Below, piece by piece: positions 1-64,000 of a stretch of 64,000 bases of DNA; the stretch's first letter is position 1, and each line of letters starts with the position of its first letter. This stretch comes from Macrolepiota albuminosa (Eukaryota > Basidiomycota > Agaricomycetes > Agaricales > Agaricaceae): positions 1,343-65,342 of the forward strand of contig JAMWFC010000027.1 of assembly GCA_027475525.1 (NCBI GenBank), given 5' to 3'. The position numbers were made by a program, and so were the translations under genes. The notes under the pieces are model-generated. The model was not told the origin of the DNA. It saw nothing but the letters and a program-made list of their open reading frames with translations, and made no database searches.

Positions 1-278
1 GGACGATGGCTGTGATCATAGCGTTTCCACAGTAACAGATCATATACTTGGTGTTGTCAAAGGAATTCAGAGTTGGTTGTGGAGTCTTGGATCAATTGTT
101 TTTTTTTGTGATGTGAAGTGAACAATATGCATCTTGTGTTGTTTTCCTTGTTGTCTACGCTTCTAGATACTGAAACATCGTACAATTACGTTCTACGAGA
201 CCTATATAGGAATTGCAAGTGAGTTCAAAACAATTTAACTAACTAACACTGATTTCATTATCGAATCTGCTCATCGTC
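1..278. other. upstream intergenic sequence
   Basis: No coding signal was recognised. The stretch is presumably the promoter and 5' leader of the F-box gene that starts at 279. I see no clear TATA box or other named site. Confidence 0.5.
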
Positions 279-1805
279 ATGGCCGATAGTCTGGTATGTC
301 TATATCTGTTCTAAACCTCCTAGTGTACTCATAGTCTCGTTCAACAACCTTACTTTGTGGATTGGTATCTTTTCCAGACCTCTCTCACTGCTAATTACGA
401 TACAGAAACTACGTCTCTTGAACCAATTATACCTCCAATTAACCGATTACCTGTCGAGCTCCTATCAGCGATTTTCTCCACGGAGCCAGACCTTCTCCCT
501 TCAAGTCGCAAGATGGCAGGGGTCTCGAAGAAAAAGAGACTAAATCGTCATACGCTTGTCTGTGGCAAAAAAAATGACCCCGTTTTGCTTGGTCAAGTAT
601 GTAAGCATTGGAGAGATGTAACACTGACCAGTCCTCTATTGTGGGCATCCTTTTCCGTTTTGTGTAGCCTTAAGACCCCAATGATGGAACTGCTTGAGTT
701 ATGGCTTGAGCGTTCTGCAGATGCGCCGCTCAACATCAAGTTCTTTGAATCACTGTCTGATTTTAAGATGAATTCCTTAAGTCTGTTTTTTCCACCAAAA
801 CACCCCATCACACCTCAGGTCATGGAGCTTTTGATAGCTCACGCACACCGTTGGAAGACGATTGATTTTGCATTTTCACTGCTACTATCACCTTTGTTGC
901 AGAACTTGCCCCAGGACTCGTTCAGGATGCTCGAGTCTGTGAAATTTCGGAGAGCGACGAATCTTTATGTAGACGAACTTCCACCACTTATCAAGATATG
1001 GGACTTGTTCTATGCGTCTCCGTCATTTCGTACTGCAAAGTATGAGATGGAGTATGTGCAAAATAAGCTACGTGAAATCCCTTGGTCTCGTCTCACTTCT
1101 GTCGATGTAACAATCTGGATGGATGAACTCTTTACAATCCTGCCAGAGTGCGAGGATCTCGAGGAACTTCGTTATACTGATCCTCTGGCGCGTTCTGCTA
1201 ACCTGCCAGAAAGAAAAGGACCGCCCCCGCGTCTCCCATCCGTTATTCTTCCTTCCCTTCGTCATCTATCTATGAATGTGTCGAGCCCTCCTGACGAAGC
1301 ATTCCGAAATCTCACTCTACCAATGCTGGAATCAGTCCACATCCGCCAAGACAACATCTGGATAGAGAAACCGGATTCAGACGCGTTTACCGATCTCTTG
1401 AAGAGGTCGCAATGCACTTTAAAGAAGTTTTCTTATCACGCTATTTGTGATCCAGCTGCAGAAGACGTCCTCAGCGAAATGCTTACCTCTCCATCTATGT
1501 CGTCTGTCGTGGATCTTGTCGTGGAAGTTCAAGCTACAGATAAATTTGCAGATTTTATGATGACTGGCATTGGTCAGACGGCGTTACCTTGTCTTGAAAG
1601 TTTCACACTTGTGAGATCCTCCATGGAGCCTGGTACACTCAGCAAAATGATCACTTCTCTGAAGGAAGGGCGCAAATCATTCTGGCTCTTTGATGTTCAA
1701 TTTTGGAAACGATACAAGGAAGATAGAAAGAAGTTCTTGGAGCTAGAAGAAAGAGGCCTTGTAATAAGGGATGAGATTCCAGTCGATCCACTCTTCATAA
1801 TGTGA
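279..1805 (+). CDS. F-box domain protein
   Basis: Predicted 480-residue protein encoded by two exons (279-293 and 378-1805) separated by an 84-bp GT-AG intron. I chose ATG 279 because its five codons join in frame to the long exon, which has no good ATG of its own near its start. Residues 26-39 (INRLPVELLSAIFS) and 79-94 (VCKHWRD, then SPLLW) form the split F-box typical of agaricomycetes, here with a basic insert between the halves. The remainder is leucine-rich and repeat-like, as in F-box proteins whose C-terminal half recruits substrates. By family it should bind Skp1 in an SCF ubiquitin ligase; the substrate cannot be told from sequence. These proteins form large, fast-changing families, so there is no one-to-one name. 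Confidence 0.85.
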
Positions 1806-2092
1806 TCATGTTACAAGTTTGTTTTTAGTGGTCAATTTACGCAAATGGATACAACACGCATAGCGTGAAACTCAGCCGCGCAGTTGAAAACAGCGAAGAC
1901 AAGTAGCTAGCTCAAAGTCAAAAATATTTACATCAACCGTACAAAAAATGAGGTAGGGTACCTCTTCTGTCAAACTTCAGAGTCATATGTATGGGAAAGG
2001 ACCTTTTCACAATTTCTGTTTACAATCATGATGAGAACTTTGTCTGGTATCGAAAGACGTACTGAAGTACGGATATAAGATAGCAGATGAGA
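1806..2092. other. intergenic sequence between convergent genes
   Basis: Lies between the ends of the F-box gene (+) and the minus-strand desaturase. It presumably holds both 3' untranslated regions. No other feature was seen. Confidence 0.5.
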
Positions 2093-3876
2093 TTAGATAT
2101 CATTGATGTGACATTGCTTTGCAGGTCTGCGAGCGGCATGTCCCTTTCTGTCGCGATAAAAGAGAACATCGCCTATAGTGATGACATATGAGCATCGGAA
2201 GACAAGGAGACATTGATGAAAACTACGAACCTGTATTCTCAACAAATTGGCATTTATTGTAGTTCTCCCAGAGAGCCTGGAAGGCAGGCTTATCGGAATA
2301 AACATAGTGGTCGCCAATGAATGCTTTCAAATGTTGTGTCGCTTCACGTCCGTGGTCTAGAAAAAGTATAATAAAAAGAGGGACATAAAAACATCTGATC
2401 TCGACGTACAGAAAGGCATTTTTGGGAAGAACTAGTGGGTCATTAGCTCAGATTCAGAGGAAGAGTAGCATGTATGGTATGCCGTACATGGTGGATGACA
2501 TGGTAATGAGCGACATCATGGAGGAAGAAGCGTCCCTGCCATCCGAGGAAGTTACGGTCAATGGTAGCAGCAGCGCCGCGTTGAAAATTCCACTCCTTGC
2601 CACGGTAGTGAGGAATGGTAGGGTCGGTATGATGAAGATAAGTAATCATGATAACTATTTGCTCAAAATTCAGCTCGCCTGATCATTACGACAAAATACG
2701 GAAAAACTTACACCAATGAGTAACCCCAAGCCATGGGATTCCATAATACTTGATAACATTGGTGGTACCATAGGCGGAGCAAGCATGACTAACGGCAAAG
2801 ACCATAGCGGCAATGCCGATATTAGAGATGATGACGGCGCGCTTCTGACCCTTGGTAAAGAGTATTGAGTTGGCTAATGAGGCAGTAGATGAGGGTTGTG
2901 GATAAGATCGTCATAGATATCGCTCACGATCGAAGTGATTGGTCCATTTCGGATAGTTCTTCTGGCCGGAGACATTAAAGACTGATGAGTCACCGCGTTA
3001 TCTTGAGAGCCGTATAGAACGCGAAAAAGAAACGTACAAAGGTATGCAGGGAAGGCAAGGAGCTGTTGGCGGACCAGCATGTAAAGGGTATAGATGGGAG
3101 TATCGCTGAGGATCTCTTCATAATCAATTTCCCGGGCCATGTCTCCGTCTGGAATGCCAAGATCCTCACGGGTCTTTGGAATGTAGACCTCATCACGTTC
3201 CATGGAGGCGTGGTTGCTGTGATGTCGATGGTGGGAGATCTTCCAGGAAAAGTAAGGCGTCCAGAGGAAAGTGTGGGTTACCTAGTAGAAGATCAAGACG
3301 ACGAACGGTACGGTACGGTCAGTTTTCAACTTACAAAGCCAAGGACGTCATTGATGATTTTGTAGTTAGAAAAAGCGCCATGTCCACACTAAAGAAAAGG
3401 ATTCAGGAAGGAATTTTGTAGAGGGAGAGCAGACACCAACCTCGTGGCCAATGACCCAGATTCCGGTGAAAATGAGACTTTGGAACCACCAGCTATAGAT
3501 AAAGTCAGCTTATGAAAGAAAGCGAACAGTGTGGATACCAACTAAACGCCCCAAGCGACCCACCGGACGAGTTCTGATCCTAACGGGGTTAGAAGATCTC
3601 GAGTCTCTGGCTGTTTGAAGTAGGGATCAATGGTGGCAGCCAGCGACCAGGCCATCATTGCCATCAGGACGTCCCGAACGAAGTATGATAGCCCTTTGTT
3701 CACATTGCGAATGAAATATTTCCTCGGGATGGCGGCTCTGATTTCCTTGAGGGACCTGGTAAGCAAAAGTTAGATTGACTTGATACTATGTAGTTATCGA
3801 TTATAACCAACCAACGCATCGGGGTGAATGGAGGAAACTCGTTCTCAGAATACCTCTCGATAGTCGGGGCAGCCAT
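2093..3876 (-). CDS. FAD2: Delta-12-type (oleate) fatty acid desaturase
   Basis: Eleven exons joined by GT-AG introns of 50-58 bp give an uninterrupted 412-residue protein, the usual size for this family. Exons: 3876-3812, 3755-3543, 3492-3441, 3388-3335, 3281-3038, 2981-2928, 2873-2712, 2654-2488, 2431-2410, 2356-2231 and 2172-2093. The start [19 protein letters not shown] resembles the N terminus of fungal Delta-12 enzymes. The three histidine boxes that hold the di-iron centre are all present: HECGH at 109-113, HHRHH at 145-149 and HVIHH at 333-337, with hydrophobic spans between them. Such enzymes convert oleoyl to linoleoyl chains on ER phospholipids using cytochrome b5. Delta-12 versus Delta-15 or bifunctional activity cannot be decided from sequence. 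It is divergently paired with a second desaturase starting at 4386. Confidence 0.9.
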
Positions 3877-4385
3877 GCTGACCTAGAATAACAGCTCATC
3901 GTTCCAGGGCAGCAATCAAATGTATTTATATCGGATCGTTGGAAATAAGCTCGAGCATGAATATTCTTCTCAAAGACTGTGTGCGATAAGTGACCGGCAA
4001 TCCGAGGTGAAATGACCCGCAAGCTCCCCTCCTACAGAGTTTGAGCAGTGAGTGGACTGTGCAACCCAAAGTACAAGACTAGAGTAAACTTGGAAGCCAC
4101 AGTGAGTATAGATACGTGATAGCATCAGAGCAATGTCTCGATCGCAGGGAGCCAGGCAGACCAAGTGGGTTCTGGTCTATAACCAAACATGGCATTTACG
4201 CGTCACGCGTCAACGCTCCTTTCTTCTTTGCTGAATTGATTCATTGATTGAAAAATGCCAAACTCCGGGCAACGCTTATCCTTTACTCAGGGTTTGCCAA
4301 TAAAAAGGAGCGTTCGACGCCAGATACCCTCACCACCCTCCTCATCTCTACTGAGACTCGTTCTTAGTGGATTGACTCTTTCGAC
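3877..4385. promoter_or_regulatory. shared divergent promoter region of two desaturases
   Basis: This 509-bp gap separates the two start codons, so both genes must take their 5' signals from it. It contains two ACGCGT hexamers one base apart (4198-4203 and 4205-4210), matching the MluI cell-cycle box, on the side of the plus-strand gene. No clear TATA box stands out. Co-regulation of the pair is an inference from layout only. Confidence 0.5.
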
Positions 4386-6028
4386 ATGTTTTCATCTCTC
4401 TTCGAAGACGGTCCTGAATTCAAGAAACGGCTTCAGACGCCGTTTGCACCCCCAAAGGCAAGTTATTTACTTATACCTGAAATAATAAACGTTCGTTCTC
4501 AATCGTGATATAGGCTACTCTACAGGAAGTTCATTCGGTTGTTCCAAAACATCTGTGGGAAAAGAACACATTCAAAGCCTTGCTCTACGTTATCCGCGAT
4601 GTTATCTGTGCAGTAGTTGTTTACAAACTCGGTTGGATGATCGACCCGGCTGCAAAGTCTCTCGTTCAAGATTACGGTGTGCCTCAAGCATTGGGGACTA
4701 CGATCAAATGGGCATTATGGGCACTGTACTGGCACTGGCAGGGAGTCATTCTCGCAGGCTGGTGGTGCATGGCTCATGAGGCTGGTCATGGCACGCTCTC
4801 AAAGTACTCTTGGGTCAATCACGTCGTCGGCTTCAGTCTCCACACCGTGAGTTCATTATGGTTTCCATGACTTTGGGCCTTAGCCATTTTTGCAGTTTAT
4901 TCTTGCTCCTTATTACGCTTGGAGGTCATCACATCATGCTCATCACAAAGCGACCATGTCCATCGAACGTGATGAAAACTTTGTTCCTCGCACGCGTACT
5001 GAGTATGGCCTACCTTCGGAGAACATCGCTCACATCAACGATTACCACGAGATCTTTGAGGAAACACCAATCTATACACTCCTTCGTATGATCTTCATGC
5101 AAGCGGTTGGATGGCAATACTATCTTCTTACTAACGCGCTTGGGAACCAAATGTACCCTCCTTGGACCAATGTATGTCGTTCTAATCCAGACTGACGGTC
5201 TACGTATACTCAGGAATTTGACTTCAGCACTTCCAACCCTCTTCACCTCTGTTCAAACCTCATGAACGCAACGGAATCATTGCTTCGAACATCGGGTTGT
5301 CGGTCATGGTCGGCATGCTCTGCCTTTGGACCCGTGAAGTTGGAGTGCACAACTTCCTCAAGTTGTATTTCGTTCCATATGTTGTACGTTTTAAAAATCT
5401 ATCACTTCTTCTATATCCAACACCGAAATCTTAGTTGGCAAATCACTGGATCGTCATGCTCACCTATCTGCATCATACCGACCCTACGGTTGCTCATTAC
5501 CGCTCCAAGCAGTGGTCGTTCCTTCGTGGCGCCGTCTCAACTGTCGACCGGCCCTTGTTGGGCTGGGCGGGTCGTTTCTTCCTCCACAACGTCTCGCATG
5601 ATCACGTGTGTTGTCTAGTCCATCTTGTTTCTTCTCTCTTGGATAATTGACAACATTTGACTCCAGGTCGCCCACCATCTATTCTCGTCCATACCGTTCT
5701 GTACGTGGTACAATTGATGTTGTCAATTTACCAGCTCACCTTTTCAATCTAGATAACCAACCACAGGTTACAGAGGCAATCAAGAAAGTTCTCAAAGAAG
5801 ACTACAACTACGATTCTACGGTAGGCATTCCTTCACATATCATCCATCATCTTCATCTCTTATTAATTTGGTCTACAGAACACTTTTCGTGCACTGCACC
5901 GTACCTTCACTCAATGTTGCTTCATAGAAGATGATGGTGACATAGTCTTCTACAAGAACAGGGATGGCAAAGCTGCACGAGTGCTGGCTCCGGATGCGCT
6001 GGACCATGAGATTAAGAAGTCGACGTGA
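4386..6028 (+). CDS. Delta-12-type fatty acid desaturase, second paralogue
   Basis: Eight exons (4386-4457, 4514-4846, 4896-5171, 5228-5383, 5435-5605, 5667-5700, 5753-5820, 5879-6028) give an unbroken 419-residue protein. The histidine boxes are HEAGH (112-116), HHAHH (148-152) and HVAHH (336-340); the last is split by an intron after its first histidine. The HEAGHG form differs from the HECGHG of the neighbouring enzyme, so these are distinct paralogues rather than a recent copy. The first intron is only consistent with a GC-AG pair (donor GCAAGT at 4458), because the nearby GT would break the frame. Expected role: membrane desaturation of fatty acyl chains in the ER. Which of the pair makes linoleate, and whether one acts at another position, is unknown. 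Confidence 0.88.
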
Positions 6029-6446
6029 GAATAGTGGGTTGAGTTGTATCATATATAAATCTGTACATATCTTGAAGATCTACCATAATTAATTTTCCTT
6101 TTTGCTACACCAGTGCGTATAAAGTTCAGTGCGTGTTGAACTAATTGGTTAGTCTGTTTATAGCGAAATCAAAGAAGCCACAGAACCAATGGGTTCCATC
6201 TGATGCGGGTGTGGCGCGCAGGCCGAGGACGAGGTCTAAGTCCCACATGTTTGTATGGGCTGTTGTGGTGGTCCGAGGACCAAGATCTACGAGCTGCACC
6301 ACGTGCCTTTGGCACGCAGCTAGCATCTCATTGAGGCTTCACCCCCAAACCCCCCCAACACAGCCTCCACCCTAACCTCACTATGTTCACTTAGGGCTCC
6401 AAGTATGTATAAGTAATTCAGTCTCCACCCTAACCTCACTTCATTT
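6029..6446. other. intergenic sequence leading into the repeat block
   Basis: No gene was recognised. Around 6360-6465 there are two diverged copies of a roughly 50-bp unit that contains a CACCCTAACCTCAC core and then a TTAGGGCT motif, just before the first LTR. CpG content is still host-like up to about 6.3 kb. Confidence 0.4.
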
Positions 6447-6602
6447 GGTTAGGGCTTCATATATGTCATGACCCGCCCTCACCCTGGACACTGGAACTCT
6501 GCCTCAGGCCTCACCACTCTCTGGGTTAGGGCTTCATATATGTCATGACCCGCCCTCACCCTGGACACTGGAACTCTGCCTCAGGCCTCACCACTCTCTG
6601 GG
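6447..6602. repeat. 77-bp-period direct duplication (probable assembly artefact)
   Basis: Bases 6447-6525 recur perfectly at 6524-6602, an offset of exactly 77. The duplication includes the TGTCATGACC start of LTR E, so that start appears at both 6464 and 6541. Confidence 0.95.
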
Positions 6603-7254
6603 ACAACAGACTAGCACACCCAAAACTGACCCCGATCAGCCCCAATGGCCACCATCAGCCATTGGCATCACCCATCATCCTGGCACTGGCATCCATCAAT
6701 TTCCCTGGATGTCGGCTGACACATGACCCCTCAGCCCTGATCTCTGCCACCCAATCCCTGGCACTGGCTCTGACTCCCAGGCCTCAGCTGACACCAACTA
6801 CATGCTTTGGCTCTGACTCCTGGGCCTCAGCCAACACCAACCACATGCTTCAGGCCCAATGCCACCATCTGACCTGCACCCGTACACCCCATCAACACCC
6901 AAACTCCTTTGGACAACTCTTCGACATCCAGCCTCTCCTCAGACAACCTTGCCTGACTCCTCTTCAGATAGCACTTCAGCACCCCAAGACACCGACACTC
7001 CCTGGATACCAGGACCATCAACTAACCAGGCCCCCCACCCTGATGAGTACTTAAACCGTAGCTTGCATTCTATTACAGGAGCCTTGATATTGTCTAAACT
7101 TTTGCCCTTTGTCTTCGTCTACTTCAATTGATTGATTTCCCCACTCTCAAGTCTCAGTCTCTCAGTTCCTTTTCAGTGTCACTTTGCCCTCTACTCAGCT
7201 CCACTCCTCTTCATTGACCCTTGGACCCTGTCAGCATCCTCTCCCCCAGTCCCA
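6464..7254 (+). mobile_element. solo or truncated LTR E (Ty3/Gypsy type)
   Basis: Starts TGTCATGACC and ends CAGTCCCA, directly against the LTR of element A. It is C-rich and proline/threonine-like in translation but carries no protein. It shares the CTTGATATT core and general composition with the LTRs of D, D' and F, which suggests a related chromovirus family. True length is about 714 bp once the 77-bp duplication is removed. I found no convincing target duplication, and orientation is inferred from similarity to the plus-strand LTRs. Confidence 0.55.
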
Positions 7255-7565
7255 TGAAAATCTAGTGCTCTGTGTGAGCCCTGAAAAACCTCTGCACCTG
7301 AAACAATGTCAAGTGCTTAGAGTCACACCATAGAACCAGATTGATGTACAATTCAGTCCTACGAATAGTGTAACAAAAAGCTACCTTATGTAAGGTAGCA
7401 AGCAGTAATGAGTGTATGTAATATGTTATGTAATCTACCAATATAGCAATTATTACAGTACATACTACGCTGTGTAGTCTGGATCTTCTGAACAACATGT
7501 AGGTTGTTCAGCACAATACGGTGAAGGTTAAACCTAGCACTGAGGCTCTAGGTTGCTTGGTTACA
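7255..7565 (-). mobile_element. 3' LTR of element A
   Basis: On the minus strand it starts TGTAACCAAG (7565) and ends TTTTCA (7255). It is preceded on that strand by a polypurine tract (GAAAGGGGGGCA, complement of 7566-7577), as expected for a 3' LTR. Its layout resembles the shorter LTR of element B: a TGTA start, an ACATA-AGGTAGCTTTT-like segment and a CTCACACA stretch near the end. Confidence 0.6.
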
Positions 7566-7699
7566 TGCCCCCCTTTCAGACTAGTAACAGTCTCTAGAAG
7601 GGTGGCATCCACAATTGTCCCCATAACAACAGTAAAGTATCTTCTGTAGTTGGTAAGTGTCGAGGTTAGCCAACTATAACTAAGTACTGCTTGCTGTGA
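7566..7699 (-). other. element A spacer between ORF3 and 3' LTR
   Basis: Non-coding stretch containing the polypurine tract at 7566-7577. Nothing else was seen. Confidence 0.5.
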
Positions 7700-10000
7700 T
7701 TATGCAGAAGGTGGGCGGTACAGTTCACTCTTGAGGAAGGTGGCGATATCAACATCAGTGTTAGCCAAGCCAGCCACTCCCTTGAAAGAAAGCTTTGCTG
7801 ACTGGGACTCTATAGATGTAGGTGCAATTGGTGGGGGCAGTAGCGGTCCTTGGTGTGGACTGCGCATCCACAGATCGCGACAACAAGGCTCCATTCTGAC
7901 AGGGTAATAGAATCCTTCCTCAAGATATGTGTGACCTTGAGCAAATTCTCAGCCAAGTAAGGCCTGAAGGCAGATTACATTGTCCACAGTGGGGGTCCTC
8001 CAACCATCCCACTGTGGAATCACAGATGGCTCACCATAGATGTCAAGTCTACAGTGCTGTTTGTTGTCAACGTCCTGGTACATGTCCAATGATGTGTTGG
8101 ATGCTCAGAAATGGCTCTCCAGGTAGACCATGCTGAAAGCATAGGCATGGTCTATCCATTCTACTGGCACACAATTTGCTAGGAGGACTCTCAGTATGTC
8201 GGCATCACTGATGTTGGCTGACATTGAGTCATCAAAGTGTGGTGTCATGAACTGCATGTCAGTCCATGGCATTGGTGCAAATGGCTGACTGGGATTAGCT
8301 GCATTGTGAGCTTCAATAGCCTCACAGTACAGTCCAAGTCGTGCCATAATGAAGGCCAGCACCCTGGCAAAGTGGCTCTGGGGTCATCCTTGAGGTGATA
8401 CATCTTGAGTAATGGCGTGTCTCAGAAGGGTTTGGAGGTGAATGCAGAATGCATAGTCCATGGCAATGTCCAGGACCGCATTTATCATCCCTGGATGCGA
8501 GAAATACAGCACATTTTGTGCTAGGTGATCAAGGTCAAAGGTATGGCAAATACCTTCCGAATCAAATCCTGCAAGCGTGAATATGGGCTTGCTTCCCCAT
8601 CCTTTCCATTGGAGATACCCCTCTGGTGTGGGTAGGATAGCCAAGCCCATTCGATGGTCATGCAGGTCAAGGGGGGGAAGAATCTGTTCAAACTTAGAGC
8701 CACAGACCAGCTCCATAGTGGGATCCCTCCATGGTCAACTAAAATTCATAGAAATATGCTGGAATTTGCGCAACAGATAATAGGCCTCAATGTGCAGAGG
8801 CAGGGCCTTCATTCTGTTCTCAACTAGCATGAGCAATTTGCACACTTCTTGGAGGTTCATGGGAAACCCCTGCAGTGCAGTTTTCACCAACAGTATTGAG
8901 ATATGATGATACCTTGTTCTGTGTTTCTCCTCATGCTCTTGTGCCCACAGTGCCTCATTGCCCACAAAGACGGTGTTTGACAACTGCAAGTAATAGAAAT
9001 GGCGCTCTAATGCGCCACCAAAGAACCAATTTGACTGCTCTGTGGTGGTCCCCTCTCTGACCACTCCCAATCCTTCAGGGATACGCCCCGTGGCCTGCTC
9101 CACCATATCATGGTTGATCTTGGCCTGTTTGGCAGTGGCAGCCTTCTGACAAGAATCTGCCTTGCGGTTGCAGGTCAACTGCAAGTTCTTCTGCACCGCC
9201 GTCTCCCCTTCTGACGGAGTATCCTCTGCACTCAGTCTATAGTCACTGGCATCATCATCATTTGCAATGCCCATAGCCGCTAGAGTGGGGAGGCAATTCT
9301 CCACCTTGTCATCGGTATGCAAGTCTTTTCAAAGTATCTCTGGCACATACAACACATGTGGGTTCTCAAAGTGGATTTCAGGCAGGAAAAATATAATCTC
9401 CCTCGCTCCTGAGCTGAGTGGTACATTGTCCAGAAACTGCATCATTGACGCCTGCAAGGCCGTTTTTGGCTTGGTCATGGTCTTCACCATGTGTGGCACA
9501 TGCACCGACGAGCTTAGTCCCTGGTCCTCATCATCCACCATCATTTCATCCTCACCCCACTCCTCTGAGCAGGGTGTTACCTCTCCTGTCTCCCTGGTCT
9601 CAGGAGGCGCAACTGGTGCCTCCACCACCTGCTGGGTTCTGAGATGCTTTGCCTCAGCATGCTCCTCTGGCATCGTCGCTTGCCACTTGATTGCATTGGC
9701 AAATGTTTTGATAGTATTATTGTTATGCTGTTGTAGCATAACAATCTCATCCAGCAGGCCTGTGATCACCACCTGTGCCACCAGATCCTTCAGAAACTCC
9801 GAATCTGGGGGAAGTCGCTGCTCTGCAGCTACTAGCCGCTGCCACACCACCTCACTTTGAGGGTCAACCTCCTCCGCTGATGCCTTCCCTTTTTCCTTCT
9901 CACTAGCCAGAAATCTACGTGGGGATGGAGACCACTTACAAACTGGGGGTGACTGCAGTTGCAGGGGCAACCTTGGTTGTTGCAGCCTCTGCACCCTCAT
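7700..10000 (-). pseudogene. element A ORF3: long sense accessory ORF after integrase
   Basis: One reading frame of 767 codons runs from 10000 to a TAA at 7700-7702, broken only by five stops (9329-9331, 8735-8737, 8384-8386, 8105-8107, 7949-7951). All five are TGA, as expected if CGA arginine codons at CpG sites mutated. The product has a proline-rich start, a stretch with many charged residues (9.5-9.9 kb), segments such as QSNWFFGGALERHFYYLQL and a conserved-looking C-terminal half. It matches no Gag, Pol, chromodomain or envelope domain I know. It lies downstream of pol in the same orientation, the position of env in retroviruses, but I see no clear signal peptide or membrane anchor. A likely N-terminal part in another frame is at 10330-10545. 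A diverged relative follows pol in element B. Function unknown. Confidence 0.65.
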
Positions 10001-10329
10001 TCTACTTTGGTCTTCTCGATACGGTGGCTCCTCCCACCACCTGCCTACTGGCTCTTATGTGATGATGGCTCTCCTTGCCAGCTCTCATGGCAGTGACTGC
10101 TCTCCATCCCTTTGAGGTGGCATCACCTTGCTTTTTGTCCTCACTTCTCTCACTGGCGACTGTTTGCGCTCCCACTGCAATGGCCCCATCTCATTCTGCC
10201 TGCTCACTCCCTGCTTCTCATTGACTTCCATGGGAACCACCTGTTGTGCCTGTGGCACCATCATTTCCTACAGAACCTGCATCTGCATAGCCTGCTGCCC
10301 AGGTCCACTAGGACCTGGGTAAAATGGCA

Positions 10330-10545
10330 TCAGGTAATATGGAAAAAAAACAATGGAGCCTGCCCAAATTGAGCCATTGCCGGATATGCTGCCATACCTG
10401 GCATTGGTACTGCTGCACTAACATTACTCCTTGTTTGACATGTCTGCTGCTCCTGTTCCCCTCCCTCATCAGAACCCTGTGGGTTCTGTGTCTGCTGAAT
10501 TGGCATCTGCCCAGGAAAGGAAAACAACATCACTGTAGCTGACAT
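10330..10545 (-). pseudogene. probable N-terminal segment of element A ORF3
   Basis: An ATG at 10545 opens a 71-codon frame rich in Gln, Pro and Met, including PMPGMAAYPAMAQFGQAP. Element B has a similar segment after its pol (PAHYPGMGGVPIMMPYF near 20.46 kb), so the two are related. At least one frameshift and some stops separate it from the long frame beginning at 10000. No domain recognised. Confidence 0.5.
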
Positions 10546-10676
10546 GATGGTCTCCAGAGAAAAAAAAACAAGTTTATGTTTGTCAGGGTTACATAACCTG
10601 ATCTGACTCCACCAATTCCCATCACATCACTCTTATCATATCTGATCTGCTCCAGACCAGTCCAGACTTATCTCAT

Positions 10677-12557
10677 CTAAGCACGTGAGCACTTAGATAG
10701 CTGCCTTGGCTGTAAAACTCCCTGCAATTCCAAATACTGATCCAAAGCTGCCAGTTTTGAACATGTACTGAGCGACTCCCCTGTTGTGTCTTCCACACTC
10801 CACTGAACCTTGAACTCAAGGTTCCTACCATCCACCCACTGATGACCCATTATCTCCTCAACAAACCACTCCTGCTTATTACTCGCTCCAAAATCGTACG
10901 TCTCAGGCATTATCCAATTTGGAAACAAGGCATCATCATTTGCCTTGTAGGGTCTGAGCAATGACACATGGAACCTGGGCACAATTCTCCTTGCCTGCAA
11001 TGCTGCAGGCAATTCCAGTACATAGTTCAATGTGTGTGGGTCAGCTTCCAGGATCCTATAGGGTCTGATGAATTTTGAACACAACTTACTTGCCCTCCCC
11101 TTGAGAAGGTTCAAGTTCTTCATCGACAAGTACACTAACACGCCTTGCATTAGTTTCAGATCTGCCCTCCGCCGCTCATTTGCATGTTGAGTCTGAGAAA
11201 CTTGCGCTGCAATAATAGCATCATGTGCATTTGCCACATTCTCCAATGCTTGCCGTGCAAAGTCCCTTACACCTTTGTGCACCACCTCAACCCCCCTGAG
11301 TTCCCAAATCATGGAGGGCAGATACCCTCTATTTAGTTCAAATAGTGCAGATCGCAAATTTGGTCAGCAGGATCTTGTCCACCCAATCCCGTTGGTCAGG
11401 CCTGACCACTGTCCGGAATATCTGAGCCACACTATGATTGGCTTGCTCAGTCTGCCCATCTGTCTGAGGGTAGAACAATGTGGACATCAACAGTTTTGCT
11501 CCAAGCAACTTGTGCAGCTCACGCCACCATAGTGACGTAAACTTCAAGTCCCTGTCACTCACGATCGAGCTTGGGAGGCCATGAAGCCTCACAATATCCC
11601 TGAGGTAAATCTACGAAAGCTCAGAAGCTTTCATCATAGTGTGCACCAGGATCAAGTGCACCATGCTGGTCATGCAACAAATTATCACCCAAAGGTAATT
11701 AGATCCTTTGGCCTCTGGAAATGGTCCCACAAAGTTCATTCCAATGGAGTCCCATGGCTTCACTGAGATAGGCAGGGAATGCAGCCTCCTTGCAGGCTTC
11801 TGGTTACTAGTCTTTGCTCTCTGACATGCAACGCATGTCTGGCAAAACTTCGTAGCTTCTGTATACATCTGAGGCCACCAGTACCACTGCCTCAGATACT
11901 CCAGCATCTTGGCAGCTCCGAAATGGCCCACCATCTCATGAGCCTGCATAAGTATGGTGGTAATGAGGTTTCAATTTTGTAGCAGGCACACTACATCATG
12001 GTCACAAATATTTTGCATCCACAGCAGTCCTTCTGCATCTGCTTTGAAGCGTGGGTGATTGTCTGGGTGCTCCAAAACCTCAGAGCACAATGGATCCTTC
12101 AGGTACAACCATTTCATCCTGGCTCTAAAGTTGTCAGTGACTGCTGGCAGAGGCGCACTGTTGCCTCAGCAAGGGTCATTTCCCAAATTCTTTGCCCTGC
12201 TGGATCCCACTCCAGAACCTCCAGCTGTGGACTTGGACTCCGCTGTGCCAGCTTAAGATGTTCAGCTTCCAAGTCCCGTGCCTCATGCCTTTTTATTACA
12301 TGTTGGCTGCACCATAGCTCCCACATCTGCATTGCCTGTAGCTCTACCACATGCTCTTTGACTTCCCTGTATCTATGGTAGAGGAGATCGTCACCTTGAG
12401 GGTCAATGCGTATATCTGCATTGACATACTCATGGCTATCGTGGTATTCAGTAGCCCTATCACTTTCAAAATACCTTGAGAGACAGTCAGTGATTTTATT
12501 GAGCTCATCCTTGACATAAGTTATGTCAAACTGATACCGAGACATATAGTCAATCCA
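10677..12557 (-). pseudogene. element A pol remnant: RNase H end, integrase, C-terminal tail
   Basis: Ty3/Gypsy pol fragment read on the minus strand. It begins inside RNase H (WIDYMSRYQFDITYVKDELN, just under 12557), followed by an integrase HHCC zinc finger (VGHFGAAK, then CQTCVACQRAK, in 11611-11949), the DDE core (SIGMNFVGPFPEAKG, then IVSDRDLKFTS, 11338-11949) and a C-terminal region (VPRFHVSLLRPYKANDDALFP, then EWFVEEIMGHQWVDGRNL) like a chromodomain-type tail. Stops and frameshifts make it inactive. The 5' part (gag, protease, RT) is missing because element B begins at 12558. Confidence 0.8.
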
Positions 12558-12781
12558 TGTAGCATAGTCCACTATGTGGCGTTGGCCACATAGCTTTTAC
12601 TTAGTATAGACCTAGAATATTATATTATATTTATTTATAATATAATAATATTTACATAATTATAAATACATAGATACCTGCTGCTTACTAAGCAGCTTAA
12701 TTTGTGTTGATACTACATAGTCAATAGATCAGACTGGTCTGATTCTGTGCAGTGTGAACCTTAAGCTCTCACACACCTACA
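12558..12781 (+). mobile_element. 5' LTR of element B
   Basis: A 224-bp segment beginning TGTAGCATAG and ending CACACCTACA. It sits exactly where element A's RNase H frame stops, next to the pentamer ATCCA (12553-12557), the expected left half of a 5-bp target duplication. The centre is very AT-rich (12600-12680). The matching 3' LTR is absent because element B is cut by LTR C at 21590. Confidence 0.65.
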
Positions 12782-12888
12782 TTTTTTTGAATCTGCCAGC
12801 TAGGATCTATTGCCTAGCATCCAACGTCAGTCGCTAAGTTTGTTGACAGAACTCTATCAGCTTTTTGAGCTTCTTGTATAGCCACACC

Positions 12889-13582
12889 ATGCAAATTTCA
12901 AATAGAGGATCAATGAGTAATCCCATACCTGCAGTGTCCACTGACGGTGGGCAGATTGCCCATGACATACAGGAAGACCCAGCAGACATGCAGGATGCGC
13001 CAGCATCCAATGTGGGTCAGTCAAGACCCAAGGCTCAAGACCGAGGTCAGAGCACCGACCTGTCTGGGAATAAGAGTGAGGCCTGGAGAGCTGAGAGGCC
13101 AGCCACAGCCACAGGACAAGATGCCAGGGGGATTAACTCCCCCAGTTACGCAGCTGCCAGGAGGACTGCAACAGTCCAGCCAGCTAGCTTCCAAAGGGCC
13201 TCCTGATGAAGGCCAGCAGTTAACAGGTGTCCAGGGTGCCTCAGGAGACACTGAGTCATTGGTACAGACTGGGGGACCTATTCCTCTGAGCCAGAGTAGT
13301 GGGGCCAGGCAGGCTGCAGCAGGCTCAATGCCCACCAGAATAGTAGAAGCCTGCATAGAGGAGGTACTGGAGGAGGCTGCAATTCCTGAAGTAGCCCATG
13401 TGGAAAATCACTTCCCGCACACACCAGCAGTGGAGGAAGTCCTGGAGGTTGCAGAGCTTCCAGAGGAGGTGATTGAGTCATCTAGCAATGATGACACTGG
13501 AGCAGAGGAGCAGTGGTTGAAAATTGCGTACACTGTGCACTTGTGGGTGTTCTGGGATCTATACCCAGAGGTGATGAAATAA
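12889..13582 (+). pseudogene. element B gag, N-terminal acidic/Pro-rich region
   Basis: Frame 1 runs from ATG 12889 to about 13160 and then appears to continue in a second frame to the stop at 13582. The conceptual product is rich in Gln, Pro, Glu and Ser with no known fold; its end is acidic (EVLEVAELPEEVIESSSNDD). Its position directly after the LTR suggests the start of gag. The link to the gag core at 14029 is broken. Confidence 0.45.
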
Positions 13583-13731
13583 ACCACCCAGGCGTGACTC
13601 AAGCGTTACGCTTCAGCGCATATAGTAGCACTTAGGCGACAAGGGCACAAAGTACCCAATGTATTCAGTACTAAATATACTGATTTGATGGTAAGAATTC
13701 TCACTATAGAACTGCAAATGTATTTGCAGTA

Positions 13732-13885
13732 GAAGGCCACAAGGCAATTGGAGGTGTTGACTCTCTGGAGCCACACGTCTGAGGAATGCTCGGCACATCA
13801 TAATCAAGGAAGGCCACAAGGCAATTGGAGGTGTTGACTCTCTGGAGCCACACGTCTGAGGAATGCTCGGCACATCATAATCAAG
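13732..13885. repeat. 77-bp direct duplication (probable assembly artefact)
   Basis: Bases 13732-13808 are repeated perfectly at 13809-13885, with an offset of 77. It lies between the gag N-terminal frame and the gag core of element B. Confidence 0.95.
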
Positions 13886-14028
13886 ATGTTGGAGTTGAGC
13901 TAGTGGAAGCACTAGCACGGGTGCAGGAAGTGCCCAAAGTAAAACTGGTGAGTACCTTCTATACTCCAGCAGGACAAGGGTGGCATGAGGAGCCCCCACA
14001 CATGCGTAACTAAGACCTTAGGACAGAG

Positions 14029-15497
14029 ATGTCAGGCCCGAATGGACACAATAGTACTGCGTTTAAGGTTGAAAGTGAGGCATCTGTGATGCTGCATGTG
14101 CCAATGGCAGACATGTTGAGTGACAGAGTTGCATATCAATGTATGCGCAATGACAACCTCAGGACTAAAAGACAGTCTCTTATTGATGATCAAGGCATCA
14201 TATTCAAGGGCATTAAGCCCATTGACGAGATGTGTCGTCAGTTCATAATGCAGGGCCAGGAGAATCAAGCTTCTCCAGAACCAGGGTGGCACAACAATCA
14301 TGATCAAGGAGACTTCCTCGATCGAGATGGTGCCACCAAATGTGATGCCCCTGGTAACGGCCAAGATGAACACCCTAGGTCGATTCCCTGAGATGAGGGC
14401 AATTATGCCCACAGTCGAGGAGGCTCAGGACATCTGCCGCAAGATGGACGAGAGAAGTCACTTCCCCAAGCCGCTGATTTAGCGACTAGATCTCCAGGCC
14501 AGTAGGAGGCCATCTGGATGCATTGTGAAGCCATGCACAATTGCCTGTATTGAGTAGTCGATGATGCCCTGGGAGTAACCTTATGGTTATCAGATGGGGT
14601 GAAGCTGTGCAAAGCAGATAGTAGGCACATTCACACCTACACAGGCGCATCCAAGTTCAGTGACTTGGAGGACTGGGCAATGGATGTATGTACCCACCTC
14701 GCCATGTGCTTATATGGAGGTGACCATATGGAGCGAGAGTGAATCTTTGTTCTGCCCGAGTTTTTGGCTGGAGAGGCCATGGGGTGGTTTCAACAAGCAG
14801 TGTTGCATGTCAACCGGGTCCAGTATGAGTAGACGTTCAAGAGAGTCCTTACAGGACTGTACAATCAATTTGTGCACCCCTCAACGCTACAGGATGCAAG
14901 GCGGAACTTCCAGTCCACCAAGTACACTGAGAAGTTGGGAGTACAAGGGTTCTACAATACCCTTAATGACCATGCCCAGAACATGGCAGTATACCCAGAC
15001 GGGTATATGATGCTCAAAACATTCTTGGATGGTATTCCAGCAGACATGCACTGCTATTTGATACGTGAGGACGGGCTGTCCCCAGAGGTCAACAATGTGG
15101 AAGAGTTTGTGGCGTACACCATCAGGTATGAGCAGTCTCTTAAAACTGCTAACCACTATGAGCATCGTAGTGGCCACAAAGGGGGAAGCAGGCGACTACC
15201 ACCTGCTGGAGCACCCTCACGGGGTCAGCATGTGGGGACCTTCTTGGCCAAGAAGGCCAACTTGGATTGTGACCGCAATACACAGTTTGTGGTATGCAGA
15301 ACTCCTGCAGCAAATCACAACTGGAGTGGGCACTGGACAGAGAACATCCTAAGCCAAGGCCAGAATTCAAGCTGACCAACCCACCTGGTCAGACGGGGAC
15401 CTGTTTCGCATGCAGCCAGCTAGGCCACTATGTCACCAATTGCCCTGCAAAGACAGGAGCCCCAAGAAAGGGGTATACACCCTATGCCCATCTTTGA
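14029..15497 (+). pseudogene. element B gag core and zinc knuckle
   Basis: Broken Gag-like reading frames. 14029-14391 gives a start MSGPNGHNSTAF. The 14660-15375 frames contain a retrotransposon-Gag type segment (STLQDARRNFQSTKYTEKLG, then VNNVEEFVAYTIRYEQSL). A CCHC zinc knuckle CFACSQLGHYVTNC (15402-15443) matches CX2CX4HX4C. Gag would form the virus-like particle and bind element RNA. Several stops and frameshifts make it inactive. Confidence 0.75.
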
Positions 15498-15596
15498 GCT
15501 GCACATACTGCAGCCACGAGTGGGAGTGATGGAGACATCTCCACCAAGTCTGAGGCTGAGCACCTCACAAATAACCAAAAGCCCCCAGAGGAGGCA

Positions 15597-16232
15597 TTGG
15601 GCACCGAGCCTGAGAGTGTGGTCGTGGAGGGGGAGGAGTATGTCACAGTCAACGTATATGATGACGTCTACAACAACAAGTACTACAGTTATGACAGCAA
15701 CTCTGAGTGCCTAGTGGCAATGACGGATTGGCCGTCCTCAAATGATCATGACAAAAATAATGTTGTTCAGATGAAGAAGGTGACTCTTTGTCAAGCAGAG
15801 GGCACTTTGCAGTGCCCTACATTGAAACAGGCAGACAAGAAGTGTCTGGTCTCATATGTGGATGTAAATGGCCACAAAGCCTGGACTTTATGGGACTCCA
15901 GGAGTATTACTTTGGGTATAATGCCCCAGTTTGCCCACGTGTACAGAATTTCCATACAGGAGTTAGATATGCGGTTGGCATTGCAGCTGGGCACCGTAGG
16001 AAGCCATGCTATGGTGCAGTATGGGACGAATGTAACTGTCCAGACACCGAGCTCACATAGCCAGGAATACATGGATATAGTGAACTTTGATCGCTATGAT
16101 ATAATACTGGCAACATCATTCATGTGGCATAACAAAGTCATGCTAGACTTTGAGCACTGTCAGGTGCTAGTGAATGGGAAAGTGATCCCGGCTAAATGGG
16201 CTACAGCAGACGACACTGATAATTGTCTGTGA
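15597..16232 (+). pseudogene. element B aspartic protease region
   Basis: A 211-codon open frame. SYVDVNGHKAWTLWDSRSIT holds the catalytic Asp, but the expected D-S/T-G reads D-S-R, so the active site is altered. YDIILATSFMWHNKVMLDF matches the second conserved segment of retropepsins (ILG-x-x-x-L). It is followed by an interrupted linker to RT at 16.2-17.05 kb. Confidence 0.65.
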
Positions 16233-17073
16233 CATTACCACACTATGGAGAAGCGCAAGAATTCTCCATGACTTGGCTGGCGCAAAGTGCTGGCGGTAGA
16301 GGATGTAGATGAGGAAGTACAGGCTATGCCTGGGCTGAGCTCAGACCACAACGTGGTGATGATGAGCGAGGAGGAATATCAAGCCTCCAAGATGAGAGAT
16401 GAGCAAATACTCACTCCTGATGTTTGAGGCACAAAGCTTCCAGATAGACAACAGCAAAAGGCAAAAAAGCCTGAGGACTCAGTGGATGTATGCCCACCTA
16501 CGTCCTCCCAAGTCAAGTTAGATGACTTGAGAGACAGCAACCAAGAGGTGGAAGCCTCATATTGTGAAGACATACAGTCCTTATGGGAGCGACCAGCTCC
16601 CTTTCCTGAGTACAACTGGGCATACAATCCTTGAATGCTGCAGGAGTGGAACAAACTGGTGGCAGCCACATGTGCATGAAATGCACACCAGCAACAGACA
16701 ACCATCACACCAGCATATCACCAGCCAGCTTTGGACGAAGTGTCCATAATGTATTCACTCATATGCAAAGAAACAAGCCTTGTGGCTCGTAAGGCAGTAG
16801 TAGTGGATCTTCCGCTGAGACTGCATATACCCAATGACAGTGTTACTTGGATGCTCGCAATTTGCGAGCAATATGCACTGCAGCCTCAGCCACCATCAGA
16901 AATGGTGGAGGTACTTCCCCTGGTGCATCTGAAGGGGAAACAGAAGGCGACAAGCCTTTGTGAGGGCCACCATCAGAAATGGTGGAGGTACTTCCCCTGG
17001 TGCATCTGAAGGGGAAACAGAAGGCGACAAGCCTTTGTGAGGAAGACAGCAATGGCAAGAAGAATTTGCCGAT
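16233..17073 (+). pseudogene. element B protease-RT linker, degraded
   Basis: Fragmented pol linker. It includes a Pro/Leu-rich piece with a palindromic look near 16.89 kb and the 77-bp duplication at 16889-17042. No separate gene was seen. Confidence 0.45.
16889..17042. repeat. 77-bp direct duplication (probable assembly artefact)
   Basis: Bases 16889-16965 equal 16966-17042, offset 77. It lies in the pol linker of element B just before RT. Confidence 0.95.
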
Positions 17074-19076
17074 ATGGTCAATGGGACCAAGGAGGAGCTC
17101 CCACCATGGCAGGAAGTGAACCATGAGATTAATCTCATAGACGAGAGCAAGCAATACAAGTATCACTTGCTGCACTGTCTACATGCACTCCAGGAGCAAT
17201 TACATGATAAAACTAATTGCTATTTGAATGCTCAGTGGTGGTCACCATGCACCACTGCTCAGGCTGCACCATTATTATGCATCCTGAAGAAGGACAGAAC
17301 CCTTCAAACAGCTCTTGATGCATGTCAGCACAATGATAATACCATAAAGGATGTAACTCCTTTACCAGATGAGGAGGTGATCTGGGAAGACGTGGCTTGA
17401 GCAAAGTATTGCTCAAAGATTGACCTTACTGACGCCTATGAGCAGGTGCGCATTTGCACCAAAGACGTACCCAAGACTATGTTTGCCTCGATCATAGGCA
17501 CGTTTACGAGCAATATAATGCAGATTGGGGACTGTAATGCCCCCGCAATCTTTCAGAGGCTAATGACCTCTATGGCACGTTTACGAGCAATATAATGCAG
17601 ATTGGGGACTGTAATGCCCCCGCAATCTTTCAGAGGCTAATGACCTCTATATTTCAAGACATAATAGGACACTTTATGCATGTCTACTTAGATGATATAT
17701 TCATCTATTCGGATTCCATGGAAGAGCATGAGCAGCACCTCAGAGTTGTATTCGAATGACTATGCAAGTACAAGTTGTACTTGAAATGGAAAAAGTGTGA
17801 GCTTTATGCTCAAAGTATAGACTGCCTAGGGCATGTCATCAATGAACGGGGCATCCACTCTGATCAGGACAAGCTTGACCACATTTGGGAGTGGCGCACA
17901 CCACAAAACTACAATGACATCCAACGATTTGTTGGCCTTGTCAACTACATATTGAGCTTCTTGCCCGACGTCACTGCCTATACTGGGCCACTTATGGCCA
18001 TGACACAGAACGGGTCACCATTCAACTGGAGGCCGCTGCACCAGCAGTGCTTCAAAATGGTCAAAAAGATCTGTACAAAGACTCCAGTTATTTGACCAAT
18101 TGACCCTAGACGGGACGAGCCTATTTGGCTCATTTGCGATGCATCTAAGACAGGCGTAAGAGCCATGTATGGCCAGGGAAGTAGCTGGCAGACTTGCTGG
18201 CCAGCTGGGGTCATGTTGAAGAAGTTCACGACTACCCAGCAAAACTATGCTGTGCACGAGCTAGAGACCCTAGCTATCCTCGAGGCCCTCCTCAAGTGGG
18301 AGGATAAGCTGATGGGATATCCCATCCATATTATAACCAATCACAAGGCGCTTGAGTTCTTCAAAACTCAGGTGAACTTGTTGCCACATCAGCAATGGTG
18401 GATTGACTACATGTCAAGATACCAGTTTGACATCACCTATGTTAAAGGTGAACTCAATAAAGTGGCGGACTGCCTGTCTTGCTACTTTGAGAATGATGTA
18501 GTCAGAGAGGTTCATGAGCCTCACAAGTACATGCAGGCAGATTGCCACATAGACCCAGACAGGGAGGATCTCCCTCTCCACCAATACCAGGAGATCAGGG
18601 AACATGTCTTGGACATACATGCAATGCACAATGATGAACACAGGCGAAGTACTTGCCTCAGGGCACAGCATGAGAAGCGGGACTTAGCTGCCCAGCTGCT
18701 CAAGGAGCATGAAGTCAGGGAACCAGCATCAGCTGGGGAACCTGAGCACCCCAATCAACCCTTCACTTTGGCTGAAATACTGGAAGGCGAATTGCCTTTG
18801 TCCCAGCCACCTAGCCTGGGCAACGACAACTTCCGTATGGAAGTGGTGCGGGAGTATGAACATGACTCTCTTTTTGCCAAGATCATCACCAATCCTGACA
18901 ATCATCCTCAGTTCAGGCAGGGGCCTGACGGACTGATCACAACGGCAAACTGTCAAGGAGTGGCAGTGGTTTGCCTTTCCTGTACGCAAGTGACTGTAAC
19001 ATGGGTACTGGACCAGGCCCATGCCCTAGTGGGGCACTTTGGTGCTGCACAGACATTGGGATATATCCATAGATGA
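17074..19076 (+). pseudogene. element B reverse transcriptase and RNase H
   Basis: RT motifs are visible in order: SKIDLTDAYEQVRI, a CNAPAIFQRLMTS segment, and the catalytic YLDD (17685-17696) in HVYLDDIFIYS. Downstream come FVGLVNYILSFLPD and the RNase H region (WLICDASKTGVRAMYGQG, YAVHELETLAILEALLKWED). Stops remain at 17398-17400, 17758-17760 and 18093-18095. The frameshift after LMTS is caused only by the 77-bp duplication at 17497; with a single copy the RT frame runs on directly to the YLDD box. Inactive. Confidence 0.85.
17497..17650. repeat. 77-bp direct duplication inside RT (probable assembly artefact)
   Basis: Bases 17497-17573 equal 17574-17650, offset 77. Counting one copy only, ...RLMTS is followed in frame by IFQDIIGHF and then the YLDD box, as in all Ty3 reverse transcriptases. 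This is the clearest evidence that the second copy is not real. Confidence 0.96.
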
Positions 19077-20212
19077 TATTGGTAGCCATGAAGCTGCCCC
19101 CTGGAGTTCCGGCTGGGAAGCTACACCAGCTACCCATGCCGGTAAAATCTTGGGACTCCATTGGAATGGACTTTATAGGTCCCTTTCCCTAGTCTAGAGG
19201 ATTTGACTACCTCTGGGTGGTTATATGTCGCATGATGAGCATGGTGCACCTTATACCGGTGCACATGATGCTGATGGCTAAGGAGCTGTCATGGATCTAC
19301 CTCAGGGAGATTGTTAGGCTGCATGGGCTGCCTAGTACCATCATGAGCAACTGTGACTCAAAATTCACATCGCAATGGTGGAGGGAGCTCCACAAGATGT
19401 TAGGAGCTAGACTCCTCATGTCGACATCATTCCATCCTCAAATGGATGGGCAGACTGAGCGGGCCAACTGCAGTATAGGTCAGATCCTGAGGACAGTTGT
19501 CTGCCCTAATCAACAAGACTGGATGGACTGGTGTCCACTCACTGAGTTTGCAATTAATGCAAGTATTTTGGAGACGACAGGGTACACACCCTTTGAGCTC
19601 AATGGAGGGTACTTGCCCTCCATGCTGCACAAAATTCGTGCGGATGTGGTAGCCCACCGAGGCGTAGTTGAGTTTGCCAGGAAGGCCCTGGAGAATATCG
19701 CGGAGGCGCATGACACCATCATTGAGATGCGAGTCTTACAGGTGAAAAATGCCAATCACTGTAGGCAAACGGATCTGCCCATATCAGTGGGAGTGTTGGT
19801 CTACCTGTCAACATGTAACCTGAGGCTTCCAAAGGGACAGGCTAGTAAACTATGCCCAAAATGGGTAGGCCCATACTGCATGCTAGACACAGAGCCAAGT
19901 ACCTCCAACTATGTGCTGGAGCTGCCTCAGGCATTACAGGAACGACAAATCATTCCAAAGTTTCATGTGTTGCTGTTGCGACTATATAGCGTGTCAGACA
20001 ATGCGTTATTTCCTAATAGGGCAGCTCCAGGCCCCTATGACTTTGGGGCACAAGACAATGATGAATGGTTTGTTGAGTGCATCATAGGGCACTGGTGGAC
20101 TGAGCAGAATACACACTCAAGTTTGAGGTACAATGGTCCCTTGGGGACACAACATGGAAGCCATACTCCCATTGCTCCAAGCTGGCAGCACTTGACTGTT
20201 ATTTGGAGTTGA
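19020..20212 (+). pseudogene. element B integrase and C-terminal tail
   Basis: HHCC-finger start HALVGHFGAAQTLGYIH is followed by stops, then a 331-codon open frame (19217-20212). That frame has the DDE core (HMMLMAKELSWIYLREIV, then IMSNCDSKFTS with the expected Asp region altered, then HPQMDGQTERANCSIGQILR) and the C-terminal KFHVLLLRLYSVSDNALFP segment. It is closely similar in order and wording to element A's integrase, so A and B are the same family. Confidence 0.8.
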
Positions 20213-20328
20213 AGGGCGTTAAGCACCCACATTAGTTAAGTAAGTGTGCCGGTGCTCAATTTGATCAGCAATGCTGATTGCAGCTTGGCTGAGTTGGTCA
20301 GAAACTGTGGCTGAGACATGTCTAAAAT

Positions 20329-21589
20329 TTGAAATTTCTTTTTTCCCTTTCTTTCCTCAACCATGGACCAGGACATTCAGCAGCAGCAGCACAGCTTGCC
20401 TCTGTACTGGCAACAGGGCCAATGGGGGCACATTCTTTTCCCCAGTTTACTGCCCCAGCGCACTACCCTGGCATGGGTGGTGTGCCCATAATGATGCCGT
20501 ACTTCCTGGCTTGGATGGGAGCTTGGGGCGCAATGTCCCAGTACAGTGCCTCATATGAGGTGCCCACCAAGGGAGGAAAACTGACCTCCCAGACGGCAAA
20601 GACTGCCAGCAAGAGCACAGAAGCTCTCAATACCAAACAAAGCAGTAAGTCTCTGGCCAATGCACCAACAAAGAGCCTGTCCAGGCTCTCCTTGTTACAG
20701 CGGCTGGAGATGCTGCACCAACCTGAGCCCAGCTCAGAAGAAGAGTCATGTCCTTGACGTGACAAAGGAAAAGCATGGGCTGTTGAGCCCAGTCTCAACC
20801 AGGACTTAGTCCTGGCTACCCTCCTTCAATGCCTGGGAGACAATGGGTACGATGTACCTGCAGACTTGTCGTTCCTCCGCAATGCAGAGGCTGTCATCCT
20901 CATCAGTCAGATGATGGACAATATGGATCACATGCGCACTCAGCGCAGATCTCCTTGCCTTATTGGCTGCTTATAAGCGGCAGACTACATCCCCAAGTTG
21001 GGACACCGACTCCAGCAAAAGGGCACATCGGCAAGAAGTAGAGGATGTGCCCTCCTGCTTGACTCAGTCAAGCGTTGCCATTCCCAGCCAGAAGGCCAGT
21101 CTAGGGCAGGACATTCTTCCCTATGAAGATGTCCCTGCTCCAGCCGCCCCCCAGCTGATCTAGCACCTCACTAGTGGCGCATCTGAGGTCGCATCCTCAT
21201 GACCATTATCCATGATATCCACCATGCACTCTGGAAAGGAGAGTTCCTGGGGCGTCAGTACGCGCCCCACTGAGGCAAAGGCCTCACAACCCCAAAAAGA
21301 TTGTCGGGGTAAGAACCCAAAAGGGCACGCATACGTTAACATGCACTTCCCTGAGGATGCCCCAAAAGAGGCCTCAGAGGCTAACATCCCCTTCTTACCT
21401 GCTGTATTGGTAGAGGGCCCTCCTGCCCAATACCCTCAATGTGTGTGGGCGATGGACCCACGTTTGGAGACAACTGGTCAGGAGAGGCTGCCATCCCCAC
21501 CCTCCGATGACAAATGGTATGTGGAGCCTGAAGAGGCTCATATGGAATCCCTGGTGCTGCACAAAACTGCGGCACAATGTATGGCGCGC
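20329..21589 (+). pseudogene. element B ORF3: sense accessory ORF after integrase
   Basis: Starts about 120 bp after the pol stop. The frame from 20329 reads through with a few stops (TGA at 20755-20757, then TAA and TGA) to about 21.1 kb, and an open 126-codon frame follows at 21212-21592. Shared features with element A ORF3 include the PAHYPGMGGVPIMMPYF segment and a VPADLSFLRNAEAVILISQM segment that parallels LPPDSEFLKDLVAQVVITGL in A. No known domain. It is cut off at 21589 by LTR C. Confidence 0.5.
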
Positions 21590-22631
21590 TGATAGGCTTC
21601 TACTCGGACTGAGCGCATCAAGGTACATTATAGGTTGACTAACACTTGACACACTGGAGACTCTAGCAACCAGCTTGGGCACAGAGCAGCCCTAGCGCTG
21701 TTGCTCTATGGCAGGACTTATCCATTTACCTTAAAAATCACCAGTATCAATTCCTCAGCACACTCCATTCACCTACTTTGAAGACCAAGGAGGCTCAGAA
21801 CTCATAGCGCTAGCACAATGGAGGGAAATTGACTCTGACCAAACCCCGATCAGTACCAAAAGAAGTTAGTAATTGGCGCTGTCAATCACTGAGGCACTTC
21901 AATCAGAAGTCTAAAGGAAGCAATGATGATGAGACAAGATACACGCAGACCCGACATTCAAATCTATCAAAAGATGGTACAATGTTTAGCGCTGGGATTA
22001 GCGCTCACGGCGTCTGTCAAGGATTTTCTGACCATACACCAGAATGGCAGGGCCAATTAAATAACATCAAAAAGTGAGCAAACTCGTACCATTTCTTAGT
22101 TTTAGAGTCGCCGTTGGTCACCATCATCCATGTGCTGCAGGTCGCCGTTGACAGGTGACTGTTAGCTACAACCACAAGGAGAGGTGCTAATTGGTAGCAC
22201 CATCAATGGACTTATTTTGGAAATACTGTAGCGCATAATATAAAAACTAGCTACATTCCATGTATATAACAACGAATTGTAACCTCTTGAGCACACAGTT
22301 ACACTTAGTGTTCAAATTGCGCTAGCTTTCTTTGACTTTGTCACTAAGTCGGGCACTAGCCTCATCTATCCCGTCTTTGTCGTTTATGGTGCCACCTACG
22401 GGCACAATATGCTGCACTACTCATCTTTTCTTCAATATCTTTGTTTAAGCTACGACACTTACCGTCTGCCAGGTAGCCCCAAAGCGCTATAATTTAGCAC
22501 ATCATTTTATCACCTCCGCTCAAGCACACCGGGACCCTGTCAGGACTCCTCACAACTACGCATGCCAAGCGCTGGAGACGGCATTGTACTGCGTATACGT
22601 CCAGCACACCCAACCACAGTTGGTGTCATCA
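21590..22631 (+). mobile_element. LTR C1 (left LTR of element C)
   Basis: 1042 bp, starting TGATAGGCTTC and ending GTGTCATCA (TG...CA). Three further copies occur at 32674, 50562 and 52424. It contains many AGCGCT/GCGCTAG motifs. It is followed by TTTTGGAGCCC, with TGG as a possible primer-binding-site start. It is more CpG-depleted than the copy at 32674 (for example GCACATCA here against GCGCATCG there). Confidence 0.75.
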
Positions 22632-24252
22632 TTTTGGAGCCCACCATGAGGAGTTCTATTAAGGCAGAATTCCGCCAGAAACTCGAGCTCAGCGACAGCG
22701 CTGCCTCCTATTGGAGAGCACGTTTGAACAGATTCCCACCGACTTGCCGCATTTACCAGGCGTGCTACTGAGGCAGACTTTAGACCAGGAACTTGAAGCA
22801 GCTCCAGATAGCTTGGCCAAAAGCTTCTTCCCATTCTCCTGACCATTTGAGTACTTAGCAGGTGAAAACCATACACCACTTACTCCTTTGAAAGAGCTGT
22901 CTAGATCATTATCGCCAGAACCTAGCAACTCAGAACTACTCGAGCCCGTCCCGACTATGACCACGCCAAGCGAGACTAACACTAACACCACTATTCCTAC
23001 TACAACATCAATGCCAGCTAATATGGAGCTGGCAAACACTCCATGCATGCCGCCAAGAAACCACTTCTCATTGCCAAAATAGGACAAAACAAAGCCTTGC
23101 GAGCTAACACAGTATTTCTGAGAATTGGAATATTTACTATGCAACTGCTGAGTCACTGATAATACAGAGATGAAAGAATACGCTGCCAGATACGTTTCCT
23201 ACAATACCACGGAATCCTGGACAGGGGTGGACAAGTTCCAAGGATTGACCAAGGATGCAGTGCCTAGACAATTTACTTATGATGAATGGAAAAAGGCTAT
23301 TATTAAACTGTACCCTGGCACTGAAGAGTCCACGTGTTACACAGTTTTGGAAATCCAGAAACTGGTACAAGATACCTTTGCAACAGGCATTTATATGCTA
23401 GGCACGTTATCTACCTATTATTGAGATTTCCAGCGGATTGCACAATGGCTAGTATAGAATAGCAAACTCTACAGGAATGAGGAATGGTGCTTGTTTCAAC
23501 AAGGAATTCCGACATCATTATAGACCTGAATAGCTCGTCGCTTAGAAATTTTTAAGTCTGACCACCATCTGAGGAACCCTACAATATAGAAGATGTCTTT
23601 GATGCAGGTAAATGGATACTTAAAGGCACGGATACTGGCATCCCATTTCAGCATCCCATTTCAGCAACCTTTTAGCACTGATAATGGAGGAAATGTGCCA
23701 CCAGTTGTGTTGCCAGTGCCTAGCGCTGCTAACAACCAGGAAAGCTTTGTCAAGAAGGAGGATCTAGAAAACGCGGTCAACATAGCTGTCGCTAACGTTA
23801 TGAGCAAGCTAGAAACACTGATCTTGTCCAGCTTGAGCATGCCACGAAGTAATATGCAACCCGGGCTTTGTCACTTCTGTGGCAAGGCAGGACAAACAAT
23901 GACTAGAGGCCGCTGCGCTCTCCTCAAACAGTATCTATGCCAAGGAAGAGCGTGCCGAGGCGCCGATGGCAAAATAGTCCTACCCTTGGGTGCTAACATC
24001 CCTCTGTATCCAGAGCACAGAACTTTCCAGGGACAAATTGATGAGTGGCACCGACGTAACCCTGGGAACTTAGCGACAGGCAACCTCAATAGTATGGCAG
24101 CAATGGAGGCAGAAGTGACTCCACAACAGGTGCTAATCCATGAAGTACTCCAGCTTAACGCTGTTAACAAGCGACCCACATTGTCACACAAGGAAAAGAT
24201 CAAGATGTTAGAAAGGGAATTGAAGTCGCTAAAGAATCAGGTCTTTGACTAG
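22632..24252 (+). pseudogene. element C gag
   Basis: Interrupted Gag frames: a Thr/Pro-rich segment (22888-23082), a Gag core (23170-23424, with RQFTYDEWKKAIIKLYPG) and a 219-codon frame (23593-24252). The last contains a zinc-finger-like CHFCGKAGQTMTRGRCALLK, similar to the modified knuckle of agaricomycete Gypsy Gag proteins, though the usual His is replaced. A 15-bp tandem repeat (CATCCCATTTCAGCA, near 23640-23670) is a genuine short duplication, unlike the 77-bp ones. Confidence 0.7.
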
Positions 24253-24309
24253 GTAGAGATCAAAAAGGGCAAGCAACCATTAAAGGACTATAGGCCTGCA
24301 GGCGCTACC

Positions 24310-25257
24310 TTGGAACCGGTGCCAGCAAAACCTCCAAACGCTAGTGCTAATGACGACATTCCTGATGCAACTAAAGCACCTGCTATAACAGAACTGCCAC
24401 TGCACCCTTATTCAGGACTTGCTGGTAACTACGCTCCATCTGTAAATCAAAACTTTGGGGCGCCAGACAAACCGGCAGGGGGCTATCAACCAACTGCACC
24501 CATCTATGATATGGAAAAATCCAAGCAGGTATTCGATCACATTATGAAGGGTCAAGTTACGCTATCAGTAGGAGAGCTATGCAGTGTGGCACCAGATGTC
24601 AGGAATCAGATGCATACGGCGGTTACTCCTCAACAAAACGTAGCTAACAACGTAATGGCAGTGGATGAATGCGACGACGTGCTACCTGGATTTGTGTACA
24701 TAACAGAGACGGTAGCACTGGAAATCAAAGAAGAGGCTGCGCCACCCAAAGAAGCTACGTCTATTGACCTGGTCAAAACCTACCTCAAGTCACTAAGATC
24801 TAGCGACAATCCTGCCATCCTCACTGTAGCCCAAGACTCTCATGCGATTCGCTCAATTATGTTGACAGTTGATGAAAAAAGTGAGATAGAGTCTATTGTG
24901 GACAGCAGATCACAAATTATTTCAATGGCAGCCGACGTCGCTAACAAACTAGGCATCATTTACAACCCAACAATCATTCTTAACATGCAGAGCGCTAATG
25001 GCACAATTGATCAATCCTTGGGCATGGCCTGGAATGTGCCATGTGCTATTGGCGACCTTACATTCTATCTGCAAATTCACATACTTAGATCGCCCACTTA
25101 TGACCTATTATTAGGAAGACTCTTCAACGTGTTAGCGCGATCGGTAGTCAAGACAACATCAGAGGAAGAAACACCGCTAACTATTAGCAATCCTAACTCA
25201 GGCATCAGAAGAATGGTACCAACGTTCCCCCAACATCAGAGGAAGAAACACCGCTAA
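24310..25257 (+). pseudogene. element C protease region
   Basis: Open frame of 315 codons. SEIESIVDSRSQIISMAADV is the retropepsin active-site region with D-S-R in place of D-S/T-G, and TYDLLLGRLFNVLARS matches the second conserved motif. The frame is upset at its end by the 77-bp duplication beginning at 25154. Confidence 0.7.
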
Positions 25258-25310
25258 CTATTAGCAATCCTAACTCAGGCATCAGAAGAATGGTACCAAC
25301 GTTCCCCCAA
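25154..25310. repeat. 77-bp-period direct duplication (probable assembly artefact)
   Basis: Bases 25154-25233 recur at 25231-25310, offset 77. Using a single copy, the protease frame continues past PTFPQ into GKFQKPGPRKQPY. Confidence 0.95.
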
Positions 25311-25363
25311 GGGAAATTCCAGAAGCCAGGACCGAGAAAACAACCTTACATTAGCGACGACCC

Positions 25364-25517
25364 TTGCGAGTGTTTTCTGGCGCCATCGAGGAGATGAGTG
25401 ATGAGGATCATGGAGATGAAGCGCTTATCTTGGACTATAATTGCGAGTGTTTTCTGGCGCCATCGAGGAGATGAGTGATGAGGATCATGGAGATGAAGCG
25501 CTTATCTTGGACTATAA
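25364..25517. repeat. 77-bp direct duplication (probable assembly artefact)
   Basis: Bases 25364-25440 equal 25441-25517, offset 77. It begins only 54 bp after the previous duplication, between the protease and RT parts of element C. Confidence 0.95.
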
Positions 25518-27621
25518 CTATCAGACTGGGCAAGTAACCTTTATATCACATACCCCATTAGCCTATGAAATTTTAAATTCTTCTTCGTCGCTCACTAGCA
25601 AAGCTTTATCCTACTTATACCTTACTGCATCAGATATTACTGAAAACCTTCCAACAGACACTTATTTTGTTTCTACTCCCGACTCTAAAGAACCTTTGAT
25701 ATCAGGTTTCACTAGAAACCATGACTCTATTTATAATACGTTCGCTAACAATAGTACCCCTAAGCACAAAGGGGTTCAGGTCAAGAAGAAATATAAGCCC
25801 GTAGCGCTTAAGATAAAACCGGTAGCAAGCGCCATATCCGAGGAATTTCGCATTGAACAAAAAATATTAGGCGACCCTTTAGCTACCCTGCCAAAACTCG
25901 ACCCAAACCCACTACTCTTCAAACCGACAGGACAATTTACAGAAGAACGGAAGGCACTATTTCTTAGCACCCACAATACCGGCTTTCTCTTGACAGCGGA
26001 AATGGATGTATTAGTTGACATTATGCGAAAACAGAATGAAGCTTTTGCTTGGGAGGACTCAGAGCGTGGTAAGCTCAGAACTGACTTCTTTCCACCAGTG
26101 GTTATACCAACAATACCTCACGTACCCTGGACCGAGCATAACCAACCCATACTGCTGGGCATTGAGGCTGAAGTTTGCCAAATTATTTGCTCTAAGATAG
26201 TGGCAGGAGTTTACGAGCCTTCCAATTCAGCCTACCAATCAAGATGGTTTTGTGTACTAAAGAAAAACAGGAAGCTACATATAGTCCACAGCCTAGAACC
26301 GCTAAACAAAGTCACAATCCATCATTCAGGGGTACCGCCATTTTCCAATCACGTCGCCGAATCTTTCATGGAATGAATATGTGGTGCTACCCTGGATTTG
26401 TACGTTGGCTATGACGAGTGCTTAATCCATCCTTCCTCTTGCGACTTGACAACATTTCAAACGCCATTTAGAGCACTACAACTAGTCACACTTCCTATGA
26501 GATGGACGAACTCGGTACCTATATTCCATGACAATATTACGTTTATTCTACAGCCTGAAATACCCCACCATGTGCTCAGCTTCATAGACGATGTAGGAGT
26601 TAAGGGCCTGAAGGATTGGCGCCTGGTGAATGGCAGGCCCAAAGTGCACCCAGAAAATCCTAATATCCATATGGCCCTATGGGACTTCTTTCAACTAGTT
26701 AACTGAGTGCTCCAGTGCATGAAGTATTGTGGCAGGACGTTTTCAGGGCACAAGCTCGTTCTTTGCGCACCGCAATTTAAAATTTTAGGGCACGTTTGCA
26801 CACCAGAAGGCAGAATCCCAGAAGAGAGCCGATTAGTGCTTCTAGAGAAATGGGGGGTCTGTCATAACCTCTCAGAAGTACACGCATTCTTGGGCACTGT
26901 AGGGGTGCTGTGCATGTTCATACACCATTTTTTGCATCATGCAAATGCCCTTAATTGCTTAACCTGTTCCAGGGTTCTCTTCAAATTTGGACCCGACCAG
27001 ATCAATGCCCAGAAGGACTTAGTAAAGATGCTACAAGAAGTGAAGCTCTTGGTGCCCATTGACTATACTACCACTAATCCCGTTATACTTGCTGTTGACA
27101 CTTCATATATCGCAGTTGGCTTCTTTTTATGTCGGTGTGATGGCACAGGTCAAAAAATCAGATGCTACAATCGCTTCGGATCGATTACTCTTAATGACAG
27201 AGAATCATGCTACAGCCAGCCCAAGCTAGAGTTATATGGCTTGTTTCGATCATTTCAGGTGCTACACATGTACCTTATTGGGGTTCAAAACCTGATTGTT
27301 GAAGTCAACGTGCGCTATATCAAAGGAATGCTCCAGAATCCTGATATTCAGCCTTTGGCCAGTATGAATCGCTAGGTAGTAGCGATATTAATGTTTCACT
27401 TTGAGTTGGTACACGTCAAAAGCGTGTTTCACGGGCTGGATGGATTATTTAGGCGGCCCAGACAGCCGGAAGATGAAGCGCTAGACAATAGCGACAACAA
27501 CATATTTGATGACTGGATTGACCGACTGCATAATTTCATACATATCATTCAGTTGCCTATTCCAGCGCTTCACAAAGACCAGCCAGTTTTAACTTGGCTA
27601 CACCCTATTGTTCCATACTAG
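25441..27621 (+). pseudogene. element C reverse transcriptase and RNase H
   Basis: The frame includes a pre-RT linker, then FCVLKKNRKLHIVHSLEPLN (RT start), LVTLPMRWTNSVPIFHDNIT and FIDDVGVKG (26581 on; the catalytic FIDD form of YxDD). HKLVLCAPQFKILGHVC and a degenerate RNase H region (VDTSYIAVGFFL) follow. Stops at 26374-26376, 26704-26706 and 27373-27375 disrupt it. This linker-RT wording, with FIDD, is a different lineage from elements A/B and D. Confidence 0.75.
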
Positions 27622-27866
27622 CCTCGACCATATCAGGCATCATTAACTTTTTACACAGCCAGTATCTATAACATTGCTAAGCCATCTAATGATCTAAAAA
27701 TAGTTGAGGAACCAAGACCCTTGCGAGAAGACAGTCAAAACCTGCCATATTTGGCAGTACCTCAAAGTGCCAAAGCTAAGTCAGAAGATCAGCAAGTTGA
27801 CCAGGTTAGGAAGTGGCTACAGGATTTGCGATGACTATCAGACCTTACAGATACAGAATACGCCAC

Positions 27867-28384
27867 TGTCAGGGGACCCCTCAATTCCCTTCTTCTTTCA
27901 CTCCTTATTCTTCACTCTCCTTTCATTCACTTCCTTATTTCTTCTACCATTCTCTCATTTTGCTGTTACTACTTCTTCGACACTATCTGTTGGTACTATT
28001 CTCAACCTTTGAGGTGCTCTGGTTCTTTAGCTATCACTCAGACAAGTGTGGGCCCTTCAGCACCGCTCCAGGCTGCTTAGATAAGCCGGAGTTTGCCTTT
28101 CTGACTTCTAAAGTCCGGAGTTTTCCTCCCTTGTTTGCACACTTGTTTGGTTAGTCAATTTTCGAGTTTTTAAGGTTTTGTTGTACTGTACAGTTGTTTC
28201 CCATGCTTCAGAGGCCCCAGAAGCGTCCAACCTGGCATAGGGAATCCCCAGACTTGTTCTCTTTGGATCTCCCTCTGCCAGGTGAGTAGCTACCTTGATA
28301 TTGTCAGTATATATTCTAATACACTTTGGATCTCCCTCTGCCAGCTGTGTGACTGAGCCACAGCCTCTAGAGGTCGCCCTTACA
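27867..28384 (+). mobile_element. solo LTR G with perfect 5-bp target duplication
   Basis: 518 bp starting TGTCAGGGGACC and ending CCTTACA, flanked on both sides by GCCAC (27862-27866 and 28385-28389). Removing it and one GCCAC rejoins element C's pol frame (DTEYATF then FFIVEDQLW), so it is an insertion into C that later recombined to a solo LTR. It has an internal 21-bp repeat (CTTTGGATCTCCCTCTGCCAG) near 28259 and 28325. Confidence 0.88.
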
Positions 28385-29674
28385 GCCACCTTCATTCGAT
28401 ACACAACAACTTTCTTCATAGTGGAAGATCAACTTTGGTGACAAAATAGAGATGGCGCCCATAAGCTCGTAATCAAACCAGACAATCAAATTAGGATTCT
28501 ACGCACCATGCATGACGACTTAGGACACCGAGGACTCTATGCGACGAGGGCGAACCTTTTGGAGTGCTTCTGGTGGCCTCAAGTTAGTGCCAATATTGCA
28601 TGGTATATTTGCACTTGTCATCTTTGCCAAATCCAGCAGACACGTCAGGTTCTTATTCCCCCAACAGTAGCGACTCCAGCGCTGTTATTTGGAAAAATAT
28701 ATATTGACACTATGCACATGCCCAAGTCAGGATGCTACAAATACATCATCCAAGGAAGGTGTTTCTTGGTACATTGGCCAGAGTTCTGTATGCTCCAATG
28801 AGAAAATACCGATGCTATAGCTAAGTGGCTCTTTGAGGATGTTATTTGCAGATGGGGAGCCCTTCACAAGATCGTTACAGACAATAGAGCACCTATAGTC
28901 AAGGCGCTTACTTATTTTGCCAAGAAATACAACATACAGCACATTTGAGTCTCCCGCTACAATAAACGCACCAACGGAATCATAGAAAGACCCCATTTTG
29001 ATGTTCGACAGGTATTATTCAAGGCAGTAGATGGAGACAAGAGTCGCTGGAGCAAAGTGACTTATTTGGTCTTCTGGTTGGAGCAGGTGACTGTATGGAA
29101 AAGGATGGGTTGTTCTCCCTACTATGCAGCGACCGGCACCCATCCACTTTTCCCAGCCAACATAGTGGAAGCGACTTACTTACAACCACCACCGAACTCA
29201 ATACTATCCTCTACCAACATGATCGCTAGGCACGCTATTGACTTACAACGATGCATGGAGGATCTCGAGTGCTTACATGAGGTGGTATTTCAAGCTAGAA
29301 GACAGGCCACATTGCAATTTGAGAACGAGCATAGCGCTACCATCTGTGACTACAACTTTACAGCTGGTGCCTTAGTACTAATGCGCAACTCAAAAATAGA
29401 AGTTACCCATAACAAAAAGATGCGACCTCGATACCTAGGACCTCTCATAGTAGTTTCCCACAATAGGGGAGGTGCCTACGTACTCTGCGAGTTGGACGGC
29501 TCAGTCTTGCATCAACTGGTCACGGCGTTCTGACTCATTCCCTACTTAGCACGTGAACACATTTCTTTACCTTTGTCGGCGCTGGATATTGACATGGCCA
29601 AACTTCGAGAACTTGAAGAGACTGAGTTGGTGGATGATGACGAGACCACTCTGGATGAAGATGAGGAGCAATAA
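28385..29674 (+). pseudogene. element C integrase
   Basis: HHCC finger MHDDLGHRGLYATRANLLEC, then CTCHLCQIQQTRQ, followed by the DDE core (KIYIDTMHMPKSGCYKYI, KIVTDNRAPIVKAL, RYNKRTNGIIERPHFDVRQ). The C-terminal part ends with a very acidic tail (LEETELVDDDETTLDEDEEQ) and a TAA at 29672-29674. Three internal stops make it inactive. No chromodomain was seen. Confidence 0.78.
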
Positions 29675-30162
29675 ACGCATACGAAAAACAAGGCACTAGC
29701 CGTTAGCACCCTCCTTGATTGGATTTAGGCAACATGACAACTATAAAAGAATAAATAAATGGGTGATATTAATACAAAATGGACTAGCAAACCGAGTTTG
29801 GCTACAAAAGCTACGAAATGGAGGAAGACCTACGGCGAGGACCCTTGACTCGGTCCTTGTGTTGCCTATAGGCAGAAGGAGTGCTGGAAGGGGGACGCAC
29901 CGCAGCACAAGGCGGCATGGGAGGAGCGCTGGGAGGGGGAGGAACCGGAGCACTAGGAGGAGGTGCGGGAGGAGCCCCCATAGGTGGAGCATGGGAAGCG
30001 CCCAGAGGAGCGGCGGAAGGAGCAGAGGATGAGTACCACCCATCCTCATCTGGGTGGGACCCTAAAGCCGTAAAGAGAATGATCAGGCACATGAGCACAG
30101 CTCTATGAGCGCTGAGGTTAACAAGAGTGGGCAGGGGGAGCCATGAGAGGCTCTAGAAAGCG
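29675..30162 (-). other. spacer between integrase and antisense gene
   Basis: Contains an open proline-rich minus-strand frame (30098-29811) ending in PRRRSSSIS. It could be a further 3' exon of the antisense gene, reached by an alternative donor in its last exon, or its 3' untranslated region. Otherwise no feature. Confidence 0.4.
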
Positions 30163-32526
30163 TCAAGGAATTAGCAGGGCGAGTTCGCTACCAACGACGT
30201 CGGTCGCGTCCTCGATCTGGCGAAGTTGTTGATGGAGATCGGCGGCAGGACGTAGGGGAGTGACAGGATAAGAGAACTCATCCCCAAGCCAGGGATAGGC
30301 GTCGCCGGAAACGCGCATGGCGGGGGGAGGAGTCCAAAAAGGATCGAACTTAGAGGAGGTCAGCGGAGAGGCGAACTAACTAGGAAATGCAGACTTACTC
30401 GAACGGTTACGGGAGCACGGGGGGTCCATTCATGGCGCTCATCGCCTGGGGACATGGCCCTAGCGGAAGAAAGGCGGATGCCATAGGAAGGCAAGTACCT
30501 CCAGCGGCGGCGGCGCTCGCCCTGAGCTACTAGGGTCCCTTCGGACTCAGGCACGGTAGAGGACTCGCGAGTACTGGGGAAAGAAGAGAGGCTACGAGGA
30601 GGGGTAAGAGATGGTGTAATAGGAAGGGCGACGGGGGAGGCGCTAGCCGCGACAGGCTCGGGAGCAGGGGTAGCACCGGCAACAGACATTATGACATCTT
30701 CGGCGGGAGGGATATTCACGACAACCGGAAGCGAGGGAGTAGGGGAACTAGCGACGAAGAGGTTAGCACCACCTGGCGAAGAAAACCCGAAGACTACGCA
30801 CCGGTTACCACTGGGGCCACTCTGATAAGGGTTAGCGGCGATAGGGGGAGTAATGCGAAGCAGAAGAGCGCGTACCGCCAATAGCGCATCGGTGTCGACC
30901 ACAGGCCCAGCCTCATCGTCATCCTCGCCCTCAGCATCCCTCTCGGTATCCTCGCCCTCATCAGTAGACGACTCGGTAGAAGACAAGACAACGGGAGTAG
31001 CAGGCGCTAGCTCCCGGCGCTTACCGGGACTCTTGCTAGGGGAGGCGACAATAGGCTTACGCTTCGAAGGGACGGGACGACGGGGAGAACGGGCAAAGGG
31101 GGCAGTCACGGTAGTACCATCTTGGGTGATGGGAAGCGCTAGGCTTGCAGCGCTAATCACAGTGGGCTGACGAGTAGCGGCCAAATCGCGTTGCTGCAAC
31201 ACAAAGGCCCAGGCGTTACGAACTAAGACTGCGTGCTCGTAATTGCGCTGCATGATAGCGTCCCTACCACGTTCGCGAGTACGAATCCCATTGAAGGCAC
31301 AGCCCCATTTCAACGCATCGCAACGGTAGCAGGGAAGAGAGGCGGTAGGAAACCAGCAACCCTCAGGATCGTTTTCAGACCAGCATTTATCGCACTGGGA
31401 AAGAAGTTAGCGACGTCATCAAACTTTCAGGGACAAACATGCACTTACCGCACCAATCTTCGCCCTAAAGGCGCGGCGCTCCACGGGTGCCACCGTAACC
31501 TTCTTCTTAGCGCCGAGCACCTGGACACCAGCTGGGAGGCCGGTATCAATGACGGTAGTATCACGACGAAGACGCAGCAAATCACAAAGCTCCGCGTCGG
31601 TAAACATAGTTTGGTTGGGCGCCTAAGGAGGGCTCCATCAGGCGCTAAAGACAAGCGATCTTAAAAGGAAACACTTACGACATACAAAGGGGCAACACGA
31701 GCAGAGAGATTGACCTAAGAAGCAGAGTGAGTAGAAGAACTAGAGGCAAGAAGACAAGGACGCACGGTACGTTTGAGAGGACTAGCAAGAGTAGGGGGCG
31801 CGCGATTAATAACGACGGCGAAGTTACGGGGGGGAAGGTGAGAAATAGTATGGGTAGGTCCGGGCCGGGGCTCACTGGCGGTAACGGCAATCCGTTTGAT
31901 GGCCGAGTGAGGAGGCGCAGTACGAGTGGGAGAAGCGACGATGGGCGCAGGGCGAGCGGGAGAAGCATCGCCACGAAAGGGACTACCAAGAATGGGAGGA
32001 GGCAGAACGGAAACAGGAGCAGCAGGAGCGGCCGGAACGGAAGGAACGGTAGAGGCCGACGGGGCGCTAGGAAGACTTGCAACGGTGGGCGACGTAGCAA
32101 CCGACTACTCAGGGTTAACACGGAAAATGTGAGGAAGAAAAGGAGGGAACTCACCTCGCCAACCTCGGTACTAGCCAGCAGGGCGTCGATCTCGTCGGAT
32201 AGAGAAGGAGCCTAGTATGGGCGCTGAACCTTAGCGCCACGAACCTAAAATCAAACCTAAAAACTTACGAACAAGTCCGCGAACGGTAGCAACCAATCGG
32301 CACCCTCATATTCACGGTACCGAGCCATGCACCATTCACGAACCTCGACGCCCCGTGCCCAGGAACTGTCAGAGCCGCGGACCACGAGCCAGCGCCGATA
32401 GAGTTGCATAATGCCAGGGACGGTTTGTGGCGCATCGGCGGGACCAACAGACTTAGCGCGATCAAATAAATAAGAGGCTTTAGCCAGGAAATTGCGAAGA
32501 GCAGAGGCATCGAAAGGAGTGGACAT
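30163..32526 (-). CDS. antisense accessory gene of element C, intact, zinc-cluster-like
   Basis: Seven exons (32526-32269, 32211-32155, 32104-31766, 31714-31679, 31622-31449, 31394-30399, 30348-30163) join to an uninterrupted frame of 681 residues. All six introns are 50-57 bp, GT-AG and phase 0. The N-terminal 86 residues (MSTPFDASALRNFLAKASYL...) look folded. Residues 106-218 are Pro/Ala/Ser-rich. Residues 289-320 contain C-x2-C-x8-C-x8-C-x2-C-x6-C, close to the fungal Zn2Cys6 pattern. Then come basic and acidic low-complexity parts (for example SKRKP and GEDDDEAG). It lies between integrase and the 3' LTR, opposite to pol, and is open while pol is full of stops. Possible roles, all inferred: DNA or RNA binding, control of the element, or a captured host gene. 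The downstream proline-rich frame (29811-30098) might be an alternative last exon. Confidence 0.75.
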
Positions 32527-32664
32527 GTTGGAAAGATGGGAAGGAAAACACGAGAAGGTGAAGGGCTAAAAAACGATTTTTATAAGGCGCCGGCGGCATT
32601 CTACGGACCGTAGCGCAGTCAAATTAATGACGGTGTTTGACTGAGGACAGTCAATTTTTCAGTT

Positions 32665-32673
32665 GGGGGGAGA
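32665..32673 (+). other. polypurine tract of element C
   Basis: GGGGGGAGA directly before the TGATAGG start of the right LTR, the expected plus-strand primer site. A similar G-run precedes the LTR at 52424. Confidence 0.75.
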
Positions 32674-33742
32674 TGATAGGCTTCTACTCGGACTGAGCGC
32701 ATCAAGGGACATTATAGGCCAACTGACACTTGACGTACGCAGGACTCTGGCGACCAGTTGGGAGTATAGAGCAGCTCTAGCTCTGGCAAACTACTACAGG
32801 ATTTAGAAATTTATCCTAACCCCTAGCTACCAAGCCTTCAGCACTCTCCTTTCACCTAGCCCAAGGACGAAGGAGGCTCATAACGTATAGCGCTAACACG
32901 ACGGCGGGAGAGGACTATAACTAAACCCCGATCACTTCCAGAAGGAGCCAGCAGCAGGCGCTGCCATTAGACGAGGCACTTCAATCAGAAGTCTAAAGGG
33001 ATCAATGACGGCGGCACCGGATATACTTAAATCCGACATCTGGACCTGACAGGAACTAATACAATGAGTAGCGCTGACATTAGCGCTCACGGCGTCTGTC
33101 GAGGATTTTCCGACCATACCCCAGAACAGCCTGGCCAATTGGAGTTATAGAAAAGTGAGCAGACTCGTACAACTCTAAGTCAATATAGAGTCACCGCAGG
33201 TCGCCGTGGGTCATAATGCCGTTGGTCGCCGTCAGCCATGTGCACAAGGTCGCCGTTGACAGGTCGCCGTTAGAGTAAACCACGAGGAGAGGCGCTAGGA
33301 GGTAGCGCTGCAGATGGACTTGTATCTTGGCAAACACGGTAGCGCACTGTATATAAAATAGCTACTTTTCATGTATATAACAACGAATCGTAACCCCTCG
33401 AGCAAACAGTTACACTCAGCGTTACACTCGCGCTAGCCTCCTTTGACTTCGTCACTAAGTCGGGCGCTAGCTTCGTCTGTCTCGTCTTCATTGTTTACGG
33501 TGCCACCTACGGGCACAATACACGGCGCTATTTGTCTTTTCTCCAATATCTTTGCCTAAACTACGACGCTTACCGTCTGCCAGGTAGCCCCCGAAGCGCT
33601 ATAATCTAGCGCATCGTTTACTACCTCCACTCGAGCACACCGGGACCCTGTCAGGACTCCTCACACCTACGCACGCCAAGCGCTGGAGACGGCGTTGTAC
33701 TGCGTATACGTCCAGCGCATCCAACCACAGTTGGCGTCATCA
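32674..33742 (+). mobile_element. LTR C2 (right LTR of element C)
   Basis: 1069 bp, TGATAGGC...GTCATCA, preceded by the polypurine tract. It retains many CpG sites that have become CA or TG in LTR C1, and many AGCGCT motifs. It abuts the gag of element D at 33743. Confidence 0.8.
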
Positions 33743-33984
33743 GCGGCTTTGCCTGAAATGTATTGAGACACTGAGTGAGGAAGGTACACCATTTTTGGGG
33801 GTCCCGGCCCGTGAAAGCGTCGGGCTTTTGGATGTCCAATCGTCCTTTGCGGGCGAGGGGGTCGTGAGCGTCGTCCGGTCCGGCAGCGTTGCGGGGAGGA
33901 GGGCCAGCATTGTAATAGTAGTAGTAATGATTACCCCCCCCTCCTTGAGAAGGAAAAGCACCAAGGGCGGGGCCCCACCTGCCG

Positions 33985-34138
33985 GGAGGACCTCCTCCGG
34001 GTGGCTCACCTGGGGGTCCACGCCCGGGAGGCCCGTTGTCCCAGGGGGGCTCGTTCCTGCCGGAGGACCTCCTCCGGGTGGCTCACCTGGGGGTCCACGC
34101 CCGGGAGGCCCGTTGTCCCAGGGGGGCTCGTTCCTGCC
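33985..34138. repeat. 77-bp direct duplication (probable assembly artefact)
   Basis: Bases 33985-34061 equal 34062-34138, offset 77, in the proline-rich part of element D gag. Collapsing it brings the gag core (YYYYNAGPPP then DIQKPDAF) into the upstream frame. Confidence 0.95.
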
Positions 34139-35116
34139 AGGAGGAGGGCCGGGTCTCCACGCGGGGGGCAGCGGGGGTGGAGGGCCTGGGGGTCGTCCTC
34201 GAGGTTCGGCTGGGGGTGGCGGAGGCGGTCGGGGAGGGTTCAGTGGTGTCGGGTCGATTGGAGGGGGGCCGGGTGCTGGGTCGGGTGCCGGGTGGCGCGG
34301 GGGTTGTTCAGCCCGGGAGGGTCGTGCTTGCATCGGGGGTCGCGGGGGGTTTCGTAAGTCGAAGTGGGGTGGTGGGTCGCGACGGAAGTTGGGTTCCGGA
34401 GGGGCCAGGGCGGACGTGGGGGGCGGTGCTGGTGCCCGGGCGGGCACGGGCGTGGGACGTTGTTCGTTGTTGTCGCATGTGAGCTCGTCGATGTAGCATA
34501 GCGTGTCGTCCGTACTGGGGGTGTCCGCCCGGGCTCTACTGGGGTTCGCCGGGGGCGGAGGTCAGGCGTTGTCCATTCGCGGGAGGGGTTCCAGGGGTCT
34601 CTGGGGCTGCCCCCAGGTCTCGAAGGTACTAGGAACGGAATTAGCCCTGCGACGAGTTGACAAGCCTACCGTGCGGGCAGCGGGTTGGTCGAAAAGGCCT
34701 CCAGTCAGGTTGAGGGACCGTAATATGGCTGAGGCGTTCTGCCGTTCTTCCCGTTGTCGTTGCTCCGGAGTGGGGACCGTGGGGGCTGCCGGGACTGCTG
34801 GGGCCGGTTCCGGGGGTTCCCGTCGAATGTGAATCGAGCGACCTGGGTCCGCGGGGTCGTTGAGGGGCCGAGGGGAGGGGGACGCGTGGACTTCGTCGAG
34901 CAGTTGCTGTAATTCTTCCCGGAGGATCGTATTGCGCCTATACTTTACCATGGTTTGCTCCGGGAGTTCTCCTCGCGTGAGGCGATCCCCAAATTCGACC
35001 AGGCAGTGAGCCCATTCCTCCGGAGTGCCTTCGAAGTCGTCGTGTCCGAATTCCACGAGCAGCGTCCTTGTCCGTTGCGCGAAGTTCTCTGGCGAGATCC
35101 TGAGGGAGCGGAGTAC

Positions 35117-35271
35117 CTCGTCCCGTTGCCGTTCATACTCCTCGAGGCGTCGTCGTCCCATTGGCGAGGGAGGGGTTCGAGCGGGTGGAGCGGCTCGTCC
35201 CGTTGCCGTTCATACTCCTCGAGGCGTCGTCGTCCCATTGGCGAGGGAGGGGTTCGAGCGGGTGGAGCGGC
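35117..35271. repeat. 77-bp-period direct duplication (probable assembly artefact)
   Basis: Bases 35117-35193 recur at 35194-35270 (one more base also matches), offset 77, in element D gag at the RRLEEYERQRDE segment, which therefore appears twice. Confidence 0.95.
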
Positions 35272-35472
35272 AGCTGGGTAATGACGAGGGGGGTAGTCAG
35301 GGTAGGGGGGTCCTCAGGGTTCTCGGGGTTGGGGGACGGGGCGCTGATAACCGTAGTAGGGGGTAGGTGCAAAGGGGCCCTCGCTGGGGGAAATCGGGCG
35401 AGGTCCACTGGGTACAGGTGGGGTCTCCGGCAGGCCCCCGGGGATGCTCCGGTATGAGGGGACCTCCATGGG

Positions 35473-35626
35473 TCGTGCCATGGCTAAGTTGGGCGGAGGG
35501 GCCCAGCTGGCTGAGGGCCCCAGGTCATAGAGGGACGGGTCGGGGGCCCTCGTGCCATGGCTAAGTTGGGCGGAGGGGCCCAGCTGGCTGAGGGCCCCAG
35601 GTCATAGAGGGACGGGTCGGGGGCCC
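35473..35626. repeat. 77-bp direct duplication (probable assembly artefact)
   Basis: Bases 35473-35549 equal 35550-35626, offset 77, near the N terminus of element D gag (APPPNLAMA segment). Confidence 0.95.
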
Positions 35627-35928
35627 AGTGGCGGTGGAGATATTGAGGTTCATACAGGAGAGGTGGATAGACGGGGCGGGGGGTCTGCGCGGAGTAGTGA
35701 TCAGGTACCGGGCGTCCGTAAGGGTCGGTCTGGTACCCCGTGGGGTAGTAAGTGTGAGTATACGTAGCCATCAAGAACGGTGTAAGGAGGGAGTCTTGAT
35801 ATTATGTCAGGTTCCGCTGAGTCGGGGGCTTTCCGGGAAAGCAACGCCCTTACAATGCGGACTTGACCTACAAATACTCGGGTGTCTGGAACTCCGGGGC
35901 TAGGACTCCAGGGTTCAAGACGAGGACA

Positions 35929-36082
35929 GGGGTAATCCCGGGATAGGGGACTAGAGTCCGGGGGTTTTGGGTTGGAGGTAACTGAGGTTAAAGGGGGTCG
36001 AGTCGGGGGTAATCCCGGGATAGGGGACTAGAGTCCGGGGGTTTTGGGTTGGAGGTAACTGAGGTTAAAGGGGGTCGAGTCG
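35929..36082. repeat. 77-bp direct duplication (probable assembly artefact)
   Basis: Bases 35929-36005 equal 36006-36082, offset 77, inside the LTR of element D. The homologous LTRs at 41056 and 53610 have only one copy of this segment. Confidence 0.96.
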
Positions 36083-36520
36083 TGAACCGGAGGTTCTAAG
36101 ACGAGACCAAGTTAGTAAATCAAGAGTCGTGAAGTGCGTACCAAAACTTAGAGCACGCGAATACTTAGGTGTGCCAGTCAAAGTGTACCAATCAAGGCGT
36201 ACCAGTCAAGCAAAAGGGCACGCAATAACCAAAGTAATATCAAGACTAGCGAATACAGCAGAGAACTACACTATAAGTACTACGGATTGTGTCTCGGGAT
36301 TCCGGGATGTCTGGGATGAGTTCCGGGGGTCATTGAGTAGCGGTCAGGGACTGTATACCGGGATCACGCGTGTGGGGACGCGCGATCAATTGGCACGGAG
36401 GGAGTCGTGATGCGTGGGGCGTGATGCGTGATGGTTGGATGCGAGCCGCGTGATCTGATTGTTGATGGCGGTTGATCCCAGGGTCCGTGATGCAGGGGTC
36501 CCGGGGGGCTGGCTGATGGT

Positions 36521-36676
36521 GGTCATTGATGCGTGTGATGGCGGCGTCGGCAGTTGTGGGGGCGGGGTGCGCTGTGGGATTGACGGAAGAGGTTCCCGGT
36601 CATTGATGCGTGTGATGGCGGCGTCGGCAGTTGTGGGGGCGGGGTGCGCTGTGGGATTGACGGAAGAGGTTCCCGG
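36521..36676. repeat. 77-bp-period direct duplication (probable assembly artefact)
   Basis: Bases 36521-36599 recur at 36598-36676, offset 77, near the start of the element D LTR. It is absent from the other D-family LTRs. Confidence 0.95.
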
Positions 36677-36728
36677 GCGGGGCTCCAGGGGTGTCCCGGG
36701 GAGGTTCCGGGGGGGTGGGGTCGTGACA

Positions 36729-39700
36729 GACACTATTGGAACAACATTAAATGCTGAAAAATGCCATGAATATAAAAAACAGATGCTGAAGTTAATCAAG
36801 CAATTTTTCAATAGATGTGGATAGTTCACAGGCAAAGAGCTCATTATTCACAATAACAACAATGCAAATGATCCTTTATACCAGTCCAAACAATTCCTTC
36901 AAGCCATGACTGCATCTGAATATTTATCCAACAAAAGAATTCTTGTAAGTATTTACATTCTTGTCAGGCTATAACAAGTCAACAATTTCTTATATTTGTT
37001 TTGTTGATTCATTCAATACTTCACTTCTCAGAATATTGCAAAGAATGCTCTAAGTTTTCCACTGTCCTCTTTGTTCTCAAACTTTCCTCACAGTAGAGCT
37101 TTAGAGTGCTCACATTCATGCATGTACAATGCATATAAATTTCCTCGTGAGTATCAAGAAGACCCTCTTGACAATTGAAGATGTCAATGCTCCATCTCAT
37201 GTTTCAACCAGTTTTGATTGCTGGTTCTTTTCAATTATTGATACCTCTTATAATGAATACAATAACACATAGATTACTTACACTTAGCATTTACATTCAG
37301 ATTACCAGCATTACAATGAATACAATGACAGATAAATTACTTTGTATCAACAATAAAATGACATAGATTATTTATGTCTAGTATACAGTCACAATAGAAC
37401 ATGAATCATCAATAAATTGATCAGACATTTATCATATCAAGCATTGATGTTCTTGTTGAGCAAAGCAATGTATCAAGGCACTTATGAAAGATTAGATAAG
37501 GATGTAAATCAAAGACACAATCAACACTCCACATACTGTCATATACATCATGATAATCAAGAACTTGACAAACATCTCCATATATTCCCATTTGCCACCT
37601 TACTGAAGTAGTGTAATTGAATAATGGGGCTTTGAGTGCAGATGTGAGAATTGAGAAGGTGATGTAGTTCACCTGTGAAGAAAGTCAGTGGTTGCAATGA
37701 CTTTAAAATTCAAAGATACTCACCAACAATGCACACTCCAGTATATATAATATAAGTGGACAATGCTGTGTACAATCACAATGAATAAGCAGCAGCACTA
37801 GGATATAATGTTTTTCTAACAAAACATTGAGTATGAGGAAAACCTAAAAAAATTCAATTTACCTTCATAGATTTTGAGTTACAGAAGAATGATTGTGATG
37901 ACTCTGAAAGAAGCTTTTATAAATTGCAAAGGTATTTTACACAGAAAGGCCTTGTTGCAGGTTTCACATACAAATGGTCACTAATAGAGACCAGAAAGAA
38001 ACTTGGTTGAGTTTTAGCATGACTCACTTGTCATGTATAGGACTTTTGATGTTCTTTTAAATGCAAAGGCTTGAAGTATGAATAAATAATGAGAAACAAC
38101 TTTGTAAGATCTAGAAGTTGAAATCATGACTATGTAACTGTAAGTTCTTATTATATTGATGCAGACATATAAGAAAGACATACTTCAAAATTGTGCAAAA
38201 AGAGGACTTGGATATTATCAACCTGTAAAGACCAATGCCACATCAGGATATCAGGGCCCCAAGTCCCTTGCTATCACACCAGGAGTTCCACTTTGATGGC
38301 TGTTTCAGAGTGTTGGAAAACAGAGACAAGAAAGTTAAGTGCCTACCTTTATATACCTTTGCAGTCATTAAACAATCAGTGATGATTTAATGCAACTCTT
38401 GTTAACTGGCATATGGATTACTCAGCAGCATATTCAAGCACCCTAATCAACACAACATTCCAGTTGAAATTTTTTTCCCATTCATTCCTCTAGTCCTACA
38501 TGTTTTTTTCATTCAATAATCCCTGATGCCACTGCTTGCAAATCTACAGTCACATCCTTTGCTGCCATTGCACAAAAAGAATGCCCCATGGCTTTGACAT
38601 TTGCTGGTTTCTCCACAGCTGTCCTTGCAGCTCTTGCCAACAAAAAATTACTTGCTGCTTGTGAGGCCATGTTAGATGTCATCATCCATCCAGCTCATCA
38701 GTGCTAGTGCAGTCAAGGCACTTGAGCCTATTTTCATAGATTCTGGCATCTATGCTCTGGAATCAATCCAAAACTTCAATGTCAGAGTAAAAGTTGTGGG
38801 ACCATTGGTACATATTTCTCATGCTGAAGCAGTATACTTATTGACAATTATTGACACAGCAAATTCACACAGGGATCTTTCATAATGAGTACATATGTTC
38901 TGATTAAAGGACCTGGTTCTGGCTTTGTTAATCAGGAGGCAAGCTGATGATATTGTCCTCTTCCCTTGTGCACTCATATTGTGTCTCAGACAGACTGCTA
39001 ATGGTCTCACAAACATGAAAAGTGTAGATGGGCCAGTATCAAAATTATTTGGCAGAGAAAAAATTCCATTTGGCAGCAAAAGAAGGTCTCAACAGGTATT
39101 CAGCCCTAGAACTGGAGTCCTGTGTGTTACAATAAAGAGGTGTCAATTGAGAAGGTGATTCTTATTCTGTTCATAAGCACAAGCTTGCCTTAGACTTTGA
39201 TGTTTCATTGACTTTGGTCCTGGGTAGACACTGGCTTCTTACCACAAAGTACATTGATGGTTCAGTTTTGTGCCATGATTTTGAAGATTCCAAAATGTGG
39301 AGTAATTTATCAACACCACCACATGACAATGACAGAGGCAAATTCATCTATTGCACAGCCATTGACATTGTTCATGCAAGTCCAACATTGAAGTTTTTCA
39401 TGATTACATATCTTGAAAGATACTATAGTTAGTTGCATTCCAGTTCTGTGCATAACATGAGTGATACTGACTTGAATCCTAGATTCACCCCTAACCTGTC
39501 TGTAACTGGTTTTCTTGATCTTATAGTTTGGTCTGTCAATCTGTATGGATATGTCCTCTGCATAGCTGGAAGCACATCTTTTACATTCTTTTCCAGCAAC
39601 TGAGCCCAATACCCATGCAGTTTCTGTCAGTCTTTCTGATAATTTATCAGTGGGAGTGAGACAAGGTCATCAGAGTGTGGGATGTCCAATGCAGGTGCAT

Positions 39701-39805
39701 GTTTTCTTAATGTACAAACTTAACTAACTCTCCTCATTTCCACATACACTGTATTTACATCCTCTAAGAGCATACCTTGATGATCTGGTTCTTGGCACCA
39801 CTGAG
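36729..39805. other. AT-rich, CpG-poor relic DNA
   Basis: Very few CpG dinucleotides and many short, broken frames. Spliced-gene remnants can be seen: for example, coding-like sequence (SEYLSNKRIL) followed by a GTAAGT...CAG intron at about 36951-37032 and more coding-like sequence. A frame near 39208-39432 reads FDVSLTLVLGRHWLLTTKYI. I could not assign these pieces to a family. They look like decayed genes or older repeats rather than functional loci. Confidence 0.4.
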
Positions 39806-40363
39806 GCCAAGATCCATGATCACCATCATGAAGAAGTGTTGCTACCCCCACATTGTCCACCTCTATGAGGTCATTAATAACTGTTCAAAGGAGGAAAATC
39901 TACATAGGTGAGTATGCTATTGTTGTTCTTGATGTCATTGCTCACAGCCCTCTCATCAGTGATGGAGTACCTTGCCAGTGGTCCAATAAGCACAGCCAAC
40001 CTATCCTCAGTTATGATTAGAGACACTGCATTATCCATGACACCATGCTTGGTCCTGAGTTTTATATGTCTGCTGTTTAGTTCTCATCTTGTGGTCTCTG
40101 CTGAGATACCCCAGTCCATCACCAGGGCATCATCCACTGTGACATCAAGCCTGCCAACCTCCTCTATAGCCAGGACCACTATCAAGTCAAGATTGCTGAC
40201 TTTGGCATCCCACACTTTTCTTATGCCTAGCATCTCGCAGCTGCAGGTGCCACAGAGGGAGATGACCTCAAGAATATTTTTCTCAATGACTCTGATCTTA
40301 CAAAGTGAGCAAGCACACCATCCTTCTTAGCCTCTGAAATAGTCTATCAACACACAAATAACC
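39806..40363 (+). pseudogene. protein kinase fragment (CaMKK/Sak1-like), decayed
   Basis: Kinase motifs appear across shifting frames: TIMKKCCYPHIVHLYEVINN (alpha-C helix and following strand), an intron relic GTGAGT...CAG (39908-39959), VMEYLASG (hinge), [13 protein letters not shown] (catalytic loop; HRD has become HCD), [11 protein letters not shown] (DFG) and TPSFLASEIVYQHT (activation loop end; APE has become ASE). The wording, with [17 protein letters not shown] and SDFGxxHF segments, is that of fungal kinases acting upstream of AMPK/Snf1 (Sak1, CaMKK-like). HRD to HCD and loss of CpG fit C-to-T decay. It is a captured or relic copy; no intact gene is in the window. Confidence 0.75.
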
Positions 40364-41050
40364 CCTCTCCAGGTCCCTCATTTTGACTCTGCAACACTCT
40401 TTCCAGTCTGCATTGAGCTTAACAAGTCATAGAAATAGCCACTGATCATGCTGCACAATGATAATGAACACAATTTTGAAGCAATTCACTGGAGAAACTG
40501 TAAGCTGGTGATCACACATGATGATGACAACAGACTGACAAGATCAGATGAGCCAGTGTTGACCTGAAGTGACAGTCTCTGGCAAGCAGCACTGATGTAG
40601 TGAGCATGTTTGTTGTAGCTCCCAAGCTGTTGGACCAGAACTATGACTTTATCTGAAATTCTGTTGTAACAGGAGTTTTTATAGAATAGCATAACAAAGA
40701 GATGAACTCTCCAAGGCTGTTCTCTAAAAATTTCCCCAAGCTTGTGCAGGATTTACAAGACAAGCTGCTTGCAGTTTCTGAATCCTAGGTGTGTTGTGTC
40801 TTTTGATAGATTTCAATGTCTTATTTAGTTCAGCAGAGATTTCTTTTGGTTTAATGGGTTAGGATTAGTTGTGGACTTAAAATGTCAGAGCCACAAGCAG
40901 CATTTCTATTCATCAATGTCCTCTGGTATCAAAGCTGCAATTGTTGAGATGTTGCACTTGATATTCTCTGTACAGAACAGAAGATTTATTTGAATATGGC
41001 AAGTGTATGCATTACTACTAAACAAATAGTCACTCAGTCTGAAGTGTAGC
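40364..41050. other. CpG-poor relic DNA
   Basis: No gene recognised. It continues the relic DNA that element D' entered at 41055. Confidence 0.4.
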
Positions 41051-41055
41051 CACCA
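41051..41055 (+). repeat. target-site duplication CACCA (left)
   Basis: CACCA just before the left LTR of D'. The same five bases follow the right LTR at 54355-54359. This fixes the outer borders of the insertion. Confidence 0.85.
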
Positions 41056-41692
41056 TGTCATGATTTACCCACCCAGAACCACCCTAGGACTCCTCCAGAA
41101 CCCCATCTGCGACTCCCCCACCAACTCCACAACACAACTCCCACTATCACAGCTGCCAGAACTGCCATCATGCATGCCCCCTGACATCCCCACATCACAG
41201 ACTCTGGAACCACCCACTAGCATGGCCATTACCCCATGATCAACAACTGAATCACAGCAATCACCCCAGCAATTATGCATTATGCATCACAACCTCCCCT
41301 CCATGCCAATTGATCATGCACCTCACTTGTAGTATCCTAGTCTTGATATTACACTGATTTGTTTGCATGCCCTTTAGTTTTAACTGGTATATGCTGACTG
41401 GCACACTTTGACTTATACATGTGCTTTTGAGATTAGTATGCACTTTGCAACTTGAAGTTTATTAGCCCTGGTCTTGTCTTAGAACCCCTGGTTCTCAACT
41501 TGACCTTAACCCCACCATCCTTCTGACTTCCTCCAATCCCTGGACTAAGTCCCTTACTCTGGGAATCCCTTGTTCACATCTTGAACTCCAGAGCACAGTC
41601 CAGAGTTCCAGACATCCGAGTATATATACATCAAGTCTGTCTTGTAAGGGCATTGCTTTTCTGGAAAGCCCCTGACTTAGCAGAACCTGACA
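41056..41692 (+). mobile_element. 5' LTR of D'
   Basis: TGTCATGATT...ACCTGACA, 637 bp. It aligns with the LTR at 53610-54354 (for example the shared AGTCTTGATATTACACTGAT) but lacks about 100 bp present there. The internal region begins TAATATCAAGACTCC, as in element D, without an obvious tRNA-type TGG primer site. Confidence 0.85.
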
Positions 41693-41724
41693 TAATATCA
41701 AGACTCCTTCTTATACTGTTCTTG

Positions 41725-44430
41725 ATGGCTATGTATACTCACACTTACTACCCCATAGATTACCAGACTGACCTTTACAGACATCCAGTACCCAACCACT
41801 ACTCCACACAGACTCCCCGCCCTGTCTATCCACCCCTCCTGTATGAACACCAATGCCTCCACCACCACTGGGCCCCTGACCTGTCCCTCTATGACTTAAG
41901 ACCTTCAGCTGGCTGGGCCCCTCCACCCAACTTAGTCCTGGCACAGTCCATGAAGGTCTCCTCATATCGGAGCATCTCTGGGGGTCTACCAAAGACTCCA
42001 CCTGTTTCCAGTGTGCCTTGTCTGATTCTCCTGAGTAAAGGTCCTTTCACTTCCACCCCATACTATGGTTACCAATGTCCTGCCCCCCAACTCCACAGAC
42101 CTCCCAACTATGACTACCAGCCTTAACACTACCTGGCTGCTGCTCCACCTACATGGACCCCCCCATTGCTTATGGAATAACAATGCTTTGAGGAGTATGA
42201 GTGTCAACATGACAAGGTGCTCCGTTTGCTCAGGATCTTATCAGAGAACTTCATACAATGGACAAGGCATTACTCACAGAAATCAGACACAATGACTTTG
42301 AAGGCACCCTGGAGGACTGGGCACACTGCCTGGTCAAATTTGGAGAATGACTTGCTCATGAAGAACTCTCAGAACAGGCCATGGTCAAGTATAGGCACAA
42401 CACAATTCTTTGCAAAAAATTGCAACAACTGCTTGACAAAGTCCACACATCCTCCTCTTCTTGACCCCTCAACAACCCCATGGACTCCAGCTGCTTGATC
42501 TACATCTGATGGGAACTTCCAGAGCCAACTCCAGCACCTTCTGCAGCCCTGACTCCAGAACAATGGCAACAGGAAGAATGACAAAACACCTCAGCTATGC
42601 TGTGATCCCTCAATTTGATGGGCAAACTATTTAATTAGCCTGCTGCCTGCATGGTAGGTTTGTTGGCTCACTATAGAGCTAACTCTGTCTCTAACACCTT
42701 TAAGACCTGGGGACAGCTCCGAAGACCCTTAAAACTGCTCCTGTGAATGGACAATGCCTGATTCCCACCACCGGCAACCTCTGGGAGACCCTGGGCTGAC
42801 ACCACCAGTATGGATAACATGCTGTGCTACATCAATGAGCTCACTTGAGGTGACAACAATCAATGTCCCATGCCTGTGACAATCCCAGCCCCACTTCCCA
42901 AGACTGCTGCAGCACCTCCTGAGCCCAACTTCTGCTGCAACTTCCCACCTCACTTCAATCTGCAGAACCCCCCATGGCCCCCAATGTAGGCCTGACCCTC
43001 CTGAGTTGGATGCCCTCTGTGCAACCTGGCATCCAGCCTGACACCGCAGATTGACCCAGCATCACAGAACTCCCCTGACTGCCCCCACTACTCCTGGTTG
43101 AGCCCTGAGAATGGCTCACCAGTCTGCTACCCCTGCCATCCCCTGCATGGAGACCCAGACCTCCTCCTGACAAGAATGACCTCTTCTGAGACAATGGACC
43201 CCTGGACCAGGGACCCTTAGGTGAGCTACCCAGAGGAGGCCCTCTGGGAGAGTAGGGCCCCACACTCAGTGCCTTTCCTCTCTATAGAGGGGGGTGTAAC
43301 CACTATTATTACTACTATAATGCAGGACCCCCTCCCTGTAATGCAGCTAGATCAGACAATGCCTGCAATGCCCTCACTCATAAAAGATGCTTGAACATCC
43401 AGAAACCTGATGCATTTATGGACTGGGACCCCTGGAAATGGCATATTTTCCTAACTCAGTGTCTCAATACATTTCAGGTAAAGCCACAGATTGACAGCTC
43501 CAGGGTTGCCTTCACCACCTCATACCTCTAGGAGATCGCCTTTGACCACTACATGGCCCTCATCTAGTTTGACCTCAACAATCTGGCACTCTCCCACTAG
43601 CAAGCCTTCATCAACAAGTTTTTTGGGAAGTTCAGAATCTACGACACCATGGCTGAAGCTGAGGACAACCTCTTCAACCTCCAGATGTGCTCTGAGGAAT
43701 GCTTCACCACCTTTATCATACCTCTTGAGAAGGAAGCTTATAAGACAAGTTGAAATTACAGCACTCTCCAGTATGCCCTCTGCCATGCACTGCCACAACA
43801 CATCAAGGACGTCCTCCAGCTTGCCCTGAAACAACCCTCCTATGATGAATACAAGGCTCTCATCATGCAAATTGACCAGCACTACTGGGAAGACCGCAGT
43901 GAGTATTTGAACTTCCAGACCTCCTGGAACACATGAGGAGGTCTGCCCTCCTCTGGCAAACTCTCCAATCTCCTGAGCCAAAACTCTGGTCCATCTTCTT
44001 TCTCTGGTAGCCACTTCTCAGTAAGTTGTGGTCTCCCCAATACTAATCCTGACAGTGGTGCCCATTCCCAGGCCCAACTCAATGCCGCTGTGGCCATTAA
44101 TAACCCTGGCGACATCTCAACTCCTGGCAAACTCCTGGAAGATTCAGACAATTCTAAATTCACTGACAAATGAGATGAAGAGGCTCTCTGGGCTAACTGA
44201 CTCCAGAAGAAGAAATGGCCTTAAACCAAGGTTCTGAAGAATGTGCAGGATCAATGGAGAAGGGAAGGTATCTGTATACTTTGCAGTAAAAAAGACCACT
44301 TTATTTCTGAGTGCCTCCAACAACAGACTATGGAACATGGCACTTGGACCTTCAAGGGAGAGGACACCACCTACAAATACTTGGAAAATTACCTGGCAAT
44401 TTAGACCTGAAAGATGCACTAAATTTTGGA
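41725..44430 (+). pseudogene. D' gag with zinc knuckle
   Basis: Starts MAMYTHTYYPIDYQTDLYR, matching element D gag with changes expected from CpG decay. The Gag core is near 43.39-43.9 kb (NIQKPDAFMDWDPWKWHIFL, then INKFFGKFRIYDTMAEAEDN). The CCHC knuckle CILCSKKDHFISEC is at 44273-44314. Numerous stops and frameshifts. Confidence 0.82.
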
Positions 44431-44499
44431 ATCAACCCCAACATCTTCTCCACTCTGGTCTCTCACCTTCATGCAACAACACTTGTACAGGACATCCTC

Positions 44500-44883
44500 A
44501 CAGCTTACCTACCCTTCCACTCTTTGCGCTTCCTCCTCTTAAAAACCTGCATCACCCCCTCTGGAGACCTCCTCAACACCCTTGTCAACAGTGGCACTAT
44601 AGACAACTTCATTAACAAGGCCTGGTCTTTCTCTGCTCTGGAACCCACTCAATAACTCCCAGTCCCCATCCAACTCTGCCTTTTTGATGGAGACATCTCC
44701 ATGGCTGGAGACATCACTCATTTTGTGTGTATGCCCATCATCTTCACCAATGGACAAACTCACACTCTTTGGATGCTGGTAATCAAACTCCACCCCTCTG
44801 CACCCTTGATCTTGGGGCTCCCCTGGCTCCAGGACATCAATTCCCATGTCAACTGGCAACACCTCAACCTCTGCTTGAATTAG
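44500..44883 (+). pseudogene. D' first aspartic-protease-like domain
   Basis: NTLVNSGTIDNFINKAW (44576 on; N in place of the catalytic D of D-S-G) and APLILGLPWLQDINSHVNW form a complete retropepsin pattern. It is followed by a TAG and then a second such domain. Confidence 0.65.
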
Positions 44884-45330
44884 GAGCCAATGACTGATGA
44901 CCAACAGCTCCTTTTTGACATCTCCAATTTCCCAAGCTCTGACCCAACTCCAAAAGACTGCCCAGATGGAGCCATGTCATTCCCTGGGCTTCAGTCTCAC
45001 TCATCATGATCCTTTGTCATCAATGCCAGGTTGGATAGCATCCTGGGACCACTATTGGCCCTCATCAACAGTGGAGCCACCAGAGCTTTTGTCAGTGATG
45101 CTCTCAACCTCCTCCATAACCCTCTTGAACAGCCCCTCAACTTGCAATGGCTCAACAGCACCCCCTCCTCTTCTGGCCCCATCAAGAGGTCCTACTCAGG
45201 ACACCTGACCCTGAACAATGGCTTTGAGTTCACATTGGACTTCCTGGTCATGTGACTTCATGACTCAACCCCACTTGTGTTGGAACTATCCTGGCTATGA
45301 GACACAAACCCTGACATTGACTAAAAGACA
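44884..45330 (+). pseudogene. D' second aspartic-protease-like domain
   Basis: ALINSGATRAFVSDALNLL (45058 on; again N for D) and PLVLELSWL-stop-DTNPDID repeat the same two-motif pattern about 480 bp downstream. Both domains lie between the zinc knuckle and RT. A duplicated or divergent second protease is unusual for one element. Confidence 0.6.
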
Positions 45331-45779
45331 CTCACTATGACGTTCCTGGGATCTGAGGACCACTCAACGACCGCTATACATCTCTGGGCCCTCAGAAGCA
45401 ATCCAACACCTGAAACTTCAAACCCCAGAACTAGTCCCATGCCTCCCAGCCAGATGCTCTCAACCTCACCCCCAATACCTGCTCAAGTCTGCAAGACCCC
45501 TGATTGACCCCCAAATATTCCTCAAAACAAGTACAAGGGGCCAAATTACCTGCCCCGGTTTCAAACATATGCCACTCCTATTCTGACTTGTAGACTGACA
45601 TCTCCAATTGACCCAGAGGCACTCAACATTAAGATCATTGGAGCCGCCTCCTTCATCTGTCTCATGCAGGAAGGGATCCACACATTCCAGTTACACACCT
45701 TGCCCTCTCTTCTGGAGGAATACTTGTGAACAGATACTATCCTCTCAGAGAGAAAGACTGAGAAGCAGATCTTACAGTA

Positions 45780-46560
45780 AGTAGTTCCTCCAGAGTACCA
45801 TGAATTTGCTAATGTGTTCTCCAAAGGAGACACCAAAGAGATTCCCCCTTACTGCCTCTATGACCATACAATCAACCTTGAGGAAGGGACCTCCCCACCC
45901 TTCAGCAAAGTATACAACATGTCAGAAGTCAAACTCTGCACCTTCAAGGACTACCTTGATGAAATGCTCAGGAAAGGGTTTATCCACCTTTCAGCCTCTG
46001 CTGCCAGAGCTCCAGTTCTATTTGCAAAGAAGAAGAATAGCTTGCTCTGACTTTGCATTGACTACTGAGGACTCAATAAGATCACCAAGAAGAACTGATA
46101 CCTGCTCCCACTCATTGGTGACCTGGTCAACCAACTCCACAGTGCCAAGGTCTACACAAAGATTGACCTCCACTCCAGTTACAATAATGTCCATATTGCT
46201 CTGGGACATGAGTGGAAAACCACATTCCATATGTGGTATAGTCTGTTCAAGTATCTTGTAATGCCTTTCAGAATGACTAACTCCCCTGCTATATTCCAAT
46301 ACTTCATGAATGACATCTTCAACAACATGAGCAATTTCTTTGTCATCATCTACCTGAACAACATCCTCATTTGCTCTGACTCAAAAAAAGATCACCAGAA
46401 GCATGTCTGGAAAGTTCTTGAACACCTCTGGGAGCATAATCTCTATGCCAAGCCTAAGAAGTGCTCATTCCACACTGAGGAGGTTGAGTACCCTCAGCAT
46501 CATAGTATCTCCAAATGGCATTTGCATGGACTCCCACAAAGACAAGGCCATTGTTAACTG
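45780..46560 (+). pseudogene. D' reverse transcriptase
   Basis: YCLYDHTINLEEGTSPPFS, KKNSLL-stop-LCIDY-stop-GLN, KVYTKIDLHSSYNNVHIALG, YLVMPFRMTNSPAIFQYFMN and YLNN (46351-46362) in the place of the catalytic YLDD. Loss of both Asp residues makes it inactive. Confidence 0.85.
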
Positions 46561-47065
46561 GCTGCAATCCTAGAATGTCAAGGAAGTACAGTATTTTCTG
46601 GGTTTTGCTAACTTCTACCAAAGATTTATAGACAACTACTTCAGTATTACAAAACTCCTCAACCAGCTTACATGCAAGAATGTTGCATGGAACTGGGACA
46701 GTAAGTGCCAGAGTGTCTTTAATTTGCTCAAGGAGGCTTTCACAGCTGCCTCCATACTCCAGCACTATGACCCTGCTCTCCTGATCATCCTGGAATGTGA
46801 TGCCTTCAACTATGCTATTGCCAGAATCCCCTCACAGATGGGACCTGACAGCAAGGAACTCCAGCCAGTCACCTTCTACACCTGATCCATAATTGATGCT
46901 GAACTCAACTATGACATCTATGACAAGGAACTCCTTGCCATCATCAAAGCCTTCAAATAGTGGCAAGCCTACCTCAAAGGGGCCCAGCACCAGATTCAGG
47001 TCTACTCAGATCACAACAACCTCCAGTACTTTACCACAATCAAGCAGCTCAGTCAGTGTCAGGCC
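46561..47065 (+). pseudogene. D' RNase H (interrupted)
   Basis: FLGFANFYQRFIDNYFS-like connection, then RNase H with YDKELLAIIKAFK and HNNLQYFTTIKQLSQCQA. The frame breaks at 47066 where LTR F begins. After LTR F it resumes only near DVLTQQPDVYSKK, so about 25 residues of RNase H are missing. Confidence 0.75.
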
Positions 47066-47678
47066 TGTTATGACCAACACCCAGCACCAACCCTCCCACA
47101 TGTTTGGACCACTCAGCACCCCAGCATCTGTCCTACCACCCAAACTGCAACCGTTACCAGCGCCCAATGCCCTATCATTCAACCCCAATCACCACCAGTG
47201 CCCAATGCCACCCCTGATCAGTCCAGAAGGTGCTACACCCATGTCTGGACTATACACTGCATAGGACTAGCCACATGGAACATAGCCCTGGACCTCACCC
47301 AGTCAACCTGGAGCTTACTCAGTACAGGTATTTAACTTATAGCTAGTAACTCATAAAACCAGTCTTGATATTGCTATAACTTCTGCCTCTATACTCCTTT
47401 GCTTATCTCATATTACTTGCCCAATCTATTTTCTTACTCTCTCAAGTCTCTCAGTCCACTAAGTCTCACTTTGATCTTCTGTCTCCCAGTCTCAGTCTTA
47501 GTCTCTTTCCCTGATCACTTCCCTGATTATTTCTTTGCCTGAACTGGCTCTGTCCTCTTACTCACTATATTCCAGACTTAGCCCAGGATCTATGCCTATG
47601 AACTCTGGCACCCTGTGTACTCCCTGGAGCACTCTCATGCCTCACTCAAAACTCCATAACTTGCCCCTCCCTTACCCA
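47066..47678 (+). mobile_element. LTR F nested in D' RNase H
   Basis: Begins TGTTATGACC and probably ends CTTACCCA, about 613 bp. It is similar in composition to LTR E (pyrimidine-rich, CTCTCAAGTCTCTCAGT stretch near the end; CTTGATATT core). No target duplication is seen (AGGCC left, GAGAT right), which fits a deletion at its right border. End point approximate. Confidence 0.55.
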
Positions 47679-47689
47679 GAGATACTCCA

Positions 47690-48860
47690 TAGATGTGCTC
47701 ACCCAACAACCTGATGTCTACTCCAAGAAGTCATTCGAGACGGAGCACAATGTATTCAATCATTGTGTAATAATCCCTCCCAAACATCTGAATGCCATAC
47801 TGATCCTAAATGATGAAGGAATCTTGAGCCAGATCTGCCATGCCCCCCACAACAAGTACTTCACTGATTATAACTCCTTCAACCCCCTCAACAGAATTGA
47901 CCTGGACCCTGCCTTCTCCCTGTCCTCCGATGAAAAGCTCCTCCTCTGAAATGGCCACATCTATGTCCTGGATCACATCTGACTTTGATACATTGTCCTT
48001 TGCCAACACTATGACCACAAGCTCTGGGAACACTCCAAAATATGTAAAACCCTTCAGCTTGTCTCCTAAACTTACTTCTGGCCAGGATTGAAGAAGAATG
48101 TGACCTGCTACATTTGATCATGCAAACCCTGCCTCTGGGCCACAGTCCCCCAACACTGGCCCTATGGACTGCTGAAACCCTTGCTGGTCGGACAATGCCC
48201 CTGGTTCTCCATATTCATGGATCACATTATCGAACTCCCAGAATCAGAAGGGTTTGATGCCATTCTCATTGTTGTGTGTAGGCTGATCAAGCAGTACATC
48301 TTCCTACCCTGTTACACCATGGACACCACTCCAGACTTTGTCTGACTGTTCCTCGAGCATGTCTTCGCCAAGCATAAACTCCCAGATGACATAGTCTCCA
48401 ACTGTGGCCTGCTTTTTGTGTCCAAGTTTTGGACCTTCCTGTGTAAGGCCCTTAAAGTAAAAACTAATCTTTCTACCATCTACCACCCAGAGACTGACAG
48501 CCAAACCAAAAGAGTCAACCAATCTCTTGAACAGTATCTCTGGCTATATGTCAATTACCTGCAGGACAACTGGCGCACTGAGCTCCTCCTAGCCAAATTC
48601 ACCTACAACAACATGCTGCACTCTGCTACCAGGGTATTGCCCTTCTTCACCAACAAAGGATACCACCTTTGGCTGACCCTCTCACTCTGGGACATCCCAT
48701 CACACACCACCCACAAAGTTACCCAGGATCTCCTGTCTCTTCATGAGTTCCTCCAGGAAGAGATCAATGTCGTGAACCAGGCCTATGTGAAACATGCTAA
48801 CCAAAAGTGGAAGGACACTCTGGACTGGGCCCTCAGGACAAAGGTATGGTTAGATTGATG
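47690..48860 (+). pseudogene. D' integrase
   Basis: An HHCC-finger remnant (ILSQICHAPHNKYFTDYNSF...; then CYI-stop-SCKPCLW) is followed by the DDE core: FSIFMDHIIELPESEGFDAI, DDIVSNCGLLFVSKFWTFL and TIYHPETDSQTKRVNQSLEQ. Several stops. Closest in type to Tf1/sushi-like chromovirus integrases. Confidence 0.8.
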
Positions 48861-48899
48861 CCACCTCCACACTTTTTGGCCCTTCCTGAAACTTGATCA

Positions 48900-49315
48900 C
48901 AAGCACCTCAGCCTATTTAAGATCTTGAAGAAGGTCTCATCCCATGCCTACAAGATTGAACTTCTTCCAGGGCTCAAAGGTCTGCACCTGGTCTTCCATG
49001 TCTGTCTTCTGGAACAACACCCCCCAGATCCCTCAAACAATGCCCTGAACTCCCTCCCCCAATCAATGTCAAGAACAAATACCACTATAAGGTTGAAGAC
49101 ATCCTTGACTCCCAGGACATTTGTGGATGACCCCACTTCCTTGTATGATAGAAGGGGTACGGCCTGGAAGATGACACTTGAGAACTGTGCCACAACCTTA
49201 AAGGAGCTCTTGACAAACTCTAGGATTTTGAGCAGCAGCATCTGGAAAATGCTTTCCCCAAGCACAGGACACACAGATGGCAGTAGTGGATGTAACCCCT
49301 ACCTCTGGACTTAAT
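48900..49315 (+). pseudogene. D' integrase C-terminus and chromodomain
   Basis: KKVSSHAYKIELLPGLKGLH and VFHVCLLEQHPPDP lead into a chromodomain in an adjacent frame near 49.07-49.21 kb: KYHYKVEDILDSQD, then LV-stop-WKGYGLEDDT-stop-EL. Both stops replace codons usually reading Lys or Trp. A chromodomain marks the element as a chromovirus; such domains steer integration to heterochromatin. Confidence 0.75.
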
Positions 49316-50561
49316 AGGGATTCAACTCCCACATATATTTCTTGTTTTTCCTATTTTCATATTTTACCCTTTCTAATACTCCTAAGTTCCAGGAGTTGTC
49401 TTCTCCATGATAGAAGCCCAAGGAAGTCTGGGCTAGAGGCACATTTTTAGTCTATGGTTTGGTTTCTTTACACCTACATATTTGACCTCCTGGTCTTGAA
49501 GGGGCAAGTATGTATATTTTTAGCTATAATTACAGTACTCTACAATGCAGGTCAAAATGAAAAACAAGAAAATCAGCTAGTGGGGGGTCTCTGGACCCCC
49601 CTCTTCCTCCCCACCTTCCCAGGTTCTGCCAGCCACTCCTGTCAGGCCTCTTCAGCCAGTTGGTCTCAGAAGGGAAGCTGCTCCCACTTGTCCAGAACTC
49701 GTTCAAACCACATCCTCAGAGCTGGAACGTTCCTCTGCTGGTGCACTGCCACTACCCTCCTCAACAGGTCCAAGCCCTGCTCTACCCCAGGAGTCATCAA
49801 CTCAGGCCACTGCCCCTCCTGCAACAACATGAGCACTGCAGCCACCCTATTCAAGAGCAACTGGTGCTCTTCAGCCCAGCCTGGAAATGTTAGTATAAGT
49901 ACACCCAGAGGATGGGAGCACTCATTCAGAGAGGCCATGCATGTGACCACGATGTCCTGCAGCAGAGCCTCTAGGAGCCTCTGGCTTGGAGGAGCCTGCT
50001 CCAGACATTCCATTTCTTGCTCCAGTTGGGCCCACAGAGTGTCCCACTCAGCCTCCACCTCCTTCTGAGCAATTCACACCATCTTCAGATCCTGGAGCTC
50101 TGCCTCTCAATTCTTCTCTGCCACCTCTGGGCCACCACCTCCTGCCTTGCCTCCTCCTCACTCCATACCAGGGACGTTTGAACCCTCCAGAAGTGCCCTG
50201 CTGTCACCTGGTGTTGATCCGTGAGTTCTCTTTTTTTTTGCTCAGCCCAGTCTAAGCACTCCTGCAGAGCCTCTACATTGATGCCCAGCAGTCATCTCAA
50301 CAAGGGGAAGAACACCACCAGGGACAGGCACAGGGGAAAGGCCAGAGATGGGGTTTCCAGGGGCAGGCATGCCCTCTTCAAAGGCCCAGAAGAAGGGCTA
50401 TGCAATGCCCACCACTTCCTCTTGTCAGGGTGCCCCCTGCAACTCTTCCTACTTATTCTGGCCTGAGTCACTCAGTGCATGACCAGGACCACAGGCCAGC
50501 CCTGACTCCCCACCCTGAAAGCCCCCCCCCTTGAATCCCCTCCCAACACCATAGGTGCTGG
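49316..50561 (-). pseudogene. D' 3' region with antisense ORF
   Basis: On the minus strand, an open frame of 130 codons (50058-49666) begins EAEWDTLWAQLEQEMECLEQ, helical and coiled-coil-like, and continues upstream through a TGA to about 50.2 kb (AELQDLKMV-stop-IAQKEVE). Its position between integrase and the 3' LTR and its opposite strand parallel the intact antisense gene of element C. The sequence itself is not clearly alike. The rest of the stretch shows nothing. Confidence 0.45.
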
Positions 50562-51630
50562 TGATAGGCTTCTACTCAGACTGAGCACATCAAGATACAT
50601 TATAGGTTGGCTGACACTTGACATACAGGAGACTTTAGCAACCAGATTGGATATAAAACAGCTCTGGCTTGGGTGCTTTATTGCAGGTCTTACCCATTTA
50701 CCTTAATCACTATTTATCAGCTCTTCAGCACCCTCTATTCACCAACTTCAAGAAATTGGGAGGTTTGGGATGTATAGTACTAACATGATGGTGGGAGGTG
50801 GACTCTGACCAAAACCTGATCACTTCCAGAAGGGGTCAGCATTAGGTGCTGCCATTTGTCCAGGCACCTCAATCAGAAGTCTAAAAGAATCAATGATGGT
50901 GGCACAGAATATACTTAAACCCGACATCTGGACCTGTCAGGAATTGATACAATGAGTAGTGCTGACATTAGTGCTCACAACGTCTGTTGAGGATTTTCCA
51001 ACCATACTCCAGAGCAGCCTGGCCAATTGAAACTATATTAAGAGTGAGCAGACCCATATAATTCTAAGTCAATTTAGAGTCGCTGTTGGTTGCTGTGGGT
51101 TATAATGCCATTGATCACTGTCATCCATGTGCTGCGAGTCACTGTTGACAGGTCACCATTAGAGAGAACTATGAGGAGAGGTGCTAAGAGGTAGCACCAT
51201 AAATGGACTTATGTTGGAAAATACAGTAGCACATAATATATAAGATAGCTACTTCACATGTACATAACAACAAATTGTAATCCTTGAGCACCCAAGTTAC
51301 ACTTAGCATTCAAATTGTGCTAGCTCTGCCTGACTTCATCTCTAAGTTGGGTGCTGGCTTTGTCTATCTCATCTATGTTGTTTACAGTGCCACCTACAGG
51401 CACATTTTGCTGTGCTATTCATCTTCTTTTCTATATCCTTGCCTAAACTATGGTGCTCACAGTTTGTTAGGTAGCATCCAAGGCGCTATTATCTAGCGCA
51501 TTGTTTTATCACATTTGCTTGAGCACACTGAGACCCTGTCAGGACTCCTTACAACTATGCATGCCAGGCACTGGAGATGGCATTGTACAGCACATACATC
51601 CAGTGCACCCAACCACAGTTGGTGTCATCA
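50562..51630 (+). mobile_element. LTR C3 (left LTR of deleted C-type element)
   Basis: 1069 bp, TGATAGGC...GTCATCA, homologous end to end with LTR C2 but heavily CpG-depleted. Among the few CpGs left are those in GGCGCTATTATCTAGCGC near 51481. Confidence 0.85.
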
Positions 51631-52423
51631 TTGGGATCTCCATGGCTGGCACATCTAGCAACTCCCCCTCTGGTTCTACAACCCAGTCCTGCTCCTCCAC
51701 CTCCATCCTCTGGGTCACTCCCTCCAGCGGCCACCCCTGCTCATGCAACATGCAACGTGCTCTCTATAAGGTGGAGATGGACACTACTCATGGTTGAGAT
51801 GGCACATTTTGCAGATGAATGAGTCCCTACAAGACAAGGGACCCAGAGCCTCAAAAAGGCATGGTGCCACCCAGTATGTGTGGTGCACACACTGGCTGAT
51901 GTCAGCAATGCTCCAGAGGTATGAGATCACTTACCAGGCCATTACTGACACACCACTCATGGGTGGGCAGCCTTCAGGGCCTCTCCAGAGCCTGCTTGAA
52001 CATCTCCTGTGCCATGCCTGCCTAGGAAATGCATGGGACCACTGAGATAGTTCCTGGGGCCATCTCAGATTGACAGAAGCAGGGGGCAGTAAGGTGAGGC
52101 CAGGCATGGGACAAGGACAAGGAGGATGAACAGTCATCTGTGCAAGAGTAGGCACAGGACCCACCTTGAGGATGGACTCAGAGGCTGGCCTGGGAAGGCT
52201 GCTTGGGCCTGCCTTGGGAACAAGCTCTGGGAGACAACTAGGGCCTACCCAGGAGTATTGTGTTGTTCTGAAAAAAGAAAGTCAATCATGCCAAGCAAAA
52301 CAGCATGGATACACTTATGTTGTTGGGCAAGCGCCACCATGCACTCACAGTTGAGCCACCACTGATACCTCATATTCAGAGCTTCTCAAATGATCAAAGG
52401 GGCTTCATTGATTGGGGGGGCAT
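51631..52423 (+). mobile_element. internal remnant of the deleted C-type element
   Basis: 793 bp between two C-type LTRs, beginning TTGGGATCTCC (possible primer site TGGGATC) and ending in a G-run (TTGGGGGGGCAT) that serves as polypurine tract. No recognisable gag or pol; a large internal deletion, or a non-autonomous derivative of the C family. Confidence 0.6.
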
Positions 52424-53446
52424 TGATAGGCTTCTTTGGGCTGAGTGCATCAAGAGACATTATGGACTTACCGACATTCAACATACTGAAGACTTTAGTG
52501 ATCTTCTAGGACTCAGGATATCTCTAACTTTGGTGCCCCATTGCAAGCTTTACTTATCAGCCTCATCCAACATTTTCCAGTCCTTCAGTACACACTATCT
52601 GTTGACTTCAAGGATTTAGGAGGCTTAGAACCCATAGCGCTAGCATGACAGTGAAGAGGTAACTCTGACTAAACTCTGATCACTTCCAGAAGGGGTTAGC
52701 ATTAGGTGCTGCCATTTGATGAGGCACCTCAATCAGAAGTCTAAAGAATCAATGATGACAGCACAGGATATACTCAAGCCTGACATTTTGACTTATCAGA
52801 AATTGATACAATGTTTAGCGCTGACATTAGCACTCATGGTATCTGTCAAGGATTTTCTGACCATATCTCAGAGTGGCCTGGCCAATCAGGATTTATATTA
52901 AAAGTGAGCAGACTCATACAATTCTAAGTCAATTAGAGTTGCTGCATCCAATGGGCTATAATACTGTTGGTTGCTGTTGACAGGTCACCATTAGCTGGGA
53001 CTGAGAAGAGGCACTAATTGGTAGCACCGTGAATGGACTTATTTTGGAAATGCAGTAGCATATAGTATAAAAGATAGCTACTACACATGTATATAACAAT
53101 GAATCATAACTCTTTGAGCACCTAAGTTACACCCAGCATTCAAATCGTGCTAGCTTGTCCTAACTGTGTCACTAAGTTGGGTGCTAGCTTCATCTTTATT
53201 GTCTTTATTGTCTACGGTGCCACCTATGGGCACATTATGTTGTGCTACTCTTTCTCTTCTCAATATCTTTGCCTGAGCCATGTTGCTTACAACTTGCTAG
53301 GTTGCATCAGAGGCATGTCAAATAATTACATCTGCTCAAGCACACCAGGACTTTGTCAGGACTCCTCACAACTATGCACACCAGGCGCTGGAGATGGCAT
53401 TGTACTGTGTAACGTCCAGTGCACCCAACCACAGTTGGCATCATCA
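52424..53446 (+). mobile_element. LTR C4 (right LTR of deleted C-type element)
   Basis: 1023 bp, TGATAGGC...GCATCATCA, CpG-depleted, yet it keeps AGCGCT at 52633-52642 and 52816-52822. No clear target duplication around the C3-C4 pair (GCTGG left, GCATC right). Confidence 0.8.
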
Positions 53447-53609
53447 GCATCAGGAAATGGGACAGCATATGCAACATGGTTGAGTTTGATGGTAAAATTT
53501 TTTTTTGCTATGTGTCAGGAGGTAGGACTCCAGCTTCCATGCTTAGACTCCTGGCTCAGGCCACCAACAACACGCACCTCAGAGGGTCTCAGCACTGAGA
53601 GAGGGGTGA
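53447..53609 (+). other. D' internal end and polypurine tract
   Basis: Remaining D' internal sequence. It ends GAGAGAGGGGTGA directly before TGTCATGACC, the expected polypurine tract of a plus-strand element. Confidence 0.65.
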
Positions 53610-54354
53610 TGTCATGACCCCCCCCATCTGGAACCACCCTGGGACACTCCTGGAACCTCATCTAGGACTCCCCTGCTAATCCCACAACACAACTCCCACT
53701 ATCATGGCCACTGAAACTGCCATCACACACATCAACCCCCACCATCATGCATGCCTCCTGACATCCCCACATCACAGACCCCAGAACCACTCGATCACGG
53801 CAATCACTCCAGCGATCATGCATCATGCATCATGACCTCCCCTCCATGCCAATTGATCATGCACCCCACATGCATGATTCCTGATATACAATCCCCTCCA
53901 TCCACTGCCACCCATTAACTCCCAGAACTGCCCCAGACATCCTGGAACCCCTCAGGAACCCAGAGTAGCTACCCTTGTAGTACTCTAGTCTTGATATTAC
54001 ACTGATTTGTTTGCATGCTCTTTGATTTTGACTGGTATGTGCTGATTGGCATGCTTTGACTGGCACACTTTGACTTATATGCCAGCTCTTGAGATTGGTA
54101 CACACTTCATGGCTTAAAATTTATTAACCCCAGTCTCATCTTAGAACCCCTGGTTCTCAACTCGACCTTAACCCCACCACCCTTCCGACTTCTCCTGATC
54201 CCTGGACTAAGTGCCTTACTCCAGGAATCCCTTGTTCACATCTTGAACCCCAGAGCACGGTCCAGAGTTCCAGACACCTGAGTACACATAGATCAAGTCT
54301 GCCTCATAAGGGTGTTGCTTTTCCAGAAAGCCCCTGACTCAGTAGAACCTGACA
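53610..54354 (+). mobile_element. 3' LTR of D'
   Basis: 745 bp, TGTCATGACC...ACCTGACA. Followed by CACCA (54355-54359), matching 41051-41055. It holds an additional segment (about 53865-53965) absent from the left LTR. Confidence 0.88.
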
Positions 54355-54359
54355 CACCA

Positions 54360-56000
54360 CTAAAAACAGCATGATAATTCCAGATGTTGATTCTGATGAT
54401 GAAGAGGATGAAGAAACAGGACCTTCTGATTTTCAAATTAGATCTGCTCCAACTTTTGCATCACCTCCTCCATTCTCATCTAAAACACATAGTTCATAGA
54501 ATTCTTTTTACATCAATCATCCAGACAAACATCTCAGTCTGTGCACCTGACACAACACTTGAACGTTCTGCATCTCATATTACAAAGAGTTTCTGGAATT
54601 ACACCTGGAAAGAATCTTTTGGCCTTGTTTTTGATAAGTGGGCACCAGAGGCATTTAATGATCAATCTGATAATATTTCACAAAAAGTTGATTTTTGGTT
54701 TTATAGTATATAGTACATTGCTGATTATTTTTCAGCAGTGCCACCAGACCCACACTTCTTATAGTATTGACTTGCTGCTTCAAGGATTGAGTAATGATGG
54801 ATGGATGCATCATTCCCAATGAATCAAGACCATCTTCCATTTTCTTCTTAATAACTCTCAGTAACTTTAATAATGCTTGGAATACCTATTGCCAAGTCTT
54901 GTAAAACAAGGGATTCTGGTGAAAATTCTTATATTCACTCTTTAATCAATACTCAATACAAGCTCTAGACATGTGAATAGAACACTAAGAAGGTTTACAA
55001 GCTTCTATGAGGTCTGAATCCTGTCAAGTATAGGCATACTCCAGAAAAAATGCATCTACAGCTAGCTCTTATTTTGAGCAAAACTCAATCTGTTCAAAAA
55101 GAGAATACTAGGGTGAAACATAAAGCCTTCCAACAACTATTTCTTATGTCTTTGCCTTTCAAATTGAAATCTGGATACATTTCAAAAGCAGATAAAAATC
55201 CCTCATCTGAAATGGATATTGATGAAACAAACACCTCATTGACTGCTAAAAATTGCCAAAAGTGTAAAAATCTACCTGAAGCAGATCAGTGTGTGATGAT
55301 TATGCTTGTGAAAGAAAGAAAGGACTATATAAAACTGAAGGGACATGTCTTGACTTGTGCTCCTCTTGATGATTGCTTGCCTTCTTTTGTATGTATAGTA
55401 TCTCATCTACTTCAAGCATGCTGAAATTTTATTAGACTGAGAAAAAAATTACCTCTAATCACAAATATTATTCATCTGATGAACTTGGTCCCAGAAAGAT
55501 TGCACACCGCCCAGCTGTGTATTTGTGATGCAAAAAGGATGTTGTGATTCTTTTAAATGCAGACAATCTCTCTGAATTTTTTCATGTAGTGAACTTTTTG
55601 CACATCAGATAACTCCACAGCAACTAATTTTAGTCAGCAGCTTAGCAAATAAACTGGTATCCAGTATGAGTTCCTTCAGAAACTTTGTCAAAATCTTTAC
55701 TTTTTGTCTTTCTCTCCCTGCTTTCAAACTGAATGCTCTGTCTGTGTTCTGATTCTGTAACAATGCCCATTGAAATAGTTTCTGGTGACTTTGAGAGGTT
55801 TCTCTGCTATATGAATCGTGTTCTGATCTGATACTGATAAGCCAAATTCACTCATAGACTTATTTTATCTACTGGCTTCTTAAACATCTCCTGTAATGCA
55901 CATCCAGGTGATTGTATTAAGGCATCTCAAGCTACAAACATTGCGTATCAAGCAATCCTGAGTGGGCTGTGCCACATTCATGTGCTTTAATCTTCTGCAT
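54360..56000. other. AT-rich, CpG-poor relic DNA (right flank of D')
   Basis: Continues the DNA interrupted by D'. It opens with an acidic coding-like stretch (IIPDVDSDDEEDEETGPSDF, 54372 on) and holds a 124-codon plus-strand frame (55050-55424, with CQKCKNLPEADQCVMIMLVK) that matches nothing I know. Short runs of broken frames suggest one or more decayed genes. Normal CpG levels return from about 55.95 kb. Confidence 0.4.
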
Positions 56001-56405
56001 GGTTTCAAATTAAACGTACCGGATTTCAGGCCTCAAGAAAGTTGTTCAATATTCATCTCCTTATTTTATCATTTACGAACGCTGTTTGATACGCTCTTCG
56101 CAATAACAATCAAGGAATCGTATATTTAATTCCTGACAACACTCTCCTTCAAATACGGTAGCATTATACACGCAAAACTTGATACCATACCTTATATTCA
56201 GGGTTCACGACACTTGGTCTGCCGAAAATGAACCAGCATCCCAACTCGAGATTAGAAACCACATGATTATGCGGTGAGGTGTTCACAGCATTTTCATAAC
56301 GAACGAGTATCGCTCGTCAAAACCAAGTCCCGATTAAATAGTAATGGGAGGAAGACCTATACGATACATCATGGAAGCAGAACACAAAACCCACGGTGCC
56401 AGCCC
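56001..56405. other. intergenic host sequence
   Basis: CpG content is normal again. It lies 3' of the p24 gene, so it presumably includes that gene's 3' untranslated region. No other feature seen. Confidence 0.5.
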
Positions 56406-57226
56406 TCAGTCAATGAGGTATTTCCGCTTAAAGAAGGCACGAAGGTGGAAGACCTGCCATACACCCAAACCCGCGAGCGAGAGAAGTGAAAACCAGGCAA
56501 AGTTTTGTACGCGGATATTTGTGGAGACTGTGGACGACATGTTCTAGGAGCCAAGATAAAATACGGAAAGGCACGCACGATTGGTACTCGAGAATCTCGC
56601 TTCTCGGGCTTTGAGGTATTCCAACTCTTGAACGATCTCTTTCACGACACCTTCCAACTTTCGCATTTCCGTTTCGAGCCCGGAGAGTGATTCCTGGTTG
56701 GCAATGGCGCTAGTAAAATGAGATGAGAGTCAGGATTGTCGCGTGACAAAGCAGGCAGGCGTACTTGTAGTCGACAGCGTCAGCGCCAATATCCACGTCC
56801 AGCTCAATCACACGTGAGAGCTTCTGAGCTACATCATACGACACGTCTAGACAAGAATGAACACGATGATTACGTGGCGTCAATCCTAGAGTGCGTACCA
56901 CCCTCGATAGTATTCTTGAAACACACTCCAACTTCTCCCTCGCCATGCGTAGTAACGGCCAGTCTAGACTCGGACTTGATCCCCTTTTTGCTGAGGAACA
57001 CGTTCCTGCTCGGGCTTGAGTCCACGATTTCAACATCCACACGCTGGTTGTCTCCCGGTCCCACGTTCGCCGTCACAATAACTAGCGTGTTCGCATGTGC
57101 CGCATTCCAAATGCATTTCGGTGGCGGATATCGTTGTGCTTGAAGAAGAAATTTGATTGCATAGGTGGGGAGTGCAGAGAAGAGTAGTATTGAGAGGAGG
57201 AAGGTGGGTATTGACGAAAACTTCAT
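56406..57226 (-). CDS. ERV25: p24/emp24 family cargo receptor, Erv25-like
   Basis: Four exons (57226-56899, 56846-56765, 56709-56579, 56527-56406), introns 51-55 bp, 220 residues, the usual p24 length. Residues 1-23 form a signal peptide ending before IKFLLQA. The GOLD domain follows, with two cysteines (PPPKCIW and GVCFKN). Residues about 115-180 make a coiled coil (SLSGLETEMRKLEGVVKEI). A membrane span (FAWFSLLSLAGLGVWQVFHL) and a short cytosolic tail FFKRKYLID end the protein. The FF pair and basic tail are the COPII/COPI sorting signals of this family. It should cycle between ER and Golgi in p24 complexes that load GPI-anchored and other cargo. The delta-type (Erv25) assignment rests on overall wording. 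Confidence 0.88.
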
Positions 57227-57929
57227 ATTAAAACCGTGGTGCGAAGTTAGAATTCTATAGGTGATGGAATTATACGGGGTTAGCAGATATGCTCTGCGTT
57301 AAGAGACCTAGAGGCGTCAGTCGTGTCGAGTGGTGAACTCGTCTGAAATTCGGGGCTGTTCGTCCTGAAACGTGGGTGTCTGCTTCTGAAGCTGTCGGCT
57401 TGCGATCCAAACAAAGGCTGCTAAATCTTATCTTATCTTAACGTTCGAAATCTATCTCTATCAGGCTCAAACCTATACACCCTGAGGGAAGACCCACCCA
57501 TCCCGAGCTTTCCCACATGTACCGAAATCATGTCGCGTTATCATATCCTTTCTTTTCTCTTGGTCTCCAACTTCTGAGACCACATACGCGCGCTCTATCT
57601 CGCCAAAAAAGACAAGTCCTGACTAATAATCATCGTTTTCATCCATGCCCGATCTCCATCAGACTCAGATTTTATATTCCAATCTCCTTTTAGTACATAC
57701 GTCAAGATACTTACGCTTAATTTCTTAACTTGGATAGATGGTGAAGTTTCAGAGGTCGCAGAAGAAGCTTCTTTTGATTTGCCCCGACTTCATCTACTTA
57801 TTTGAACTGAAGAACCAGCTTCGGAGGACGGTCCGGATGTAACTGAATTTTTGGTGAGCAACACGGCCCGGAAGCTTTCAAAGGTTTCTCAAGCCCTAAG
57901 GACATGTATTGCATCCAGTTGGAGCCTTG
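57227..57929. promoter_or_regulatory. divergent intergenic region between ERV25-like and dehydratase genes
   Basis: 703 bp between two start codons, so it holds both promoters. It contains tandem TTATCTTATCTTA (57427-57440, GATA-type sites on the minus strand). No coding signal was found. Confidence 0.45.
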
Positions 57930-59546
57930 ATGTCACCCAGTAACATAGTAAAAATCGAGGTATGTACTATTATTAATCCAACCTTGGTGCACGCATGTCC
58001 AGAGTTCAGACGTGTTGCAGGTATTCAGAGTTCCACCACGGTGGGTCTTTGTACGTGTTGAAACCTCTGAGGGTATTGTTGGGTGGGGTGAAGGAACATT
58101 GGAAGGCCACACTGAAGCCGTCGAAGGCGCTTTCAAGGACCTCATCGGGCGCTTCGTCGGTGCTAATGCGGACAATATCCAGGACATTTGGCAAACTGCT
58201 TATCGCGGTCGGTTCTATCGTGGTGGCCCTGTTCTCATGGTGATTATCTCATTGTATCCTTGATATCATATCCATAAGAAACTTATGATGAGTATCGAAG
58301 AGCGCGTTGTCGGGACTGGATATCGCACTCTGGGATATTAAAGGAAAGAAACTCGGTGTTCCGGTTTGGCAGCTCCTCGGCGGAAAAGTCCGCGACCGCG
58401 TCAAAGTATATGGCTGGATTGGAGGAGACAAACCACATGATACATACAACGCTGCCTTGAACCGCAAGAATCAAGGCTTCACAGCAGTCAAGATGAACGC
58501 TACTTGTATGTGTTAGTTCATATCCTTCTGTTTTTTCAAAGGTCAACGCAGATCAATCAGCTGCAGTCGCATGGATTGACAACCCTTCAATCTTGGACGA
58601 TACTGTCGCTCGCGTCAAGGGGGTGCGGTCGTTAGGTATTGATGTGGGTGTCGACTTCCATGGAAGACTTCACAAAGGGATGGCAAAACAGCTTGCTATG
58701 CTCCTCGAGCCTCACCAGCCGTTATTCATCGAAGGTTTGGAACTTACAGGTGTCTCGTCACTTGTGTGTTTGTACTGACTCCATCAACAGAACCTTTATT
58801 GCCAACCCAACCCGAAGAGATTGCGGACCTCGCAAGGGCAGTTTCTACGCCTATCGCTCTTGGAGAGCGCCTGTACACACGCTCTGATTTTCGGTCGTAT
58901 CTCGAGAAACGCGCGATTGACATCGCGCAGCCTGATGTGAGTTGATGAGGGACCAGGACAATGTGCATGCAATTTGACAATCAATAGGTATCTCATTGTG
59001 GTGGCATAAGTGAGCTCCATCGCATTGCAGCGTTGACCGAGACGTATGACGTAGCGCTGGCCCCGCACTGTCCACTTGGTCCGATTGCGCTTGCAGCGTG
59101 TATGCAGGTAGCAATATCTGCACCCAATTGTGAGCGTAGATTGTTCATCTTCAGGCCCTGAAATGAATTCGCAGCAACTCTAGTTGTCATCCAAGAAATG
59201 AGCCTAAATGTATTACACTTACTATCTTTCCTGACTACATTCTCAAGATTCGATACTAGATACACTACAACGTGAGCCCTGACCCCACGTATAGCAGTGA
59301 TTTAGATACGTATCTGGCAAATCCCGAGGTCTTCAAGGTCATTGATGGGCATGTTGCAGCTTTGGATGGTTCGCTGTATTAAACCTTCCCCTCTGCGGAT
59401 GACTGATATGGACTACAGGCCCGGGTATCGGAATTGACATTAACGAAGCATTAGTCCGTGATATTTCTGCCAAATATGTTGAAGATCATCGAGCATGGCG
59501 AAATCCGCTGTGGCGTGGCGAGGATGGGAGCTTGAGGGAGTGGTAA
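57930..59546 (+). CDS. enolase-superfamily sugar-acid dehydratase (D-galactonate dehydratase-like)
   Basis: Nine exons (57930-57959, 58021-58239, 58301-58505, 58552-58734, 58791-58936, 58988-59129, 59184-59209, 59260-59368, 59419-59546) give 395 residues without a stop. It has the N-terminal capping domain of the mandelate racemase/muconate lactonizing group ([20 protein letters not shown]) and a TIM barrel with the Mg ligands Asp186 (in VDFHGR), Glu212 (FIEEP) and Glu238 (GERLY). The catalytic His288 is in PHCPLGP. The C terminus, [15 protein letters not shown], is typical of galactonate dehydratases, which convert D-galactonate to 2-keto-3-deoxygalactonate. The substrate could be another aldonate. 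The donor/acceptor choice after MNAT (58505/58552) is the least certain junction. Confidence 0.85.
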
Positions 59547-59789
59547 TTGAATCTACAAACATGTCATTGTAGTTTTGCGAAATGTCATACTATTTTGAAC
59601 GTAGAACGGAGCCTTCTGCCGTTCGCCCATGAATGGCAGTATGAGCCCGTGCGCGGAACGTGCACTTGGTGATAAACTTGATGTGGGTGGTAATTCATTC
59701 CCACGGACCTTTGAAGCGAAACTTGTTCGCGTTCGTCGTGTTCATTGAAGTTCCCTCTTTGTTTTCCTAGTTTCCTTTGACTCTTAGGT
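59547..59789. other. short intergenic region
   Basis: 243 bp between a gene end and the next gene's ATG on the same strand. It holds the 3' region of the dehydratase gene and the promoter of the splicing-factor gene. Nothing else recognised. Confidence 0.5.
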
Positions 59790-61581
59790 ATGGCGGACAC
59801 TGGTGAGTCGCACAGCGCTATCAAAAAGTCTTCTTTACTTTTTAGTGACCTTTTTTGTGATACAGGCTTCTTCAAAGGCACTTCAGCCGACCAGGACAGG
59901 CGGTTCTCTGACAAAGAGCTCAAGCTTCTCAAATCTATGAAGTTCCCTCCAGAGTTTGAGAAAAAAGTAATACTAGGCTCTGTTCAACCCACATCTGGAA
60001 ACTGACTCAATGTTACAAGGTCGACATGCGAAAAGTCAACATTGCCGTCATTCGGCCCTGGATTGCGAAAAAAATTGTCGAGCTCGTTGGGTTCGAAGAC
60101 GAAGTGGTCGTAGAGTACGCCATGGGGCTTTTAGAAGACGAGTCACAACCGGTATGTATACCCTTACTCCGTCTGACACATGTCCTTAGACTCATCATTG
60201 GGTCTTTGTAACCATAGACCCCGGACCCCAAAAAGATGCAAATCAATCTCACAGGGTTCCTCACGAAAGACACGCCTGCCTTCATGGGGGCCCTTTGGAA
60301 GCTACTTCTCGAAGCCCAGGATGACGTGGCTGGCGTTCCGCGTACTTTTGTCGAGGAGAAAAAGGCGGAGATGCGTCGTAATCGGGAAAATGGCATTCGT
60401 GCAATCGACGAGAGCGACCGTCGGCACAGGCTCGACGAGATCCGAGATGGCGAGCGAGGTGGGCGGGGAGGCTTTAGAGGTCGAGGTCGAGGTCGAGGTA
60501 GGGGGCGTGGAGGGTTTGATGATGACCGGGGAGGAGGAAGGCCGCGAGACAGCGGTTGGGGTACACGAGGCGGTGGTCCTCCTGGAGGAGTAAGAACCAA
60601 AGCATTCTACTATGGCTCGCCATTGAGATTGATTCATTTCCTAGGGACCTCCAAGACGTCGCTCACGTACTCCGCCTCCCCGCCGTCGTTCTCGGTCAAT
60701 TGAGAGCTCACGGTCGCCTAGTGTGCGCCATCGCTATCGCTCCCCACCACCTCATTCTCGTCGTCTTTCCCCTTCCCGCGACAGGGACAGGGACAGGGAC
60801 AGGGACATCCGCAGTTCCCGCTCCCCGCCTCCGCCAAGGCGCAGATCGCCCATCTCCCGCACGTCCTCGCGGTCCCCACCGCCACCACCTCGCCGCCGCC
60901 CACGCTCTCCGTCGTACAGTCCTCCTCCCCGTGAACGTGAGCGTGACCGCAACCGTGGTGAGAGGCGCTACAAACGCGACAGCAATAGCCCCCCAGCCCG
61001 GCGAAGGCGACTCTCACCCAGTATTAGATCACAGAGTCCCCAGTCCTTCAGCCGATCGCGATCGCGCTCGCGCTCTCCACCACCCCGTCGCAGGCGTAGT
61101 GTCAGCCGTACGAGAAGGCGTACCGCCAGTCCGCGCCGTCGACGTCGGAGCCCGTCAAGCGGTAGATCATCGTCACCACCTCCGCCGAGGAGGAGGAGTC
61201 CGCCCCCTGTTGGTAAGAGAAGACAGGGACGTGGACGGAGTGAGAGTGGGAGCAGGACGGGGAGTACGGGGAGTACTGTCAGTCGTTCTCCGCCCCCTCG
61301 TGAGAGGGCAAGCCTGAGGGACAGGATGGATGTGGATCGTGATGAAGGAGGGAGCGGCTTCAGGCAAGGAGAACTGAAGATCAAGGGACAGGCTGAACGC
61401 CAGAGCAAACGGGAGCAAGAGCCACGTGAGGTATGACCGCTTTCGTGAAATATCAATTTGCGCCCATTATGCCATTTTCATTTAGGATGGAAGCCATTCT
61501 GAGTTGGAGAAAAGGGAAAATGAGCTGAAGGAAAGGGCATTGAGGAATAAGGTTGTGAAGTCGCGCAAGGGCAGCAATTAA
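59790..61581 (+). CDS. PWI-domain SR-related splicing protein (SRRM1/SRm160-like)
   Basis: Six exons (59790-59802, 59866-59966, 60020-60151, 60218-60589, 60645-61430, 61486-61581) give 499 residues. A PWI domain lies near residues 28-125 (KELKLLKSMKFPPEFEKK, then VIRPWIAKKIVELVGFEDE with PWI at 51-53, then INLTGFL). An RGG box follows (RGGRGGFRGRGRGRGRGRGG, about 165-185), then a long Arg/Ser region (about 205-465) with a RDRDRDRDRD run coded by a GGGACA hexamer repeat. It ends in a basic helix (LEKRENELKERALRNKVVKS). PWI domains bind nucleic acid; SRRM1 bridges exon-bound SR proteins with U2 snRNP and the exon junction complex. Nuclear speckles are the expected site. Confidence 0.88.
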
Positions 61582-62309
61582 GTCTTCACTACGACAGACT
61601 GCGACAGTGATGTGTCTTTTTTGGCTTCGGCTATTTTCCTTCCATGTTCGCCACTTAGCATTTTTTATCGCAGATTGCAGTTGTGTCTATGCTTGATCAA
61701 TAAACAAGGCTCCTTTATACTGTTTCCCATCGTTGGTAACTGACTATATTTATGTGTATCCAATGTTGACCAGGTCCTCGGTTGATGCCCTGGCAGGAGA
61801 TACTCTTGCCACCGTTGGGTTGATTCTTGCTAGCCGAGATCGCTGTTTACGCAACCTGAGGCACAGCAACTACAGTCCCAGGATGTGTGAGTACCTTGAA
61901 CTGATTAATTGTTTTGTGTGTTATTGGTTATGGAGTTACCCATTAGTGGCGCCCACTGAGTGTGAGGATGTGCATGTTTCTATTTTCAGAGCCAGGGCAG
62001 ACAAATCCCTGCTTTTCATAAACATATTAGTGAAACAGACCGTACGAGGTTTTTATATAGCTTTTCCTCTTTCTACCCGGGTACGGTAGCGGAGCGGAGA
62101 ACTCGTTTTAAGGTGGGGACATAAGTTGATTCACCCAAATTTAATGATCGATCGGATAGGAGCGGGTCAACGATGACATACATTCAATCCACGCGCCACT
62201 ACGATCCCGGTCACACATAAGGACACAACGTTCTCCTTCTCAAACGTGCAGACCTCTCCCCTTCCTGCTACGAGTTCCACTTCAAACGCCGACGCTTTCG
62301 AGGCCACTA
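61582..62309. other. intergenic region
   Basis: An open stretch at 61733-62089 has no suitable ATG and no recognisable motif, and I do not regard it as a gene. The last 200 bp probably hold the promoter of the membrane-protein gene. Confidence 0.45.
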
Positions 62310-63104
62310 ATGTCCAGTGCGACCTTAACGTCGTCTGCATTGACGCAGCTCCCGTCTATCGGCACCCCCGGCAACAACGGGAGCGGCACTAGCCGAAGCG
62401 CAAGCTACTTCTTTGGATTTCTCGTCACGTTTGCTGTACTCCTTATTCTATTCGTCGTGGCAGGATTTCTTTCGCGGCACCGGATGCGAGCGCATCGGCG
62501 TGCTGCAACACTGGAGACGGAAATAGGGGCCGGGGATCCATGGGTGTATGGGTATCGTGAACGCAGGTTGTACGAGGAAGCGAAAAAGGTGAGGCCTGTG
62601 TGGATGGAGCGGTGGTATGAGGATCCAGACATGAATGAAAAAACGAGGCAATCCAGTGTGGATGGTCAAACTGGGAGGTGGCAGGACATGATGGTACGTC
62701 TGCTGGATGTTGAGAATTGTGACACTCGGGATGGCATGTGTCTCCGTGTCTAATTAGACTTCTAGCCTCTTTCGGTGACTCTCACGCGTCTCGAACGTGA
62801 ACTGAAGCCAAATGAAGGAGCTGGCGAGGAGGGAAAATCACGAAGAAGTTCTTCTTCGACGGTATCATCTTGGCTTTCTAGTTGGAACACGACGAAGGAA
62901 ACAGATGCAGTCCAGGTCGTGGACCCTCCATCACATTTTCTAACGCAGGATGCGTTGCACGACCCGGAAGCAGAGGTGGACGTTGTCGTTATGATTGCTA
63001 TGCCACGCAGCCCGGACACGCGGGGATACGAATTTGGGATCACCAATGTACCAATTGTGGGTCAACGAGCAAATCCATGTATTATTAGTAGTGTACCCGA
63101 ATAA
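62310..63104 (+). CDS. single-pass membrane protein of unknown function
   Basis: Two exons (62310-62693, 62766-63104) joined by a 72-bp GT-AG intron give 240 residues. The N terminus is Ser/Thr-rich (MSSATLTSSALTQLPSIGTP), followed by one hydrophobic span at about 32-55 (FFGFLVTFAVLLILFVVAGF) and a basic stop-transfer (SRHRMRAHRR), so the short N terminus is probably outside the cytosol. The cytosolic part holds WVYGYRERRLYEEAKKVRPV, a serine-rich stretch (RRSSSSTVSSWLSSW) and a hydrophobic segment VDVVVMIAMP. I recognise no named family. Confidence 0.7.
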
Positions 63105-64000
63105 TTTACTTTAGTGTGGTGTAGGCTCCGGCCTCCGTTAATGAAACCTATCTTAGTCTAATCATATGTCGAAAAATGACTCGTCTAATCAGAAGAAGTT
63201 CGCCAAGATAACCAGGAAGTTCAGGCCTTCGTAACTTCCGTCAGAATCCCAATAAGTATTTCCTTAAAGATGATAAACACACGAGAGCCCATTCAGTTGC
63301 CGAGTAAGGGGTACAAGAAACGTAGCAGAGTGTCATCCCGATGTACTGTTGTTAAACATCTATACTCCGAATATCCTCGAGGTCCCGTGTGGCGAGACAT
63401 GCATCCATTAATTGATTATGTCGCCAATGTAATAGGTGGGACCAGAGATCGCGAAGGTAATGACGAAGTTCAGAGTCTCTTGCAGGAGGCCCCGGGAAGC
63501 TCCCGAGAAACCTTGTCCACGAAATAGCGGATTTGAGAGGAAATTTTGACCAAATTCAAGTCCCAACTTTGCGGATTCGTGGCCTCTGATCATGTAAACT
63601 TTGTCCGTAATATTGCGGATTTGAGGCTCAGCCGGATGAAATTTTTGAGATTTTGACAACAAAATTCTGAGCATTCAAGGCAATCTGAGTCCCTTAATTG
63701 AGGTGTATGACAGGTTCTCAATGTAAATTTACGTATCGACTTGTTACATGTGTGATAGCACAAAAAAAATGAGAATTTCCTTTTTAAGACGTATGTTTGC
63801 ATATGTTGTCTGTTATTGTGGATGAGAACTTGCATCTGGTGAGTTTTTTTTCAGAGGTTCTATGTATTGCAAATGCGAAGGGCTGAACTAAAGAAAGACA
63901 AAAATATAATTATAAATATAAACATTGATTATCTAAACTAGAAGTGACTAGAAGGAAATTGGCACTTGACATAAGTAAAAGAGGCAGTTGATAATTGTTG
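63105..64000. other. intergenic region with a short diverged repeat
   Basis: No gene recognised. An approximate 83-bp repeat is seen: GTCCACGAAATAGCGGATTTGAG near 63516-63537 resembles GTCCGTAATATTGCGGATTTGAG near 63603-63624, each followed by an AAATTTT stretch. The last 150 bp are AT-rich. Confidence 0.4.

What the first reader, a model, noticed from the sequence alone, without database searches (positions are those of the whole stretch)
6447..36676. Eleven direct duplications with an identical 77-bp period, only in repeat DNA
Perfect tandem copies start at 6447, 13732, 16889, 17497, 25154, 25364, 33985, 35117, 35473, 35929 and 36521, every one offset by exactly 77 bp, with matching length 77 to 80 bp. 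Independent biological duplications would not share one period. A fixed 77 is the usual largest k-mer of common short-read assemblers, and joined contigs that overlap by k but are not merged give exactly this. 77 is not a multiple of 3, so each adds a false frameshift. Removing one copy at 17497 restores the RT frame into the YLDD box, and those at 33985 and 35117 restore element D gag.
Basis: partly seen in the sequence, partly recalled or inferred. Interest (0 to 1): 0.88.

Follow-up and report, generated by a model that had tools for sequence, protein, structure and literature searches.

The report
Genome-wide 77-bp assembly-join duplications
The exact 77-base tandem copies are almost certainly errors made when a genome was pieced together from short overlapping words of 77 bases, not real DNA, and they occur elsewhere in this fungal assembly, in ordinary genes too.

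Summary
All 11 exact duplications exist at the stated coordinates. Each has period exactly 77, and no other exact tandem period occurs in the window. The pattern reaches beyond the window: 20 systematic 10-kb samples from three other contigs hold 33 exact period-77 duplications and 4 near-exact ones, and the only other exact tandem array is one of period 14. A second haplotype of the locus (contig C73, 97-99% identical) lacks all six window duplications that it covers. It also gives a de Bruijn-graph signature. Where the duplicated 77-mer is shared exactly with the allele, an allele difference sits immediately beside it in 4 of 4 cases, against 118 of 5456 (2.2%) shared 77-mers at large. Counting repeat families, 6 of 7 informative cases fit. 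Best explanation: graph edges overlapping by k=77 were concatenated without trimming. 'Only in repeat DNA' fails genome-wide: two duplications queried lie in single-copy sequence, one inside an AMP-binding-enzyme ORF. I could not check reads, or name the assembler or organism. Not a biological feature; its interest lies in assembly quality control.

The parts
6447..6602 (.). exact 77-bp tandem duplication (matching run 79)
   Evidence: absent from allele L049; allele difference at +1 for the placement shifted by 1; 77-mer also once in C73
13732..13885 (.). exact 77-bp tandem duplication (run 77)
   Evidence: absent from allele L049; allele difference at -1; 77-mer also once in C73
16889..17042 (.). 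exact 77-bp tandem duplication (run 77)
   Evidence: absent from allele L050; allele differs inside the 77-mer, so the boundary test is uninformative
17497..17650 (.). exact 77-bp tandem duplication (run 77) inside a reverse-transcriptase-like region of a retroelement
   Evidence: absent from allele L050; allele difference at -1; 77-mer also once in C73
25154..25310 (.). exact 77-bp tandem duplication (run 80)
   Evidence: absent from allele L051; allele difference at -1 for the placement shifted by 2; the unshifted 77-mer occurs nowhere else in the assembly
25364..25517 (.). exact 77-bp tandem duplication (run 77)
   Evidence: absent from allele L051; allele differs inside the 77-mer, uninformative
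33985..34138 (.). exact 77-bp tandem duplication (run 77)
   Evidence: boundary not examined
35117..35271 (.). exact 77-bp tandem duplication (run 78) in a high-copy element
   Evidence: 77-mer at 60 other places; boundary differences; the shifted word is also duplicated in 1 of 19 fetched copies
35473..35626 (.). exact 77-bp tandem duplication (run 77)
   Evidence: boundary not examined
35929..36082 (.). exact 77-bp tandem duplication (run 77)
   Evidence: a related stretch in L051 is single here but differs inside the 77-mer
36521..36676 (.). exact 77-bp tandem duplication (run 79)
   Evidence: boundary not examined

Best explanation
The duplications are assembly artefacts built on a 77-base word. 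A de Bruijn graph was made from accurate reads of a heterozygous, repeat-rich fungus. Edges of that graph meet at shared 77-base words, and each neighbour carries that word in full. At many places two neighbouring pieces were written one after the other without trimming the shared word, so it appears twice. Shown here: the fixed 77 in every exact case, near-zero divergence between copies, absence from the second haplotype, and word edges at sites where copies of the sequence diverge (6 of 7 informative cases). Inferred: the graph convention (most simply SPAdes-type with final k=77), the step that failed (path or scaffold joining), and later polishing that altered a few copies. The stated confidence is for an artefact based on a 77-base word; I put the untrimmed-join form at about 0.65 and the first rival, a variant of the same, at 0.3.
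For: (1) Single period: 11 of 11 in the window. In 20 samples of 10 kb on C110, C114 and C65, 33 exact period-77 runs and only one other exact tandem array, period 14. No exact stretch at any other lag from 40 to 120 in the window and L002-L028. (2) Run surplus is close to chance around exactly 77. (3) Allele C73: aligned pieces 97.3-99.0% identical over window 5269-30176, and BLAST alignments break with a net 77-base overlap at 6 of 6 duplications covered. (4) Boundary signature: for the 4 window words shared exactly with the allele (13732, 17497; 6447 and 25154 within their placement slack), an allele difference lies at -1 or +1 in 4 of 4; base rate 118 of 5456 shared 77-mers in window 5269-20470. 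At 35117 the base at -1 is C in the window and T in 15 of 19 fetched copies, and +1 for the placement shifted by 1 is A against G in 19 of 19; base rate 3 of 78 on the left side, 1 of 1 on the right. That shifted word is itself duplicated exactly in one other locus, L034, as expected if a graph vertex is the cause. At L017:6370 the word starts where the left flanks of copies become unrelated; 1 of 8 fetched copies shares the exact word. (5) Seven copies of the RT element elsewhere carry their own 77-bp duplication, at other phases (three shown); the query favoured duplicated copies. (6) A duplication lies inside an AMP-binding-domain ORF in single-copy DNA, the second copy out of frame. (7) Literature: CheckV (PMC8116208, passages seen) reports terminal repeats at 55, 77 and 99 bp and attributes them to assembler k-mer lengths; Unicycler (PMC5481147, passages seen) says it removes overlaps at contig ends created by SPAdes.
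Against: At L023:6474 the word is shared exactly by 5 of 7 fetched copies and none of the 5 differs at -1 or +1; only 7 of the 40 places scored were fetched. Two allele-covered cases (16889, 25364) are uninformative because the allele differs inside the word; 33985, 35473 and 36521 were not examined. A graph vertex alone does not explain why 17 of 19 fetched copies of the 35117 word show no duplication. The contigs are up to 6.5 Mb and the samples hold no N, so a plain short-read assembly is unlikely and a hybrid or scaffolding step has to be assumed. Some period-77 copies are not identical: L003:100, L010:6954, L010:7688 and L045:115 differ by 1 base, L016:7902 by a 1-base G-run length, L017:9428 by 1 base in the part shown, C73 L051:1793 by 2 bases. 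L024 has two weak lag-77 stretches (79% and 70%) within a diverged tandem array that also shows lags 79 and 114. No reads were available.
Confidence: 0.96

Rival explanations
1. Technical artefact of another kind: a gap-closing, long-read-correction or local-reassembly step using a 77-base word (or unitigs with k=78) inserted the extra copy at each locus, rather than concatenation of contigs.
For: Duplications are locus-specific: 17 of 19 fetched copies of the 35117 word are single. Large contigs without N in the samples suggest a hybrid or gap-filled assembly.
Against: Nothing here separates it from untrimmed edge joining; both need a 77-base word as the unit. It is a variant of the same explanation.
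Confidence: 0.3
2. Real duplications made by an enzyme with an exact ruler, e.g. paired staggered nicks 77 bp apart followed by fill-in and joining, active in one haplotype.
For: Per-locus, exact length, found in transposons and in single-copy DNA. A process with a fixed offset would give a constant period.
Against: No period of 76 or 78 among the 54 full-length runs. The copies are almost all identical although the elements that hold them differ by about 2-21%. Word edges coincide with differences from other copies in 6 of 7 informative cases, which an enzyme could hardly know. An enzyme ORF in single-copy DNA is hit.
Confidence: 0.01
3. Old satellite or minisatellite arrays of period 77 in transposons.
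For: Tandem and of constant period.
Against: The 11 window units are unrelated to each other by eye; copies are nearly always two; phase differs between copies of one element; the allele lacks them.
Confidence: 0.003

Closest known systems
k-mer-length terminal repeats left by assemblers (CheckV, PMC8116208, figure legend seen: peaks at e.g. 55, 77, 99 bp)
   Same: Exact direct repeat whose length equals an odd assembler word, 77 among them; not biological.
   Different: There the two copies sit at the two ends of one contig from a circular template. Here they are internal, tandem and numerous in a eukaryotic assembly.
Overlaps at SPAdes contig ends that Unicycler trims (PMC5481147, passage seen)
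   Same: Neighbouring graph contigs share sequence at their ends and must be trimmed before joining.
   Different: Here the trimming seems to have failed at some junctions; the assembler of this genome is not known to me.
False duplications from uncollapsed haplotypes (recalled, no call)
   Same: Arise from heterozygosity; C75 and C73 look like such a haplotype pair in this assembly.
   Different: Those are long allelic segments, not 77-bp exact tandem copies.

Membership tests
untrimmed k-mer-overlap assembly artefact | one fixed length throughout the assembly, equal to a plausible assembler word | tested here: met
   77 alone among exact duplications, apart from one period-14 array, in the window and in 20 samples of three other contigs (200 kb of 100 Mb); not tested on the whole assembly
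untrimmed k-mer-overlap assembly artefact | copies identical at creation | tested here: met
   33 of 37 period-77 runs in the samples reach 77 or more; the other 4 are near-exact with one difference each in the parts shown
untrimmed k-mer-overlap assembly artefact | duplicated word is a branching vertex (copies diverge at the base next to it) | tested here: met
   6 of 7 informative cases; base rate 2.2% against the allele; L023:6474 did not meet it
untrimmed k-mer-overlap assembly artefact | absent from a second assembled copy of the locus | tested here: met
   6 of 6 window duplications covered by the C73 allele
untrimmed k-mer-overlap assembly artefact | absent from raw reads | not testable with these tools
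   no reads held
untrimmed k-mer-overlap assembly artefact | pipeline used a k=77 (or 78) graph | not testable with these tools
enzymatic fixed-length tandem duplication | position independent of which words are shared with other copies | tested here: not met
   edges fall on copy differences in 6 of 7 informative cases

The most novel reading that the evidence does not exclude
A real molecular process with an exact 77-bp ruler duplicates DNA in genes and transposons of this fungus, with edges placed next to polymorphic sites, for instance through mismatch-directed nicking in heteroduplex DNA.
Probability: 0.01. Interest if true: 0.9.

Novelty: not a real feature. Interest (0 to 1): 0.15.

Why it matters
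If the sampled rate held (37 per 200 kb, on three of 129 contigs and uneven), the assembly would hold very roughly 18,000 such joins and about 1.4 Mb of false sequence. Because 77 is not a multiple of 3, a coding exon that contains one shows a false frameshift, so gene models, pseudogene counts and transposon integrity from this assembly should not be trusted before correction. A scan for exact tandem repeats of one odd period is a cheap test for this fault.

Tried and rejected
Rejected: microsatellite or minisatellite (units unrelated between sites); inherited duplication in an element family (phase differs between copies; 17 of 19 copies of the 35117 word are single); a rule that every passage of a given graph word is duplicated; 'only in repeat DNA' (the tool warns that it skips very common words). 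The self-comparison understates repeats because it uses only held loci.
Full report
What is there. The window holds 11 exact tandem duplications, all of period 77 and at the coordinates given. No other exact tandem period between 15 and 999 passed the same threshold. The window is C75:1343-65342 of an assembly of 100,137,612 bases in 129 contigs. It carries Ty3/gypsy-type retroelement pieces (RNase H-like and Tf2-1-like SH3 domains) and an F-box-like ORF. From these and other ORFs I infer a basidiomycete; no call names the organism.

How far it reaches. Twenty 10-kb stretches taken at regular steps on C110 (10), C114 (9) and C65 (1) hold 33 exact period-77 runs of 77-80 bases plus 4 shorter runs of 58-74, which are near-exact 77-bp duplications with one difference each in the parts shown; 9 of 20 stretches have at least one. 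The only other exact tandem array was one of period 14. Over the window and L002-L028 together, lags 40-120 gave 55 exact stretches at 77 and 0 elsewhere; imperfect tandem repeats exist at 12 other lags, and L024 has two weak ones at 77. The surplus of the 54 full runs over 77 is close to chance extension, so one fixed length of 77 explains them. The seven other copies of the RT region fetched (L002-L008) each carry at least one exact 77-bp duplication of their own, at other phases (three alignments visible). They were found with a query that itself holds the duplication, so that sample is biased towards duplicated copies.

The second haplotype. Exact-word searches for 6447, 13732 and 17497 each returned the two window copies and one place in C73, in the same order. 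C73:1219501-1229500, 1238501-1245500 and 1245501-1255500 were read; 1229501-1238500, inside an insertion, was not. They align to window 5269-30176 in pieces of 97.3-99.0% identity, with gaps, among them about 0.5 kb of the window near 27.9-28.4 kb that has no counterpart. C73 is an allele or haplotig of this locus. Alignments break with a net 77-base overlap at 6447, 13732, 16889, 17497, 25154 and 25364: the allele has one copy at 6 of 6. The pieces of C73 have duplications of their own: L050:776, 1034 and 1124 inside the insertion that the window lacks, L051:9388, and an imperfect one at L051:1793.

The signature. In a de Bruijn graph an edge ends at a word whose neighbours differ between copies. 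For the window words shared exactly with the allele, there is an allele difference at -1 for 13732 and 17497, at +1 for 6447 (placement shifted by 1; run 79 allows 0-2) and at -1 for 25154 (shifted by 2; run 80 allows 0-3): 4 of 4. Of 5456 shared 77-mers in window 5269-20470, 118 (2.2%) are so bounded. Allowing for the placements and assuming independence, four of four by chance is of the order of 1e-6 (my arithmetic). 16889 and 25364 say nothing because the allele differs inside the word. For 35117, with 60 other exact places, 19 were fetched: -1 is C in the window and T in 15, C in 3 and G in 1; the second base to the right is A against G in 19 of 19, which is +1 for the placement shifted by 1; the local base rate is 3 of 78 on the left and 1 of 1 on the right. 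One of the 19 (L034) has an exact duplication of that same shifted word, one (L045) a duplication at another phase with one mismatch, and 17 none in the 277 bases read. At L017:6370 the word begins where flanks become unrelated (1 of 8 fetched copies shares it exactly). At L023:6474 five exact copies of seven fetched show no difference at -1 or +1. In all, 6 of 7 informative cases fit; 33985, 35473 and 36521 were not examined, and 35929 was uninformative.

Not only repeats. The searches with L009:829-1210 and L015:4097-4477, around the duplications at L009:979 and L015:4247, found no match in the assembly but the place itself. L009:979 is inside an ORF with an AMP-binding domain, and the second copy reads in another frame. 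Other duplications lie in the same 10-kb stretches as RPN6_N, DEP, 2OG-Fe(II) oxygenase and M13-peptidase ORFs; I did not place each relative to coding exons. By comparison with held loci alone, 16 of 37 sample duplications lie in sequence seen elsewhere, a lower bound for repeats.

Frames. At 17497 the RT-like reading changes frame across the duplication, while the allele keeps one frame across that point and has stops elsewhere. I did not remove copies to test restoration. The two ORFs at 33740-35209 (-) have no Pfam match at E 0.01, so the gag claim is not confirmed.

Mechanism. Shown: the fixed word length, locus-specific occurrence, absence from the allele, and edges at divergence points. 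Inferred: edges of a k=77 graph were concatenated untrimmed at some junctions, and some copies were later altered by polishing. The sequence cannot tell k=77 edges from k=78 unitigs, nor contig joining from a gap-closing step. Large contigs without N in the samples point to a hybrid or gap-filled assembly. That SPAdes uses 77 as a usual last k is recalled, not from a call. CheckV (PMC8116208, passages) reports repeat-length peaks at e.g. 55, 77 and 99 bp as likely k-mer artefacts, and Unicycler (PMC5481147, passages) trims overlaps made by SPAdes at contig ends.

Verdict. An assembly artefact, seen in the window's contig, C73, the three sampled contigs and other contigs that gave loci. Biological interest is low; practical interest for anyone using this assembly is real.

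Noticed in passing
window 5269-30176: C75 looks like a second haplotype (haplotig) of C73 around 1219501-1255500, aligned pieces 97.3-99.0% identical, so the assembly keeps both alleles at this locus.
   Followed up: partly
window 15289-15293; L049 from 9846, L050 to 1965: C73 has an insertion of about 11 kb here, flanked by a 5-bp repeat GTGGT, with ends TGTC...GACA, as expected of an LTR retrotransposon; it is absent from the window haplotype. Its middle was not read.
   Followed up: partly
L009-L028: Duplications are unevenly spread: 7 of 10 sampled stretches of C110 carry them, but 1 of 9 of C114; cause unknown.
   Followed up: no
L051:1793-1946: An imperfect 77-bp duplication in C73 whose first copy equals the window haplotype and whose second differs by 2 bases, perhaps a trace of polishing with reads of both haplotypes.
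   Followed up: partly
L017:9329-9562: An exact 77-bp duplication is followed at once by a second, near-exact period-77 stretch, so part of the unit is present three times.
   Followed up: partly
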